Assembly: GCA_921293015.1 (NCBI GenBank) | Contig: OV121090.1 | Span: 19,048,304 to 19,112,303 of the forward strand | Reading direction: 5' to 3' | Source: Phorcus lineatus | Taxonomy: Eukaryota; Mollusca; Gastropoda; Trochida; Trochidae | Length of the DNA stretch: 64,000 nt | In this document: positions 1 through 64,000 of the stretch, in pieces | Numbering within the stretch: the first letter of the stretch is position 1 | Layout: each line of letters opens with the position of its first letter | Position numbers and translations under genes: made by a program | Notes under the pieces: generated by a model | Database searches by the model: none | The model's input: only the letters and a program-made list of their open reading frames with translations | Told to the model about the DNA's origin: nothing

Positions 1-1920
1 GCGTAAACATTGTAGAAAAAATGTCACTGACGCGTTGACGATGTTCGGAAAATAAGGAAATTTGTACTGTGGACTGCTTAGTTGTCTTATATATGAACCG
101 GGCCGACTTGATTGAGGTCTATTCCTCATCGTATTAGCTTCGCCAACCTGGGGTCAATTGAGGTCAATTAATTCTTAATATTTTGTGATGGTATTTTACG
201 TGCCTTCAATCCACCTAATTATCCCATTATCTGGAACATTCATCTAGCCCCAGTACACTCAAACGCAGTTTGAAAAACTCAAATCATTCACAAATAGAAA
301 ACATTTGTAATAATTAAAAGGTGTGTTTTAAAATATTGCTTATGGGAACTAATACCTTCTTAACACGTGGATTTGACCAAGAGGCCATAAATGTCTTTTG
401 ACACTTCAAAAATTTCATAACACTGACCTTAGAATTTCATGAAATACTTTGAAATGGGATAAAATGTGTACTTCAAACCATTATCATGAATTATCATTCA
501 AGGGAAATAAAGAGTTACCTCCCCTTATGAGTTTTTCATAAGTAATTTTAACTTCAGCTTCAATTATCTCGGAAAACAGGCCCGTGACATATATTTTTTC
601 TTTCAAATTATTTCTTTGCAATAAGTTTTCTTCTATTAAAAACATTTTTTAACAATTTTTCATTTACTTTTATTACTGAACTTTTTTGAAGCTATTTTTG
701 TAGCGATCATCATTGAACCTGTATCTAAATATTTGCAGATTATTTACAAAACTCAAAACAAGAAATACAAGAAATAATATTTTTTATTACATTATCATCT
801 CATTTATTGGAAAAAAGTAAACTGAACTCTAAATGTTTTTATTTTTTTTTGTTTTTAAGATTAAATTAGCAAAATTGGTCTTTTCCCAATTTTTTAAAAT
901 AAACCAGTCAAAATCATCATTTATTTGAAAAAGAAGGTCCGTGACATGCAATTTTTATTTTTGTATAACAAAGAATACATATTCAGCTTTCACCTTGCAA
1001 ATTTACAGCAATTTTTCATTTATTTTGTTAATTGGTACGAACCTCTTTAAGTAGAACATCAATTTAGCATGTACACACCTTTTTATACAAAGGTGACCTC
1101 TAGGCCGTTTTACATGGTTGAATGACTTTGAGAACACCCCTTTTTACACAAGGTTTTATTTGCAATATTACCGAATTGAAATCAAATACAAACATTTTGG
1201 AACAAAATAACCTTTAATCCACTATACGCCTGCTACAGCCGGTGAAATTTTATTTATTCAAGTTTTTATATGAGCCGTTGAATCTATGTTAGGTGTTGTC
1301 CTAGTACAAATATGTGACCTCAATTAAGCTGACAGTGGATTCCAAAGCATCCATCCTATGAATCACGGTTCGTGAACTTGCTCCAAACACACTTAAATTC
1401 AGGCACATGTCATAAACAATATAGAATCACACCTCGAGCGTCACCTCAATATCATATACATGTACCATAAACTTTTATTTTTTACTAACGGATTTATGTA
1501 GAATTATCCACATTTTCAACACACAAACAAACTTTTGTGATCATGCAGTTTGTTGACACTTCAACGAGACAAAAAAACAGCTGCATAACGAAAGTTTGTT
1601 TGCATGCCTACGGGTCCCGGTTCAAACATCATATAATTCGGTATGTCTCTGCATCATAGCTTGCGAAAAAGAAACGGATAACTTTGAATTTACAGTAATG
1701 AAGATCCTTTGCCCTTTTAGTCATTCGTATATCATACGTAACTGTTAACCGTTACCACTGAAAAAAAAACAAGATTAGAAATTCGGAAACGCTAATTCTT
1801 ATTTTTCTCTACAAAAACCTTTAGTGTTGACTAACAGCTTTAGCCACAAATCATGTTTGTGTATTTGCATTAGGCTTATATGACTGTGCTCATTTTTTAA
1901 TCAAAATTCAAGAAAATCGA
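1..1920. other. AT-rich non-coding stretch
   Basis: I see no gene or clear mobile element here. The sequence is AT-rich with many homopolymer runs and stop codons in all frames. Two loosely similar segments, near 570-620 and 930-980, share a GTGACAT-containing core and may be an old diverged duplication. A motif near 500-530 (GGGAAATAAAGAGTTACCTC) resembles a short sequence I associate with mollusc repeats; that link is from memory only. Confidence 0.5.
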
Positions 1921-1929
1921 AATTTTGAA

Positions 1930-2200
1930 AATATGAGCCCATCCTTTTATTTCACCATGCCAACATTCGATTTTTTTCAATAGAGACCTTACAATGCCAA
2001 TGTAGTAAAAACATTGATAATAAATACATTGACGATTGGAGTTTCCTCGTCAGTTCTGCTGAAGTTGTGTTATTGACGTCCAAACTAGACCGAGATTATA
2101 TGATATTTGCACTAAGATACAGTAATAAGTGAACAAACTTTCAGTATGCAGCTGTAATAGAGTCGTTTGTTACAGAAGAAGACAAACCTGACCTTGTGCT
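1930..2200. repeat. Diverged copy of a segment at about 16.0-16.2 kb
   Basis: The stretch around 2,100-2,160 (ATGATATTTGCACTAA, then GTGAACAAACTTTCAGTATG and CAGCTGTAAT) matches, with substitutions, 16,150-16,215 in the same orientation and order. Only short blocks align, so this is an old repeat copy. I see no coding capacity. It suggests the sequence just left of copy A has a relative at the window start. Confidence 0.4.
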
Positions 2201-2915
2201 TCCACCTGTTCTAAACCCATGTGATCCATTCTCAGATGTCAGCTTGACAATGGCATGAATCGTACAACAACGTATCGCATTCGTGTTGCATCATACAACC
2301 GCTTGAGGCAATTACAATGTTAATTTGACATCGTTCCATTATGCAACACATATATGAATCATAACTCGATGACCATAACCATTTTTATATGATAAATCTT
2401 TTTGCCTGTCCTATTGACTAAATAACAAATAGATAGCATTAAAGTAACACATGCTTCCAATTCTTGTGTACAATGAAATAAATTCTCAGTCGCCATCTAC
2501 ACGCGTAAAATATACACGTGTTTTCTGCAAATATGTTTTTTATAACATCCTCTTTACTGTCAAATGACACGGTTGTTTTAAATGCGATCAAATTCAATAA
2601 TATCAGTTGAGTATGTTTCATTGTGTCATTTATTACATTTTACATACATATTTGAATAACATATACACATAAACCATGATAAGGCATATGTGATGCCAAA
2701 TTTGATAAAAACTATCTTTATAAATATAACATTCATTCGATAAATATACGATGTATGGCCTGAAATACATGGACATCACCCTATTACCACATAAGAGAAA
2801 AATTAACCTTTTACTCGATAACCCTACATATGATTTTGCATCGAATAATTAATTTCGTTTATCCCAGACAATACACATCTGACCTATGAATCACATATAT
2901 CGAATAAATACTCAC

Positions 2916-3024
2916 GTATCTCCTATTTCCAGAATCTCAAAATCATCAGACGTTTCTGCGTTACCTCCAATACAGAAGTGATAAGTTCTGTGTATTGGAC
3001 ACTGAACAGTCCACCATTGTCCGT
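2916..3024 (-). CDS. Candidate internal coding exon, product unknown
   Basis: On the minus strand this stretch is open for about 36 codons and ends exactly at a strong splice donor (GTGAGT, read from 2,915 downward). The reading includes residues such as GQWWTVQCPIHRTYHF and ETSDDFEILEIGD. This is richer in Trp, Cys, Asp and Glu than the Asn/Lys/Ile translations of neighbouring non-coding DNA. A stop codon at 3,035-3,037 bounds it upstream, so an acceptor AG just downstream of that (3,025-3,026) is assumed. I recognise no family. It could belong to one gene with the open stretch at 3,179-3,349, but the simplest exon phases do not match, so splicing is unresolved. A degenerate transposon coding fragment is the main alternative. 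Confidence 0.33.
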
Positions 3025-3178
3025 CTCGTGTTGTTTATTGGACCTCCTTACTGCGTGGTGGATGTCACCTGCTCCCGTTGACAATGGAATCAGTCGACCG
3101 TAGCCTCATGTATCCAATCTGTATCCTCACACGCTGAAAAGGTGATATTTGTTCGCTGCAACAAAAACATGATTTTAC

Positions 3179-3349
3179 TCTCCTAAAATCGATCTTGCGC
3201 AGACAGTTGTACGTCTCGCCAGCATCAAATACGCTAGAAAACTCAGCATCGTTGTCGGTATTTAAATGTAGACTTTCTACAGTCTCTTGTAGCATTTCCA
3301 AACTGTCTAAGGCAGGGAACTTTAACCCTACCACATCGTAGCGTGATCA
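3179..3349 (-). CDS. Candidate coding exon, product unknown
   Basis: The minus-strand frame is open from just below a TGA at about 3,347-3,349 and runs through residues such as FPALDSLEMLQETVESLH and FSSVFDAGETYNCLRK. The acidic, helix-like composition differs from surrounding random translations. A possible donor (GTAAAA) follows at 3,177-3,178. No ATG begins the longest open frame (its first codon with an M label would be GTG), which fits an internal exon better than a complete gene. The family is not recognised. Together with the donor-bounded stretch at 2,916-3,024 it suggests a minus-strand multi-exon gene or gene remnant entering from higher coordinates. Confidence 0.28.
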
Positions 3350-3950
3350 AATAGACGGGCATAATTGGCGTGGTGGTTTTATCATCTAGACTTTCGAACG
3401 TCTGTCAGCAATAATATCAATGTTTTTAATGGCAGTTGCTTAAAAACCCTATCTACCACAACTTGCATGTACATTGACATAATTATCATCGCCGCTGGCT
3501 GATCGTGATCGGATGTCAGTTATCCAAATTTGATTATAGGCAGATGTTTTGTTTTCAAACTTCCTAATCCCTCCATTTAAAAAATATTTTCAAAATGAAC
3601 ATCGATGGTATAAATTGAATAAAGACTTTTTTCAGATCATTTTAGAGTTTTCCAAATAATAATAATTAAGAGAGTGCGTTTTAAATACCAAGTATCGCCC
3701 TCACATGATCAAATACACACGTGAAGTGACCACCGGCCGCTTATTTTATCTAGACTTTATTCAGCCAGTATCAAACTAGGTAAAACTAGCTGTAATTTAA
3801 TTCTTCCGTTATTACCGATCAGTACATTTAGTTTTATCTAGACTAGAGTCATTAAATTAATTCCAAAAATGTACAATCACGAAGGCACGATTATTCTACA
3901 TTCCCCTGTTCATTCCTTTCACACGATCAATTACACGTGACAATTTTTAC
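3340..3950. repeat. Degenerate direct repeats with TGATCAAAT and ATCTAGACTTT cores
   Basis: A block at about 3,342-3,400 (GTGATCAAATAGAC, then TTTTATCATCTAGACTTT) recurs at about 3,702-3,765 (ATGATCAAATACAC, then ATTTTATCTAGACTTT). Partial echoes are at 3,830-3,850 and 3,920-3,940. Spacing is roughly 360 bases. The repeats are short and imperfect. No coding potential is seen. Confidence 0.35.
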
Positions 3951-4539
3951 AAGAAAATTTTATTTCAACCTTGACTTTCGACAATTGTTCAAAATGTAAT
4001 GCTATAAAAATACTATCATCTAATACAAGCAAGCTGGGACTGTCAACTGAATCGTCCATTTCAAATCAAGTTTTCCGAATGTTTTGCGATTTTCCGAATG
4101 TGTTGAGACGATGAATGAATGAATGCGTATTTATTACATATAACACCAATGACATATGTATTTCAAAAGTGACTTAATGAGATGATATGAATTATGAGTT
4201 TCGCGGCCTTGGATATTATACTTTATAGTGTAATGGATGAACCTGTTTTAACTACCGTCCACGATGCAATATAGAAGCGTATTTACTTTATATTTTACCT
4301 ATGAAAGGTCTATGAAATGTTGTGAATCAAGAGTGGCACAGCTTGGATTTCGCGACCGCTATTCATTTCAAACATGGACAACGCACACTAAAACAGACAG
4401 TTTCTAAAGCTACTTAATGTTCATATTTTCATAATCACACTCCGTCGACATTTAATCCGTAGACTCATCGAACCATGACATGCTGCTCCCTATTACGGTA
4501 AGGCGGAGACGAAGGGACTGGCCCTTTCTTTAAAAGTGA

Positions 4540-4995
4540 CACAGATTATGTTTCATATTTTTTCATTTTGCCTAAATAAAATCCAGGTTACCATACGTAC
4601 CGAGTTAAATTTAAGTCACCTCCCCAAACTTGAATCCTTATCTCTAAAATACTTAAATAATGATTTTTCTTGTTTTCAATCATAATCTTAAAACGGCCAT
4701 ATAAATCATAAGAAGGCAAAATTCTGCGTCCAAATTGCAAGTATATTAGTAAGATAACCTACTTAACACTACTAACCCCTATCTGCTTTTGTGTCTGCTG
4801 TAAATCAGATTTAGAATTACGTTTGAGTCGATGGCGCGCGCAATTGTCCGGTTTTGGAGCATAAAGCAAGAGTTTAACCTGTTTATTGTCACAAACTGAA
4901 CTGATGAGCAGTATGATGGTGGTTTTTAGGCAAAACCACGTCTTCTCGATAGAATAACACCATTTATCAGATTTGAAATAGTTGACTCCAACAGC
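4540..4995. repeat. Dispersed repeat, related copy at about 23.5-23.9 kb
   Basis: The core at 4,813-4,865 (ATTACGTTTGA, then GGCGCGCGC, TGTCCGGTTTT, CATAA) aligns with 23,747-23,800 in direct orientation. Both copies end with GACTCCAACA (near 4,983 and 23,879). The copy in block A has no counterpart in block B, so it behaves as an insertion. Minus-strand translations share a short motif around KPD-ARxxxKRN, so the repeat may derive from a coding element, but both copies are disrupted. Confidence 0.4.
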
Positions 4996-5189
4996 ATGCT
5001 TTGTGCATACGCTGGTATAATTTGTATTTTTGATTGCTGGACACAGCTTTCGTGTTAGAGCAATTCAGTTATCAATGCCCATTAACTGTGGTATTGTTCC
5101 AATTGTCACTTTCAATAATGTCATTATCATAGTTCATATCCCTCATGATGTCTCTGAAATTAATGTTATTTTTTTAAATAAAATAATCA

Positions 5190-5830
5190 ACACAAATGAT
5201 TTGATAGGGCATTTTGTGACTGATTTTTGAAAGCCATTATAACCATTTCCCCCAATTTAGATATACTGAGATATCCTATATTTCTATTGAAACGGTTCAG
5301 AAAGAAAAGTTGTTTCAATTGAGGTATCCTTAGATAAATTATATTCATTTTAAAACCCCAACTAAGTCTATTAACAAAGTAAGATTTGTTTCAATCAGTC
5401 TTTCTTTCAATTTAGAATATTTTTTTAAATCCTGTAGGAAATGACATTTTTGGGACTAACTTGTCAAAGCGGTTTAAAGCACGTTCCGAAATTGAGTTAT
5501 CCTTATATATCCTATATTTCTATTGAAACGGTTAGGAAAGAAAAGTTGTTTAATTTAAAAAAAAAACCATTTAAAGGGAATTTTTGTGACATACCTTTCA
5601 AAGCATTTATAATTACGTTTCATAATTGAGGTATCCATCTTATATTCATTTTAAAACCCCAAGTAAGTCTATTAACAAAGAAAGATTTGTTTCAATCAAT
5701 CTTTCTTTCCATTTGGAATATATTTTTTAAAACACTGAAGAAAAAGGCATTTTTGGACTAACTTGTCAAAGCGGTTTAAACCACGTTCCAAAATTGAGTA
5801 ACCCTTAGACAATTCCTACAATTTGAGAAA
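5190..5830. repeat. Tandem duplication, about 300-bp unit, two copies
   Basis: Several blocks recur in order: CATTTTAAAACCCCAA near 5,345 and 5,646 (offset 301), TTGTCAAAGCGGTTTAAA at 5,461 and 5,763 (offset 302), and TATTTCTATTGAAACGGTT near 5,280 and 5,516 (offset 236). The smaller offset means an insertion of about 65 bases within the second unit. Short ORFs across it are incidental. Confidence 0.7.
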
Positions 5831-8800
5831 ACCACACGCAAGTTTATCGGCCAAAAGAAGACTTGTAAAGTCCAAATTATGAAATTAAAAAAAGATGAGG
5901 GAAAGTCTATCTTTATAACTTATTAGTTTTGATGTCTGTAAATGACCTAATAGCATTTTGATGTAAACAAGTCAAACCATTTCAAAAATTTATTTTCATG
6001 AGATTGACCAAATAATCCGTTTACGGGATTCAAGACTGTAGCAAGGCAGGACTTAGGTTTGTTGAACGTAGAATTCAACACGGTTTTGTCAATGAAGGGA
6101 CGCCTACAGAGTAAACGATATATATCATTTGGCTACAGCGCTGCTTTTGTTTGAATTCTATTCATTGCTTCCAGCTTAGCTTGTTTGGTCAGAATGACCT
6201 AGGGCTCTTGCAAACAGACAGATGTGAAACAAACACAGATGCTTTGTACCAACGATTTTGTGGACGGTCGTAACTATCTCTTTCAATTGACAGTAGAAGA
6301 AATTATAAAAACATATCATTTAATGCTATCAACGAAACCAAAATACTACAAACAAACATGTCTATATAAGGAGTTCTAATTAAGCCCTAAGTTTTTAATT
6401 TTTTATTCATTTTTAACGTATTTCTAATTGTCAAAGTGACCCTTCAAACGTCTGGAGCAGTCGATGTTTAAGGTTATGGCGTACTTTGTGATCAATGCGT
6501 CCAATTGAAATGTGTTAAAGGGGCACAGAGTATGTTGTTGAAGGCAAATATGTCAAACTTCCTTTCATGGTAATTTATCGAGAAATATTGCTTGATTCAG
6601 AAAATCAGAATTCTAATGCTTCAGTTCATCAAAGTGACAGTAAACTGGTTAAAGTCGTTATTTGTGATTGAAAACAAAACGGTGGCGAGCGCTGATGACT
6701 CAAAGTTAATGTGGGAAACGTATTTACAGCAGACTCAAAGAAAAAGATTGGTTGATAGTGTTAATTAGGTCATTTGATTAAAATATATGTTAATTGGACA
6801 CAGTAGTTTGCCACGTGAAAAATCATAAAACATACTCTCTGCTACTTTAAGTGAGTCGAACGAAATCGTTTTGCACTGAAAAGTCTGTACATCCATGATG
6901 GCGGTATCTGACACCGAAATAATTGAGCTGTTTTTAAATTACTGGTGCCCTTACTACAAATTGTTACCAGCATAGATAGGAATGATAATCACAAATCTTA
7001 TGAGCAGAAATTGATAACATATTTGATGATATCATTCGATAAGCAGTAGTTAGTTATCTTGATAACTGTTATCCGCTACAAAGCACTCGAATTTCAAAGT
7101 TGGATTCCACATAAAGTTTACAAAATGGTGAAGACGTTATAATTTGCCTCGTCATGTTCACATGATTTCATTGCATCGACCCGTGCATCCACACATCCAC
7201 AAACCATTCAAAAATGTTACATCCAACAGAGACAAAGAAAACCCTATAAAAAAGAGATTGAAGATATTACTTACTTGATGATTACAAGAAGAAAAAAGAG
7301 GAAGAAAATATTGTATTTGAGTGTCTAGCGACTGGTGCAAGTCAAATATACGTGTATGTATATGGTTTCATCGCCCGGCCAACATGGGCCTATAGACACT
7401 GATGTTCTTTTGAAATCTAATACAAGTTAAAAGCACTGAAAGTGCTAAAATTAAATGTACATAAAACAATAATGTACATACATTATCTTACAACAGGAGA
7501 TAAAAAGTTAGTTTAAAAAAGCGAATGAGGTCGGGGCAAAAAATCTACGTTTATACATGTTTGAAAGGTGTCCTCCCATAACCCCGACGTCCCACAAGTC
7601 AGACGCGTTTAAACAACATCCGTTATGGTTGGTTGAACTGAAGTTGACTACACTGTTACCTTTCCTAACTAATGAGCTGGTCCTAACAATGAAACAAATA
7701 TGTAAAGAGAATGACTTTATTCATGACATTCATCACATTGCACTAATATCAATATTGATAGACAGACAGACAGACAATATTTTATTAAAGTCTCACCTCT
7801 GTATATATACATTTCAAATTAAAACATACATGAAAATACATCAGCACCGCTCCAAAAAAAAAGAGCTTTGAGAGACTACTATTACAGTACAATATTCATA
7901 AAAAGGTGACGGTAGATAAAATATCATAATTATAACATCATACATTCAGACATATAAAATATATATAAAAACAAGTAAAATTAGCTATATAGCTTTGCAC
8001 GCCTTAAAGATCGACTGAAATGACCCATGGCAACTTTCGTGATTCATAAAATACGTATTCTAATATGCCAGTAACTTGAGTTTAAATTTTCGAAATCGGC
8101 CTATAAACAACTTTAATACGGCTTTTTCCAATCACCAGCTAATTAGCACCAGTGAACAGAACTAAACTGGCCCGTGGTCACTGAGGCGTGTCCAGCCGCG
8201 TGTCCTGTCGCGTGACGTGCTAGTCGGCGGAAGTATAACCTCCTTAATGAAAAGACAACAGGAAATCTCATATTCTAAACAATGGTTAAAACATATCTAA
8301 AGTCATCCAAGCAACTCAAACCTCCGATGAATTGATGTTAAATATATCTTTAATTATTTGTATTGTTCCAAGCGAAAGACAGTGTTTAAATGTGATGCTA
8401 TGCGCACTATCCCATAGCATGTGTACATAAATTACGACGTCTGCCAAATGTTGTCACAACAATCAGACTGGTTTAAATAATCTTATGTTTTATGACACAC
8501 AGGTGGCCGTTATATAATCCTATCGCATTCAATTTCAGTTCTTGATTTAATTGTCTCTAATTATACCTTTTGAATTTTAACGCCTTGGATCCACCAAGCG
8601 GAATATATGTCCTGTCATAATGGCGTAATCTGGGCATTCGACTGCTACTTAGTGTATTATCACGGCGTCCAGTCATTTTGAACCAATGAACTTGTAGAAT
8701 ATATATTCAACCAATAAATTAAGAGAAGGAGATTTGGCTCATGTACTTCTAAGGACGATGGCACACATTTTAACAAGTACATCGTGAATATCGGGTACCA

Positions 8801-9580
8801 ACATTCTTTAGGATTACATAGGATGTTTCTAACGCTTGCGCCAGGTATGTTTTCATGTCATTGATTGTTAAATTCGAAGACAGAGATATTGCAACACGGT
8901 GTGAGATGTTATACTAGCTAACAATATAATATACGTTAGTTAAATACAAACGAATCATCCACTAAGTACTAAGATGGCATAAAGTGAAGTGAAACAAAAT
9001 GATTTTTTCTACAGTAAACATTAAACAGGTTTTTAATTCTCTCCCGTTTATTACAAAAACCATCATTTTTTTCGAGACAATTTAGAACTTCATATCGATA
9101 ATAAATGTTGTAACACTACGTGATATCCCATAGTAATGGATCTCTCACCGACCAAGTTCTTAACCTTTTTTATATAAACCCACCCACGAAAACCGCGTCC
9201 AAGGATTGTCACAGTCCAATCAAAATGGATTTAACGACTAAGAGGTAAAGTTGATATCATGAAGCAGTTACATATCGTATTTTGGAATTCTTTCGGTCAT
9301 GCTATTGCCTCTATTTTGCTGTTGAATTAGCTTAAAAAATACAGAGAAAATCAAAGGGCTGGACTTTCAGCTGACAACTAGCACGTCACACACTGGGCGT
9401 GGCTTCGAGTCATGCTTCGGTGATTTTGTCTAAGCGTTCGCCAGGCTCATTAGGCGGTTATCCAAAACAGGGGTATAAAAGGTCTCCTAGTAGTCGAATT
9501 AAAGCGTATATTTTCTCATTTTTTGGCTCTATTGATTCTTATAAGTGAAGCGACTACAGATAATAATTTGTAATAATCAC
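5831..9580. other. Non-coding stretch without recognised features
   Basis: I find no ORF that I can defend and no clear repeat boundary. There is a short CAGA run near 7,760-7,775, and a somewhat GC-richer patch at 8,165-8,230 with several CpGs. A TATAAAA-like box near 9,473 lies about 0.1 kb from the stop-codon end of a retrotransposon remnant and is not a convincing promoter. Confidence 0.45.
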
Positions 9581-9582
9581 AA

Positions 9583-9935
9583 TTATGCGTTACGTCTCCT
9601 CTTTAATAGTAACATATCCTGACAGGCCTTGGCGGTATAATAACATTTCTTAGGATTATGTAGGATTGCGGCCAATTCATCTTTATCACTCAACACATTG
9701 AAACCTAAAATACCCTTCTCACATTTGAGTAACAAAATCTGTCGAATATCAGCATATAGTGGACAGTGGAGAAGTACATAAAGCTCGTCTTCTACCTTGC
9801 CGGGACAGTTGAAACAGAAACGGTTTTTACTTGGGATATTTTCATAACGCCCGGTTTCGATCCGTATAGGTGCAACCCCACACCGGAATTTGGCCAGGGC
9901 TGATCTACAATATTTACATATACGTTAAAGGGGAG
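9583..9935 (-). pseudogene. Non-LTR retrotransposon ORF2, C-terminal fragment
   Basis: The minus-strand translation contains the typical tail of a LINE-type polyprotein after the reverse transcriptase domain. A segment SALAKFRCGVAPIRIETGRY is followed by a Cys/His knuckle (FNCPG, then LLHCPLY) and a helical end terminating at a TAA at 9,583-9,585. About 110 codons remain open. No reverse transcriptase palm or endonuclease is visible upstream (higher coordinates), where a stop interrupts the frame near 9,940. This is a 5'-truncated or decayed copy. Clade is uncertain from this much sequence; it looks unlike the L1-like copy at 48.4-50.0 kb. The adjacent longer ORF in another frame is a shadow. 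Confidence 0.8.
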
Positions 9936-10490
9936 TTTTTGGTTTACATATTTCAACTTTGAAAAGGATATGACGTCATAAAACACTGGAAGATCCCACG
10001 GGGGAGGGGTTCATCGGCTTCGGGTTTGAAGAAATGGTACGTTAACCGTTCACTTTGAAAAGCACGACTGCTTATCTTGTATTCTCAGTATACTACCAAA
10101 GCGTTTGGCCATAAATAGCAACATACACCGAATTATCAGTGTTATAGATAACGCCTATTGACCAGGAAGTCTATATATTGTTATTCAAATTACAAAATCG
10201 TCCATGAACAGCTGTTAAAACAAACGAAATGAAAATAAATGTATACTTTTTTCATATTATATGACAAGGTTATGGGTTTAAACATTTTTTATCCTCAATT
10301 TAGTTTTCAAGTATTGACAAAGTATCGATGTAACCAATTTAATTAAAATGAAATCTAATATGCTCCACTGCGCAAGGTAACGTAGTGCAGCAATGTGATA
10401 TTATATTTGAATGAGATTGCGATTACCGAAAATAAGCGCTATCTAATGTGAAAGCAAGTTTTGGATGATGTGTAAAATCTTAACCTTGTG
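9936..10490. other. Non-coding stretch
   Basis: Possibly more decayed sequence of the retrotransposon immediately below it in coordinate, but no further conserved motif is readable. Otherwise AT-rich with no ORF worth reporting. Confidence 0.4.
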
Positions 10491-10499
10491 ACTTCAGGT

Positions 10500-10755
10500 A
10501 CCGGGGGTATGGCTGTTTTAAGTAAATACACGCCGGGTCCCGAATAGACGCCGGGTCTCGAATACACGCCGCGTCATAAGTTAATTCATTAATGTTCCCG
10601 TAGTTGAATGCAAATAAACAATTCTCCCTCTGGACGAAAGTTCCTACAATAAAATGAATAGAGGTCGGCCTCGATTAGACGCCGGGTCTCGAATACACGC
10701 CGGGGGTATAGGGGGTCTAAACCCCGGCGTCTATTCGAGGAAATACGGTATTCAA
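10500..10755. repeat. ACGCCGGG-containing repeat with inverted end
   Basis: A unit of the form ACGCCGGGTCYCGAATA occurs repeatedly (about 10,530, 10,548, 10,679 and 10,697, with a mutated unit near 10,567). The right end (10,717-10,750, CCCCGGCGTCTATTCGAGG) is the reverse complement of the same unit. It is far more GC-rich than its surroundings. The arrangement looks like a small non-autonomous element with unit-containing ends. No coding function is apparent. Confidence 0.6.
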
Positions 10756-11173
10756 ATAAACAAGTATAATAGATTCTTAGTAACAGATTGATACACTGAG
10801 AAAGTGTTCGTAAATCTGATGTATAGCTCATTTTGGTCGAGTTCACTTTATTTAAATTATATTATTCTTAAAATTCAATCGATTTTTAAAAATAATTTCA
10901 TCTTTTGAATTTTCAGTGGCACCCAGTGGTTGAGACTTTCTTATCGGGCCCTGTTTGTGTCAACACGCCGGCGCTGAAAATCACGTGGACTGCATGCAAT
11001 TTCCGTGCGTAACCAAACACTTGGATGAGTTCAATTAATAAATACATTTTAAGGGCACAAGAATTAATAGAATTGGCCCTGAAAGTGTCGAATACCACAA
11101 CTAACAGACACGCGTAACGACGGCTTGTTACATACGGTGGCATATTAGGGCCATCTGTTTTTTTATTTTTATC

Positions 11174-11362
11174 TTGAAATTTCAAGAAAAAAGTTGAAAT
11201 TTCAACATGTCTATCTTGAAATTTCAAGATATTAAGTTGAAATTTCAAGTTATTAAGTTGAAATTTCAAGATAATAAGTTGAAATTTCAAGATACTTATG
11301 TTGAAAATTCAAGATAAATAAGTTGAAATTTCAACTTAGTATCTTGAAATTTCAAGATAATG
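11174..11362. repeat. Left-arm array of TTGAAATTTCAA palindromes
   Basis: About eight to nine imperfect copies of a 12-14-bp palindrome (core TTGAAATTTCAA, often extended to ATCTTGAAATTTCAAGAT) lie close together, separated by short AT spacers. The same motif fills the opposite arm at about 12,570-12,741. Each unit is its own reverse complement, so the array can pair within a strand at several scales. Confidence 0.8.
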
Positions 11363-12569
11363 ATATATATATAAGGATCTGTTCTGTCAAAGTCAGCATT
11401 ACTTGTGTGGAAGTCTCCTTGATTAGACGTCCCTACATATAAATAAAGTCTTATTGTAGATATATATTACAAATAAACATACAAACTTAAATAGTAATAA
11501 TGTGTGTATGTATGCATGTGTGTGTATGTATTTGTATGCATGTAAATGTATATGGATGAGGGAATGATGTATTTATGTACTTTCTTATGTATGAATCATG
11601 TTGGAATTAACGTTTTTAGTATCTTATGTATGTAAAAATGGTTTATATAGAATTTTGGGAGGTTGTGTGTATTCAGTTGATACCTAAAATTATAATGATT
11701 AAATACAGACCACAATTATATCATTGGAAATTATTAGTGATATGTATGTTCTATATTAAAACGTGTATGTGTATGTATACATAAGAGAGAGTTATAAACA
11801 TTCCTACACAGATTGTGGGGAACCTTATCATCAAACATGCGCGGTCTGGTCAATATGTGTCATACATAGGAGCAAATATATACGAAGCGTTATAAATCTA
11901 AGTAAAGATTCACATACACATATGAATTGATATATTTAATACATATCACAAATACTTTCCCGATGATATTATTGTGGTCTGTGTTTAATCATCCACTATA
12001 AGATATCAAAAATACACACAACCTCCCAGAAATCTACTATTTATACATACATACATACATACAATATGAGTACATTAATTCCAACATAATCTACTAGTAT
12101 AACAACATATACTAGTACCAATATAGATAATCTCCCTCCCACATCCATATACATTTACAGCAAACATACAGACACACATATAAACACACACAAACACATA
12201 CATAGACAGTACATATCTACATACACACACACATACATACATACATACAGACATACTTATATACATACGTACATACATACACACATTGTACATATTATGT
12301 CATGTACATATGTAAAGTCTTGTACTTTTTATGAATATGTTTGTGTCAATTTTTCCTGAAATGAAATTTTTGTCTGAAATGAACATTAAGGCCTACATTT
12401 CATGTTTCAAATGTATTTGGATAAGTATATTATCAACTGGTTAAGTTTGTATGTGTATCTATATTATATATCTACATGGATTATTTGTTTATTTGTATGG
12501 ACGTCTAATCAAGGAGACTTCTCACCCAAGTAATGCTGACTTTCACAGAGCAAATCCTTATATATATCA

Positions 12570-12741
12570 TTATCTTGAAAATTCAAGATGCTAAGTCGAA
12601 ATTTCAACTTATCTATCTTGAAATTTCAACATAAGTATCTTGAAATTTCAAATTATTATCTTGAAATTTCAACTTATCATCTTGAAATTTCAAGATGGAC
12701 ATCTTGAAATTTCAACTTTTTTCTTGAAATTTCAAGATAAA
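12570..12741. repeat. Right-arm array of TTGAAATTTCAA palindromes
   Basis: Mirror of the left-arm array: repeated TTGAAATTTCAA units, some mutated to AAATTC or degenerate, leading to the inverted terminal sequence ending at 12,774. The number and spacing of units differ slightly from the left arm, as expected for slippage or recombination inside an array. Confidence 0.8.
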
Positions 12742-13008
12742 AATAAAAAAACAGATGGCCCTAATATGCCACCGTAGGAACAGAATATTTGTTTTATTCA
12801 TCTTTATTCATTGTTAAGTAACTGGACTATTTTTGACCGAACAAAATTTCCTCCAATATTCGAACAAGAGGCAAGTTTTTCTCCTTTATAGCTTGATACT
12901 AATTTAATAAGGTACTTTTCTTTCGTATCAACTACGTTATAGATATCGCGGAAAACTGATTGCTTGTGTAAACAGATAACTTAGTAACAGCTTGCGTTTC
13001 TTATCAAA

Positions 13009-13073
13009 GGGGGCGCAGTTGTTAGCGCGTTTGGTTTCGGATCAAGGGGTCCCTGGATCGAATCCTTCTGCCT
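13009..13073 (+). repeat. tRNA-like SINE head (degenerate)
   Basis: There is a recognisable A-box-like stretch (GGCGCAGTTGTTAGCGCG) and a B-box-like stretch (GGATCGAATCC) at tRNA spacing, with a TCG-like anticodon loop. The acceptor and T stems do not pair properly, so this is not a working tRNA. A tRNA-derived SINE head is the better reading. The length of any SINE tail is not clear. Confidence 0.5.
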
Positions 13074-13575
13074 ATACAGTAGAGAACAGTTTTAAACCCA
13101 ATAAGGTTTTGGTACAAAGCTGCACTGAATGTCGTTAGTTCCAGCCAATGCTCGAATATTTCACCACAATGAATAACCACAATGGTGTTGCCGACTTTCT
13201 CCCTGCAATAATACTAGCAGCCGTCATATATAATTGAAATACGGTTTGAGCGGTTTTATTCTCCCAAATCACCTCACCTTCCGTCATATCAATAAATGTT
13301 TATTTCCTTTTGTTTAGGTACATGTAGGGCATCGGCCAGTGGTACATATCATTGGTCCACAGATTTGCGATAATAGGTCGCATAGAGAATAAACATGGCA
13401 ATACGTTTCATCAGTTTCTTCACTGGACAGCAAGAGGGTAAATTTATGTATTGAAGGGTTAACAAAGTACTTATGGGGTATAAACTGGTTTCTAAGATTT
13501 CTGTAAGCGTTACAAACCAGTAAAACATTATATTAATTTTCAATATTACCACTCTTACATATTGTACACAAGTAA

Positions 13576-13845
13576 CAGACTCTGAATTTACAATATCATG
13601 TAGTATGTACATGTAGCTATTTAACATTAACAACGTCTGACACTGTCGTGCCTGCAATAGGACCGGAAATGCAAACTGGGATCTGTCTACGAAGTTAACA
13701 GAGGGTAACGGAGCTAGGAAACCATTTCCGGTCCTACAATGTATTGCAAACACGACTCTGTCACTAGTGTCAGACCTTGTTTATGCTATATAGCTCCATG
13801 TACAAACATCTATATACGTACATGATATTGTAAATTCAGAGTCTG
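13576..13845. repeat. 270-bp imperfect palindrome (hairpin MITE candidate)
   Basis: The left end CAGACTCTGAATTTACAATA (13,576 on) is inverted at 13,820-13,845. Further inward, GACACTGTCGTG and AGGACCGGAAATG are inverted around 13,720-13,775. The centre is near 13,710. The long minus-strand ORF crossing this region is a by-product of the palindrome and AT content. The family is not identified. Confidence 0.7.
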
Positions 13846-14955
13846 GCGCATGTGATATTGTGCATATCCTTTGATTCCTAGAAACATTATGATATCTTCC
13901 CTGTGGTGTCACATATGGAACGTTCATGTTTAGTTCTAAGTATATTCTAATTTGAATCATGTTCTCAGTTCGGTTCTCACTTCTCAAATAAAGAAACTTG
14001 AATGTTAATTCCTCTTCCCTTTATATTCCAACATTATCTATGTCAATCCAATTCATAATCCTCAAATTCAAACATTCTGATTCTTGGAACTTCTAACGAT
14101 TCTAACTTCTGAAACTGTTTAACGTTGAGAAGACGATTAACTGCAAAGTTAATAGAAAACTTATTCAGTTACACAAAATAAAACTCACATGAAATAAGTA
14201 CTGAAATAACTCGAACAATTCACTTTCAGAATGCAAACAAACATGACACTCAAAAATACTATCAAAATTTCTTTCCAAAAATATGATAAATTGTTTAACT
14301 ATCATTACTCTTAAATCTCAAAGAATTATAACCCTTTAGCAAATTACATTAAATAAGCACTTGGAAATAATTATGAAAGACTTTTTCCACATTGAAAAAG
14401 GGTAAGAAATTATCATGAAATGATCTAACACTATGTGTAATTTACAAACATAATATGAGTAATCATTTGCTTGAAGTATGATAACTATTACAAAAAGATG
14501 TTTCTACAACACTATAAGTGCATACCATTCTTGTTTGACCCTAATTCTAACCTTATTCTCATATTAATTTCTCTCATCAAATGTCCACCTTCCCCATCTC
14601 CAAAGCACATGTTCTCGACTCGAACATCAAAGATCAAAGATTAGAGTTACCTGCCTTTGCTAAGTTAAACATAAAGATATAAAACTGACTGAAGCGTACA
14701 TAAAATGTCTGTAACTATACTTAATGCTCACTACATTCCCGTTTCGATGTTTACAGTGTGTACATTATGAGAACTACAGCGGAAACTTGCTAAAACTTCG
14801 AAATTTATCAAGATTAAATAATAACAAATATGGCTCAATGGTGGAAACAATCTTAAATTAGGAAAACATAATTAAACATCTTGGAACTATTCCGTAGAGC
14901 GACATGCCAATTCTATTCATAAAAAGCTCTTAACCTAAATTCAAATTCTGCCAAA
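13846..14955. other. AT-rich non-coding stretch
   Basis: No ORF, repeat boundary or RNA gene that I can support. Composition is strongly AT-rich with short simple-sequence runs. Confidence 0.45.
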
Positions 14956-14959
14956 AACC

Positions 14960-15025
14960 CGGTGTACAATCTCAGACAATGCGAACCGGATAAAGCTCGC
15001 TGTACGCGGGGCAGCGGTTCATAGC
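14960..15025. repeat. Left arm of a 66-bp inverted repeat pair
   Basis: CGGTGTACAATCTCA, CGAACCGGAT, AGCTCGCTGTACGC and GCAGCGGTTCATAGC occur here and, reverse-complemented in the same relative order, at 17,130-17,195. The arms are about 85-90% identical by eye and are GC-richer than their surroundings. They enclose about 2.1 kb. Confidence 0.75.
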
Positions 15026-15399
15026 ACTCACAAGTGTCTATTGTTTTTTGGGCCATTGACGTAATTTTTGACCATATTACAGCATTTATTAATATTCATG
15101 TTGGCTGCAGTGCATTGTCATAAGCCCTAAATGCTATAACTTCAGAATATACAAAATTAATAATTGTATCTTGATGAAACTTAAGTTTACTCAAGAATAC
15201 ATCGAACAAATTTTTACCAGCTTGTGCGTTTTCGATGTTACATACGCTTACAGTCGTGTTTGCCAAAAGTCATATAAGAATTTAACCTGTAATATATTGA
15301 ACCAGGTTTGTGTAAAATGTCATGTTCCAAGGTTATGTAGGTACGATTTTATGAAGGGGTTAAGTAGCTACACTGCAGCATCACTGTACTGGTTTATAG

Positions 15400-16220
15400 C
15401 CGAAACATCGTATCTCTCTGTTTGGAATATAGTACGTTATGTCTTTACATCCTGAGATCAGAGTTGTTTGGAAATTGTCTAAATGACAATTCAAACATCA
15501 GTTATCATATGCATGTATTCTCCAAGAATACATCAAAGACATCTTATCAAATATTAAGAGCACTATCAGTTTATGTACAGCTACGTACCTTCAGTTTGTT
15601 CGCTTGCTTGTTTATCTTCGTTCGACTATCATGTAATTTGGGTTTCGTTAGGACGTTAACAAAATAACCCCAGGTTCACTGACAAAGGATAATCAATTGT
15701 CCATTTGTAAAATAACCATTTTCAAACAATATTTTGGGATCGTCGCATTACTTAGGCTGAATGTCGATATTTGGCAAGATTAAATAAATAGATGGGTTCA
15801 TATTTGTGAAAAAAATATTTTCATAAATATCGAGTAAAATATTACATAAAGACGTTGTAAGAAAAATATCAACAAAATCAAATTGCCTTAATGCAAAAGA
15901 ACAAATATGACTTTGATCTTAAGTTGTTACTCACTTATAAAGGATTTTATAGAGAAACATAAAAAATAGTGTTTTCGAAATTTTGACCCATGGTCACTTC
16001 ATTGTCCTGCAAAACTTGTTACGGTTATCTGGAAGGTATGACATACGAATGCGTTAACGCACACTGAATTTTAACTTACGTTGGGAAACTTCAACATTAT
16101 CCGTTTCGTTTTCGTAATGCAAGGATGCCTTTTAGACATTCAAAATTACATGATATTTCCACTAATATAGGTAGGTAACTGAACAAACTTAAGGTACGCA
16201 GCTGTGTAATGAATTCAGCT
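15400..16220. repeat. Diverged relative of the 31.6-32.1 kb segment
   Basis: Short blocks align in order with the nested duplication further on: ACTGACAAAGG near 15,680 with 31,650, and TTACTCAC-TATAA near 15,930 with 31,895. The TCACTTCATTG-CCT-CAAAACT block near 15,996 matches 31,940. The match is patchy. It suggests the sequence left of copy A also has relatives in the 31-42 kb repeats. ORFs here are not convincing as genes. Confidence 0.4.
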
Positions 16221-16360
16221 TATTCAATTACTGCAACTTGACAGACGTAATTTGTTTTGATATGATAACGAAGTCACGGATTTAAATCAAGGTGATTAAT
16301 ACCAATTTGAACGCAATTATTCATAGTGTAGTCATTATATGATGCAGCAACCGTTTATTT

Positions 16361-16615
16361 TCATTTATTCATTTTCTTGTAGGTATTCAGAATGAAAATG
16401 ACTGAACAGGAAACAATATATTTTCCTTCAGATTTTAGTAGTTCTAGGATGATCTTGTAATTTTTTGTTTTTAGATAAGCTTTCTTGGTAGATTGGTCTT
16501 GATATTGGAGTTTGTAGTTAAATTCATCAGAAGGGTGCTTAATCATACAATGATCGATTATTATGTTGAAATTATTTGTCTGGAAGTCACAGTAGTAGCA
16601 GATTGAATTGTTCAT
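16361..16615 (-). CDS. Small C2H2-like zinc-finger ORF, 84 residues, function unknown
   Basis: From an ATG in a good start context (A at -3), the minus-strand frame reads MNNSICYYCDFQTNN. It has a possible zinc ligand set Cys6, Cys9, His22 and His27, spaced roughly like a C2H2 finger, followed by a Lys/Tyr-rich tail. Upstream residues in the same open frame look non-coding. I cannot name a family. Small Cys/His ORFs of this kind can accompany transposable elements in invertebrate genomes, so a transposon-derived remnant is as likely as a host gene. No splice sites or second exon are evident. It lies just outside copy A and has no visible partner near copy B. Confidence 0.35.
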   Translation of the reverse strand: MNNSICYYCDFQTNNFNIIIDHCMIKHPSDEFNYKLQYQDQSTKKAYLKTKNYKIILELLKSEGKYIVSCSVIFILNTYKKMNK

Positions 16616-17129
16616 TGTGTAGTCTGTTATAGAATGAAGCAATACCTTGAGAGAAAAAAACAACAAAATATCAATAACAGCCTTAGTTAATAATAAACAT
16701 AAAACTCGACATCACTATAAACCATACAGTGATTTCTTGTGAAAGTGCTATGCACCATATGTATCGGCGGCTATAAACCTGTATGGCAATGACGAATAGG
16801 GGGGTAACAATATATTCTCGTGTCAACAAACGAATGACCTTCATAAGCAATATTGCACTTCATCTGTAGGCTTATTCGTCATATATTTTACATTTTATCA
16901 GGAAATATTGATTTATTGCATCATATAGGAGCTTTTAGGCATTTTATTGGGCGTTCTGAGCAAAGGAGCAAAATTGGCAATGCGTTTTTGATATGAGGAA
17001 TTATTTAGACAGTAATTGTTCAATATCGTAATAAATTCTAGCGTCTGAAACTATGCTTATGCAAATGATGATTAGTAATTGACACTCACAAGAATAAAAA
17101 AAGAGATTAAGGTTGTCCGTAACACTATA

Positions 17130-17195
17130 GCTATGAACCGCTGCCCAGCGTACAGCGAGCTATATCCGGTTCGCACTGTATGAGATTGTACACCG
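17130..17195. repeat. Right arm of a 66-bp inverted repeat pair
   Basis: Reverse complement of 14,960-15,025, with matching blocks GCTATGAACCGCTGCC, GCGTACAGCGAGCT and GAGATTGTACACCG. I found no obvious target-site duplication outside the arms. The intervening DNA contains the small zinc-finger-like ORF but no transposase. Confidence 0.75.
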
Positions 17196-18388
17196 TAAAA
17201 CACTTTGACGGGAAAACCACAGTATGGGCTTCCAGGATATAGCCAAAACCATAGCTATAGAGCAAAGATTTATCTTAGATGCCAAGTTAGTCTTACCCCG
17301 TGAAGCTTCCAGATATATCATATTAAAGCTTATCCGAGGGAACCGAGAATTTGGCATATTCAAAGGTTACACCAATATGACAAACAACGTTTAAAAACCT
17401 CATATGAAAGGATTATCGCTTGTTTGTTTTTTAATTTTCCTTTATTTAAATGTACTCTCAATATGCATATCATATGGGATAGAATTAAGCCCACAAAAGA
17501 AGCCCACTTGTGATGAAGTTTAGGTTTATCTGAACAAGTGGAGGTTTATCAGAAAAGAGTAAAACAATTCCTAAAAAGGAAACGATTGCCACGCGGCCGG
17601 AAGTCTGTTATAAATATGCCTTCGAGCATTGATACAGGTAGCAAACATTGAGTCGAACAAACTTTCGAGAGTTATGTCCCTTTGAGTAAGAGCTCTTCAC
17701 ATTTTCCTTTGAAGAGAAGGTCAATTCTATCTTTGCTTCTTATCGCTAATTATAAGTCAGTGTTTTGGCTGTCGAGTTATCAAATCTAAATCAACCAAAA
17801 TATAACCCTCTGTAAAGTGTTTCGACTGTGTTGTATCATAATCATGTACTAATAATATATACGACTGCACAGGAACATCCCCTTGAATGTTGTTTCCACA
17901 AAATTACCCCGATTTGACTATCCTTTTAAATGGGTTGTCGTTAAACCTCCTTTATAATTTTGTAGGCTTTAAAAATTTTTTTATACAGCTGTACGTATGA
18001 CATCATAATAGGTTGAATAGTTATGACGTCACATTGTTAAACTGTACCAACCCTATCGGATTAGTTTTCGCATTCTAACGGCAATTAAAACTGTTAAAAA
18101 TGGAATTAAACGGAATAATAAATTCCATCCAAAAGCTAATTTTTTTATCAAGCCAATATTTAAAATCAGAATCGCTTTGGTTGGTTTATGCAATTGATTC
18201 CGCGTTGAATAAAAGAAGTAAAAAGTATTATGTGATCTATATGTTATAGTCAATATGTCATGGGCATATGCATGTACACGTATGCTACAACTGTGTAAAT
18301 ATGTTTGAGTGGTAACTGTTCTACAACTATGTCTTGATGCTCTGAAATAAAAACATCAATTCATCAATAAATCTCTTTCCTCATATAT

Positions 18389-18528
18389 AGGCATTTAGTA
18401 AAATGCCTGGTGTTATTTTTCAGTCATTTAGTTAAATGCCTGAAAATATTAGTCATTTTGTAAAATGTCTGGTGGTCATAGTCATTTGATCAAATGACTA
18501 AATCGTTCAGACATTTGGCAAATTGACT
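18389..18528. repeat. Array of five 20-bp palindromes at about 29-bp spacing
   Basis: Five near-palindromes of the form AGNCATTTNNNNAAATGNCT start at 18,389, 18,422, 18,451, 18,480 and 18,509, with spacings 33, 29, 29 and 29. The fourth (AGTCATTTGATCAAATGACT) is perfect. The spacers of about 9 bases are less conserved. I see no equivalent in copy B. This is not CRISPR: there are no unique spacers of proper length, and the genome is eukaryotic. Confidence 0.85.
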
Positions 18529-21500
18529 TATTTGACATATTGACTGTAGCATAGTATCTTGACGAAAATAATGCGACATTGAATTCAATGACACTCAAGA
18601 TAAATAACATATAAACGAAGTGAATTAGAATTATGATTTCGAATAAGATATTCGATTTAGAAAAGAAATATGATAAAATATTTTTGGTTCCTGAGAAGCG
18701 CCGATTGTTCCTTTATTCACTGAAACGTCGTAAAATATCCACTTCGTCACTTGAACGCTAATTTTCAAACCAATGAACTAGTTGCAAGCTATATCAAATA
18801 TACCGTAACTTGCTGCATAATCAGATATAGGATGATACCAAAAGGAGCTCCTTGGGACCCCGGACCTGCATCATTTTTAGAAGCCCATTTCGCCCATTTG
18901 AAAAATATACATTTTGTACTCATCTCCGCACTCTTAGAAGAAATAATTAACTATCATTCAAGCAAAAACCACGGCCCATTCTCTCCCAACAGAGGTTGCT
19001 CAGTCATTATTTCCAATACAACCCCTGTTTTATTACGAAGGTTTCTCGGGCGTCTCATTTTCTGGAGTTGATGTTATTTCTTGGTACGCTTCATTCATGA
19101 TGTTTTAGCGCTGCTAGGAAGCAGAATCATAAATCTCAAGGACTTAGCGTTTTGGTAAATTTTTAACGGAAATTTTTCTCACTGCACAATATCACCCGTT
19201 CAGAGGCTAATAAATTTGGATTACTCCGCTGTCCAATACCATATATGGTGCGAAGTTTTAACAATTAAATGTCAGTTTGTGTTTATGAAATGCATTGCAA
19301 ACAAACTAACTAACATGTCTTAATTGAACGTCTCCCATTCACGTGAGGCAGTGAAATGGGTTCACATAGCTTAACCAATCAAGGTACGTTCGTATTAAAA
19401 CTGATTCTCTTGATCAAGAAACATTTCGTTCTATTGGAAACATTTTAATTTCATTTTCAGATCCCTTAATGTATCCAAAAGGACGTACTTCTTCCCCTTT
19501 ATAGGTGAATATATGCTGCCTGCGTTAAATTTCAATTTTATGTTCAAGACGGAACTGCTTCCTGATATATTTAATTACGGTTTGTTCATCACTCTATCAC
19601 CTCTCAGTGACCAGTTATTTGCACTCACGTCATAAACACGGTGACGTCATTATGCCTTGATCTCAACGATGTGCTATTCTCTGTATATATCCTTCTTAAA
19701 AATTACAATTTATTTATACAATCAAGACGATGTTTGGAATTATGAGTTATCTGTCAAGAGATGATTAATGTGAAAAAAGATTTGCTTTAGCGAGGTGTGT
19801 AACACAAATAATTCACATGGACTTTTCAGCAATTGAAGACAGTTTTCTCCTAACGCGTTTGAGTTGTATCGGCTATTTAATACCAAAACGAAAATCGAAA
19901 GTGAATTAAACGGCATGTATTTCATTTGTTGATAATATGGTTGAAATAATTTTTGTTCTTATTTTTTTGTCTGTCTGATTATGATTTAAACACAGTTGTA
20001 GGATAAGCTGCTCGTGACCATAACACACGAAAATTTACAAAACTTTGACCATTTTGTTTGACCGGAAGTGACCGTACACGTCAATGTTATAACTGATTCA
20101 TTTAAGTCATGTCGTTTAAATCTCCTTGGTAAAACCATTTTCTCCTAAAACGTTTTAAACCTACACGTACCATTTGCTTCACCGCTATAGTGTTACCTAG
20201 CCTAGGGCGAAATGGCTTCATAGCTGCGAATATGCAATGAGAAATTGCGAAGCAAAAGTACTTCGGCTTTTCACCATATAACTGGAAAAACTAAACAACA
20301 AAAGCACGCATTGCAGAAATGAACCAAAATTCATTTTCCACTGCAGGTTTTTGAGTTCAAGCATGTTGTTTAATCAAAGTTTGATCAAGAAGATACTTAT
20401 AACATATAATTAAAGAATAATTTTGAAAGAAGGTTGCTAACGAAATACAACACCATACATTTTCGCGAATTTCAGCTTTAAACCTTCAAATGCCAGCATT
20501 TAAGTGCAATTATTTACATAAAGAACAAGAGCATTTTGATAAATGTAAAATTGAAAAAGGCTAAAATTCCCCGTGACCTTTCAGTACAGAAATTTTAAGT
20601 CAGTTTACGCCTGTAAACCTGGTTGTGAAAAGTGCATTTTTTCTGGGCCAGTCGTTTTGCGAGATAATCTGGGAATTGAAACCAGATATAAATCATATCA
20701 ATAAAGAAAAGGCTTCAGCCTTTTGGGCATCTAGATAATGATAAATATCATCCTAACCTCGGGCCAAACTTGAAATGAATCTGAGTGTTGTGGCACATGA
20801 AAATTATGATTATCATTTATGCACCGAGTAATAATAAAAATTATTAACAGGGAACTACGTTGTGGGTACGTGTAACTGTATGTCGTTAATGAATACCAAC
20901 AATATCGAAAGATTTAATTAATGATTAACAAATCATAATGCAATTATCGTCCAGGGTCCAAACAATTCAAGGCCGGTGTGTGTTGAAGTCTGTTAATCAA
21001 AACGCTCAGTCGTTGTTTTGTCTAATGAATAAGCGATTCACTGCTTTGATTAAATAATAAATCCCATTTTGATGTCCAAAACAATAAACTGAAGTGTCTT
21101 TGTGATAACTGAAGATCAGAACTTTTCATCTTTTTCATTTCCCACGAAATACTTTTGGGAATCACTACGTGCTACCCTTCTTTACGTAATTCAAATGAAT
21201 TTACCGTTACCGAGCATTTTTTAAGTGCAAAGGTTGTTTGCCTACCACACCTGGTCTGTCGATTAGTTTCGTTGTCAATATTGAAGATATATGAGTAAAC
21301 CAAGTTTCCTCTTCGTTTCCATGGTTACCTGTCACATTGAGTCACGATAGACAATTGGAATCTCAATAGCTAGTGATTTTAAAAAAACGAAACCTCCATT
21401 ATATAAACTCTTCAAGGCAGTTTTTTGCTGTTGAATTGCTTACCGATATTATGGGGTTTTTTTTGTTGTTTCCATGGTTACAAATTGCAATATGTATGGC

Positions 21501-21823
21501 TTGAGGAACAATGTTTGGTTGAGGTTTCTGAAGTTATCGGACACTTTTAACACTTACCTGCAATTTAATGTCTTTATAAGGCATTTTTTGTTCATTGATT
21601 GTTCATTGATTATTATTTCATTCCTATCTTAGTACCTCGATTAACTCGTTTAAGTTTTCAACTGGTAAACAATAATAATGCTAATGGGCCTTTTAGGCAG
21701 ATTATCTCTTAAACTTTGACCTTTGTTACAAGAAGAAATGTATACGATATTAAATACCGATCCCCGATAGGCTTAATTGGAAACCAGTTGTGCGATGTAG
21801 TTTAAAATTGAACACTTGAAGTG
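18529..21823. other. Non-coding part of copy A
   Basis: Alignable in patches to 46.7-50.5 kb of copy B, with no ORF conserved between the copies. The stretch near 18,960-19,060 (CCAACAGAGGTTGCTC, AACCCCTGTT) is related to the inverted-repeat sequence at 45.4 and 46.2 kb. The position corresponding to the L1-like insertion of copy B is intact here near 21,337-21,370. The lack of ORF conservation argues against hidden exons. Confidence 0.6.
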
Positions 21824-22448
21824 TTAAAGGCACTAGTGCACGCTTTTACGGTTTTAATTGTCTATTTTAAGGTTAAGGAGGACTTATGCATTCACTTGAG
21901 CTTTCGATGCAATGAAATACTTAAAATTCTTTACAGGTGACCTGCAATCAACAATGGAAAATTTTAGACAGCCGCTGTCGGCTTGGACATATACAAAATC
22001 TATGGTTGGTTCTGCACAAAACGGATAAATTATGGACAGTTGAACGCGGCTAAACTACTATTATGTGCAGCTATTGAATTCGCCCATACTGTGAACTGAG
22101 AACAAAGAATGAAATACATTTTTTAAAACAATGTTGTAAATAAACCGATTTAATAACACAGTATGAGCATTGTTATTAGATTGACCAAAGCGCCTGCCGT
22201 TTCCGCTTTTTTGGTTATAGGCAATATTTTTATATTTCCGATATCGTAGTTCATGCGGATTTAATGTTAAGTTACATTAAGTCATTCCGGCCTTTTAAAA
22301 TCAACTTTACTACCTGAATACGTAAATATTTGTTAAATAACTTACGAGGTAGATTACTTCAGTGGTGATCATGAGTAATATCGAGAGATAAGCAGTATCT
22401 GTGCATTCGTTGTGTTTACGAAATATTGGCGTGCACTAGTGCGTTTAA
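21824..22448. mobile_element. piggyBac-like non-autonomous element, TTAA-flanked
   Basis: The element is bounded by TTAA at 21,824-21,827 and 22,445-22,448. Reading inward from each TTAA, the ends are AGGCACTAGTGCACGC and ACGCACTAGTGCACGC, a terminal inverted repeat of at least 14 identical bases. Copy B has the unfilled site: TTGAAGTTTTAAGGTAAG around 50,480-50,498 with a single TTAA. The internal 0.6 kb holds no transposase. TTAA specificity with exact duplication is the hallmark of the piggyBac superfamily. Confidence 0.88.
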
Positions 22449-25440
22449 GGTAAAGATATGAGGAGAAAATACTTGAGAAGTGTCTGGATTGTCTTAAAGT
22501 GAATATTGGGATGATGTGGAATTTCTTGTATTGTAGATTTAATATTCTTGTAGCATTAAATAAGTACATTCATATGAATGAAAACATATTCAATGAACAA
22601 TTTTTAAATCTTGTTTGTTTTTATGGATAAATATTATTTACTCAATTATACGATGACAAACGATTTATGTTCACAATGCATCATATGTTCTAGAAAGGCC
22701 GAGAGAAGCAGTGATATTTACTTGAAACAGATGTTGCGTGATAAGTCCTGACTGAAGTAGAAGGGAGAGTGTTGTATGTTAAGATTATTGATATTTCATA
22801 CACGTTGTCTGCTTGACAATGGATGTAACATTCATATTATTGATGATTTCAACAGAAATTAAAACTATTGTTGTCAATAAAGTACAATAATTTATAAAAA
22901 TGTTCACGTATTAAGATTGTATGTCGGCAAGAAGCCCTGCAAACTGCATTACTGTTGATTTCGACAGGGAGAAAAACAAAACTCAACCCATTTTTACTAA
23001 TGCAAATCTAAATTTAATCGGTTAACATACGCAGTTTTATTGCTTTGAAGTCATTCGACAAATCACCGGCTGGGAGAATGCCATTTAGTACAATCGAATA
23101 AAAATAACACCTTCAGTAAACTAAAAATAATTCTTTGCCAGTTACATGCAAACGACTATCTAAACACTCGACAAGAAACTTTCTCAATGTGAAATTTGTT
23201 TGATGTCATGATTGAAGACAATGAAGAATTTTATGTCGCAAGAACATGTCTTTTATTACACCGTAAATCCTTCTTTTGCAGATATTAAGGTCGCAATTGA
23301 ATTGATTTATTTCCAAGGTCACGTCGCCCTTCAAACATGCTTGTATGTGGTATGTTAGGTTGTCATGTTTCGAACTAGACTCGAAAAATTCGCCTCCTTA
23401 TCCAAAACCAAAGTACCAAAGCATAAATGGGATTTCAAATTGTATTACGGTTAAGTTTTCAGTGAACGATAACCTCTAGAGTAAGAAATTTAAAGACACT
23501 CCGTGATTTTCATAACATATTATTTACCTTTGATACGAACCTAAATGTCATATGAGGGGATATAAAATCAAAACATCTTAACTCTTTATGTCCAAATACT
23601 AGTTTTCTATGAAAATCTAAAAACAGTCTTATAAATGCACAGAGGTGTACATATCACGTCCACTATATATGGATACTAGTTATGTAACCTAACAAACACT
23701 ATCAAGTCCTACCTGCCCTCCTGGCTGTTTCAGATAAGTCTCCAAAATTACGTTTGACTATTTGACGCGCGCCACTGTCCGGTTTTTGATCATAATTGCC
23801 ACGTTCTACCTTCATAATTTTGGTAACAGTCGATACTTCGCGATCAAATGACACCATTGATAAAGTTTGGCATATATGACTCCAACAACTCACGGAGTGG
23901 CAATCACGAGAAAAACGCTATTTTATGAGTAAGACCGTTTACTGTGATTACGCGGGCTTTCAAAGTAAATGCCTAGTCCCTAAACAGCTTATTTATATTG
24001 TAAGAATCAATCTAAATAACTTATAAGCACGTAACAATTCTAAAATTGTAAAAAAAACAAATTTGACTTTTTTATATCTTTAGTTTATAATCACGTTATG
24101 AATTGTCCACACCGATTGTGGATTCATAAACCGGTTGTTGATTGGAGTTTTAGTGTGGCCACCCCTGTCTGACGTCATTGTCAACCTCAGTCCTAAATGA
24201 AGAAATTCATTAGAAAATCATTCATCTTCGAATATTTCAACCTGTTATATAAAAGATATACAATGTTGTTCACTTTCATACATTTGTTACACATATCATG
24301 TCAATAATTTTGTTACATGCTTGTAAAATCAAATTAATTTCATCTTGTATTTCATGTTTAAGGGCAAAATACATCATATACATAAAATGAGTATTAAAAA
24401 TTGAGCACTTCGTTATCAAATGACTTACTGGCCATCTGATGCGCATATATACTTTTATACGTAAAATTTAAAAAAATTGAAGATGAATGTTAATAAAAAT
24501 GTTGTAAATTTATTCTGTTGTATTTTGTCATAAACTTTATTAATACATAATCTTTGACCGTTCTGGTAAACCGACTCCCTTTTCTAGAATCCCCTGAGAA
24601 AAAAGTCGATATTTACGATGGTTTCCTTCTCCAAGCAGTATACCAAACTCCTTCCTTGAAATGTCTGCATCCACTAGTTACCTGTGTTAAAAAATATAGC
24701 CCCCCAAGAAGCAACTCATAAACATGCTGGTGGTTACAAAGGTTAAATGTCATAATTTTAAATGAAGTTTAGGTTTATTTCTTCAGCACTCATGAACATA
24801 TAATAAGAAAAACTACATCGTTTATGTTATTGGATTTTGCCCTTTGCAGTTATAATCAATTGCAGATCTAAACATTATCGGGAAGCCATAAAAATATCAT
24901 AAATTCCGGTTTTATTACCAAACAAGGTCCCGGGTGATATGAACGTGTGACTGATAAACCGGAGAGTATCATTGGAAGCTCCTATATGGAATAAATAAAC
25001 GTAACACTTTACGAATAAGCAACTACTAACGAAGATGAATACTATTCTCTCAACCCAAGTGGGGCAGCATTCAAAGATTCAAATTCCAAACTACCAGTGT
25101 CATTCTGGGTCACCCATCTGTTTAAAACCGCGTCCATTTCTTCTGAACTTTACTGAACCATGAACTCGTAAAGGACCATTTGGTAACATAATCAAATAAA
25201 CTGTTTAAAGATCGCCTGATCGTTTTCCATTATTCAAACAAATTGCCCTGTTAAGAGTGCTACCGCCTAAACTTTCTGTTTGTTATTCTCACTGACTTGA
25301 TATGACGTCATATGTTTGCTATCTTCTGAATGGCAAGGGTTAACTTGATAACAACAGTTAACGATAGTATGTCAATATCATCCTAATTTATCACTCAAAC
25401 ACAATTTCAACACAATCTAAACAAATATAGGGGAAAAAAC
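22449..25440. other. Non-coding part of copy A downstream of the gene
   Basis: Matches copy B in patches (51.3-56.2 kb). It holds a copy-A-specific insertion at about 23,500-23,900 related to 4,540-4,995. The final 40 bases before the gene end (ACTCTCGTTTCTTCATCACA, 25,442-25,461) are identical in both copies and are probably 3' untranslated sequence. No clear poly(A) signal can be assigned. Confidence 0.55.
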
Positions 25441-25485
25441 AACTCTCGTTTCTTCATCACAGATTTAGGAGACGAAAAAAAATAT

Positions 25486-26604
25486 TTAGTATGGATAACA
25501 GACCTTATCTAATTTCAACCTCCTCAACAATTTAATTTGTTTGTGGGTAGCGTTTCCAGTTGTATCGCTATACCACGGCGCACATGACGTAGAACCTGCC
25601 ACATAACGAATTTTTTTGAACATTTTGTACAAAAGGCCCGCATTATAATGGCTGTCTTTGTGAGTCATCCCTTCGAAGTTTCCTGCTTTTGTTGTTTGGT
25701 GCAGCGCCAATACCGTCTTTGTGGCGTCAATCACAGAATACTTCTGTTTACAGGAATTGAGCACCAACCAGTTGTCATAGGCTCGTCTTCCTATGACAAT
25801 GCCAGGAATTTCAGACCAGGGATATGAGGAATCGGTAATGAAATAATCCTCAGCTATTGTCATAAACAATTTGCCTCTTTTCTTGGCAACTTTGGCTAAA
25901 TTATGCACCTCACTTTCCGCCTCGGTAACATTCATAACGTTAGTCCTACGTCCTATTATCATGATAGGTTTGTCCTCTCTCAAAGTTGTATTTGCAATGA
26001 CAAGTAATGTCTTTATAAGTCCTTCGTCGAAAAGTATATCACCATTTGAATATCCATAGAATAAAGACTTAAATTTCGGGACCACGTCCATGTACATGTA
26101 TTTTAACACAGGTATACCGGAAGCTGCAGTTTTGCTAACCGGAAGTACATCCCAACCATGTTTGGTGACTTCATCGAAGTTCGTTCCATTGCTGCCAAAG
26201 AATACTGGCCTGACAAGCGGTTTGAAATGAGCCCAGTTTTTTAATGTCATATTTCTTACTTTATACTTGTTGTCATTACTAGGCCATGTTGTAAATAACG
26301 TCAAAAGTGGGATGATATCTGGTATTTCGGTGGAATTTTGGACATCAGTGTGATTGTTATCGCCAGTAAAGTTGAAAACATACTCGTTTAATTTTAAGAG
26401 CGGGAAAAAGCTAGGTGACCGCTGAGCCAAAGAACTGAAATTGAATGGTTGATGTAGACGTAAAATGTGCGATGAAGGTTTGACAATGGGGAAGTTGTAA
26501 AGGTAGACGTTTACGACGGCGGAAAGACCAAAGAGTCCAATAATCACACGAAGCCAAGTCCGTACATTCAGAAGTTGGTTGCAGCATTGTGACGGCTTTC
26601 CCAT
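25486..26604 (-). CDS. Type II membrane GT-A-like glycosyltransferase, paralogue 1
   Basis: The frame encodes 372 residues from an ATG with no internal stops. A short cytoplasmic tail (1-16, Cys/Arg-containing) precedes a single membrane segment at about 17-36, then a variable stem (about 40-97) and a lumenal catalytic region. Likely catalytic motifs are NGDILF (187-192, a DXD-like metal/sugar-nucleotide site with Asp189), IIGRR (216-220), EDYF (252-255), IGRRAYDNWL (271-280), DATKTV (293-298) and LHQ (301-303). This series resembles uncharacterised nucleotide-diphospho-sugar transferases, so a Golgi sugar transferase is inferred; donor and acceptor are unknown. Nine N-glycosylation sequons (for example NFS 55, NGT 139, NTT 205, NAT 351) support a lumenal domain. 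A splice acceptor (TTTCAG, AG at 26,622-26,623) lies 18 bases before the ATG, so an upstream exon is likely. It is the paralogue of 56,272-57,390. Confidence 0.88.
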   Translation of the reverse strand: MGKPSQCCNQLLNVRTWLRVIIGLFGLSAVVNVYLYNFPIVKPSSHILRLHQPFNFSSLAQRSPSFFPLLKLNEYVFNFTGDNNHTDVQNSTEIPDIIPLLTLFTTWPSNDNKYKVRNMTLKNWAHFKPLVRPVFFGSNGTNFDEVTKHGWDVLPVSKTAASGIPVLKYMYMDVVPKFKSLFYGYSNGDILFDEGLIKTLLVIANTTLREDKPIMIIGRRTNVMNVTEAESEVHNLAKVAKKRGKLFMTIAEDYFITDSSYPWSEIPGIVIGRRAYDNWLVLNSCKQKYSVIDATKTVLALHQTTKAGNFEGMTHKDSHYNAGLLYKMFKKIRYVAGSTSCAPWYSDTTGNATHKQIKLLRRLKLDKVCYPY

Positions 26605-26621
26605 CTCAACGGTGGTCAGTA

Positions 26622-26636
26622 CTGAAACATATAAAT
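26622..26636 (-). promoter_or_regulatory. Probable splice acceptor upstream of paralogue 1
   Basis: On the minus strand the sequence ATTTATATGTTTCAG ends at 26,622, followed by exon sequence TACTGACCACCGTTGAG and the ATG at 26,604. The same acceptor occurs in paralogue 2, and the frame stays open through it in both. This implies a 5' exon that I cannot locate for this copy. Confidence 0.6.
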
Positions 26637-26714
26637 AGATATCATATTTCTATTGCATAAAATATTTGCATTTTCGATAAAAAAAAAAGACAGATTTTAA
26701 AGGTCAACCTCGGC

Positions 26715-27145
26715 TTCCGAGACCGTCCCGTATTTTTCTCCCATAAACTGTCTCAGATTCTCAATCGGATTCTCGACCGGCATTACACTTTGAATAACAC
26801 ACGGAATCTCTCTCTCGGAATATTTCTGAACAATCTTTCACGTCCACATAACCATAACGGATTTAATCTGGACCTACTCTCCACTACAAAAACAACGGAT
26901 AGTTTTAGATACACATTTCATTACCAACTTGCAAAATCATGTGCCGTTGTTACTTTGGCATGACAGTAAATATTGTAATTCACACTTTTTTCTCAAATGA
27001 AGTGTTCGTTGAGCGACGGCGGCGTGTACGAGGGAAAATCAAAACGTTCGTGGAATACCATAGACAACTTTATCAAAGAACCAATTTCTTGTCATTTTAT
27101 ATTTCAGCATAGTCCCCGATGATAACGATATATTTACATCAGCCA
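26715..27145. other. Unique sequence upstream of paralogue 1
   Basis: This lies beyond the end of the segmental duplication and is unrelated to the upstream region of paralogue 2. I see no first exon or promoter. It runs into a broken mariner copy. Confidence 0.5.
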
Positions 27146-27149
27146 TGTT

Positions 27150-27560
27150 CCAGCTTCATAAGGAACAACACTCCTGCACTGAGCTTGCCTCGCCGCTTGC
27201 CCTTGATTGATGCCCTTAAATGCATAAATTAATTAGCATGATATGCCCCGTTAATAGTTTGGCCATTCTCAAAGTGCTCCATAACGACGATACCCTGTCC
27301 ATCCCAAAAAACGAGTCTATCATCTTTCAATCAGACTGAAGTCGCTTGAAATTTTTGGGGTGGGGAATTGGTATACTTCCGGTCCACTGTTTCTTTTGGC
27401 CTTTATTTATGAGGGGTGAGAGGGTCAAAGAGACGTACCCATGTTTAATCCTGGGTCACTAATCTATCAGGAAATTATCCATGTCTGGCCTGAATTATGC
27501 CGTAAGTTCCTTGAAATGTCCAAGCGTTTCTGTTGCTGGTCATCACTTAACACTCAACAC
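27150..27560 (-). pseudogene. Mariner transposase fragment, disrupted
   Basis: Minus-strand translations in shifting frames give recognisable mariner blocks. FWDGQGIVVMEHFENGQTIN (about 27,250-27,310) is followed by SIKGKRRGKLSAGVLFL (about 27,160-27,214), and an upstream piece around QKRLDISRNL lies near 27,500-27,530. Stops and frameshifts break it, and the catalytic C-terminal Asp is not found intact. It lies just upstream of paralogue 1, so it may have altered that gene's promoter region; that is inference. The plus-strand ORF across 27,441-27,740 is a shadow. Confidence 0.8.
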
Positions 27561-27989
27561 CATTCTTTGCACCCACCCATCATGCGGAGTCATTATATCT
27601 GTTGGGATAGGTTTATGTTTTTCAAGATAGTCTTTTATAAACATTCCTCCCCAAATATGGAGTGTGACCATCCCAACATCATTAGCATTGAGGTTAAGTT
27701 AAAGTGTACCTGTTTTAAATACCATTTTACTGACCCTTGAAGTTCCGATGGCTAATCCAGTTATTACTGCAGCATGATTGAGTGTGTATTCAAATTTTTG
27801 GGTTCAGACATCTCTCTATTTCATATGAAATGCTTTTTTCTTTAAAGAACCATCGTCTTCAGAATTACGTATACACCTTGGACAGACATGTCTGGATCTT
27901 GAAATACGAACTCAAACTCCTATTCCTATTCCTATAACACATATCAAAATAGGAAATAATACGTTTCCATGATTTATAACGACGGTTTG

Positions 27990-28110
27990 CTGATCGCTCG
28001 AGTATTTTGCGGTGCATTCTGCTGTGCATTCTGTAGTGCACTCAGCTGTTCAATAAGTTGTTCACGTTTTAATTTCTTAACCATAGCCCCCTTCTTACCA
28101 GCAGCTACTT
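27990..28110 (-). pseudogene. Degenerate coding remnant, basic/Gln-rich
   Basis: The minus strand reads about 40 codons without a stop, including KKLKREQLIEQLSALQNA and a Gln/Asn-rich stretch, preceded upstream by a stop. Composition is clearly protein-like against this background. Its position beside a Polinton ATPase remnant suggests it belongs to the same element, but I cannot name the product. Confidence 0.4.
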
Positions 28111-28459
28111 TTTAAAGGAATTTTTTAAACTGTAAGTTTTGGGGGTGTTTATTCACTCGCTTCCAGTGTAATAGTTTCTTATGGAGGGATTTTCTCTGAT
28201 TCCAACATCTTTTTTATCTAAACTAGTATCTTTGAAATGACAATACTTAGCAGTTGTTATAAACTTTGTAAGCAGTGCTAGGAACATCCTGTATCTATAG
28301 TAAAGCTGAAATCAAGTTTTTGTTTATAGTATTTTCAATAAAAGGGTCTTTTAGTTTTGGGAGGTACATATAAGAAGTACCTAACAGCAGTCGAAAATAA
28401 AAGTAGCAATGACTTTCCTAATGTCTTAACCATAAGAGCACATAACCTACGTTCATATT

Positions 28460-28640
28460 TCTCGTATTCTATTAATACTTCTTCATCTGTCATTCTATTT
28501 ATGCTCTCTGTAGAATTTTTTCCCTCTTAAATTCAACTGCTTCAGGGTTAAGTTGTTCAGAAAGAAATTGTTGGAAATGAGCAGGGAATTTGTCAATTTA
28601 GCCTAAAACTTCGTTGATATTCATTATAAAAATTAGAGAT
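28460..28640 (-). pseudogene. Degenerate coding remnant next to Polinton ATPase
   Basis: Minus-strand pieces such as FQQFLSEQLNPEAVEFKREK and, one frame over, MTDEEVLIEYEKYE look like real protein sequence with a frameshift and stops between them. They lie about 0.15-0.3 kb from the start of the ATPase remnant, on the opposite strand. Probably part of the same decayed element; identity unknown. Confidence 0.4.
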
Positions 28641-28784
28641 CATATGTCTAAAGCAAGAAATAGCGAGAAAATAAATATAGTGAGAAGTACCAAGCGGATA
28701 CCTAAAATCATTAAGATTATAATAATTATTAAAATATCCAACATTTATATATATTTAAAGGTTTATTCTTAAATAATAAAGGAT

Positions 28785-29270
28785 AATGTTAACTATCCGC
28801 ATTGTTCTATAATTTGTTTGGAGACCGGTTGTGGTAAAACAAGGTTTGTACTAGATTTAATCAAGAGCTGTTGCTATGAAACTTTTGAGCACATAGTAAC
28901 ATGTCCAACCATAAATGATAATATATGAAACATATAAATCTAGATTGTGGATAAATACAGATCCAGAAAAATATACAATTCTTCCCAAGGATCTTCTGAA
29001 TAAAATCTTGAAACATTTGCATCAAACATTTAAAAATGAAACCACCTTATCCATTATTAGATGATTGTTGTGCAGAGGAAGATCTCACAAAAAAGAAGGA
29101 TGGGCAAAGTGTATGGATTTTGAATAAAATCTATAATTGCAGACTTTAGAGAGCACACACGATCAAATGCAAGGATAAAGACAATTTGATGACTTTTTAA
29201 AGGAAAAGGATTTCATCAAAACGAAAAATGAGAAAGAAAAGGTTCGAGAACAGCTGGAGCAAAATAAATG
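28785..29270 (+). pseudogene. Polinton/Maverick packaging-ATPase remnant
   Basis: The plus-strand translation starts with a Walker A motif (ETGCGKTRFVLDLI, about 28,821-28,862) followed by FEHIVTCPT, as in the FtsK/HerA-type packaging ATPase of Polinton (Maverick) elements. After stops and frame changes, pieces continue: ETTLSII (Walker B region, its acidic residues disrupted) near 29,040-29,060, then FREHT-like and FDDFLKEKDF pieces up to about 29,220. The family protein is normally over 200 residues; here it is broken by several stops and cannot be functional. No integrase, polymerase B or capsid genes are visible in the window. Confidence 0.75.
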
Positions 29271-29329
29271 CGCAAAATTGGTACTTTGTTTGGTACAACG
29301 TCATATATAGTTGCGAAATGAGAGAATGT

Positions 29330-29485
29330 AGAAGGTATAAATAGGGTTTCTGGATAAGCGATGAGTAAAACGTATTTCCTCAATAACCATTGCAGAGAAA
29401 AACTGCGGAGTAGTTTTTGTGTAATGGTTAAATGAAGAAATACGTTTTGTCCTCCGTTGGCCCAGAACCCCTATTTATACCTTCT
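29330..29485. repeat. 156-bp imperfect hairpin
   Basis: AGAAGGTATAAATAGGG at 29,330 is inverted at 29,469-29,485. Further inward AAAACGTATTTC and AAAAACT are also inverted. The centre is near 29,408. It follows directly after the Polinton ATPase remnant. It may be an independent MITE or folded terminal sequence. Confidence 0.75.
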
Positions 29486-31069
29486 TAACTTTATCAAATA
29501 TGAATATTTCTGAAAGAAACAAATGTGAATTAGTAACCATTTCATGATAAAGCTATCAAATATTTATGTAATTATAGCCATATGACTCTCTATGCTAGAT
29601 GGTTTGTCTGACGTTTCAACTTACTTTTGTTAAATCTTTAAGAAAATCAACTTTTCAAACGACAGCTTTTAATTTTCATAGGAATTTATATACGTAACAT
29701 GTTTGCATTTACTTGCAAATAATTGATTGAAATTATGTATACAGCCTTCGTGCTGTAACACCTTTTTCCCTTTGCAATCTTTTCATGATGAAATATTGCC
29801 CAAGCAAATATGTTGCCCAGAAGAACATAAACAATATTGGAGCCTTTACACTCCAATGTTTCAAAATTCTATTACTAATCTACATCTCTATAATCCATTA
29901 AATCTCCCCCATGTTTGCCTTTTTAAAGGCCTTTCTTGTTTCAATGCATTTTAGATTGAAAAGACTAAGACTAAAAGACTAAGTAATAAATACAATCATT
30001 GCACTCAGAAGTGTGTCATATGACTTTAACGAAACTCGTGCGAAATATACAAACTAACATTTTGAAGCAAAGATATGATTTCCTATTAAAAGATGTATCT
30101 TAGATTTTTACTAAAAGACATGATGACTGTTACATTTCCCCCACTTTCATATTTGGCCGTCCAAAAATTGTGTTGGTTCTGCAATTCAAAAGTATTCGCT
30201 TTCAATTCTCCTGTCCCACTTACCAAGTCTTGCCAAGCATTTAATTTCTCTGCTCTTTTTTATTCTAAATAAAAGATTTCTACTCTGCCAAAACACCTCT
30301 TGAAACACATATGGTAATATCTATTCACAGTGTGTTCTCATATGTATATTCCTAAATCTAAGGGAACATTAGCATCCGTGTTGCGATCGGTAAATATCCC
30401 TCGTACAGATCTTCTCTTAGTGGTTCCGTTCAGTAACGGATAACAACATTTAAATCATTACCGGTTGTGTTATCTACAACAACTAAAGGTTTTATCAACC
30501 TTTGGAATGTAACCGTTGGAAAGTCAATTTTCAACCTTTTCTAAGACCTGGTTTCAGGTTTGCAAAATACTTTCGATGAAGTCCAAAGTTCTCTCATAAC
30601 ACTGTTTCCATTTCACTCGATTTCCATCTGCAATCCTTCTTGTTCTTTCCCCCTCAGTATTTTTCAATGTAACATCGTATTAATCTACCGTTATCGTATT
30701 AGTTCCTTTGCTCAAAGAAGGATATTTTATCGTTGTTTTAAATTTCATTTTGTTTTATTCTGCATATGTCGACTGTATTTCATTCTTCCTTAAAGAGAAT
30801 GCAAAAATTATTTCAACATGAATACTGTTCCTTCAAAAATCCATCTTGTAAATGGCTACTTCTGAGAGTTAGACATAACTACTAACTATAAAATTCACAT
30901 AAAATGTTCAGATGTTCTATTCACCAACTCAAGACAAGACAAGTCAGGATCTTCTCAGAACAATTTCTCTACAATATCAAATGTGAATAACGTTGAACAT
31001 TTGGGTTTGGAACAGGTTTGACAACTCTTCATTACCAAAACTGACAATGTGAGGTTTTAATCGGAAGAG
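29486..31069. other. Non-coding stretch
   Basis: No supported gene. Short ORFs lack any recognisable motif and are rich in Phe, Ile and Ser as expected of AT-rich DNA. A few small palindromes with AAAGGTT/AACCTTT cores lie near 30,485-30,540. Confidence 0.45.
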
Positions 31070-33965
31070 CAAGAACTAGATTCTATTGACATGCTAAAAG
31101 TACAATGAAGCTTTATTTCTCAACAACAAAATACCTAATGGAATATTAATGCATCTTTTTCTTGATAGGGTACCGACATCCAAATTAGTATTTCTTCCTT
31201 TTATTTGCATCGAATAGAAAACAATTATTAAGAGAAGAAAGTGTGTAAATCGTGTACAAAATTGTATTTTCCAGTATAAATTTTATCATTTAACTTCAAA
31301 ATATTTCAGAGCTTTAGTCAATCGAAATGACTCTCTATCAAAACACTTTAATGTCATTTAAAAACAAAAATACAAGAGTGATCGCACAAAACATTTTTTT
31401 TCGAATGGGTGCAATTGTTATAGTCAACAATATTTTGTGATGGTTGTTACGGATATGGTGGACATTGTACAATATTCTACTCCCTATTCTATTTACTAGT
31501 ATTTGCTATATTTTATTTATCATTTATTAATATATTTGTTATATTATGCAGAAATTCTACAGCAGCATACCGAAAATCTACTTACTTAGTAGTGTATCGT
31601 AATTGAACATATCTGTAATTTGTCAGTTTGACAGGTCACCTGAGTAACTGACAAAGGGAACAGCCATTGTCTATGAGTAATATTACCACTTCAATTAGTT
31701 TTCGGATCGTCCCGTTCGTGGTACACAAATTCGAATTTTGGCATCATGAATCAGACAGAAGGGGTCATGTTTCTGAAATTCATAGTTGCTTAAATTTCGA
31801 TAATGACATTCCATATCGACCCTCTTAGAAAACAATCAGCACAGTTACTTTGACTTAGTGCAAAAGTATGAAAAAAAGGCTTATGTTTAGAGCTATTACT
31901 CACGTATAAGAAATTTTAAGAGAAAATTTCCCCATCATTTTCACTTCATTGACCTATCAAAACTGATAGGTATTCATATTCGAGAAAGCCTTTCTCATTG
32001 TTCTATAGCAATGGGGATTCCTTCTAACTGTTATCTGTGTTATGGTGTTATTGAAATGTTGATAAAGAAAATCTAAAAATAAGATTTATCAGTTTTAATC
32101 ATGTAATATCACGATCTTCAATGTTAACACTTAGTTTTTAAATTGTTTTAGGATAAGTATGTCTTAAATTTTTGTTGAAGAACATTTTTTAGGTATTCGT
32201 GTTAGGTTTATAAAAAAATTTCCTATTGATATGGCAATGTAAATGTAAATGTTAGAACTAAATGTAATTGTATGAAAGGATGGAAAATGTTGCACTTATT
32301 AATTTCAAATGGAGCTTTCATTGGTTTGGATTCTTCATGATACATTGCAGCCTGAATTTTATCACTTATTTTATTATAATTTGCTCTTATAACATTCATT
32401 AAACTGCTATGATTATCATTTCCGTTTGCTGTAATTTTTAGAATCGGAGGAACGCACAATTGTTGATTTATTTCCTTTTGCTCTTTTCACATTCGTACTT
32501 TGAAAGACTGGCTGATAACCATGATGTCACAATATATGCTTGTGTTTTAGAAATACGACGCTCTGGAGCTCCATTCCTTCATTGGTGTAATTCACTTGTG
32601 TCTGTATCGCTGTGAAATCGTTTATAGTTAGGTCACGACGATCTTTTTTCCAAAGTGGGTCGACGCCTTGTAAGTTTTTGAGGGGTATTTATATTTAAAT
32701 GTTAAAGCTGAATTTCATTACTCTTGCTCTCTATCATTGAAATCAATAAATCTCAACTGTCATTCAATGCCTCTCACTACCAAATCGTTTAGGGCAGATT
32801 ATTGGGACTACGTTACGTCAGTCATAGCGACCACTATTATTATACACAATATTATTATTATTGTAACGTTATCATGACAAAAAACATGCAAGCTGAAAAA
32901 TCATATAAACTTTATTACACAACAAGGTTGCAGCAGACATACTGCCTCCTATATTATATATAACAGGTTTGAAATGTATCAAAGTTCAGAATAATTCTTC
33001 TGATCCTCTAAAGGTCGTACATTACTCAAATGGCTAACGCCATAATAACCTAAATAATGTACAAATTGATATTATCTTTTATCAAAAGAAAATATTGCAA
33101 TTCATGCCGTTTTGACAACACTTTTAGCGTCAGGTATTGAATGAATTATTCACAGTGTTCTGATTGTTTTTGCTTTTTTATATCAGATCGATTTTGAGTA
33201 CCAAACATGTGAGAATTCTTAAGGAAACGAAATATTATTTATGTAAACTTTCCTGGTTGTCTCAAATGACTATAGCAAATGATAAGCAAGTACATGACAT
33301 GACATTGTTCTTGGAGACCTTTTTGCTTGTTATTTTATTGACATTGCAATTTGATACATACAGAATACTAAACGACGTCCAGTTTGATAACATGTTTTGT
33401 GAAACGAGTGATTGTTTTGGTATTTAACGAGCGAAAACCTGTTTTATCACCATATAATTCACATAATTAAACGGGAATAATTTATGTATTTTATTAATTA
33501 CTCGCTGAATTATATCTAAAAGAATCAGCACTCGATGTCATGACACAATCTATAATAATATAATAACATTATAGATATATTAAATGGCGGTATCTTCAAG
33601 AGGCGAGTATTAAAGTCAGCTTATATCCCTCATATTTGAGGTAAATGTATATACATGTATCTATCTATATCAGCTCATGTGTGATTTATTCATTACCCTG
33701 TTGACGTTAAATTAAGTATTCGCGAGAGAGAATGCAAAAGGAGGATACGTTTAATAACATTTTTATGAAACGACCGAGTGGTTTGGTATTTAACGACCGA
33801 AAGCGAGTTAGATACCTATACCATTCACAAGGTTTATAAAAGTGAAATTAAACGGGTTTGGATTATTTATTTCTTTATTACATGCTTATCATTTATGTCA
33901 TCAGTGAGAAAACCCATCTGACGATAGTTTCGTGACATCAACAAACCTTCCTGTTCATTTACTTG
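31070..33965. repeat. Nested direct duplication, first copy (about 2.9 kb)
   Basis: Begins at CAAGAACTAGATTCTATTGA and is collinear with 38,691-41,989, with long blocks at over 90% identity by eye. An example is 32,560-33,060 against 40,582-41,070, and 33,540-33,965 is almost identical to 41,560-41,989. The join ends at CCTGTTCATTTACTTG in both. No ORF is conserved across both copies, so it is probably non-coding or a non-autonomous repeat. The stretch 32,100-32,400 differs from the second copy by replacement or indel. Confidence 0.88.
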
Positions 33966-33989
33966 ACCCTAACAGCTTGTTGAACACTG

Positions 33990-34746
33990 TTATCATACTA
34001 GAATAAAGTGGACGAGATATCGTCAGAGTACGTGGCATTTCTCATGAAAGTGTGTTTCCCATAATACATGAACACTTGCACATGTCAAAGTTGGGTTCCT
34101 TGAAACTTAAATGCCCAAGATCAACAACAGAGAGTTGAATCAAGTCATGAGCTCATGGACATCTACAATGCTGATCCCGGTAACTTTCATGGCCGAATGG
34201 TTACAGGGGATGAAACGTGGATTCATCAATGGGATCTTTCACCAAGCACGAACTCAGCTTTCTGCTGGCAAGATCATGACGAAAATTGTCTGGTGTTCAA
34301 TGGACGTGATACTTATATACTAGAAACCCCCTTAAACTACAGGATCATACTATATTGACTTGTAGAAGCAATTGAGAGTGGCAATGCAGAAGAACTGCCG
34401 CCCAATTTTGACTTCTGAGTTCTTCTTCATGACAACGCTCCTATGCACTAGAGTCGTATTGCAACGGCTGGACTTCAACAATGTGGCTTTTAACAACTTA
34501 ACCAACTACAGTGTAGATCTGGTCCCGAGCGACTTCTGTCTGTATAGCAATTTGAAATCACAATTGCGAGGTACAAGATTAGGCGATGATAATACAGTCA
34601 AGGCAGCTACTGAGGCGGGCCTGAGGAGCCGGTTAGTAGACTTCTCCAGCGAGGGCTTAGACAGCCTCAAACCCCAATGGGTAAAGTTCATCGAAAATAA
34701 AATCAATATGAAACCATTGGCTTCTGTTTTATATCCACTTCTATGA
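33990..34746 (+). pseudogene. Mariner transposase pseudogene
   Basis: The reading begins near an N-terminal helix-turn-helix piece (ISHESVFPIIHEHL frame, about 34,040-34,075). After a frame change come LNAQDQQQRVESS, DIYNADPGNFHGRMVTGDET (about 34,155-34,216), a disrupted middle, then LVPSDFCLYSNLKSQLRGTR and GDDNTVKAATEA up to a stop near 34,744. These are classic mariner blocks, including the GDET region before the first catalytic Asp. Frameshifts and stops make it non-functional. It lies immediately after the end of the first nested duplicate, and no equivalent exists after the second, so it marks part of an about 3.3-kb copy-specific segment. Confidence 0.85.
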
Positions 34747-35000
34747 AATTGTTGACCCTCGTAATTCAAAGTTATGCTTTACTCACCTTCAATAATTCAT
34801 ATGTTTGATGAACGCAGTTTTAATCATTCAAGGTTACTGTTAAGACAGCTTGAATTATAAAAAAGGTTAACCCAGTAATTCAAACTTTTCTTTCACGCAT
34901 CTTCATTGATTCCTGCTTATGTTTAACTCTGCTTCAATGATTCAGAGCTATGCTTAACATAATTCGGTGCTGCTTTAATGAATAGGGCTCATGCAAAACA
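34745..35000. repeat. Degenerate repeats around a TTCAATGATTCAG core
   Basis: Near-copies of a roughly 30-60-bp unit containing TTCAATRATTCA plus TTATGYTTAA occur several times here (about 34,770, 34,903 and 34,933). Further copies are at 37,262, 37,287 and 37,325, and once after the second nested duplicate near 42,020. They seem to form a dispersed minisatellite broken up by insertion of the intervening 35.0-37.2 kb. Confidence 0.55.
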
Positions 35001-35325
35001 CAGTTTAGATAACTAACTCATTAACGCCGAGACATCTTCACGGCTCATCGCCTGACAGCTGACCAAAGACACTGCTTGCTGTAGCGAGACTAATTAACTC
35101 AAACCATCTCTCATTTGGCGACAGTCTTTGAGTTCGAGAAATGAACGGAAACTGTCTAGCCGTGTACTATAAAGTCTTGATTGTTTTATAGTTTCATGGG
35201 CTGAATATGAATATGCAGGGGCTGAATATGAATATTTTACAGGAATATAACATATGATTATTCACAATGAAGGTTTTCTTTGCGGTTTGTCCGATTTCAT
35301 TTCAGTAATATATTAATAGATGTTC

Positions 35326-35327
<2 letters not shown>

Positions 35328-35390
<63 letters not shown>
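35328..35390. repeat. (GA)n microsatellite, about 31 units
   Basis: An uninterrupted GA dinucleotide run of about 62 bases. It is long enough to be length-polymorphic. No neighbouring gene. Confidence 0.98.
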
Positions 35391-35392
<2 letters not shown>

Positions 35393-37074
35393 TCTCTTTC
35401 TTATACCTATAAACAGTACTTATTATACATAGAGAACTATTTTTTTAAAAGACACTTACATATCACAATACATATACATAACTAAATATCACTTGTAAGC
35501 GTTTGTCAAACTTCATGTTAGAAAGACTTTCTCAATCTACCACTACAGTGACTTTATTGCGACCTTTTTTTTAATCCTTTGCAAGTACGAACACATAAAC
35601 ACGTGACGTAACTCATATTTTCACTTATGATGATTTACATGCATTTTCATTGTAAATACAAATACTTCTCGTCTACACACCATGTTTTGCAAATACAGTA
35701 TGTTGGTATTTCAACTATCTGAATCATAATTAAGCTAAGGAAATGGTAAGAGATGGAACGCAAGTAACGAATTAACGATTAACGAATGTAAAAGTAGTCG
35801 AATTATTAGATAGAAATATTTTATGTTAATTACATACCTATCAAACGTGCACGTTTAATCGTTTCACAGGTTAGAAACATTATTATTATTGACCAAGTGA
35901 TATATTTTGTTGGGACGGTATCAATTCTAATTATGATATAATATATGTGCATTGTAAATGTACCGCGAATCAAAACCAATATTTGAATTCAATAGAAGAC
36001 AAATAGGAATGAATCGTCATCTTAGCAAAGTAACCATTTCTCATATAGAAGATATTATCAAAACACGAATGCACTTCAGGTGAATGAATTACAGGTGATA
36101 ATTGTTAATATTATAGAACGGTTGGCGTAGCTCCATAACTTTATTAAACTTTATTCTACAATTGTAACGTGACAAAGACTAGCGGTGTATAAGGTGAATT
36201 CATACATGCTTGCTTTTTCCTGGTCAAAAGAGTTGCAAAATATCTCGACACTGTGATCTTATTGAATGATTATTCACAGGAGTATCAATACTCTACCCAT
36301 TACATGATTCTTCCTGTGTGCTTATTCGCAAAAGAGACAGGTTTATTGCATCAAATAAACAGCATATTGCCGTATAGTAACTTGAATAACCTAGTGCTTT
36401 GATAAATGCAAGCTAAATGCAGATGTGTATGTATTCATTCAATGGCACACAGGGGCGTGGATCTATGAAGCATATTGTCCAATAAAAAAAACTCATGTAC
36501 ATGCTAAATATATAATTGAACATGTTACAGGGCCGTTATTGACCGTGCTTGATATACAATGCGCACATCTAGTTCGGTAAAGTAATATTCGGATAAACTA
36601 TTATATTTATAATAATATTCAAAGTAGAGTAACTCTTACGTTCAAAATTTTGATGGCATTAATTATTATCAAATTGATAGTGTATGACATAGACTAAAGT
36701 GATGCTTCAAGAAGTAAATGTAAAAGTGTAACTTTTAACAGCTTCAAATTCTTCACAAATGATTTATGAATACATGTAAATAAATGTCAATGTTAACGCT
36801 TCCTATCGTATCGTCTTAGATATATGAAATCAGTGCGTTATACATATCAAATATATCTAACATTGTTTTAAAATTGAAAACTTCACTAAGACTCTTCCAA
36901 GACCTTCCAATGCAGAATGTTTTCATTTACTAAACGAATTATGTTTTTGTACAAAGAGCAACTACTTTCATTTCTTATTGATTTCCCGAGGATAGCATCT
37001 TAATTAAGAAACTCTTATCTTCATTGATGGATGCCAAACTGATTTCGAAAATAAGTTTATCTAAATACTATACA

Positions 37075-37240
37075 ACGGGCGCACATATACGGCTCTCGCT
37101 GGATAAGAGGTGCATTCAATTAAAGCACATAAGCGTTTCTCGCTGTGAGAAACTGCTAATTAATGGACGCTTATATGCGGCTCTGGCTGTGAGGCTTTCA
37201 TTAAATTAACGCATATATGCGTCTCTCGGCGTTGATGAGT
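37075..37240. repeat. Minisatellite, about 43-bp unit, four copies
   Basis: Units with the core CGCWTATATGCGKCTCTSGCTGTGAG start near 37,079, 37,123, 37,164 and 37,209. Each is followed by an ATTAAT-type spacer. The last leads directly into the inverted terminal-like sequence near 37,225. The short ORF across it (37,024-37,209) is a translation of the repeat. Confidence 0.75.
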
Positions 37241-37613
37241 TAAGTGTTATGTTTAAAAAATCTTCAATGATTCAGGGTTATGAATAAAGAACTTTGAAGG
37301 ATTCAGGTTTATGATTTACACAGCTTCAATCATTCAGAAACTGATTTTAAAAATTCGTTTACAAATTTCTCTTTTCTTCCTACCTTTGTAATACAAAACC
37401 TTTTTTCGCCCTGTAACCTTAAGTAACAGTGATTATATTATTATATGATAAACACCTGTTCATCTTCAGTGATTCTTTTACATTTGTAAATCTATAAAAA
37501 AAAATGTGTTGCATCTGTCTATATTGAACTAGCAATTTTCATAGTTCATTTTCTATGACCATGTTCCATTTAACACATTCATGGTGTTCAACTTCCATCA
37601 GTATATATTATAA

Positions 37614-37752
37614 GTTATAACATTCCGTCGAGGGTGACATAGGGATATATTATTCCCGCGAAAGGTTTTATGCAACGAGCGGAACGCGAGTTGCATAAAA
37701 GCTTTCAAGGGAATAATATATCCCTATGTTACCCGGGACGGAATGTTATAAC
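37614..37752. repeat. 139-bp near-perfect hairpin (MITE candidate)
   Basis: GTTATAACATTCCGTC (37,614) is inverted at 37,737-37,752. Pairing continues with CATAGGGATATATTATTCCC and TTTTATGCAAC, leaving a loop of about 13 bases rich in CG. Pairing is about 90% over arms of roughly 60 bases. DNA just to the right (37,840-37,960) holds CACGTG sites and another GGGAT/ATCCC palindrome and may belong to a larger related element. Confidence 0.85.
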
Positions 37753-38690
37753 GAATTTATCATACCGAATGTCTTAATGTATTATTAAAAACTTGCTCTC
37801 TATAAGTAAAAAGACAAACAGAAATGAACAACACCTGAGACCTGATCACGTGACTTTGATTGATTGACGTGGAAGCACGCTTTACTCTTGTAGCGGGGTA
37901 TAAGGGATTTATCATCCCTCGGCGGCGGTGAATATGGATATTTGTTTAGGGTCACGTGGACCAATCAGAGATCGGCATTCTTACATGAGGTGTGATAATG
38001 TTCTATTATTTGGCCGGCCCCCTGAATGGTGGTAATTTCTTTTAAACATGTTTTCATCTTTCAAGATCAAAATAATGAGTTCACTCAGTGACGTTTAAAA
38101 TAAAGAGATGTAAATTATTCAACATAATTGATACTAGTGGTTTCTGCTGTCCTACTTTCTGAGATGCGTGGTATTCGATTTGCTTTGGCTTTGCTATAGT
38201 TCATGAAAAACCTATCTTAACACACATTCTAAACTAATACAGTTCCTTCTCACTAAGGGTACTGCTTACAAAACTGATAGTTACTGCCTAAAAAGATGAC
38301 TTGAGAACATTTCAAATTTAACTTACACTCAGATTAAAAATATTGTTTGTATTCATTAAAGCATTTGTTGTCAAAACTCTTGCTCAGTGTATCTTACTTT
38401 CTTAATCTACATGTATCTGTAAGCTAATGCTCAACTGTAGGGAGTATTCAAAACTAATTGGAACAGTTCAGTTGTGAGCAGGTAAGCGTGTAGTTGTCAC
38501 AGCAATCACTGTGTTTGTGGGTTTTTTGTGGGTTGAGGATGTGTTGTATGCTTGTTTGTGTGTTGTTTGTTGTGTGTTAGTGTTTGGTGTTATGTGCCTG
38601 TTTGGAGTTTTGTGATTGGCCTATCTATTTAACCTATTTAACCTTATTCGACGATCGGAATCTTATGAAACTGTAGGATATATGCAGGAA

Positions 38691-41600
38691 CAAGAACTGG
38701 ATACCATCGACATGCTAATAGTACAATGAATCTTTATTTCTCAACAACATAATACCTAATGGAAAATCAAAGAATATTTCTCTAAATAAAGTTACGCCAT
38801 CCATATTTTTGCATTGAATAGAAAACAATTATTAACATATAGCAGTGTGTATATCGTGTACAATATTATATTTTCCAATATGAACTTGATCATTTAACAT
38901 TGAAATGTTTCAGATGTTTAGTGAAGCGAAATGACCCTCTATCAGAACACATAATGTAAAAATAAAAATAGAAGAGAGATCACAACAAATAATATATAAT
39001 TATCGATAAGCGAGGTGTAGAAGCAGGCATTTTGAGATACAATTTCTATTATTTTTCGAATGGGTGCAAAAGTTATAGTCAACAATATTTGTTATGGTAC
39101 TTCAATATTCTACTCACTATTCTATTAAGTTGCTATTAGCAGATATTAGGAGCATACCGAAAATGTACTCACTTACTAGGGTATTTTAATAAAACATATC
39201 TTTAATTTGAATTTAGTTTTACAGTTCATTTGAGTAACTTCAGTTCAGCTTTCAACTAGTTTTGTGGTACATGAATTCGAATTTTGGCATCATGAATTAG
39301 ACAAATTTAAGTATTTTTTGCTAAATTTCGATTATGATTTTCCATATCGACCCGATGAGAAAACAATCAGCTTAGTTACCTTGACTTAGTGCACACGAAT
39401 AAATAAGACTAATGTTTAAAGCTGTTTCAAGTGAATCTCGTAACCCAAATGCAATTGAAGGAAGTGTTCACGTTTTGCCCAGAAAAGATCTACCAATGGA
39501 CATTCAAAGTATACAACTTGTTGTTGTCAAGTTATTTCCCTTTAAACATTCCAGTTTGGTATATTAGTACGTTTCAAATACTTTAACTGAAAATCTTGAA
39601 GTTTAATATCTTTACAGCACTTTCTTGGATGTCTAAAATGTTTTTCCCCAATGAAGATCTGTTTCAAACATTTGTTACTGTTTGTTACAAATATTTGGCA
39701 TATGGTCACTTTGTAAAAGTGTATCGTATATCTTTCGAGAGCCCTAAGAAGGTTTGATCCATTCCATTAAAGAATTATTGATCTTAAGATCATAAAGACA
39801 GTCCGAGTTAAAATTGTCTATAACATTTTTCCATTCTTATTGATCTAAAATATGTACAATTCAAACTTTATTTTCAAACGAGTTTCTTTTCGTGACACCA
39901 GTCTCTGATGTTGTGAACTCCCTTTCGGAACCAGACTTCAAAAAACAATAGATGGGTCTGCACACTGGTGATTAAAACAAAATCGCATTTATATCTTTTA
40001 AATATGTTATATGTGATTGGTAATAATTGCTCCAAGTCCATATCAACTCCTGCCAAAATGGGTTTTTAGTCGTACATAGACTGTAAGAGGGAATATGGAC
40101 ACCCAAAAAGGAGTCATAATAAAAAAAAATAGCTGTTATATTCATTTTTGTTCATGTTGATTTTAAGGATGTTTTAAGGATTTAACTGAATGCTATGACT
40201 CGTATCAAAAGATGCATTTGATCTTGTAAAATTCATTACAATTGCGAAAGAAAACTGATATCATTATCATTTCCGTTTGCTGTACTTTTTAGAATCGGAG
40301 GAACGCACAATTGTTGATTTATTTTCTTTTGCTCTTTTCACATTCGTACGTTGACAGACTGGCTGATAACCAGGATGTCACAAAATAGCCTCAGTATTTT
40401 TAGAAACAAATAATAGTTGGGGGCGGAGTTTAAATTCAAAACGGATGTAGATGACAATGTTTCTTGAAGTTTAACATTTCACAATGTATTGATGTCATGG
40501 AGTGCACAGTCTATAGGAGAAACCAGTTAATGCTTGCTTCACGTGGCTGTATACAACTGGTGTAACCTCTGGTGCTATCACGACGCTCTGGGGCTCCACT
40601 CCTTCATTGGTGTAATTCACTTGTGTCTGTATCGCTGTGAAATCGTTTATAGTTTTTCTTTTTTTCAAAGTGGGTCGACGCCTTGTAAGTTTTTGAGGGG
40701 TATTTATATTTAAATGTTAAAGCTGAATTTCATTACTCTTGCTCTCTATCATTGAAATCATTAAATCTCAACTGTCATCCAATGCCTCTCACTGCTCTCA
40801 TCAGGGCAGATTATTGGGACTACGTTACGTCTGTCATAGCGACCACTATTATTATACACAATATTATTATTATTTTTACATTATCATGATATACAACATG
40901 CAGGCCGAAAAATCATATAAGCTTTATGACACAATAAGCTTGCAGCAGACATACTGCCTCCTATATATAGATATAACAGGTTTGAAATGTATCAAAGTTC
41001 AGAATAATTCTTCTGATCCTCTAAAGGTCGTACATTACTCAAATGGCTAACGCCATAATAACCTAAATAATGTACAAATTGATATTATCTTTTATCAAAA
41101 GAAAATATTGCAATTCGTGCCGATTGAAAAATATTTTTATCGTCAGGCATTGAATGAATCATTCACAGTTTTCTGATTGTTTTTGCTATTTATATCAATT
41201 CGATTTTGAGTACCAAACATGTGAGAATTCTTAAGGAAACGAAATATTATTTACCTAAACTTAACTTTTCCTGGTTGTCTCAAATGACTAAAGCAAATGA
41301 TAAGTAAGTACATGTGATGGCATTGTTCTTGGAGACCTTTTACTTCTTATTTTATTGACATTGCAATTTAATACATACAGAATACTAAACGACGTCCAGT
41401 TTGACAAAATTTTTGTGAAACGAGTGATTGTTTTGGTATTTAACGACCGAAAACCTGTTTGATTAGAATGATTACCATACAATTCATATAATTAAACGGG
41501 AATAATTTATATATTTATTTACTAATCGCTGAATTATATCTAAAAGAATCAGCACTCGATATCATGACACAATCTATAATAATATAATAACATTATAGAT

Positions 41601-41989
41601 ATATTAAATGGCGGTATCTTCAAGAGGCAAGTATTAAAGTCAGCTTATATCCCTCATATTTGAGGTAAATGTATATACATGTATCTATCTATATCAGCTC
41701 ATGTGTGATTTATTCATTACCCTGTAGACGTTAAATTAAGTATTCGCGAGAGAGAATGCAAAAGGAGGATACGTTTAATAACATTTTTATGAAACGACCG
41801 AGTGGTTTGGTATTTAACGACCGAAAGCGAGTTAGATACCTATACCATTCACAAGGTTTATAAAAGTGAAATTACACGGGTTTGGGTTATTTATTTTTTT
41901 ATTACATGCTTATCATTTATGTCATCAGTGAGATAACCCATCTGACGATAGTTTTGTGACATCAACAAACCTTCCTGTTCATTTACTTG
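38691..41989. repeat. Nested direct duplication, second copy (about 3.3 kb)
   Basis: Direct copy of 31,070-33,965, offset by about 7.6 kb at its left end and 8.0 kb at its right end. It contains segments missing from the first copy, such as about 39,430-40,240 and 40,395-40,575. After the shared end at CATTTACTTG this copy continues into a TTCAATGATTCAG-type repeat, whereas the first copy continues into mariner DNA. No protein is conserved between copies. Confidence 0.88.
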
Positions 41990-42224
41990 CCATAATTGAG
42001 GGTTATGTTTAAAGAACTTTCAATGATTCAGGTTTGATTTAAACATATTTATTCATGAAAATGTACAAGTCATAAATGGATTGGCCAACAAGCTCCTAGG
42101 TGCTTATTTTAAGGCCGCTCCGAAACAATTATATATGAGAAAATATATATACAACTTTATGGTAGTGACACATATCTGATTGCAGTCATATCTTCATAGA
42201 TAGTGGTTAAGTAGTAAATAATGA

Positions 42225-42310
42225 CCTGGTGCCGAGCGGTTATGGCAAATAAACTCGCGAGGGCGAAGCTTGACAATAGAGAGGTCCCGGGTTCGAATCC
42301 TACTTACGCC
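42225..42310 (+). repeat. tRNA-like SINE head (class II tRNA type)
   Basis: A-box-like GCCGAGCGGTTATGGC (42,231-42,246) and B-box GGTTCGAATCC (42,290-42,300) are present, with a long variable region typical of Ser/Leu tRNAs between them. The acceptor and T stems do not pair, so it is not a tRNA gene. A related fragment (CCTGGTGGTTATGGCATATA) near 42,490 may be tail sequence or a second partial copy. Confidence 0.6.
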
Positions 42311-42499
42311 CTCTATAAATCTTAAATTTCTGGCTTGTTGAAATTTCAAAATTTTACAAGTCAATTTGTTTGAACATCTCATAACCGACAAGTGTTTAAT
42401 ATCTGAAATGTTAGAAAAACACGTTAAACCTCAACTCATGTACTCACTCATAACCGACCATGGTAGTTATGAGATAACCAACCTGCGCACCTGGTGGTT

Positions 42500-43870
42500 A
42501 TGGCATATAACCTTCAAATAAAACAAAGGAAATAACTTCCCAAGCGGTGTAAGCATGAATAACATTTCACTTGTTTGGCAGTCATTATGAAATATCAAAT
42601 CGATCAGATTTCATTATGTAATGATGAATAGAGCTCAATAATCTATTGGAATCACTTGATGAGAGCGATGTGCATCTCCGTAGAACCGTTTAGATACTGA
42701 ATCCTTTCAGATAAGAGTATGGTTTCTGTCTTAATTTTATGTACTTATGGCATGTGATTCAGTAAAAAAACAACAGAGTAGCCTCCCTTGTGGTATTGTT
42801 GTCACAAAGAAAGAGAGTCGACGAAATTGACAAAAAGGAAAGGGAAAAAGAGCAAGTCTCTCCGTGGTACACTAAAGCAGTTTTACTGAAAGTAGAAACT
42901 GTTTTGAATGTGATGTGAACTTGAACTTGCAACTTTAATTTCATTTTCTTGTTCTTAATAATTGCAAGTTTGAAATATATATATTTATAATTTATTTAAG
43001 TAATCAAAAGTTAAGCACGCCCTATGTTTTTTTTAACAGGAATATATATTTGCGTAGACAGAAGACAATGGTAGTTGAAAAGTAATTGAAATTTAATGAT
43101 GGAAATGTCCCACAGTGTATCAATGAAGTTATGTTTCAAATAAGGCTTCACTACTTTTTGGGTATTTGCATTTTTAAAAAACCCGTATTTTAGTGTCCAA
43201 AACCATGTTTAGTTGGTATAAAAAAATGAAAGTCTACATTGATTGTTGTAATGTTGGAAATCCCATGCATACCAAATTCAATCCTGTGTCACAACATGGT
43301 GATAATCTACATGTTATTGCTTGTAATTTATATGATAATATAATTTGGATATGATATCAATGATTTAGCCTTTTAGCATTTCAAATGATTTGATATTGAT
43401 GTGTTATTCTATAGATGTTATATTTATTACTGTATCCTACATTTAAATACCTGAATGTATTTGGATATTGTAATAAAATAAGGATGTGATACATGTCATG
43501 GCATTCCTAATAAAGGATATGTAAATATGTATTATGGATAAGGATATATATCTGAATATCAAACCTAATGAAGTAAACAATCAAATGTGATGCAATGTTT
43601 TTGTTTTATATGTTTAGATATATTCAAGATTATCAAGCTGGGACGTGTATCATTAGACAAATAAAATATTGACTTCAGAAATAAATGAAATGTTAACGTT
43701 GTGTATGATTTTGTAATGCAGGTAGGTAGGGTGTTGTTATGCTAGTACCGAAATAAACTTCTTCTTCTGCTATGATCATGCCTATAAAAAATTGTTATTG
43801 TTATAATTACAATAATTTGCAACAGAAAATCATCTATATCAGAAAACGGTTACATTGTCAATACTTTCTT
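42500..43870. other. AT-rich non-coding stretch
   Basis: No supported gene or element. Short ORFs lack motifs. Simple AT-rich sequence with several ATATAT runs, especially 43,480-43,640. Confidence 0.45.
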
Positions 43871-43904
43871 CTCACGTAAAACGATTTTGAAGTATTACTT
43901 GAGG

Positions 43905-43944
43905 CAGGGATCGTATAGATCTCGTATAGTCTATACGATCCCTG
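43905..43944. repeat. 40-bp perfect hairpin inserted in a tandem repeat unit
   Basis: CAGGGATCGTATAGA (43,905-43,919) is perfectly inverted at 43,930-43,944 around a 10-base loop. It is flanked by CTTGAGGCA and CTTGAGGTA, like a short target-site duplication. The other units of the 211-bp tandem repeat lack it and have TTTGAGGCAATGCTC uninterrupted. Confidence 0.7.
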
Positions 43945-44390
43945 CTTGAGGTAATGCTCAAACTCTCTGCTATCAATGCAGACAAACTGGCCGACAGTCT
44001 AGTCGTACTATGTGAAAAGTAAGAGCGATAACCACACTTACAGAAAAAAGATTCAATTACCAAATAGCGCAAATACGATCAGAAAACATCCATCTGTCGG
44101 AAAACTCCATTTTTGGAAACTACCTTCCTATGTTCAACGATATTTTTAATTCTTATTTGAGGCAATGCTCAAGTTCGTTGTTATCAGTGCAGACAAAATG
44201 ACCGACAGACTAGTCGTCTATGTGAAAAGTAAGAGCGATAACCACACTTACAGAAAAAAATATTCAATTACCAAATAGCGCAAATACGATCAGAAAACAT
44301 CCATCTGTCGGAAAACTCCATTTTTGGAAACTACCTTCCTATGTTCAACGATATTTTTAAGTCTTATTTGAGGCAATGCTCAAGTCCGCA
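43945..44390. repeat. 211-bp tandem repeat, two full units and a partial third
   Basis: GAGGYAATGCTCAA recurs at about 43,948, 44,159 and 44,370, and TGTGAAAAGTAAGAGCG at 44,011 and 44,221. Units are about 95% identical in their right two thirds, so the duplication is recent relative to other repeats here. No coding content. Confidence 0.88.
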
Positions 44391-44720
44391 TTCAAAGGCG
44401 CCTCCTCTCTCGAGTGATGCGAAGACCCACAATGCATTGTTGTTTTCATTGCGCAACTGGTTACACGACACCGCGCATTGACGTTTGCGCCAAAACAGAA
44501 CCCAGTCTCCATGTGCGGTGGACCGTGACCTGCTAATGAGCGAGACGAGTTGTGTAACCCCCGCGTAGCAGTAATATAGTACAATCAGCTTAGAGTTTCA
44601 TATCCCTGTATATAAGGTCCCTGGACTAATCAACAATGCCTATTAATGTCTTAGCGAGACTTTTCACACTCGTAGTGCCGATGAATGGCGTGTGTGTTAT
44701 GTGTGTTTTTTCCGAGTGTA
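44391..44720. other. GC-richer patch, no feature assigned
   Basis: 44,395-44,580 is noticeably richer in GC and CpG than its surroundings. The minus-strand ORF across it shows no recognisable motif. It might be the remains of a regulatory region or element edge, but I cannot support either. Confidence 0.3.
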
Positions 44721-45157
44721 TCTATCAAGTTATCAAATTTAAATAAATTATTTAAATTATCCTCAGTAACATGTTTCGACTATGTTGTGTTACAATAATG
44801 TACTCATAATATGTATATACAGGAATATACCCTTGAATTTTGTGTCCACAAAAATACCTCGATAGCCAATGTCCTTTTAAATAGATTGTCGTTTAGTCTC
44901 GTTGCTAATTTTGTATGGCTATATTGAATAAGCGTAATACTGCTGCACGTCAAGATAATACTCAAATTAATATTTTGAAGATGTGATTTACCTACAAATA
45001 ATACATATATTACATTTTGATAAAAGACAGGCCGAAGAAGAACAAGTTTTTATGCATAGTCAACTTCTTTATTGCATGAAATGTAACATTTCCGTGTAGA
45101 TATTAACATGCGACGTCGATTTAAAAAATCTTTCATTCGAAATGCCTCAGATATTTC

Positions 45158-46400
45158 TGTATGCTTTCGGAAAGCTAAGTTATATTTGACTATGCGCTTT
45201 GCAGGTTGAATGATACAGCACATTCGTCTAATTTAGTAACTACATCCATTCAACCTCATTGAATATGCCTGTTTGACGACACATATGATATCAATGCATG
45301 CGATGTTTCTATTGGCTTTTAAGTTTGTTTATGTTGCAATATTTACCAACCAGGGGAACGTACCGAAAACTGGGAATAGCTCGTTTTAGAACAGAAGTTG
45401 TATAGGAATTAATGACGGAGCTACCTCTGTGGGTAGAGAATGGGTAGTCCCTGGTTCTTCCATTAATGACTGAATCGTTGTAAAATATCCACTGCTTCAC
45501 TTTTTGCATAATCGAATGTAAGATAAGATCATCGGAAACTCGGAGTTTTTTTTTCAAAAGCTAATTTCGCCCACGTGAATAAAATATTTTTCTCCAAACA
45601 GAAAAAATGTAAATGTAGGTATTTTTGTATTCAACGACTATTACAAGTAGGTCGTATTTCTTGATAATTTAAAATTATACAAGCGATGAAATAGTAAATA
45701 CAGATGGCGCCCTTAGATTGTTCATTTCTGACTTGATAATGTCTAGCAAGAAATGTGAGCATCTCAAAGGAGAATGGACTGCGGTCATCTGATCATGAAA
45801 GGTTATTGGAACAAAGCTAAAGCCCAGGGCCTCCTTTCACAAAGCCCTAAGGTGATCGTAAGTCCTTAAGTTAACCTTAGTGCAATGTTAAAATATGGGA
45901 GTTAAGATTAACCTTAGTTAAGGTAGCTTTGTGAAAGCAGGCCCAGTTTGAAACCATCTCGCTGATTCCACTAATCACTAGATTGCAATGAATCAAACTT
46001 CTTTTTTCTCTATCATAGGGAATTCTGATTTGTAACAGAAGTTAGGTGGGGAGAAAATATAAGAAACGGGTTTGAATTTTCAGTTCATCAAAGTTATGAC
46101 TTTTTTCGACTCAACTACTTCAAATGCATCCGTTTTTCTCATACTTTTCTCATACATTCTTTTGAAGTTATATTGGGGATCAATTTGACCAAAGCCTTCA
46201 CAAAGCATTCTCTCCCAACAGAGGTAGCTCCGTCGTTAATTCCTACACAACCTCTGTTATAATAGGTGCTCTGCTCGAGCTTCCGGCAGTTTCCCCTACC
46301 TGCACAATATTGCAACATAAACCACTTTGCAATGACTCAAATTGCAAATAGCATATTCGAATAAAGTTTAGCTTTCCGAAAGCATACGGAATTGACTTGG
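45158..46400. repeat. Inverted-repeat (foldback) region inside copy B
   Basis: GTATGCTTTCGGAAAGCTAA (45,160 on) is inverted at 46,366-46,385. Likewise GTTTATGTTGCAATATT near 45,325 is inverted at about 46,305, and AGGAATTAATGACGGAGCTACCTCTG near 45,402 at about 46,215. Arms extend about 200-290 bases with roughly 75-80% identity and enclose a smaller MITE. A related single arm exists in copy A near 18,960-19,060. Minus-strand ORF 45,309-45,557 is a by-product. Confidence 0.7.
45827..45944. mobile_element. 118-bp palindromic MITE
   Basis: Ends GGGCCTCCTTTCACAAAGC and its near-complement GCTTTGTGAAAGCAGGCCC are inverted. Inner pieces (AAGTTAACCTTAG, TTAACCTTAGTTAAGG) also pair. It sits in the loop of the larger inverted repeat. 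MITEs with TTTCACAAAGC ends are, as I recall, widespread in marine invertebrates. No target-site duplication longer than two bases is clear. Confidence 0.75.
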
Positions 46401-48389
46401 GCAATTTGAACGATAACTTGGAAACGGCATAGCTAATTCCACAACTAACTTTGATTGCATCCAGTCAGATTTCTACATTGCTAGACCGAGAAACGTTCAT
46501 ATTATTACAGAGGTTGTATGGGAATTTATGACGAAGCTACATGTACCACTGTTGGAATGTCAGAAATGGGCTTTAGCACGTTTTTTTTGTAAATTTTGTT
46601 CATCCCATTTTCCCAAAGAATCGTCAGTTTATGCTAAATATTATCTTCAGATGGTTTAAACATCCCATCACTCAACTAAATCAACCGTAGTCTTAGAAGA
46701 AATAATCAACTGATAAGCATAATTCACTGGCGGCCATTTGGGAATAATTTCGCACTTCATGATTTACATATAATCCTAATTAATGATTGGTTGACAGCAT
46801 GGTCATGTGATTTAAATTTCAGAGGTTCTTTTCCCATGAACTCTAACACAAATTTTCATATTTGTGTAAACCTTCCCTAGTCATCTATCTATCTATGTTA
46901 TAAATTACGCTTTATTAAAACAGTCAAGAAGGTGTATAGAAATACCAGTTATCTGTCACGAGATGAGATAAAATCCATCGTTTAGCGAGGATTGTAACAC
47001 AAATTATTCACGATTGACTTTTGACAGTGATCAGTTGTTACCGTCTTAGGCAATTTCAGTATGTGTCATTTATTCTTAGACAGTTTTCTACTACGTGTTT
47101 TGAGTTGTACCGGCTATTTAATGCCAATACGAAAAGGCCTTTATTTCTTTTGTCATCAATAACATTGAAATAATTTCTGACTCGTAGGTTTTTTATATTC
47201 TTTTGTCTGTGTGATTATCTTTCAGATGGAGTTGTATGATAAGTTGTTCTTGAGTTAACTCTTGACTAGTACACGTGAACATTTGCAAACTTTGACCATT
47301 TACTATTATTTTTTCCATTTAGGTTGAAATGGCTTCACAGCAACATAGCGAAGACGCGATGGGAATTGGGCTATCAAAGGTACTCCGGTTTTCGCCATAC
47401 AATTGAAAAAACAAAACAGCAAATGAACCAAAGTTAAATTCGTCCTGCAGGTTTTGTAGATGATACTTGAAAAATTAAATCAACATAAACAATTTTAAAA
47501 CAAAAAGTTTTAAAGACGTGTGCGAACGAAATTTAACATCCTTTTTCGAGAACTCGAGTTATATATTGTTCAAATGTCAGTAATGAAAAGAAATTATTAC
47601 CATGAAGAACATTTTAATAAATGCATAATTGAAAAAGGCTCCTATACCCCGTGACCTACGATTATGTCTTTTACTCTGCAAATATAAAGTAAGTCTACGC
47701 CTTTCATACATAGGTACTTTTGTTTAGGGCAGTCGTTTTGGCGAGATAATGTGTGAAATGAAATTAGTAATAAATCATATCAATAAAGATAAGAATTTAG
47801 CCTTTTGGCTACCTCCAAAATGAGGAATATCATCTTAACCTCGGGCTAAACTTAAAATGAGTTTATGTGTTTTGGCACATGACAATGATGATTATCTTTT
47901 ATGCCTCGAGTAATAATAACAGTTATTGACAGAAGACTATACAATGTGGTTATATTTTCATGTCTTTTATAAAAACCGAAAAGCTGATCAACGAATTATC
48001 TTGCAAGGTCAAACATTTTCAAAGGCGGTGTGTCAGGAAGTCAGTCTTAGTTTTTCCATGGAATAATTGATTCATTGCTATGACTGAATATTACGTCATC
48101 ATTTTGAAGTCGAAAACAGTATACATGAAATGTATCTCGGATGACTGAAGATCAAAACTTGTCATTTTTTTATTTTCCACGAAATACTTTGGGAATCACT
48201 ACGTGTTGTCCTTCTTTGCTTTATTCAAATGAATTTACCTTTATCGGGCAATTTTTAAGTGCAGAGGTTTGACGGCCAAACGTCTGTCGTTTAGATTCGT
48301 TCTCAGTGTTGAAGATATATGAACGATATTTCGGTAAAGCAAGGTATTATGGTTCCTTTTCATTCCCATGGTTACCTGTTAAATTGAGT

Positions 48390-50063
48390 ACGGTTGGACA
48401 ATCTCTTTTTTTATAATTTTCTTTTTTGTGAATCACATATTCCGTTCAATACACTCAATACTTTAACACTGTTTGATTTACAAGCAGTTGTTTGGAAAGA
48501 TAGGTACATTCTAAACAGAAATGTACAAAAAGAATATCAAAAAAGGTCATGACATACCGACCAGAACTTTATGAAGTTTTAATATTTACAGTTTGAGTAG
48601 GCATTAAAGCGGTCAACATAGCACATTGTCTTAATGTCTTCTTTTACGTGTTTAAAGTTTGGTATTTTTTCCTGTTGTTTCATTTTGTATATATTGTATT
48701 TTACGACAATCATTATCAAATTTAGGACATAGTTTCTCTTTTCGCCATAACCTAAAATAACGTTTTTCCTAGTAAAAGTTATATGACTTTCTGTTTTTTT
48801 TAAAAATCCATTCTCCAAGTTGTTCCCAAATATTTTTGATGACCTTACATTCATAAAATAAATGTAAAATTGATTCTATCTCGGATTTGCAGAAAGTGCA
48901 TTTATTAGATTTTTTGTTGATCATTTGTTGATCATTTGTTGGCAGAAATCTATGCTGTATACTGTATTGGAACCAAGAATGTTTTACACTGTTGTACGAC
49001 TTAAACGTCAATTTTTCTATGAGTAAGTCATAATTGTCTCTGCAACCCTTTGGTTCTCCAATAATGTTTTGTAACAGAAAAAGTAAAAGTGGGAGCTGGA
49101 TTTTCTTTTCAATATGGACATTTATAGTTTTGCAGTAGTATTTGATCGCTTCAATTATTTCCTGACATTCTAGAAAGTTAGTTTTGCATCCAACTTATGT
49201 TATTTGTTTAGCGTCTAGAAATTTCCCTCAGCAATCAAACATATCGTTGATATAAGTTATTCCTTTACATGAATAGTGTTTATAATATATTGGTTTTCCA
49301 ATTCATTTAACCATAAAGGTTGTGCTAGAACATCTGTTGCATTTTTAGCATTTTTGCTGCTTGTTTCGTTATGAATTTTCCCCATGCCTTTAAGGTGTCT
49401 TTCCAGAAATGGCTTGTTTGTCGAGTTATCACAGTTTTAAGTATGTGTTGTTCGCATGTCTTTATAAAGCTATCAATGTCGTGTTTCATATTTATTTGTG
49501 CTAATTTCCTTGTTTTTGAATCAGAGCTGTTAATTCTTTTCATCCATGATATTTTTTGTGATTGAATAATACTTGTTATATCTGGGGCTCTTATGCCCCC
49601 TTGTTCATAATCTTTAGTAATAGTGTCTCGACTAACTTTGTCAGGTTTGTTTCTAGTTCTCCATATAAACTTAAAGCAGAGTTGCTCTATTTCTTTTATC
49701 ATTTGTTCATTCGGGTTTGGTAAAGCTGCAAATAAGTGATTAAGTTGTGGTAAAAGTAAGCTTTTTAATATAGTATTTCTACCTAAAGGAGTGAGATTTC
49801 TGGCCAACCACTGGTTCATAGATATTTTCAGAGTCTTAAGTTTATCTTTATAGTTGCGTTCTACCATTTCTGCGAGATTGTGAGTAAGAATAACCCCTAA
49901 AAGGGTAAATGTATCATTCTCCCAATCAAGATTCCAATTCGTGCAAAGTTTTCAATCCGAGTTTTTTTCTGAGCCTACCTGCGTTTTGTTAACATTTATA
50001 TTTAAGCCTGAAAACGATGCATATTGACAAAGAGTTTCTAATGTTGGACGGTTGGACAATCTC
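48390..50063 (-). mobile_element. 5'-truncated L1-like retrotransposon with 16-bp target-site duplication
   Basis: The duplicated sequence ACGGTTGGACAATCTC occurs at 48,390-48,405 and again at 50,048-50,063, enclosing about 1.64 kb. The minus-strand 3' end abuts a T-rich tract on the plus strand (48,406-48,430), matching a short poly(A)-like tail. The minus-strand 5' end begins abruptly inside reverse transcriptase coding sequence. Copy A has the unfilled site near 21,337-21,370. Tail, truncation and target-site duplication are the hallmarks of target-primed reverse transcription. Confidence 0.93.
48579..50045 (-). pseudogene. L1-like ORF2 C-terminal half, disrupted
   Basis: Reading downward from 50,045 the frame starts in the reverse transcriptase (SGLNINVNKTQ). 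After a stop it passes through LLGVILTHNLAEM and the block WLARNLTPLGRNTILKSLLL (about 49,760-49,820). Next come FKFIWRTRNK and EQGGIRAPDI, then a region ending in a zinc-knuckle-like segment, CTFCKSEIESILHLFYEC (about 48,850-48,910). One in-frame stop near 49,968, another near 49,324 and a frameshift near 48,800 break it. The endonuclease and catalytic palm are missing because of the 5' truncation, so it is inactive. The motif series fits L1/Tx1-type elements. Confidence 0.88.
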
Positions 50064-50524
50064 ATTAGCTATTGCTTTTTTAAGAACAAAACCTCAGGTA
50101 TATGTGTCTTCAAGGTAGTCTATTACTGTTTATTTGCATTCCGATATTATAATTTGTGTCGTTTCCATGGTTACAAATAGCAATATGTTTGGCTTGAGGA
50201 ACGTTATTTGGGTGAGGTTTTAATGCTTACTTGCAATTTTATATGTTTTAAAGGTCCTTTTTGTTTATTCATTTTTTTTCCATTCCTATCTGCGTAACTC
50301 GATTAACTCGTTTATGTTTTTAACTGATAAACAATAACAACTCTAATGGGCCTTATTGGTGGTGTATCTCTTTAACTGTGACATTGATGTATAGAGATGT
50401 CAACGAGATAAAAAAAATACCGTTCCCCGACAGGCTGAATTGGAAACCATTTGTGCGATGTAGTTGTAAATTGAACACTTGAAGTTTTAAGGTAAGGATA
50501 AGAGGGAAGAAAATACTTGAGAAG

Positions 50525-51345
50525 AGTCATAATTTCGAAGTTCTATAAATCAAAATTATATAGGTTCCGTTTAACGAAATGACCTACATCTGTGGGTATA
50601 GAATGCTGTGTCTGTGGCGTTGAGATACTCAAGCAATCTCTTAACAATTTGGGCTGGCCGCCATTAGTTAAAGATAACCAATGTCCACGGTTGAAAAACC
50701 GAGGATAGGTCCTATAGTGAATGTATTTGTCGTCTTTACCAGTGACACAGGCATACATGCATAATTGTGAAAACCTTAGGGGAAGAAGAAAAGAATTATA
50801 GTTCTTAGGTGATAATCTCATCTTCAGTATCACATGAAATACAGGAAGGAAAAAATCTTCCAAATACTTAAGTGATTTCTTCCCATGCTCTGTAACAGGT
50901 TGGTCATGTTAGAAAAGAAGAATTTCAGCTGAACATCTTATCGTCATTATCTCAGGGACGCAGGAATGCCACACTCTTTACTACTAAAGTAATGTATACC
51001 CACGCAACCTCTGTCACAAGTAAAAGAAAGAAAAGAACAGTTCTTTTTGTGATAACTAATGGTCGGTATCTCAGGATCACGCGAAGGCCACTCTCTCGCC
51101 TCTATGAAAACAATTTCATGAGATTAACTTATCTAACTTATCAACTTTGTCAATATGAATCACCAGGATGATGCTCTCTATGGAAACGTCGACTTTGTTA
51201 AATAAAATATTAATGATTTTTAAGTTTTAATTTTGCTTGTGGGTTGTCACATTTACCTTTGAATTCTTTTTCATAAAATTTTCACATCTGACTGTTCATT
51301 TAAATCCACGATTTTTCCTACTTGGAAAATGAAAACAATTATCTT
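50525..51345. repeat. Copy-B-specific insertion of about 0.8 kb with internal repeats
   Basis: In copy A the junction reads TACTTGAGAAG followed directly by TGTCTGGATTG (about 22,470-22,491). In copy B about 0.8 kb separates the corresponding halves, flanked by GAGTC on each side (about 50,525 and 51,339), a possible 5-bp target-site duplication. Inside are two or three degenerate repeats with a core like ATCTCAGG-CACG-GGCCAC (about 50,950 and 51,070). No transposase. The ORF 50,543-50,863 shows no motif. Confidence 0.5.
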
Positions 51346-51530
51346 TGAGTCTGGATTGCCTTTAAGTGAATATTTTGTGGGATAATGTGGAATTATTTTT
51401 TTTAAATGAAATATATTTCCGTAATATACATTTAGTTGAATGAAAACATATTGAATTCATGATTTTCAAATCTTGCTTGGTTTTTATTTGATAAATATTA
51501 TTAGATTGATTATAAGATGAAAAACGATTG

Positions 51531-51618
51531 AACGTCAATATGCATTATGTTCTAGAAATAAACGTCAATATGCATTATGTTCTAGAAATAAACGTCAATA
51601 TGCATTATGTTCTAGAAA
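51531..51618. repeat. 30-bp triplication specific to copy B
   Basis: AACGTCAATATGCATTATGT plus TCTAGAAATA is repeated exactly at 51,531, 51,561 and 51,591 (period 30). Copy A has a single diverged counterpart near 22,670-22,696, so this expansion postdates the segmental duplication. Confidence 0.93.
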
Positions 51619-54600
51619 GGCTAGAAAGCTGCAGTATAATGTACTTGTAAAAGAGGTTGCGTTGGTAGACATGACTGTCGTAGAAGGGAGCTGATTGTAT
51701 TGTGAAGAATATTGATGTTTCGTGCTGGTTGATATTGCTAACAGTCATATATTTCAGCAGAAATTAGAAAACAAGTTGTCAATGAAAAATTATAATTTAT
51801 ATCCTTTAGCGCGTATGAAGACTGAATGTGAGGAAGAAACTGCATCGCTGTTGATTTCGACAGGGAGAAAAAGAAAACTCAACCAATTTTTACTTTCAAT
51901 AAAATATTTTAATGCAAATTTAAATTTCATAGGTTAACCCTCGGGTACAAACTCTCTCGTTGCCAATGTAAGTCTTTCATAAAAATCGTACAACATACTG
52001 CATTTCGATTTCAGAATTGGGTTTTAGGAAAACATAAAATTCATCATTTTAATTCTTGTTTAGAATTCAGCACAAAAGAACAATTATCGACTTCACGACA
52101 TCACTTAGATTTTAATCTACATTAATCAATGAATGTATTTATGAATTTATGAATTAATGAATGCTGTATTTAATAACCTTAAACATATTCATCAGGGCCA
52201 AATCAACCGTGCTCCTGGCGTTCTAAACCAAAAGTATATATAAGTTTAAAAATTTGCAATCTCATTGCTCTTGAGTCATTCAACAATTCGGATGCCATTT
52301 AGTACACATGAATAAAAAAACTCACAAAGTAAACTCAAAATCTAAACACACGACACGTTCTCCGTGTAAAATGTGTTTGTTGTAATGATTGAAGGCAATG
52401 ACGAATTTTATGGCGCAAGAACATGTCCTTTATTACTCGGCAAATACTTTTTTTACAGTTTTCAAAGTCGCAATAGCTTTGTGGGAATCAATGTGATTTA
52501 TTTCAAAGGTCACGTTTCACTTCAAACATGATGTAAGAAGCAAGTACGGTTGCCATGTTTCGATGGAGATTCGAAATGTTTGCCTCCTTATCCAAAACCA
52601 AAGTCCAACTGCTATTATCGCGAGAGGATAAGAAGGACATCGAATTGTATTACGGTTAAGTTTTCAGTGAAAGATATATTATATGTACCATATTATTCCT
52701 CAAGATTCTAGAATAAGAAATATGTGTTAACACCAAAATTTATGCTGTAAGATCACAGGGAAAGAAATATTTCATGGAATGTTTAGATCGCCATCAGAAC
52801 CACATACAGTAAAGTCTTTTAAGGGCATTTTGAATTGCAAAAACGCTATCTTCTGAGTAAGACCTTTTACCTTTTGATAAAACGGGCTTTCATAGTAAAT
52901 GCCTTATCCCTAAACAGAAAAAAAGCTTATTTATTTTTAATGTATTTAAATGATGGACTGGCAGTGAAGATGAACTCTCTCTTAAAATGTTTCATCATAG
53001 ACTTCTTTGTATTACAAAAGTTGAACTTTGCTGAAACAGTATAAAGGAAAGGATGGGATGGAATGGTATTTTGTCAATGCGTCACACGCTTTCTTAGAAT
53101 ATTAAATAAATTAATGAATTATACAATACATTTGAAATATGCTTTTATGCTGACAGCTATAGCAAACATTAATTTATCAAGATATTTAAAGGAAATGTTT
53201 CCCATGCAGAAAATTATCATATTTTTCAGTGTTGTTCGATTCAACGTAACATTTGGAAAAATTCTTTAGTTTTAAAATCAGATTATCTGATTATATTTAT
53301 ATATATTTATATTTTGAACATAGGTGGACATTAATACAAACTTTTATGGCAATAACTTTTCATCAATGATTTCTATAGCATAGATATGTTAATATTTAAA
53401 TGATATGTAAAATGGCCTTTTTCCAAATTGAAAACTTAAACGTTCGTGTATGCATTTTTGAATAGGAAAAAGAGAAAAGATGTGCAAAGGAAAAATGAGA
53501 TATCTCTTACTTACGATACATACGTTAGGAGATGAAGTTCATAATAGTATATAAAAAAAATAGGAGTCAATGGTTGTGATATTAAATTGTGATTATTAAA
53601 TTTAATCTCCCCGGACTTTGATGCACGTTTGTCCCTTAATTACCTTTGATCATGTCTATACCCTTTGCTTATACTAGTTATTTAGTTACAATTTTCAGTT
53701 CTCGATCAGGTAGAGACATCGTAGCACGTTTTCCAAAAGGGAAAGAAAGGGAGTTAATGTAACGAAAACTATTATAACAATGCAAATATTATTCTATCAT
53801 CAATACAAGGATAATTTATAAGCACGTACTAAATCCAGATAAGTTCGCAAATTAATTTTCCAAACTCAATTGATTAAAAAATGTTCCCACTATACAGCCA
53901 ACATGCAGTTTGTGACAATTTATTCTACGAACTATGCTATGGATATTTTGGTTTATTAATGATATATCTAAGACATTGAAGAAAATATGTTTGCATAAAT
54001 TAATGATATACAAAACGTTGCACAGGGCCTTATGCAGTGCCTGACTTCTATGCTTTCTTTACATCTTCCCCGGAAGATTTTTAAAATGTTACACAATCGT
54101 TTAATTATTACTGTCTTAATTTACATTTGGACCTTCAGTTGTTGGGTTTGTCTTTTGTCAAGCTTTCGTTGGTAATTACGTTATGAATTGTCTATACCGA
54201 TTGTGAATTTATAAACCTGGTTGTTGATTGGACAGTCAGTCTGCTTATTTTATGATCCAATCTTTGAAGGATATCATATGGATCTGATTTACGTTTAGTG
54301 TGGAAACAGAAGTTGATATATTTGAGCCGTTTTTCACTACAATACATATTCGTTCTTCACAACACTTTGGAATACATAAACAACGGAAAAGAACACTCTT
54401 TTTTCACAACGTCAACGCAAGATACTGTGTTAAATACTATGCAATTAATTTGAGCAAACAAACTGAATCTAACAAACGATGTGACTTCGATTCGAATGTA
54501 CATATATGTATACACCCCCAAAAAATAAAATAAGATAAGAAGGTGTGTCCATCCCTGGCTGACGTCATGGTCAACTTCAGTCCTAAATATAGAACTTCAG

Positions 54601-56220
54601 GTTGTAATTTGGTTCGTTTTATACATTTGGTACAAATATTTATAAATAATTTTGTTACATGCAAGTAAAATCAAGATAATTAGATTTTCATTTCATTTTT
54701 TAAGAGCCTACCATATCTTATAAGTGAAATGACTATCATAAATTGAGCACTTCGTTAGCAAAATGACATGCTGACCTTCTCATCTGCATATTTACGTTTA
54801 TAAAACAAATTACTTAATCTAATGAAACGATACGTGTATGTTTTCAAGATACATGTTAATGGATATGGTGTATATTTTTCTGTGGTATTCTGTCATAACA
54901 GCACTTTTTTTGTACTTGACCTTGGTTTGAACCGATCTTGCAACGCAAAAGCGCTGTAAAACGTTTATTAGATTAAAGTGATTTAAGTTTTAAGACGTAT
55001 ATACAAAGTTCGTTTAGATTTCCCTTTCATTTATGTTAAGAAATTTTCACGTTACTTGATTGAGTTATAAAGTTTTTATAGCCTCTGAAAAATGTATCAT
55101 AAACCTTTGGTAAAAGGGGCAAATGAAACAAAAGATATTTCATAATATCCCCAATACTGAAGTGCCTTTTACTTTTAATCGAAACTATAGATCATCATAG
55201 AACCTTTGTTGTTTCTGCAAATTTGCAAAAGTTGCGTTGCAAATTTATATATTACCAAATTTATATTTTACCATTAGCCGTTCTAGGGACCAAATCTCTT
55301 TTCAACAATCCCCTGAGAAAAAGTCGATAATTAGGATTGTCTATTTCTACTAGCGATATACCAAACTCCTACATTGAAATATCTAGATCTGTTATCGGTG
55401 TTAGAAAATATAAGCAATTAAGAACCAACTCAGGTAAACATGCCGGTGGTAACAAATTTTATCAAACGATACCTATATTAAGTCTAGATTCATTTTTTCT
55501 TCACTTGTGAACATCTAAAGTGAAAAACTACAACGTTTATGTTATTGAGTTTTGCCCTAACCCCAAACTCGCAAACACACCTTCGATAAACAGTTAAGAT
55601 GACTTGCTGATCTAAAGGTTATCGGGAAGTCATAAACATATGAGAAAATCCGGCTTAATTTCAAAACCAGTTCCCGGATGATATGTACATGTGACTGATA
55701 AACCGGACTGAATGATTCAAAGCACCCACGGGGAATAAATAAACATAACGCTTTACGAATCAGCACCTACTTCAAAATATATTTGTGTTCTCTCGACCCA
55801 TGTTGGTCAACATTCAAAGATTCAAACTCCAATTTGTTTATTGTCATTGTGGGTCACCCATCTGTTTTAAGCCGCGTTGAAGTTTGCTGAACCATGAACT
55901 CGTAAAGACCATTTGTTAACAGAATCACAAAATCTTTTCCAGATCATCTTATCATTTTCCATTATCCAAACAGATTGCCTTGTTAGGAGTGTATTCGCCT
56001 ATACTTGGTGTATTCTTTCCTCCCTGACAAAACCTTACGATACATTAGGGGACCTGATATGATGTGATATGTTTGTTCATTTCTGATAAGCAAGAGTGAC
56101 TTGATAACAACAGTTAATCATAATGTGTCATTATTATGTTAAGTTATCACTCATACACAATTTCAGCATAATCTAAACAATTATACAGAAATAAAAAATA
56201 AATATATAACAACAATCGCA
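51619..56220. other. Non-coding part of copy B downstream of the gene
   Basis: Matches copy A (22.7-25.4 kb) in patches. Stretches at about 52,930-53,815 and 54,235-54,540 are absent from copy A and are AT-rich without motifs. ORFs in them look like chance. A GAGACGAAAA block at 56,255 and the preceding 25 bases are conserved with copy A and probably represent 3' untranslated sequence. Confidence 0.5.
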
Positions 56221-56271
56221 CAAAACAACTCTCGTTTCTTCATCACAGATTTAGGAGACGAAAATGGTCAT

Positions 56272-57390
56272 TTAATATGGATAACAGACCTTATCCAATT
56301 TCAACCTTTTCGACAATTTAATTTTTTTGTGGGTAGCGTTTCCAGTTGTCTCGCTATACCACGGCGCACATGACGTAGAACCTGCCACATAACGAATATT
56401 TTTATACATTTTGTACAAAAGGCCTGCATTATAATTGCTATCTTTGTGAGTCATCCCTTCGAAGTTTCCTGCTTTTGTTGTTTGGTGCAGCGCCAATACC
56501 GTCTTTGTGGCGTCAATCACAGAATACTTCTGTTTACAGGAATTGAGCACCAACCAGTTGTCATAGGCTCGTCTTCCTATGACAATGCCAGGAATTTCAG
56601 ACCAGGGATATGAGGAATCTGTAATGAAATAATCCTCAGCTATTGTCATAAACAATTTGCCTCTTTTCTTGGCAATTTTGGCTAAATTATGCACATCACT
56701 TTCCGCCTCGGTAACATTCGGAACGTTAGTCCTACGTCCTATTATCATGATAGGTTTGTCCTGTCTCAAAGTTGTATTTGCAATGACAAGTAATGTCTGT
56801 ATTAGTCCTTCGTCGAAGAGTATATCACCATTTGAATATCCATAGAATAAAGACTTAAATTTCGGGACCACGTCCATGTACATGTATTTTAACACAGGTA
56901 TACCGGAAGCTGCAGTTTTGCTAACCGGAAGTACATCCCAACCATGTTTGGTGACTTCATCGAAGTTCGTTCCATTGCTGCCAAAGAATACCGGCCTGAC
57001 AAGCGGTTTGAAATGAGCCCAGTTTTTTAATGTGATATTTCTTACTTGATACTTTTTGTCATTACTGGGCCATGTTGTAAATAACGTCAATAATGGGATG
57101 ATTTTTGGTGTTTTGGTGAAATTTTGGACTTCTGTATGATTGTTTTTGCCAGTAAAGTTGAAAACATATTCTTTGGAGTTTGAAAGCGGGAAGAAACTAA
57201 GTGACTGCTGAGCCCAAGCACTTAAGTTGAAGGGTTGACGGAGACGTAAAAGTTGCGATGACGTCTTGACGATGGAGATGTTGTAAAGATAGACGTATAC
57301 GATGGTGGAAAGACCGAAGAGTCCAACAATCACACGAAGCCATGTCCGTACATTCAGCAGCCGGTTGCAGCATTGTGACGGCTTTCCCAT
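56272..57390 (-). CDS. Type II membrane GT-A-like glycosyltransferase, paralogue 2
   Basis: This gene encodes 372 residues from the ATG at 57,388-57,390. The open frame extends a further six codons upstream to a GTG, but those are probably read only if an upstream exon is spliced on. The architecture is the same as its paralogue at 25,486-26,604: cytoplasmic tail, membrane segment at 17-36, stem, and a lumenal domain with NGDILF (187-192), IIGRR (216-220), EDYF (252-255), IGRRAYDNWL (271-280), DATKTV and LHQ. By my alignment about 28 of the first 120 residues differ between paralogues, but only about 8 of residues 121-345. The stem is thus diverging while the catalytic part is conserved or converted. 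Several sequons are kept, but the stem set differs (for example NFT at 90 and NLS at 55). Enzyme activity, donor and acceptor are inferred or unknown. Confidence 0.88.
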   Translation of the reverse strand: MGKPSQCCNRLLNVRTWLRVIVGLFGLSTIVYVYLYNISIVKTSSQLLRLRQPFNLSAWAQQSLSFFPLSNSKEYVFNFTGKNNHTEVQNFTKTPKIIPLLTLFTTWPSNDKKYQVRNITLKNWAHFKPLVRPVFFGSNGTNFDEVTKHGWDVLPVSKTAASGIPVLKYMYMDVVPKFKSLFYGYSNGDILFDEGLIQTLLVIANTTLRQDKPIMIIGRRTNVPNVTEAESDVHNLAKIAKKRGKLFMTIAEDYFITDSSYPWSEIPGIVIGRRAYDNWLVLNSCKQKYSVIDATKTVLALHQTTKAGNFEGMTHKDSNYNAGLLYKMYKNIRYVAGSTSCAPWYSETTGNATHKKIKLSKRLKLDKVCYPY

Positions 57391-57407
57391 CGGCGCAGTG
57401 GTCAGCA

Positions 57408-57422
57408 CTGAAACATATAAAT
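57408..57422 (-). promoter_or_regulatory. Probable splice acceptor upstream of paralogue 2
   Basis: The minus-strand sequence TTTATATGTTTCAG ends at 57,408, with exon sequence TGCTGACCACTGCGCCG leading to the ATG at 57,390. It is the same as the site of paralogue 1. The frame is open from the acceptor to the ATG. Confidence 0.6.
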
Positions 57423-57654
57423 AAATATTGTAACATCAATTAAAAAAAGACTGATCTTTTCAGGTCAACCTCGGCAATATATCTTATATCTGATCTGATA
57501 TATCAACTTTTTTTAATTTGAAATTAAATCAGTAGGTTTTTAAGCGAACATAACATGATGGGTTAAGATATGCAAGAATTTGCAAACCTTAAATGATTAA
57601 AAGATTTTCCCACTAGAATGGTCATCAGGATATATTCAACTTATACTTTATATA

Positions 57655-57775
57655 GAGGATACTAGACGACCTTCCATTTGATACTATGTTTATGAAACGA
57701 GTAAATGATCAAAGATAACATATCCATATAATTCATAACACAGTTAAGAATGAATATCATTAACTAATTAAGTTC
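57655..57775. repeat. Fragment related to the nested duplication
   Basis: ACTAGACGACCTTCCATTTGATA, ATGAAACGAGT, and CCATATAATTCATAA-A-AGTTAA occur in the same order as at 33,369-33,475 and 41,387-41,495. This is a third, short and diverged copy, lying in the likely first intron of paralogue 2. Confidence 0.55.
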
Positions 57776-58096
57776 ACATCAACCTGAAAATAGCAGAAAA
57801 AACATGTTTTATAAACACTTCCGGAAAACAGACGCCAAACGTTTTATTAGCCACTCAGGTGCTAGGGGGTCAGGACTCGCTTATCTGGCTGATCTGTGTC
57901 ATTGTTTACATTATAGATTCCAGCGGTCGTGAACGTATATATTTTCACTGATTGTACTAAAAAAAAGCCCCTAAGTCACCAAAGCTATTAAAATAAATAC
58001 ATCGACATATTCTTTTTGACATTGTTTAACTGTTGTTGTTCTTTGTTTGGGTTGTTAATCTCCGATAATGCCGATCGAGTGAACCCAAGCTGATAC

Positions 58097-58106
58097 CTGC
58101 CGCCAT
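58097..58106 (-). CDS. Candidate 10-base first coding exon of paralogue 2
   Basis: The minus strand reads ACAATGGCGGCAG followed by GTATCA. This is an ATG in strong context (A at -3, G at +4), then after ten coding bases a GT donor. Joined to the acceptor at 57,408 the frame continues without a stop into the main exon, adding nine residues (MAAVLTTAP) before the internal ATG. The intron would be about 690 bases. The evidence is positional and by frame only. An untranslated first exon elsewhere is equally possible. Paralogue 1 has no counterpart because the duplication does not reach this far. Confidence 0.35.
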
Positions 58107-58295
58107 TGTGACTGGGTTTTTTTGTTAGAACACCTAAACAAATCGACTAGCCCCCTGTGTAGCTGGTTGACCATTGTATATGTAGAATATTTGTTACTAC
58201 TTTGTGCCATTTTAAAATGTCAATCAATATCGAAACTCCGTGTTTCTGCTTTGCATGACTGTAAAAATGAGATCTCGCTTTCGATGGACTGCCTC

Positions 58296-58325
58296 TCGGC
58301 AACTTCCGGATCTGGTCATTGGGAT
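58296..58325 (-). promoter_or_regulatory. Candidate TATA-less promoter elements
   Basis: On the minus strand an inverted-orientation-independent CCAAT pentamer (58,318-58,322) is followed by a CCGGAAGT ETS-type site (58,302-58,309), about 200 bases upstream of the candidate first ATG. The region 58,040-58,380 is richer in GC and CpG than its surroundings. These are known promoter motifs in animals, but both are short and could be chance. The minus-strand ORF 58,147-58,443 overlaps it and has no recognised motif. Confidence 0.35.
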
Positions 58326-58449
58326 ACGACGGTTCTGAGCAGCTGTTTTTTGGCTTTATTAACCAGTTATGAGTGATAATGAAGATCAAATCTTTGATGT
58401 GTTCAGTAAATTTACCTCTTAATTCGCGATTTGCCACCTTCATAAAAAC

Positions 58450-61400
58450 TTATAGTTACGTACTAGTGTATTTTGCATAGTAAGGATACATTATTGTTGT
58501 TGGTCAGTTAATGGTCAGTGTTGGAGATCAATTTATAGTGACCTAGGCCAATATTGTCAATAACTACACATTTTTTTAATTATGTTTAACAAAATATATT
58601 TTCAATAGCTGACAGTCTGCTGACATTTTCACTGCATGTATAGATTGTAATTGTTATCATGCAGACTGTAGTAGTGCTGTCAATGATTGAAATTGGACTT
58701 TCTAACATGCAGCAAATGAAATGATGTTTCGATATATAATGGAATGGATAATATGAATACTAATTAAGATGAATAAGATGACTTTACAGGAGAAAAAACA
58801 GCGCACCTTGAATATCTTCACTTAAAATGTACCTTTCTGATGAAAGCTTTATAAAATTAATGTTAATCTCATCGCAGCGATACGTGAATATATATTTATA
58901 TTTCAATTAATAAATGAATTTATTTTACATTCCGTATCTGCTATATCATATTTCGCAATTATATAAGAATTACATTTTTAGTGTATAGACAATTCTTCCC
59001 TTGTGTTATTCATGTGTTCATTCATAACTTTTATTGTCAATTTCAGACACTATGGCAAAACACATGCATTTGCAGTTTCCTGTTGTAAGATTGTTGCATG
59101 CTTTTATTGTCATTTATTGTTGATTGTGATGTAAGTTAAAGCCTGCTTGGAAATGTATTGCAAATATGATTTTTTTTTTGATTCAACTATTTCAACAAAA
59201 TAAAATTATTAACGCTGAAAAGCATAATATTTCCATTTCCTTCAGTACCTTCGTACCGGTTACCAGAGAGAGGTTTTCAGTTACCTAACGCTTTTTTTTC
59301 ACACCAAACAATATAGTCATAAAGTTATTACCTAACAGTCTACAATATAGTGCCACAGTGTTACTGTTTTCTTTAAAAAATACATCTTCTCTATTGCAAA
59401 AATACTTGTTCTCAAATTCTCACTTTCCTGATAAATTTTTTCTTCTCTATTGAAAAAACAGTTCTCGAAATTGAATTTTTTGCAAAACATTATTTCTTAA
59501 GAAAATGCATCAACTCAATTAATGCCTTAATTACCCCCGCTGTTTTGATAAGCAAGGTTTAGGATTAGGCTTTAGTTAATGACCTCAGCTACTGGCACAT
59601 TTCCGGTATCGTCCCAAAAGACAGAACACAACACTTTTCATGGTTGACTAATCATGTGTAACATGGGCTCTAACCTTTGGAAATATTGGATCGGCCCAGA
59701 TAAATAAAGACAGAATTCCCAAAAGACACCATTAAGACACAACAGTTTTGGTTTTTTCTCTCGATGGATGATAATAACATATAATAAACTTTACAACATG
59801 AAGCACCATTTCATTCAATTCACATAGGGTCTCTGTTAACACATACGTTTTTATGTCTTGGAATAATTAGAAGCAATTTCTGCCCGATCAAATTTTTTTA
59901 AAATAACTTGTTTTAAAGGGTTATTTTAGGAAGAAAACAATTATTCTTGTCATTTGGAAAGTTTTGATAAAATCGGCTTTAGGGTCAAAATCTGGACAGA
60001 TTTACACTTTCCAGAGGTGACGGTCAAATAAAATATGTTCGCAAAATCTGTATAAATTAACATGATAAATATATATAATGAAATAATGCTGATACTTAGA
60101 GATCATTTATGTTAACAGTGCGGTTGATTTTTCATTAACTTAAAAAAAACCTCTACAATTTGTAACATAATAGTGTCCTGTCAATTTAAACTTGCTGAAT
60201 GTGGACCTAGACTGTATAAAAGGCTCCTTTATATACGCAGTCATGAAGCAGGACTATTATCCTCCGAAACACCAAAATTTTAAAAAAAATTGAAGAAATA
60301 GAATTTTTTAAATCGAGCTCTTGTCCCTTTAAGAAACGAAATATTACATTTCCATATAGCGAAGTAGTTATAGTTATTTGCCGAAAGCAATTATTTTGTT
60401 TACAACTGTGTTATTAATACCCTGTACGCCAGGTATGTGACTATGGCTTTACAGCTGTAGGCTACTAAGATATCATCCACTTCATGAAAAGATATGAAGG
60501 AGAGTAATCGTTTGGGAAAAAAGTATTTAAGACAGGAGACCATGAATTAAATGAAATAAAGGTTTGTAATAAAAATGACACGCCCGTCTTTTATAAATTA
60601 TCTCAAATGTCAATATGTTCTGTAGGTGTCGCATCCTCCACGCACATGACGGACACCACGTTTATATTTACACATAAATATCATAACGGATTATGTTCTT
60701 ATTCATTTTGACACATCAATGCCGACGGTTGTGGTCATTTGAAAACTTTATTTTAGGTTTTAAGAACCAGCGACCAATATAAAACCAAGTAAAACCATTA
60801 TCTGTCAAATATGACCTGAAACATTGCATACGAAGGCCCTTACATCTACATCTACTACCCAAATACAATAAGTTGACAGATTATTGGCGTTGAATGTTGT
60901 CAATGAGATATCAAAAATGATAATATATCATGATAAAATATAAACTAAATTTTGTAAGAAAAATAAGGAAAGCAATTACGATGGCAAAAATCAATGGCCT
61001 CCGTGAATGAATAAATGGCCCCTATGAAGCACCATAACTCCCCGATGCTTGAACAGGAGATTACATGTAGTGGTCTGGTGGGTAGGTAGGTTAGCTATTG
61101 GTATAGTCAGTGGTGGTGGTTAAGGGTTAATAGTGGACAAATGTAATATTCCTACAACTTTGGATGAAACTAATCAAATACCATGTTTTTCATTAACATG
61201 TTCGGAAGTCAAGAGTCATTGCATTTATACATTACGAAAAGTCTACATTACAATCAACGACGACCCTGTGAGAAAAGACAGAAATATATACCAAATTTTA
61301 TGAGAAATCATTTATACAGCAGTTAGTTGCATAACAATTCTAAATGGTTTCCTCGAGTAATAATTATAACAATATGCGATGGTTCTCATGAATAAGAGAT

Positions 61401-63020
61401 GTCCATTTTGATCCACCATACATTATTTCTCATCCTAACTGATATACGGAACACCCTAGAGAGGACTGTAACAGGGAAACACTATTGCACTAGTCGGAAT
61501 TACTGCCTAGTGTCATTAAGCATTAACTCTTGCTGATTACATTTAGATGTTGGCATAGTAACATGGTTTCGACACTGGTTCTTATGATTTATTATTGATA
61601 AGGAAAGTAAACTTTAAATCTATGTGTTTCATAGATTTTTCTCAATCATTGTGACAGCACGCGGTTTTGGGGATAAGGGGGGTGGAGGTTAAAAGAGCAC
61701 AACTGTTTTTGGGGGGATATGATGTTTTCATCTGCTCATGCAGAAAAATAAAATAAAATCCACCGTACGTAAATTGGAAATAGTGTCTTCAAGTTACAAA
61801 TTTCAAAGACAAATTACAAAAGGTGAAGAATTGGCAATTTTCAAGAATCTGCCAAATGTTTCAAACATTTTGTGCATCATTTATGTTTGATGATAAGCAA
61901 ATCTTATGGTAAAAACAGAAATTATTAGCTTAATGTACCACGGAAACTTTGTATTTCACACGCCCATGTCAAAACCAACTTTTTCTTGAATAATGATAAT
62001 AATATTCCGTCTTTGCCATGAAGAGACACGTTTATGGTTTTATCTACACATATACCACACCTAATAACTCAAATCACGTCCTCTCTTATAACCATTCCCC
62101 CATTACTCGGCAATTCAACATTTGGACTTAATCCGGAATAGTTGTTGTGTAATGAGAGATTTCTCAATTGATCATTGTAACTACACTTTTTATAAGGTTT
62201 ACTTCGTCCAAACATGCATTAAGCCATTTGTTTGAAGTTTAAAATTGCATTTTATACCTCTGCATAACAGAAGTTTGAAAAAATCAAAAAATCTTTTCGA
62301 ATTCATATGAGAAAACACAAACAATAACCTATTACCCGATATTGTGAAATCATAAGCTTACATTCAGTTACTAATATATGTTTAAGAAAGAGTTCATGGC
62401 ATATATCATTGATACTCGTAATTTTATATCTTTCCGAGAATGTACCATTTTAACAGAATAAAAACTCGTTATTTCTTAAATCTTAAATTGTATGTATAGA
62501 TTTACATATCATTACCTGCTTGTTAACTGTGGTAAACAACAAAGTGATTGACACCGTAATAAATAATTTTCTCTTTTATGGTTTACAAACATTAACATCC
62601 ATATTTACCAGAAGTTTTTTGTAACCAACGCAATCAAAAGCTTCAATAAAAAAAGTGTTTGCCTTTATTCATTTTTAGAATATCGATGACATTGAAATCA
62701 TACGTGTAACCGTTATATACTATGACACTAAAAAAATTATCTGATCCAAATCAAAAGCCTCGAAGTGAAACAATGTAATTATTAATGTGTTTTTAGTGCG
62801 CGATTTTTTCGGGAAACAATTTTATACAAACGAGGAATCTTTCACTACTTTAAGAATTGTCTTTTAATTTTGAAATGTTTTTCTTAACAACTTAAGTAAT
62901 TTCCTATAACCAATGGGGAAATTGGAGGACAGTTTGTCAATCTAGTATTCATTTATATGAGTAATTATTATATATCAATTATTATATGAAACACAGGATT
63001 TACCAAATTATGCTCGGAAT
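58450..63020. other. AT-rich non-coding stretch
   Basis: No gene supported. A small tandem pair of about 70 bases lies near 59,375-59,490 (TCTTCTCTATTGMAAAAA repeated). A GGT-rich patch at 61,075-61,135 is not telomeric repeat. Otherwise I see nothing to annotate. Confidence 0.5.
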
Positions 63021-63299
63021 TTGTAATAGTTAATATTTGGGATGAAAATTATAACAAAAAACCCAAGATATTAAAAACCAACCTTTAAAATCCATCCGCG
63101 TACATATATCGGAGGAATTCTTCGACACAGAGCCTTGATGCACGACAATACCTGGCAAGGATAGAGGGTGTGTTGCGATTTGACTTGCCACCAAGCAGAA
63201 ACAACCTATCCAATCAGAAGGTTGTTTAAACAGGCCAACCCCTGGGTTATCGATTGTGCTCACGGATTGATGTATCAGCTTTGGCTGTGCTTTTCTTAA

Positions 63300-63900
63300 G
63301 TACCATAATATAATCAGTATATCAATTTGCTTGTGCTTATAAATACATTTTCAATTTTGATTTTGCAGTTTTTGATATTGCAAAGCTCTGAAGCTCTTCT
63401 GAAGTACAATAATCTGTCATTTCCCTTACTGTTGTGTTTACAAATTTAATGTTTATTCAAACATTTTTGTAAAGATCGTCGTCTGTGTTAAATGTTGGAG
63501 GTGTTTGTTCAAAGATCCTTTATGTTGAAGTAGCATTATGTATCATTTATCATTTTATGATTTAAAGCGTGTTTACAAATTTATTTCAGTTTGAAGTTGT
63601 ACATGTACATTTGCCGTATTTAGGTTATTAATCTGTAACCGCAGTTAATCTATTGTGATAACTTTGTGTATTTGTTCAAAGATCATTATGTTTTAAAGCT
63701 AGAACGATGTACAATTTTATCCTTTTACCTTAAGGGTTTGTTTATAAATGCATTTCAATTTACCTAGCCTTACTTCAGGTATCTGTCTGTCAATAATGAT
63801 GTTGATTATGGCTTCGTAGTAACAGCATTACGTGATAAGTACAACACTCTAGCATTCTATCTTTTTCTCCTTTAAGGTGTGTTAATCATGCATTTTCATT
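63300..63900. repeat. Degenerate tandem-like repeats, about 165-bp spacing
   Basis: TTTGTTCAAAGATC occurs at about 63,504 and 63,671. Variants of GTTTAYAAATNNATTTCA appear near 63,567 and 63,736, with weaker versions near 63,335 and 63,876. Units are too diverged for firm edges. No coding sequence; just before them (63,030-63,263) the minus strand has an ORF of 77 codons with no recognised motif. Confidence 0.45.
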
Positions 63901-64000
63901 AAATTTTTCTTTTTCATTTCCCCAGACCATTATTGTGGTTGATAAGCTTTTACAACGGGGTAATAAGAAGCATATGCTGAAGAACAAAAATGTTGTATAT

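Follow-up and report, generated by a model that had tools for sequence, protein, structure and literature searches.

Two paralogous glycosyltransferase-like genes of Phorcus lineatus, here called A and B, have diverged unevenly: at silent sites they differ by 0.218 and 0.214 on the two sides of the putative catalytic region and by 0.029 within it, a roughly 7-fold reduction. This mosaic is explained far better by partial interlocus gene conversion than by any rival, a reading that we hold with high confidence. An earlier note on the same 64,000-nucleotide stretch of DNA (the window, to which all positions refer unless another place is named) had remarked on a near absence of synonymous change in part of the gene, and the profile is indeed not uniform. 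The note's further reading, that conversion was confined to the catalytic half, stands as regards the region affected and fails as regards its extent, since the homogenised tract is about 0.6-0.8 kb long and not 240 bp.

Gene A (25486-26604, minus strand; C16:19073792-19074907 in the genome) and gene B (56272-57390, minus strand) lie at an offset of 30,786 bp, and each consists of one open coding exon for an intact protein of 372 amino acids. The proteins are 89% identical and the exons differ at 75 of 1119 nucleotides in a gap-free alignment with homologous sequence on either side. The differences are concentrated in residues 1-98 (26 of 98, which agrees with the quarter of stem residues stated in the earlier note), compared with 15 of 274 in residues 99-372. 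The diverged N-terminal part, comprising a short tail, a hydrophobic segment, and the stem, occupies 26305-26604 in A and 57091-57390 in B (both minus strand; 48 of 300 sites differ). Upstream of A, positions 26605-26714 (minus strand) contain 17 exonic nt preceding the ATG, an acceptor-like TTTCAG, and some 90 bp that are presumably intronic; the likeness to the counterpart in B (57391-57475, minus strand) was judged by eye, homology detected by blastn stopping at 26642.

The silent-site evidence comes from custom scripts applied to one MAFFT alignment of A and B. Segmentation of 1259 silent sites into three blocks gave 22 differences at 101 sites in the 5' block (95% confidence interval 0.142-0.311), 7 at 245 in the middle block, 26341-25513 (0.012-0.058), and 195 at 913 in the C-terminal tail with the 3' flank (0.187-0.242), with a likelihood ratio reached in none of 300 shuffles. 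Codon-based estimates follow the same course, dS being 0.305 for codons 1-110, 0.029 for codons 111-316, and 0.176 for codons 317-372. Synonymous differences are distributed unequally between stem and core (p=6e-7, on rounded counts) and depart from homogeneity in a maximum chi-square test (p=0.002); four-fold sites alone are marginal (7/41 versus 4/83, p=0.04), and the length of the longest interval lacking a synonymous change does not reach significance (p=0.10).

Estimates of the tract limits vary with the sites used. The outer estimate, which spans the catalytic domain, is 25513-26304 in A, given by the silent-site segmentation and by the best single cut over all sites (26305/26304), and 56299-57090 in B at the common offset (both minus strand). 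A three-block fit to all coding sites, with cuts at 26248/26247 and 25655/25654, yields the narrower tract 25655-26247. The 5' edge thus falls at about 26347-26247 and the 3' edge at about 25655-25510. This 3' edge is gradual and set mainly by the flank: on coding sites alone, one breakpoint at coding positions 300/301 is preferred over two (BIC 522.2 versus 524.6), and the last 167 bp of the coding sequence differ at 7.8%. Within the tract, coding positions 325-950 contain 13 differences that are compatible with a single rate (longest clean run, p=0.17), so that one event suffices. The earlier note had singled out some 240 bases as differing at about one site. Properly paired (26035-26270 with 56821-57056), this stretch differs at 4 of 236 positions (26206, 26248, 26262, and 26269), three of them amino-acid changing. 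Nor is such a stretch special, as the least diverged 236-bp window within coding positions 325-950 has 2 of the 13 differences, a value matched by 51.5% of 1000 random placements.

Collinear blocks, with identity of about 63-86% once the coding exon is set aside, join the segment containing A (17769-26642) to that containing B (44722-57428) in direct orientation, and the 3' flanks (24560-25485 for A and 55279-56271 for B, minus strand, the far limit of the latter being approximate) can be aligned directly. The first 0.9 kb show 22% mismatch over 855 ungapped sites; over 24560-25435 the mismatch is 0.22 and the Kimura two-parameter distance 0.261, close to the dS of 0.305 in codons 1-110. The earlier description of non-coding DNA that barely aligns was therefore overstated. 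Collinear homologous flanks are common to A and B only among the four members of the local array, the members at 19.015 and 19.043 Mb sharing the gene and no collinear flank with them; hence no segmental array of four copies exists for comparison.

Four observations argue for conversion over the catalytic region: the equal silent divergence flanking a tract of low divergence, the parallel fall of silent and amino-acid differences within it, the chance-level agreement of third bases with nine of ten other paralogues, and the restriction of collinear flanks to this one pair. The second and third bear directly on the possibility that strong selection, extending to synonymous sites through codon use, an RNA signal, or splicing, has preserved the likeness of the catalytic region with no exchange at all. 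The low-divergence part does coincide with the conserved domain, and the 5' edge of the tract lies near the start of that domain, which is also where a boundary of selection would lie. Yet nonsynonymous and synonymous differences drop proportionally, amino-acid changes even outnumbering silent ones in codons 111-316 (9:4; the ratio for codons 1-110 is about 30:20, p=0.75). A and B share the third base at 79 of 83 four-fold sites of the core, whereas their agreement with the ten other paralogues is 0.16-0.45, where base composition predicts 0.25-0.30. The single paralogue above chance, C15_17.70 (13/29, against 0.25-0.26 expected), is a point in favour of selection; agreement near chance in the other nine makes lasting synonymous constraint on the core unlikely. 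The stem, which the earlier note took to be free to diverge, is itself constrained (dN/dS 0.42), and GC3 shows no clear effect of the tract (0.44 in the stem and 0.43 in the core of A, 0.48 and 0.42 in B). A further comparison is offered by recent duplicates of the family at 22.239 and 22.250 on C15, whose dS by gene quarter (0.104, 0.029, 0.061, and 0.056) contains no step as steep as that between A and B. Their 2.1-kb gene block is 95.5% identical, above the 81-91% of most collinear blocks nearby, so they are not a clean unconverted control, and conversion may have acted there too. With this evidence taken together, selection without exchange is very improbable.

The tract could instead stem from the exon having been duplicated anew or inserted independently, for example as a retrocopy, since a single open coding exon could be carried by cDNA. 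The tract, however, starts and stops within collinear and equally diverged homologous sequence, the exon is free of gaps, its stem keeps the old divergence, and the acceptor-like sequence is present in both copies, which leaves this origin highly unlikely. The sister gene's cDNA may have served as the template for conversion, which would be a form of the conversion explanation. An assembly artefact, in which sequence was collapsed, copied, or derived from the other haplotype, seems to us extremely unlikely: the copies lie 30.8 kb apart on the same 49.6-Mb contig, the 13 differences persist within the tract, and the 22% difference of the 3' flanks is, in our judgement, far above allelic divergence.

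In the conversion model that we favour, a direct segmental duplication, old and spanning at least about 9 kb, would have produced two copies of the gene. Long afterwards, one copy would have received from the other, by non-reciprocal exchange, about 0.6-0.8 kb of coding exon that amounts in essence to the catalytic domain. The stem at the N terminus and the DNA 3' of the gene would have retained their original divergence, and the tract would have gathered about 3% silent change since. We infer both the recombination mechanism and a single rather than repeated event from this pattern. Polarisation of the donor by outgroup gave states pointing both ways, the nearest paralogues being too distant. 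A broader proposal, namely that the catalytic domain undergoes conversion repeatedly and selection maintains the outcome, that stems are held apart to direct the enzymes to different places or partners, and that the family is an undescribed glycosyltransferase family evolving by domain-wise homogenisation, is speculative and in our view rather doubtful.

The family has at least 12 members in the P. lineatus genome. That A and B are two intact paralogues, as first described, is sound; the glycosyltransferase label given with that description finds no credible match in Pfam, NCBIfam, or PDB and is no more than a suggestion. The sole relative found outside the P. lineatus genome, recovered in some but not all scans of viral contigs, lies on a viral contig (L032:1524-2657) and adjoins a gene (L032:676-1536) of PF03407 (Nucleotid_trans), a family of nucleotide-diphospho-sugar transferases; the family of A and B does not itself match PF03407, and alignment of its profile with the neighbouring gene by hhalign was negative (probability 0.3%). 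Scans of the genome-contig collection revealed no homologues, nor did tblastn of gene A against phages and plasmids or of the viral relative against phages. All 12 paralogues carry NGD. Across 10 alignment rows, the viral-contig relative among them, N-x-D does not vary; it may be a DxD-type metal-binding motif. Hydrophobic 19-residue windows of A fall within residues 17-38, and, with the start taken as the first Met of the frame, 11 of 12 members (all except C32_13.86) have an N-terminal window of this length scoring above 1.6. The proteins are probably anchored by their N termini, with 9 N-glycosylation sequons in A and 10 in B. Their membrane topology, putatively type II with a stem as in Golgi enzymes, and their enzymatic function are inferred; a structure model of A, built on an alignment of two rows, was too poor to be used for recognising a GT-A fold (pLDDT 30.4).

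Partial gene conversion is a well-known process that has been seen in other sugar-transfer enzymes. A close published precedent is that of the mammalian α1,2-fucosyltransferases FUT2/Sec1 (and FUT1), in which, according to PMC4398370, conversion homogenises the sequence coding for the catalytic domain in part, or to a large extent in leporids, while the transmembrane and stem regions are highly divergent. That case concerns known enzymes from many species, and its effect on glycans and on the binding of viruses has been tested, whereas A and B are known from the sequence of one genome and belong to an unclassified family. Mosaics of high and low divergence attributed to gene conversion are likewise described, in PMC3728101, for the invertebrate duplicates GOT1p1/GOT1p2 of Tigriopus californicus, which encode a putative aspartate transaminase and were compared across populations. 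There conversion is apparently ongoing; for A and B, in one genome, a single event suffices. The pair offers a well-bounded natural example of two histories inside one exon, in which a tree or clock built on the catalytic domain would be expected to date the duplication some seven- to tenfold too young (0.029 versus 0.21-0.30 silent divergence), and it draws attention to a small unclassified family worth annotating.

Rfam searches of the whole window at gathering thresholds gave no matches. A second candidate for a converted tract, 32352-33972 versus 40186-41995, reaches 93% identity over 1.4 kb and is adjoined by blocks of 69-80%. Parts of 32352-33972 recur elsewhere (within about 238 kb of genome, overlaps included, the places being uncounted); it therefore contains a dispersed repeat and was excluded from the evidence. 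Positions 21824-22449 are matched, in inverted orientation, by a repeat near 19.042 Mb that also recurs elsewhere.

Genes A and B, the two glycosyltransferase-like paralogues of the window (C16:19048304-19112303, in a eukaryotic assembly of 958 Mb), are each a single uninterrupted exon on the minus strand (25486-26604 and 56272-57390, respectively), encoding proteins of 372 amino acids that are 89% identical. In both, TTTCAG ends 17 bases upstream of the ATG and is likely, from its sequence, a splice acceptor. By eye, homology is recognisable only to ~90 bp inside the presumed upstream intron and is lost from 26715 in A and from 57476 in B (blastn limit 26642), so that the two genes may differ in their 5' exons and promoters. 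The family has at least 12 matches in the Phorcus lineatus genome: A, B, the two more distant members of their array, which lie ~31 and ~59 kb leftward of A, a further two on C16 at 40.17-40.18 Mb, and six spread over C12, C15 and C32. In a tree built from the catalytic domains of all 12, midpoint-rooted for drawing only and with five of nine inner branches unresolved, the members fall into two clades of equal size, six each, and A and B are sister genes (94/95).

Of the 1119 coding sites, 75 differ between A and B. About a quarter of stem residues had been said to differ, and 26 of residues 1-98 do so, against 15 of the 274 in residues 99-372. By Nei-Gojobori counting, codons 1-110 have a dS of 0.305 and a dN of 0.127, codons 111-316 have 0.029 and 0.019, and codons 317-372 have 0.176 and 0.056. 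The 3' flank (24560-25435, 855 ungapped sites) has a mismatch of 0.22 and a K2P distance of 0.261, indicating that the stem has diverged silently about as much as non-coding DNA and that the catalytic core is the exception. BIC segmentation of all 1259 silent sites between the acceptor region and 24560, of which 224 differ (within the coding region, degenerate third positions only, in codons sharing their first two bases and residue), gave three blocks of 22/101, 7/245 and 195/913 differences, cut at 26347/26341 and 25513/25510, with a likelihood ratio that none of 300 shuffles attained. With all coding sites the best single cut falls at CDS 300/301 (26305/26304) and fitting three blocks places the cuts at 26248/26247 and 25655/25654, three blocks not being preferred on coding sites alone (BIC 524.6 versus 522.2 for the single cut). 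Together these cuts place the 5' edge between ~26347 and 26247 and the 3' edge between ~25655 and 25510. Just past the stop codon, 25434-25478 shows 0/45 differences from the 3' UTR of B between strongly different blocks, in a five-block fit that is not the BIC optimum; it may represent conversion over another short stretch or conservation of an element in the 3' UTR.

Selection on protein lowers nonsynonymous change and leaves synonymous change. The earlier note was right that synonymous change is scarce in the core, but nonsynonymous changes are also few there: the ratio of nonsynonymous to synonymous differences is 9:4 in codons 111-316 and ~30:20 in codons 1-110 (p=0.75). Since both classes are reduced together, protein selection is an unlikely cause, and the gene conversion over the catalytic region that had been proposed is supported as the best explanation. 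Constraint on the synonymous sites themselves would also give low core divergence, and A and B do share third bases at 79 of 83 four-fold codons in the core; such constraint is unlikely, judging from the agreement of A or B with ten other paralogues at these positions, which is only 16-45% (25-30% expected), the sole clear excess being a C15 paralogue at 17.70 Mb (13/29). That the whole segment was duplicated recently is ruled out by the flanks, which had been described as barely aligning and are in fact collinear, with ~20-24% divergence next to the gene. Of the array's four members, A and B alone have collinear flanks in common.

The differences within CDS 325-950 are consistent with a single rate (p=0.17 for the longest run without a difference), so one exchange suffices for the conversion. 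If silent rates have been constant, divergences of 0.029 and 0.26-0.30 would make it about one tenth as old as the duplication. About 240 bases here had been singled out as differing at about one site. Here 26035-26270 pairs with 56821-57056, with four differences, three of them amino-acid changing, and the stretch is no special low: the least diverged 236-bp window in CDS 325-950 holds 2 of 13 differences, as a uniform rate predicts (p=0.515). Two further tests are weaker, four-fold sites alone giving 7/41 versus 4/83 (p=0.04, marginal) and the longest gap between synonymous changes p=0.10. The nearest other paralogues have 48-59% protein identity, and outgroup states point to either gene as donor. 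Within resolution, the 5' edge falls where the conserved domain begins (IPLLTLFTTW), which may be chance or may reflect selection keeping the stems apart; stem dN/dS is 0.42, indicating constraint with no sign of positive selection. The mosaic is a further case of a process already known: mosaic divergence of copepod GOT1 paralogues, like that of A and B, is attributed to conversion (PMC3728101).

Elsewhere in the family, the C15 pair at 22.239 and 22.250 Mb has dS values of 0.104, 0.029, 0.061 and 0.056 in successive blocks (small counts of 6/62, 2/70, 4/69 and 3/56), lacking the steep step of A and B; the 22.250/22.262 pair has an overall dS of 0.008. The 2.1-kb block carrying the 22.239 gene (C15:22237888-22240027) is 95.5% identical to the 22.250 copy (22249067-22251198), against 81-91% for most of the pair's other collinear blocks, making this pair an imperfect control in which the whole gene block was possibly converted.

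A and B have no credible match in Pfam, NCBIfam or PDB sequences, and the sole PHROG match, of B only, is weak and of primase type. All 12 family members contain NGD, and 11 have an N-terminal hydrophobic stretch that would fit a stem-bearing type II Golgi protein. A relative of the family was found on a 57.6-kb IMG/VR viral contig (L032:1524-2657; hhalign probability 98.2%, E 2.8e-14, 187 columns). Of the two genes beside it, one encodes a PF03407 nucleotide-diphospho-sugar transferase, a match that passes the curated cut-off (E 5.4e-6), and the other matches GT2 weakly, short of the cut-off (E 0.044). These neighbours favour a putative sugar-transfer role; aligning the family profile directly with the PF03407 neighbour gave a negative result, and the fold model (pLDDT 30.4) was too poor for use. 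'Glycosyltransferase-like' is the proper strength of label. As general background, similar sequences occur in plants and bacteria.

A second duplicated pair, 32352-33972 and 40186-41995, is 93% identical over 1.4 kb next to blocks of 69-80%; no long open frame was noted in it, and some of its sequence recurs elsewhere in the genome. On the minus strand, 48769-49951 holds two separate LINE-like open frames, of which 48769-49194 matches zf-RVT (E 1.4e-9). To the left of the window, a ~6-kb unit is tandemly present in three copies, 91-97% identical (C16:19018842-19037207). Inside the window, arrays of a palindromic TTATCTTGAAATTTCAAGATAA-type repeat form an inverted pair at 11126-11501 and 12429-12782.
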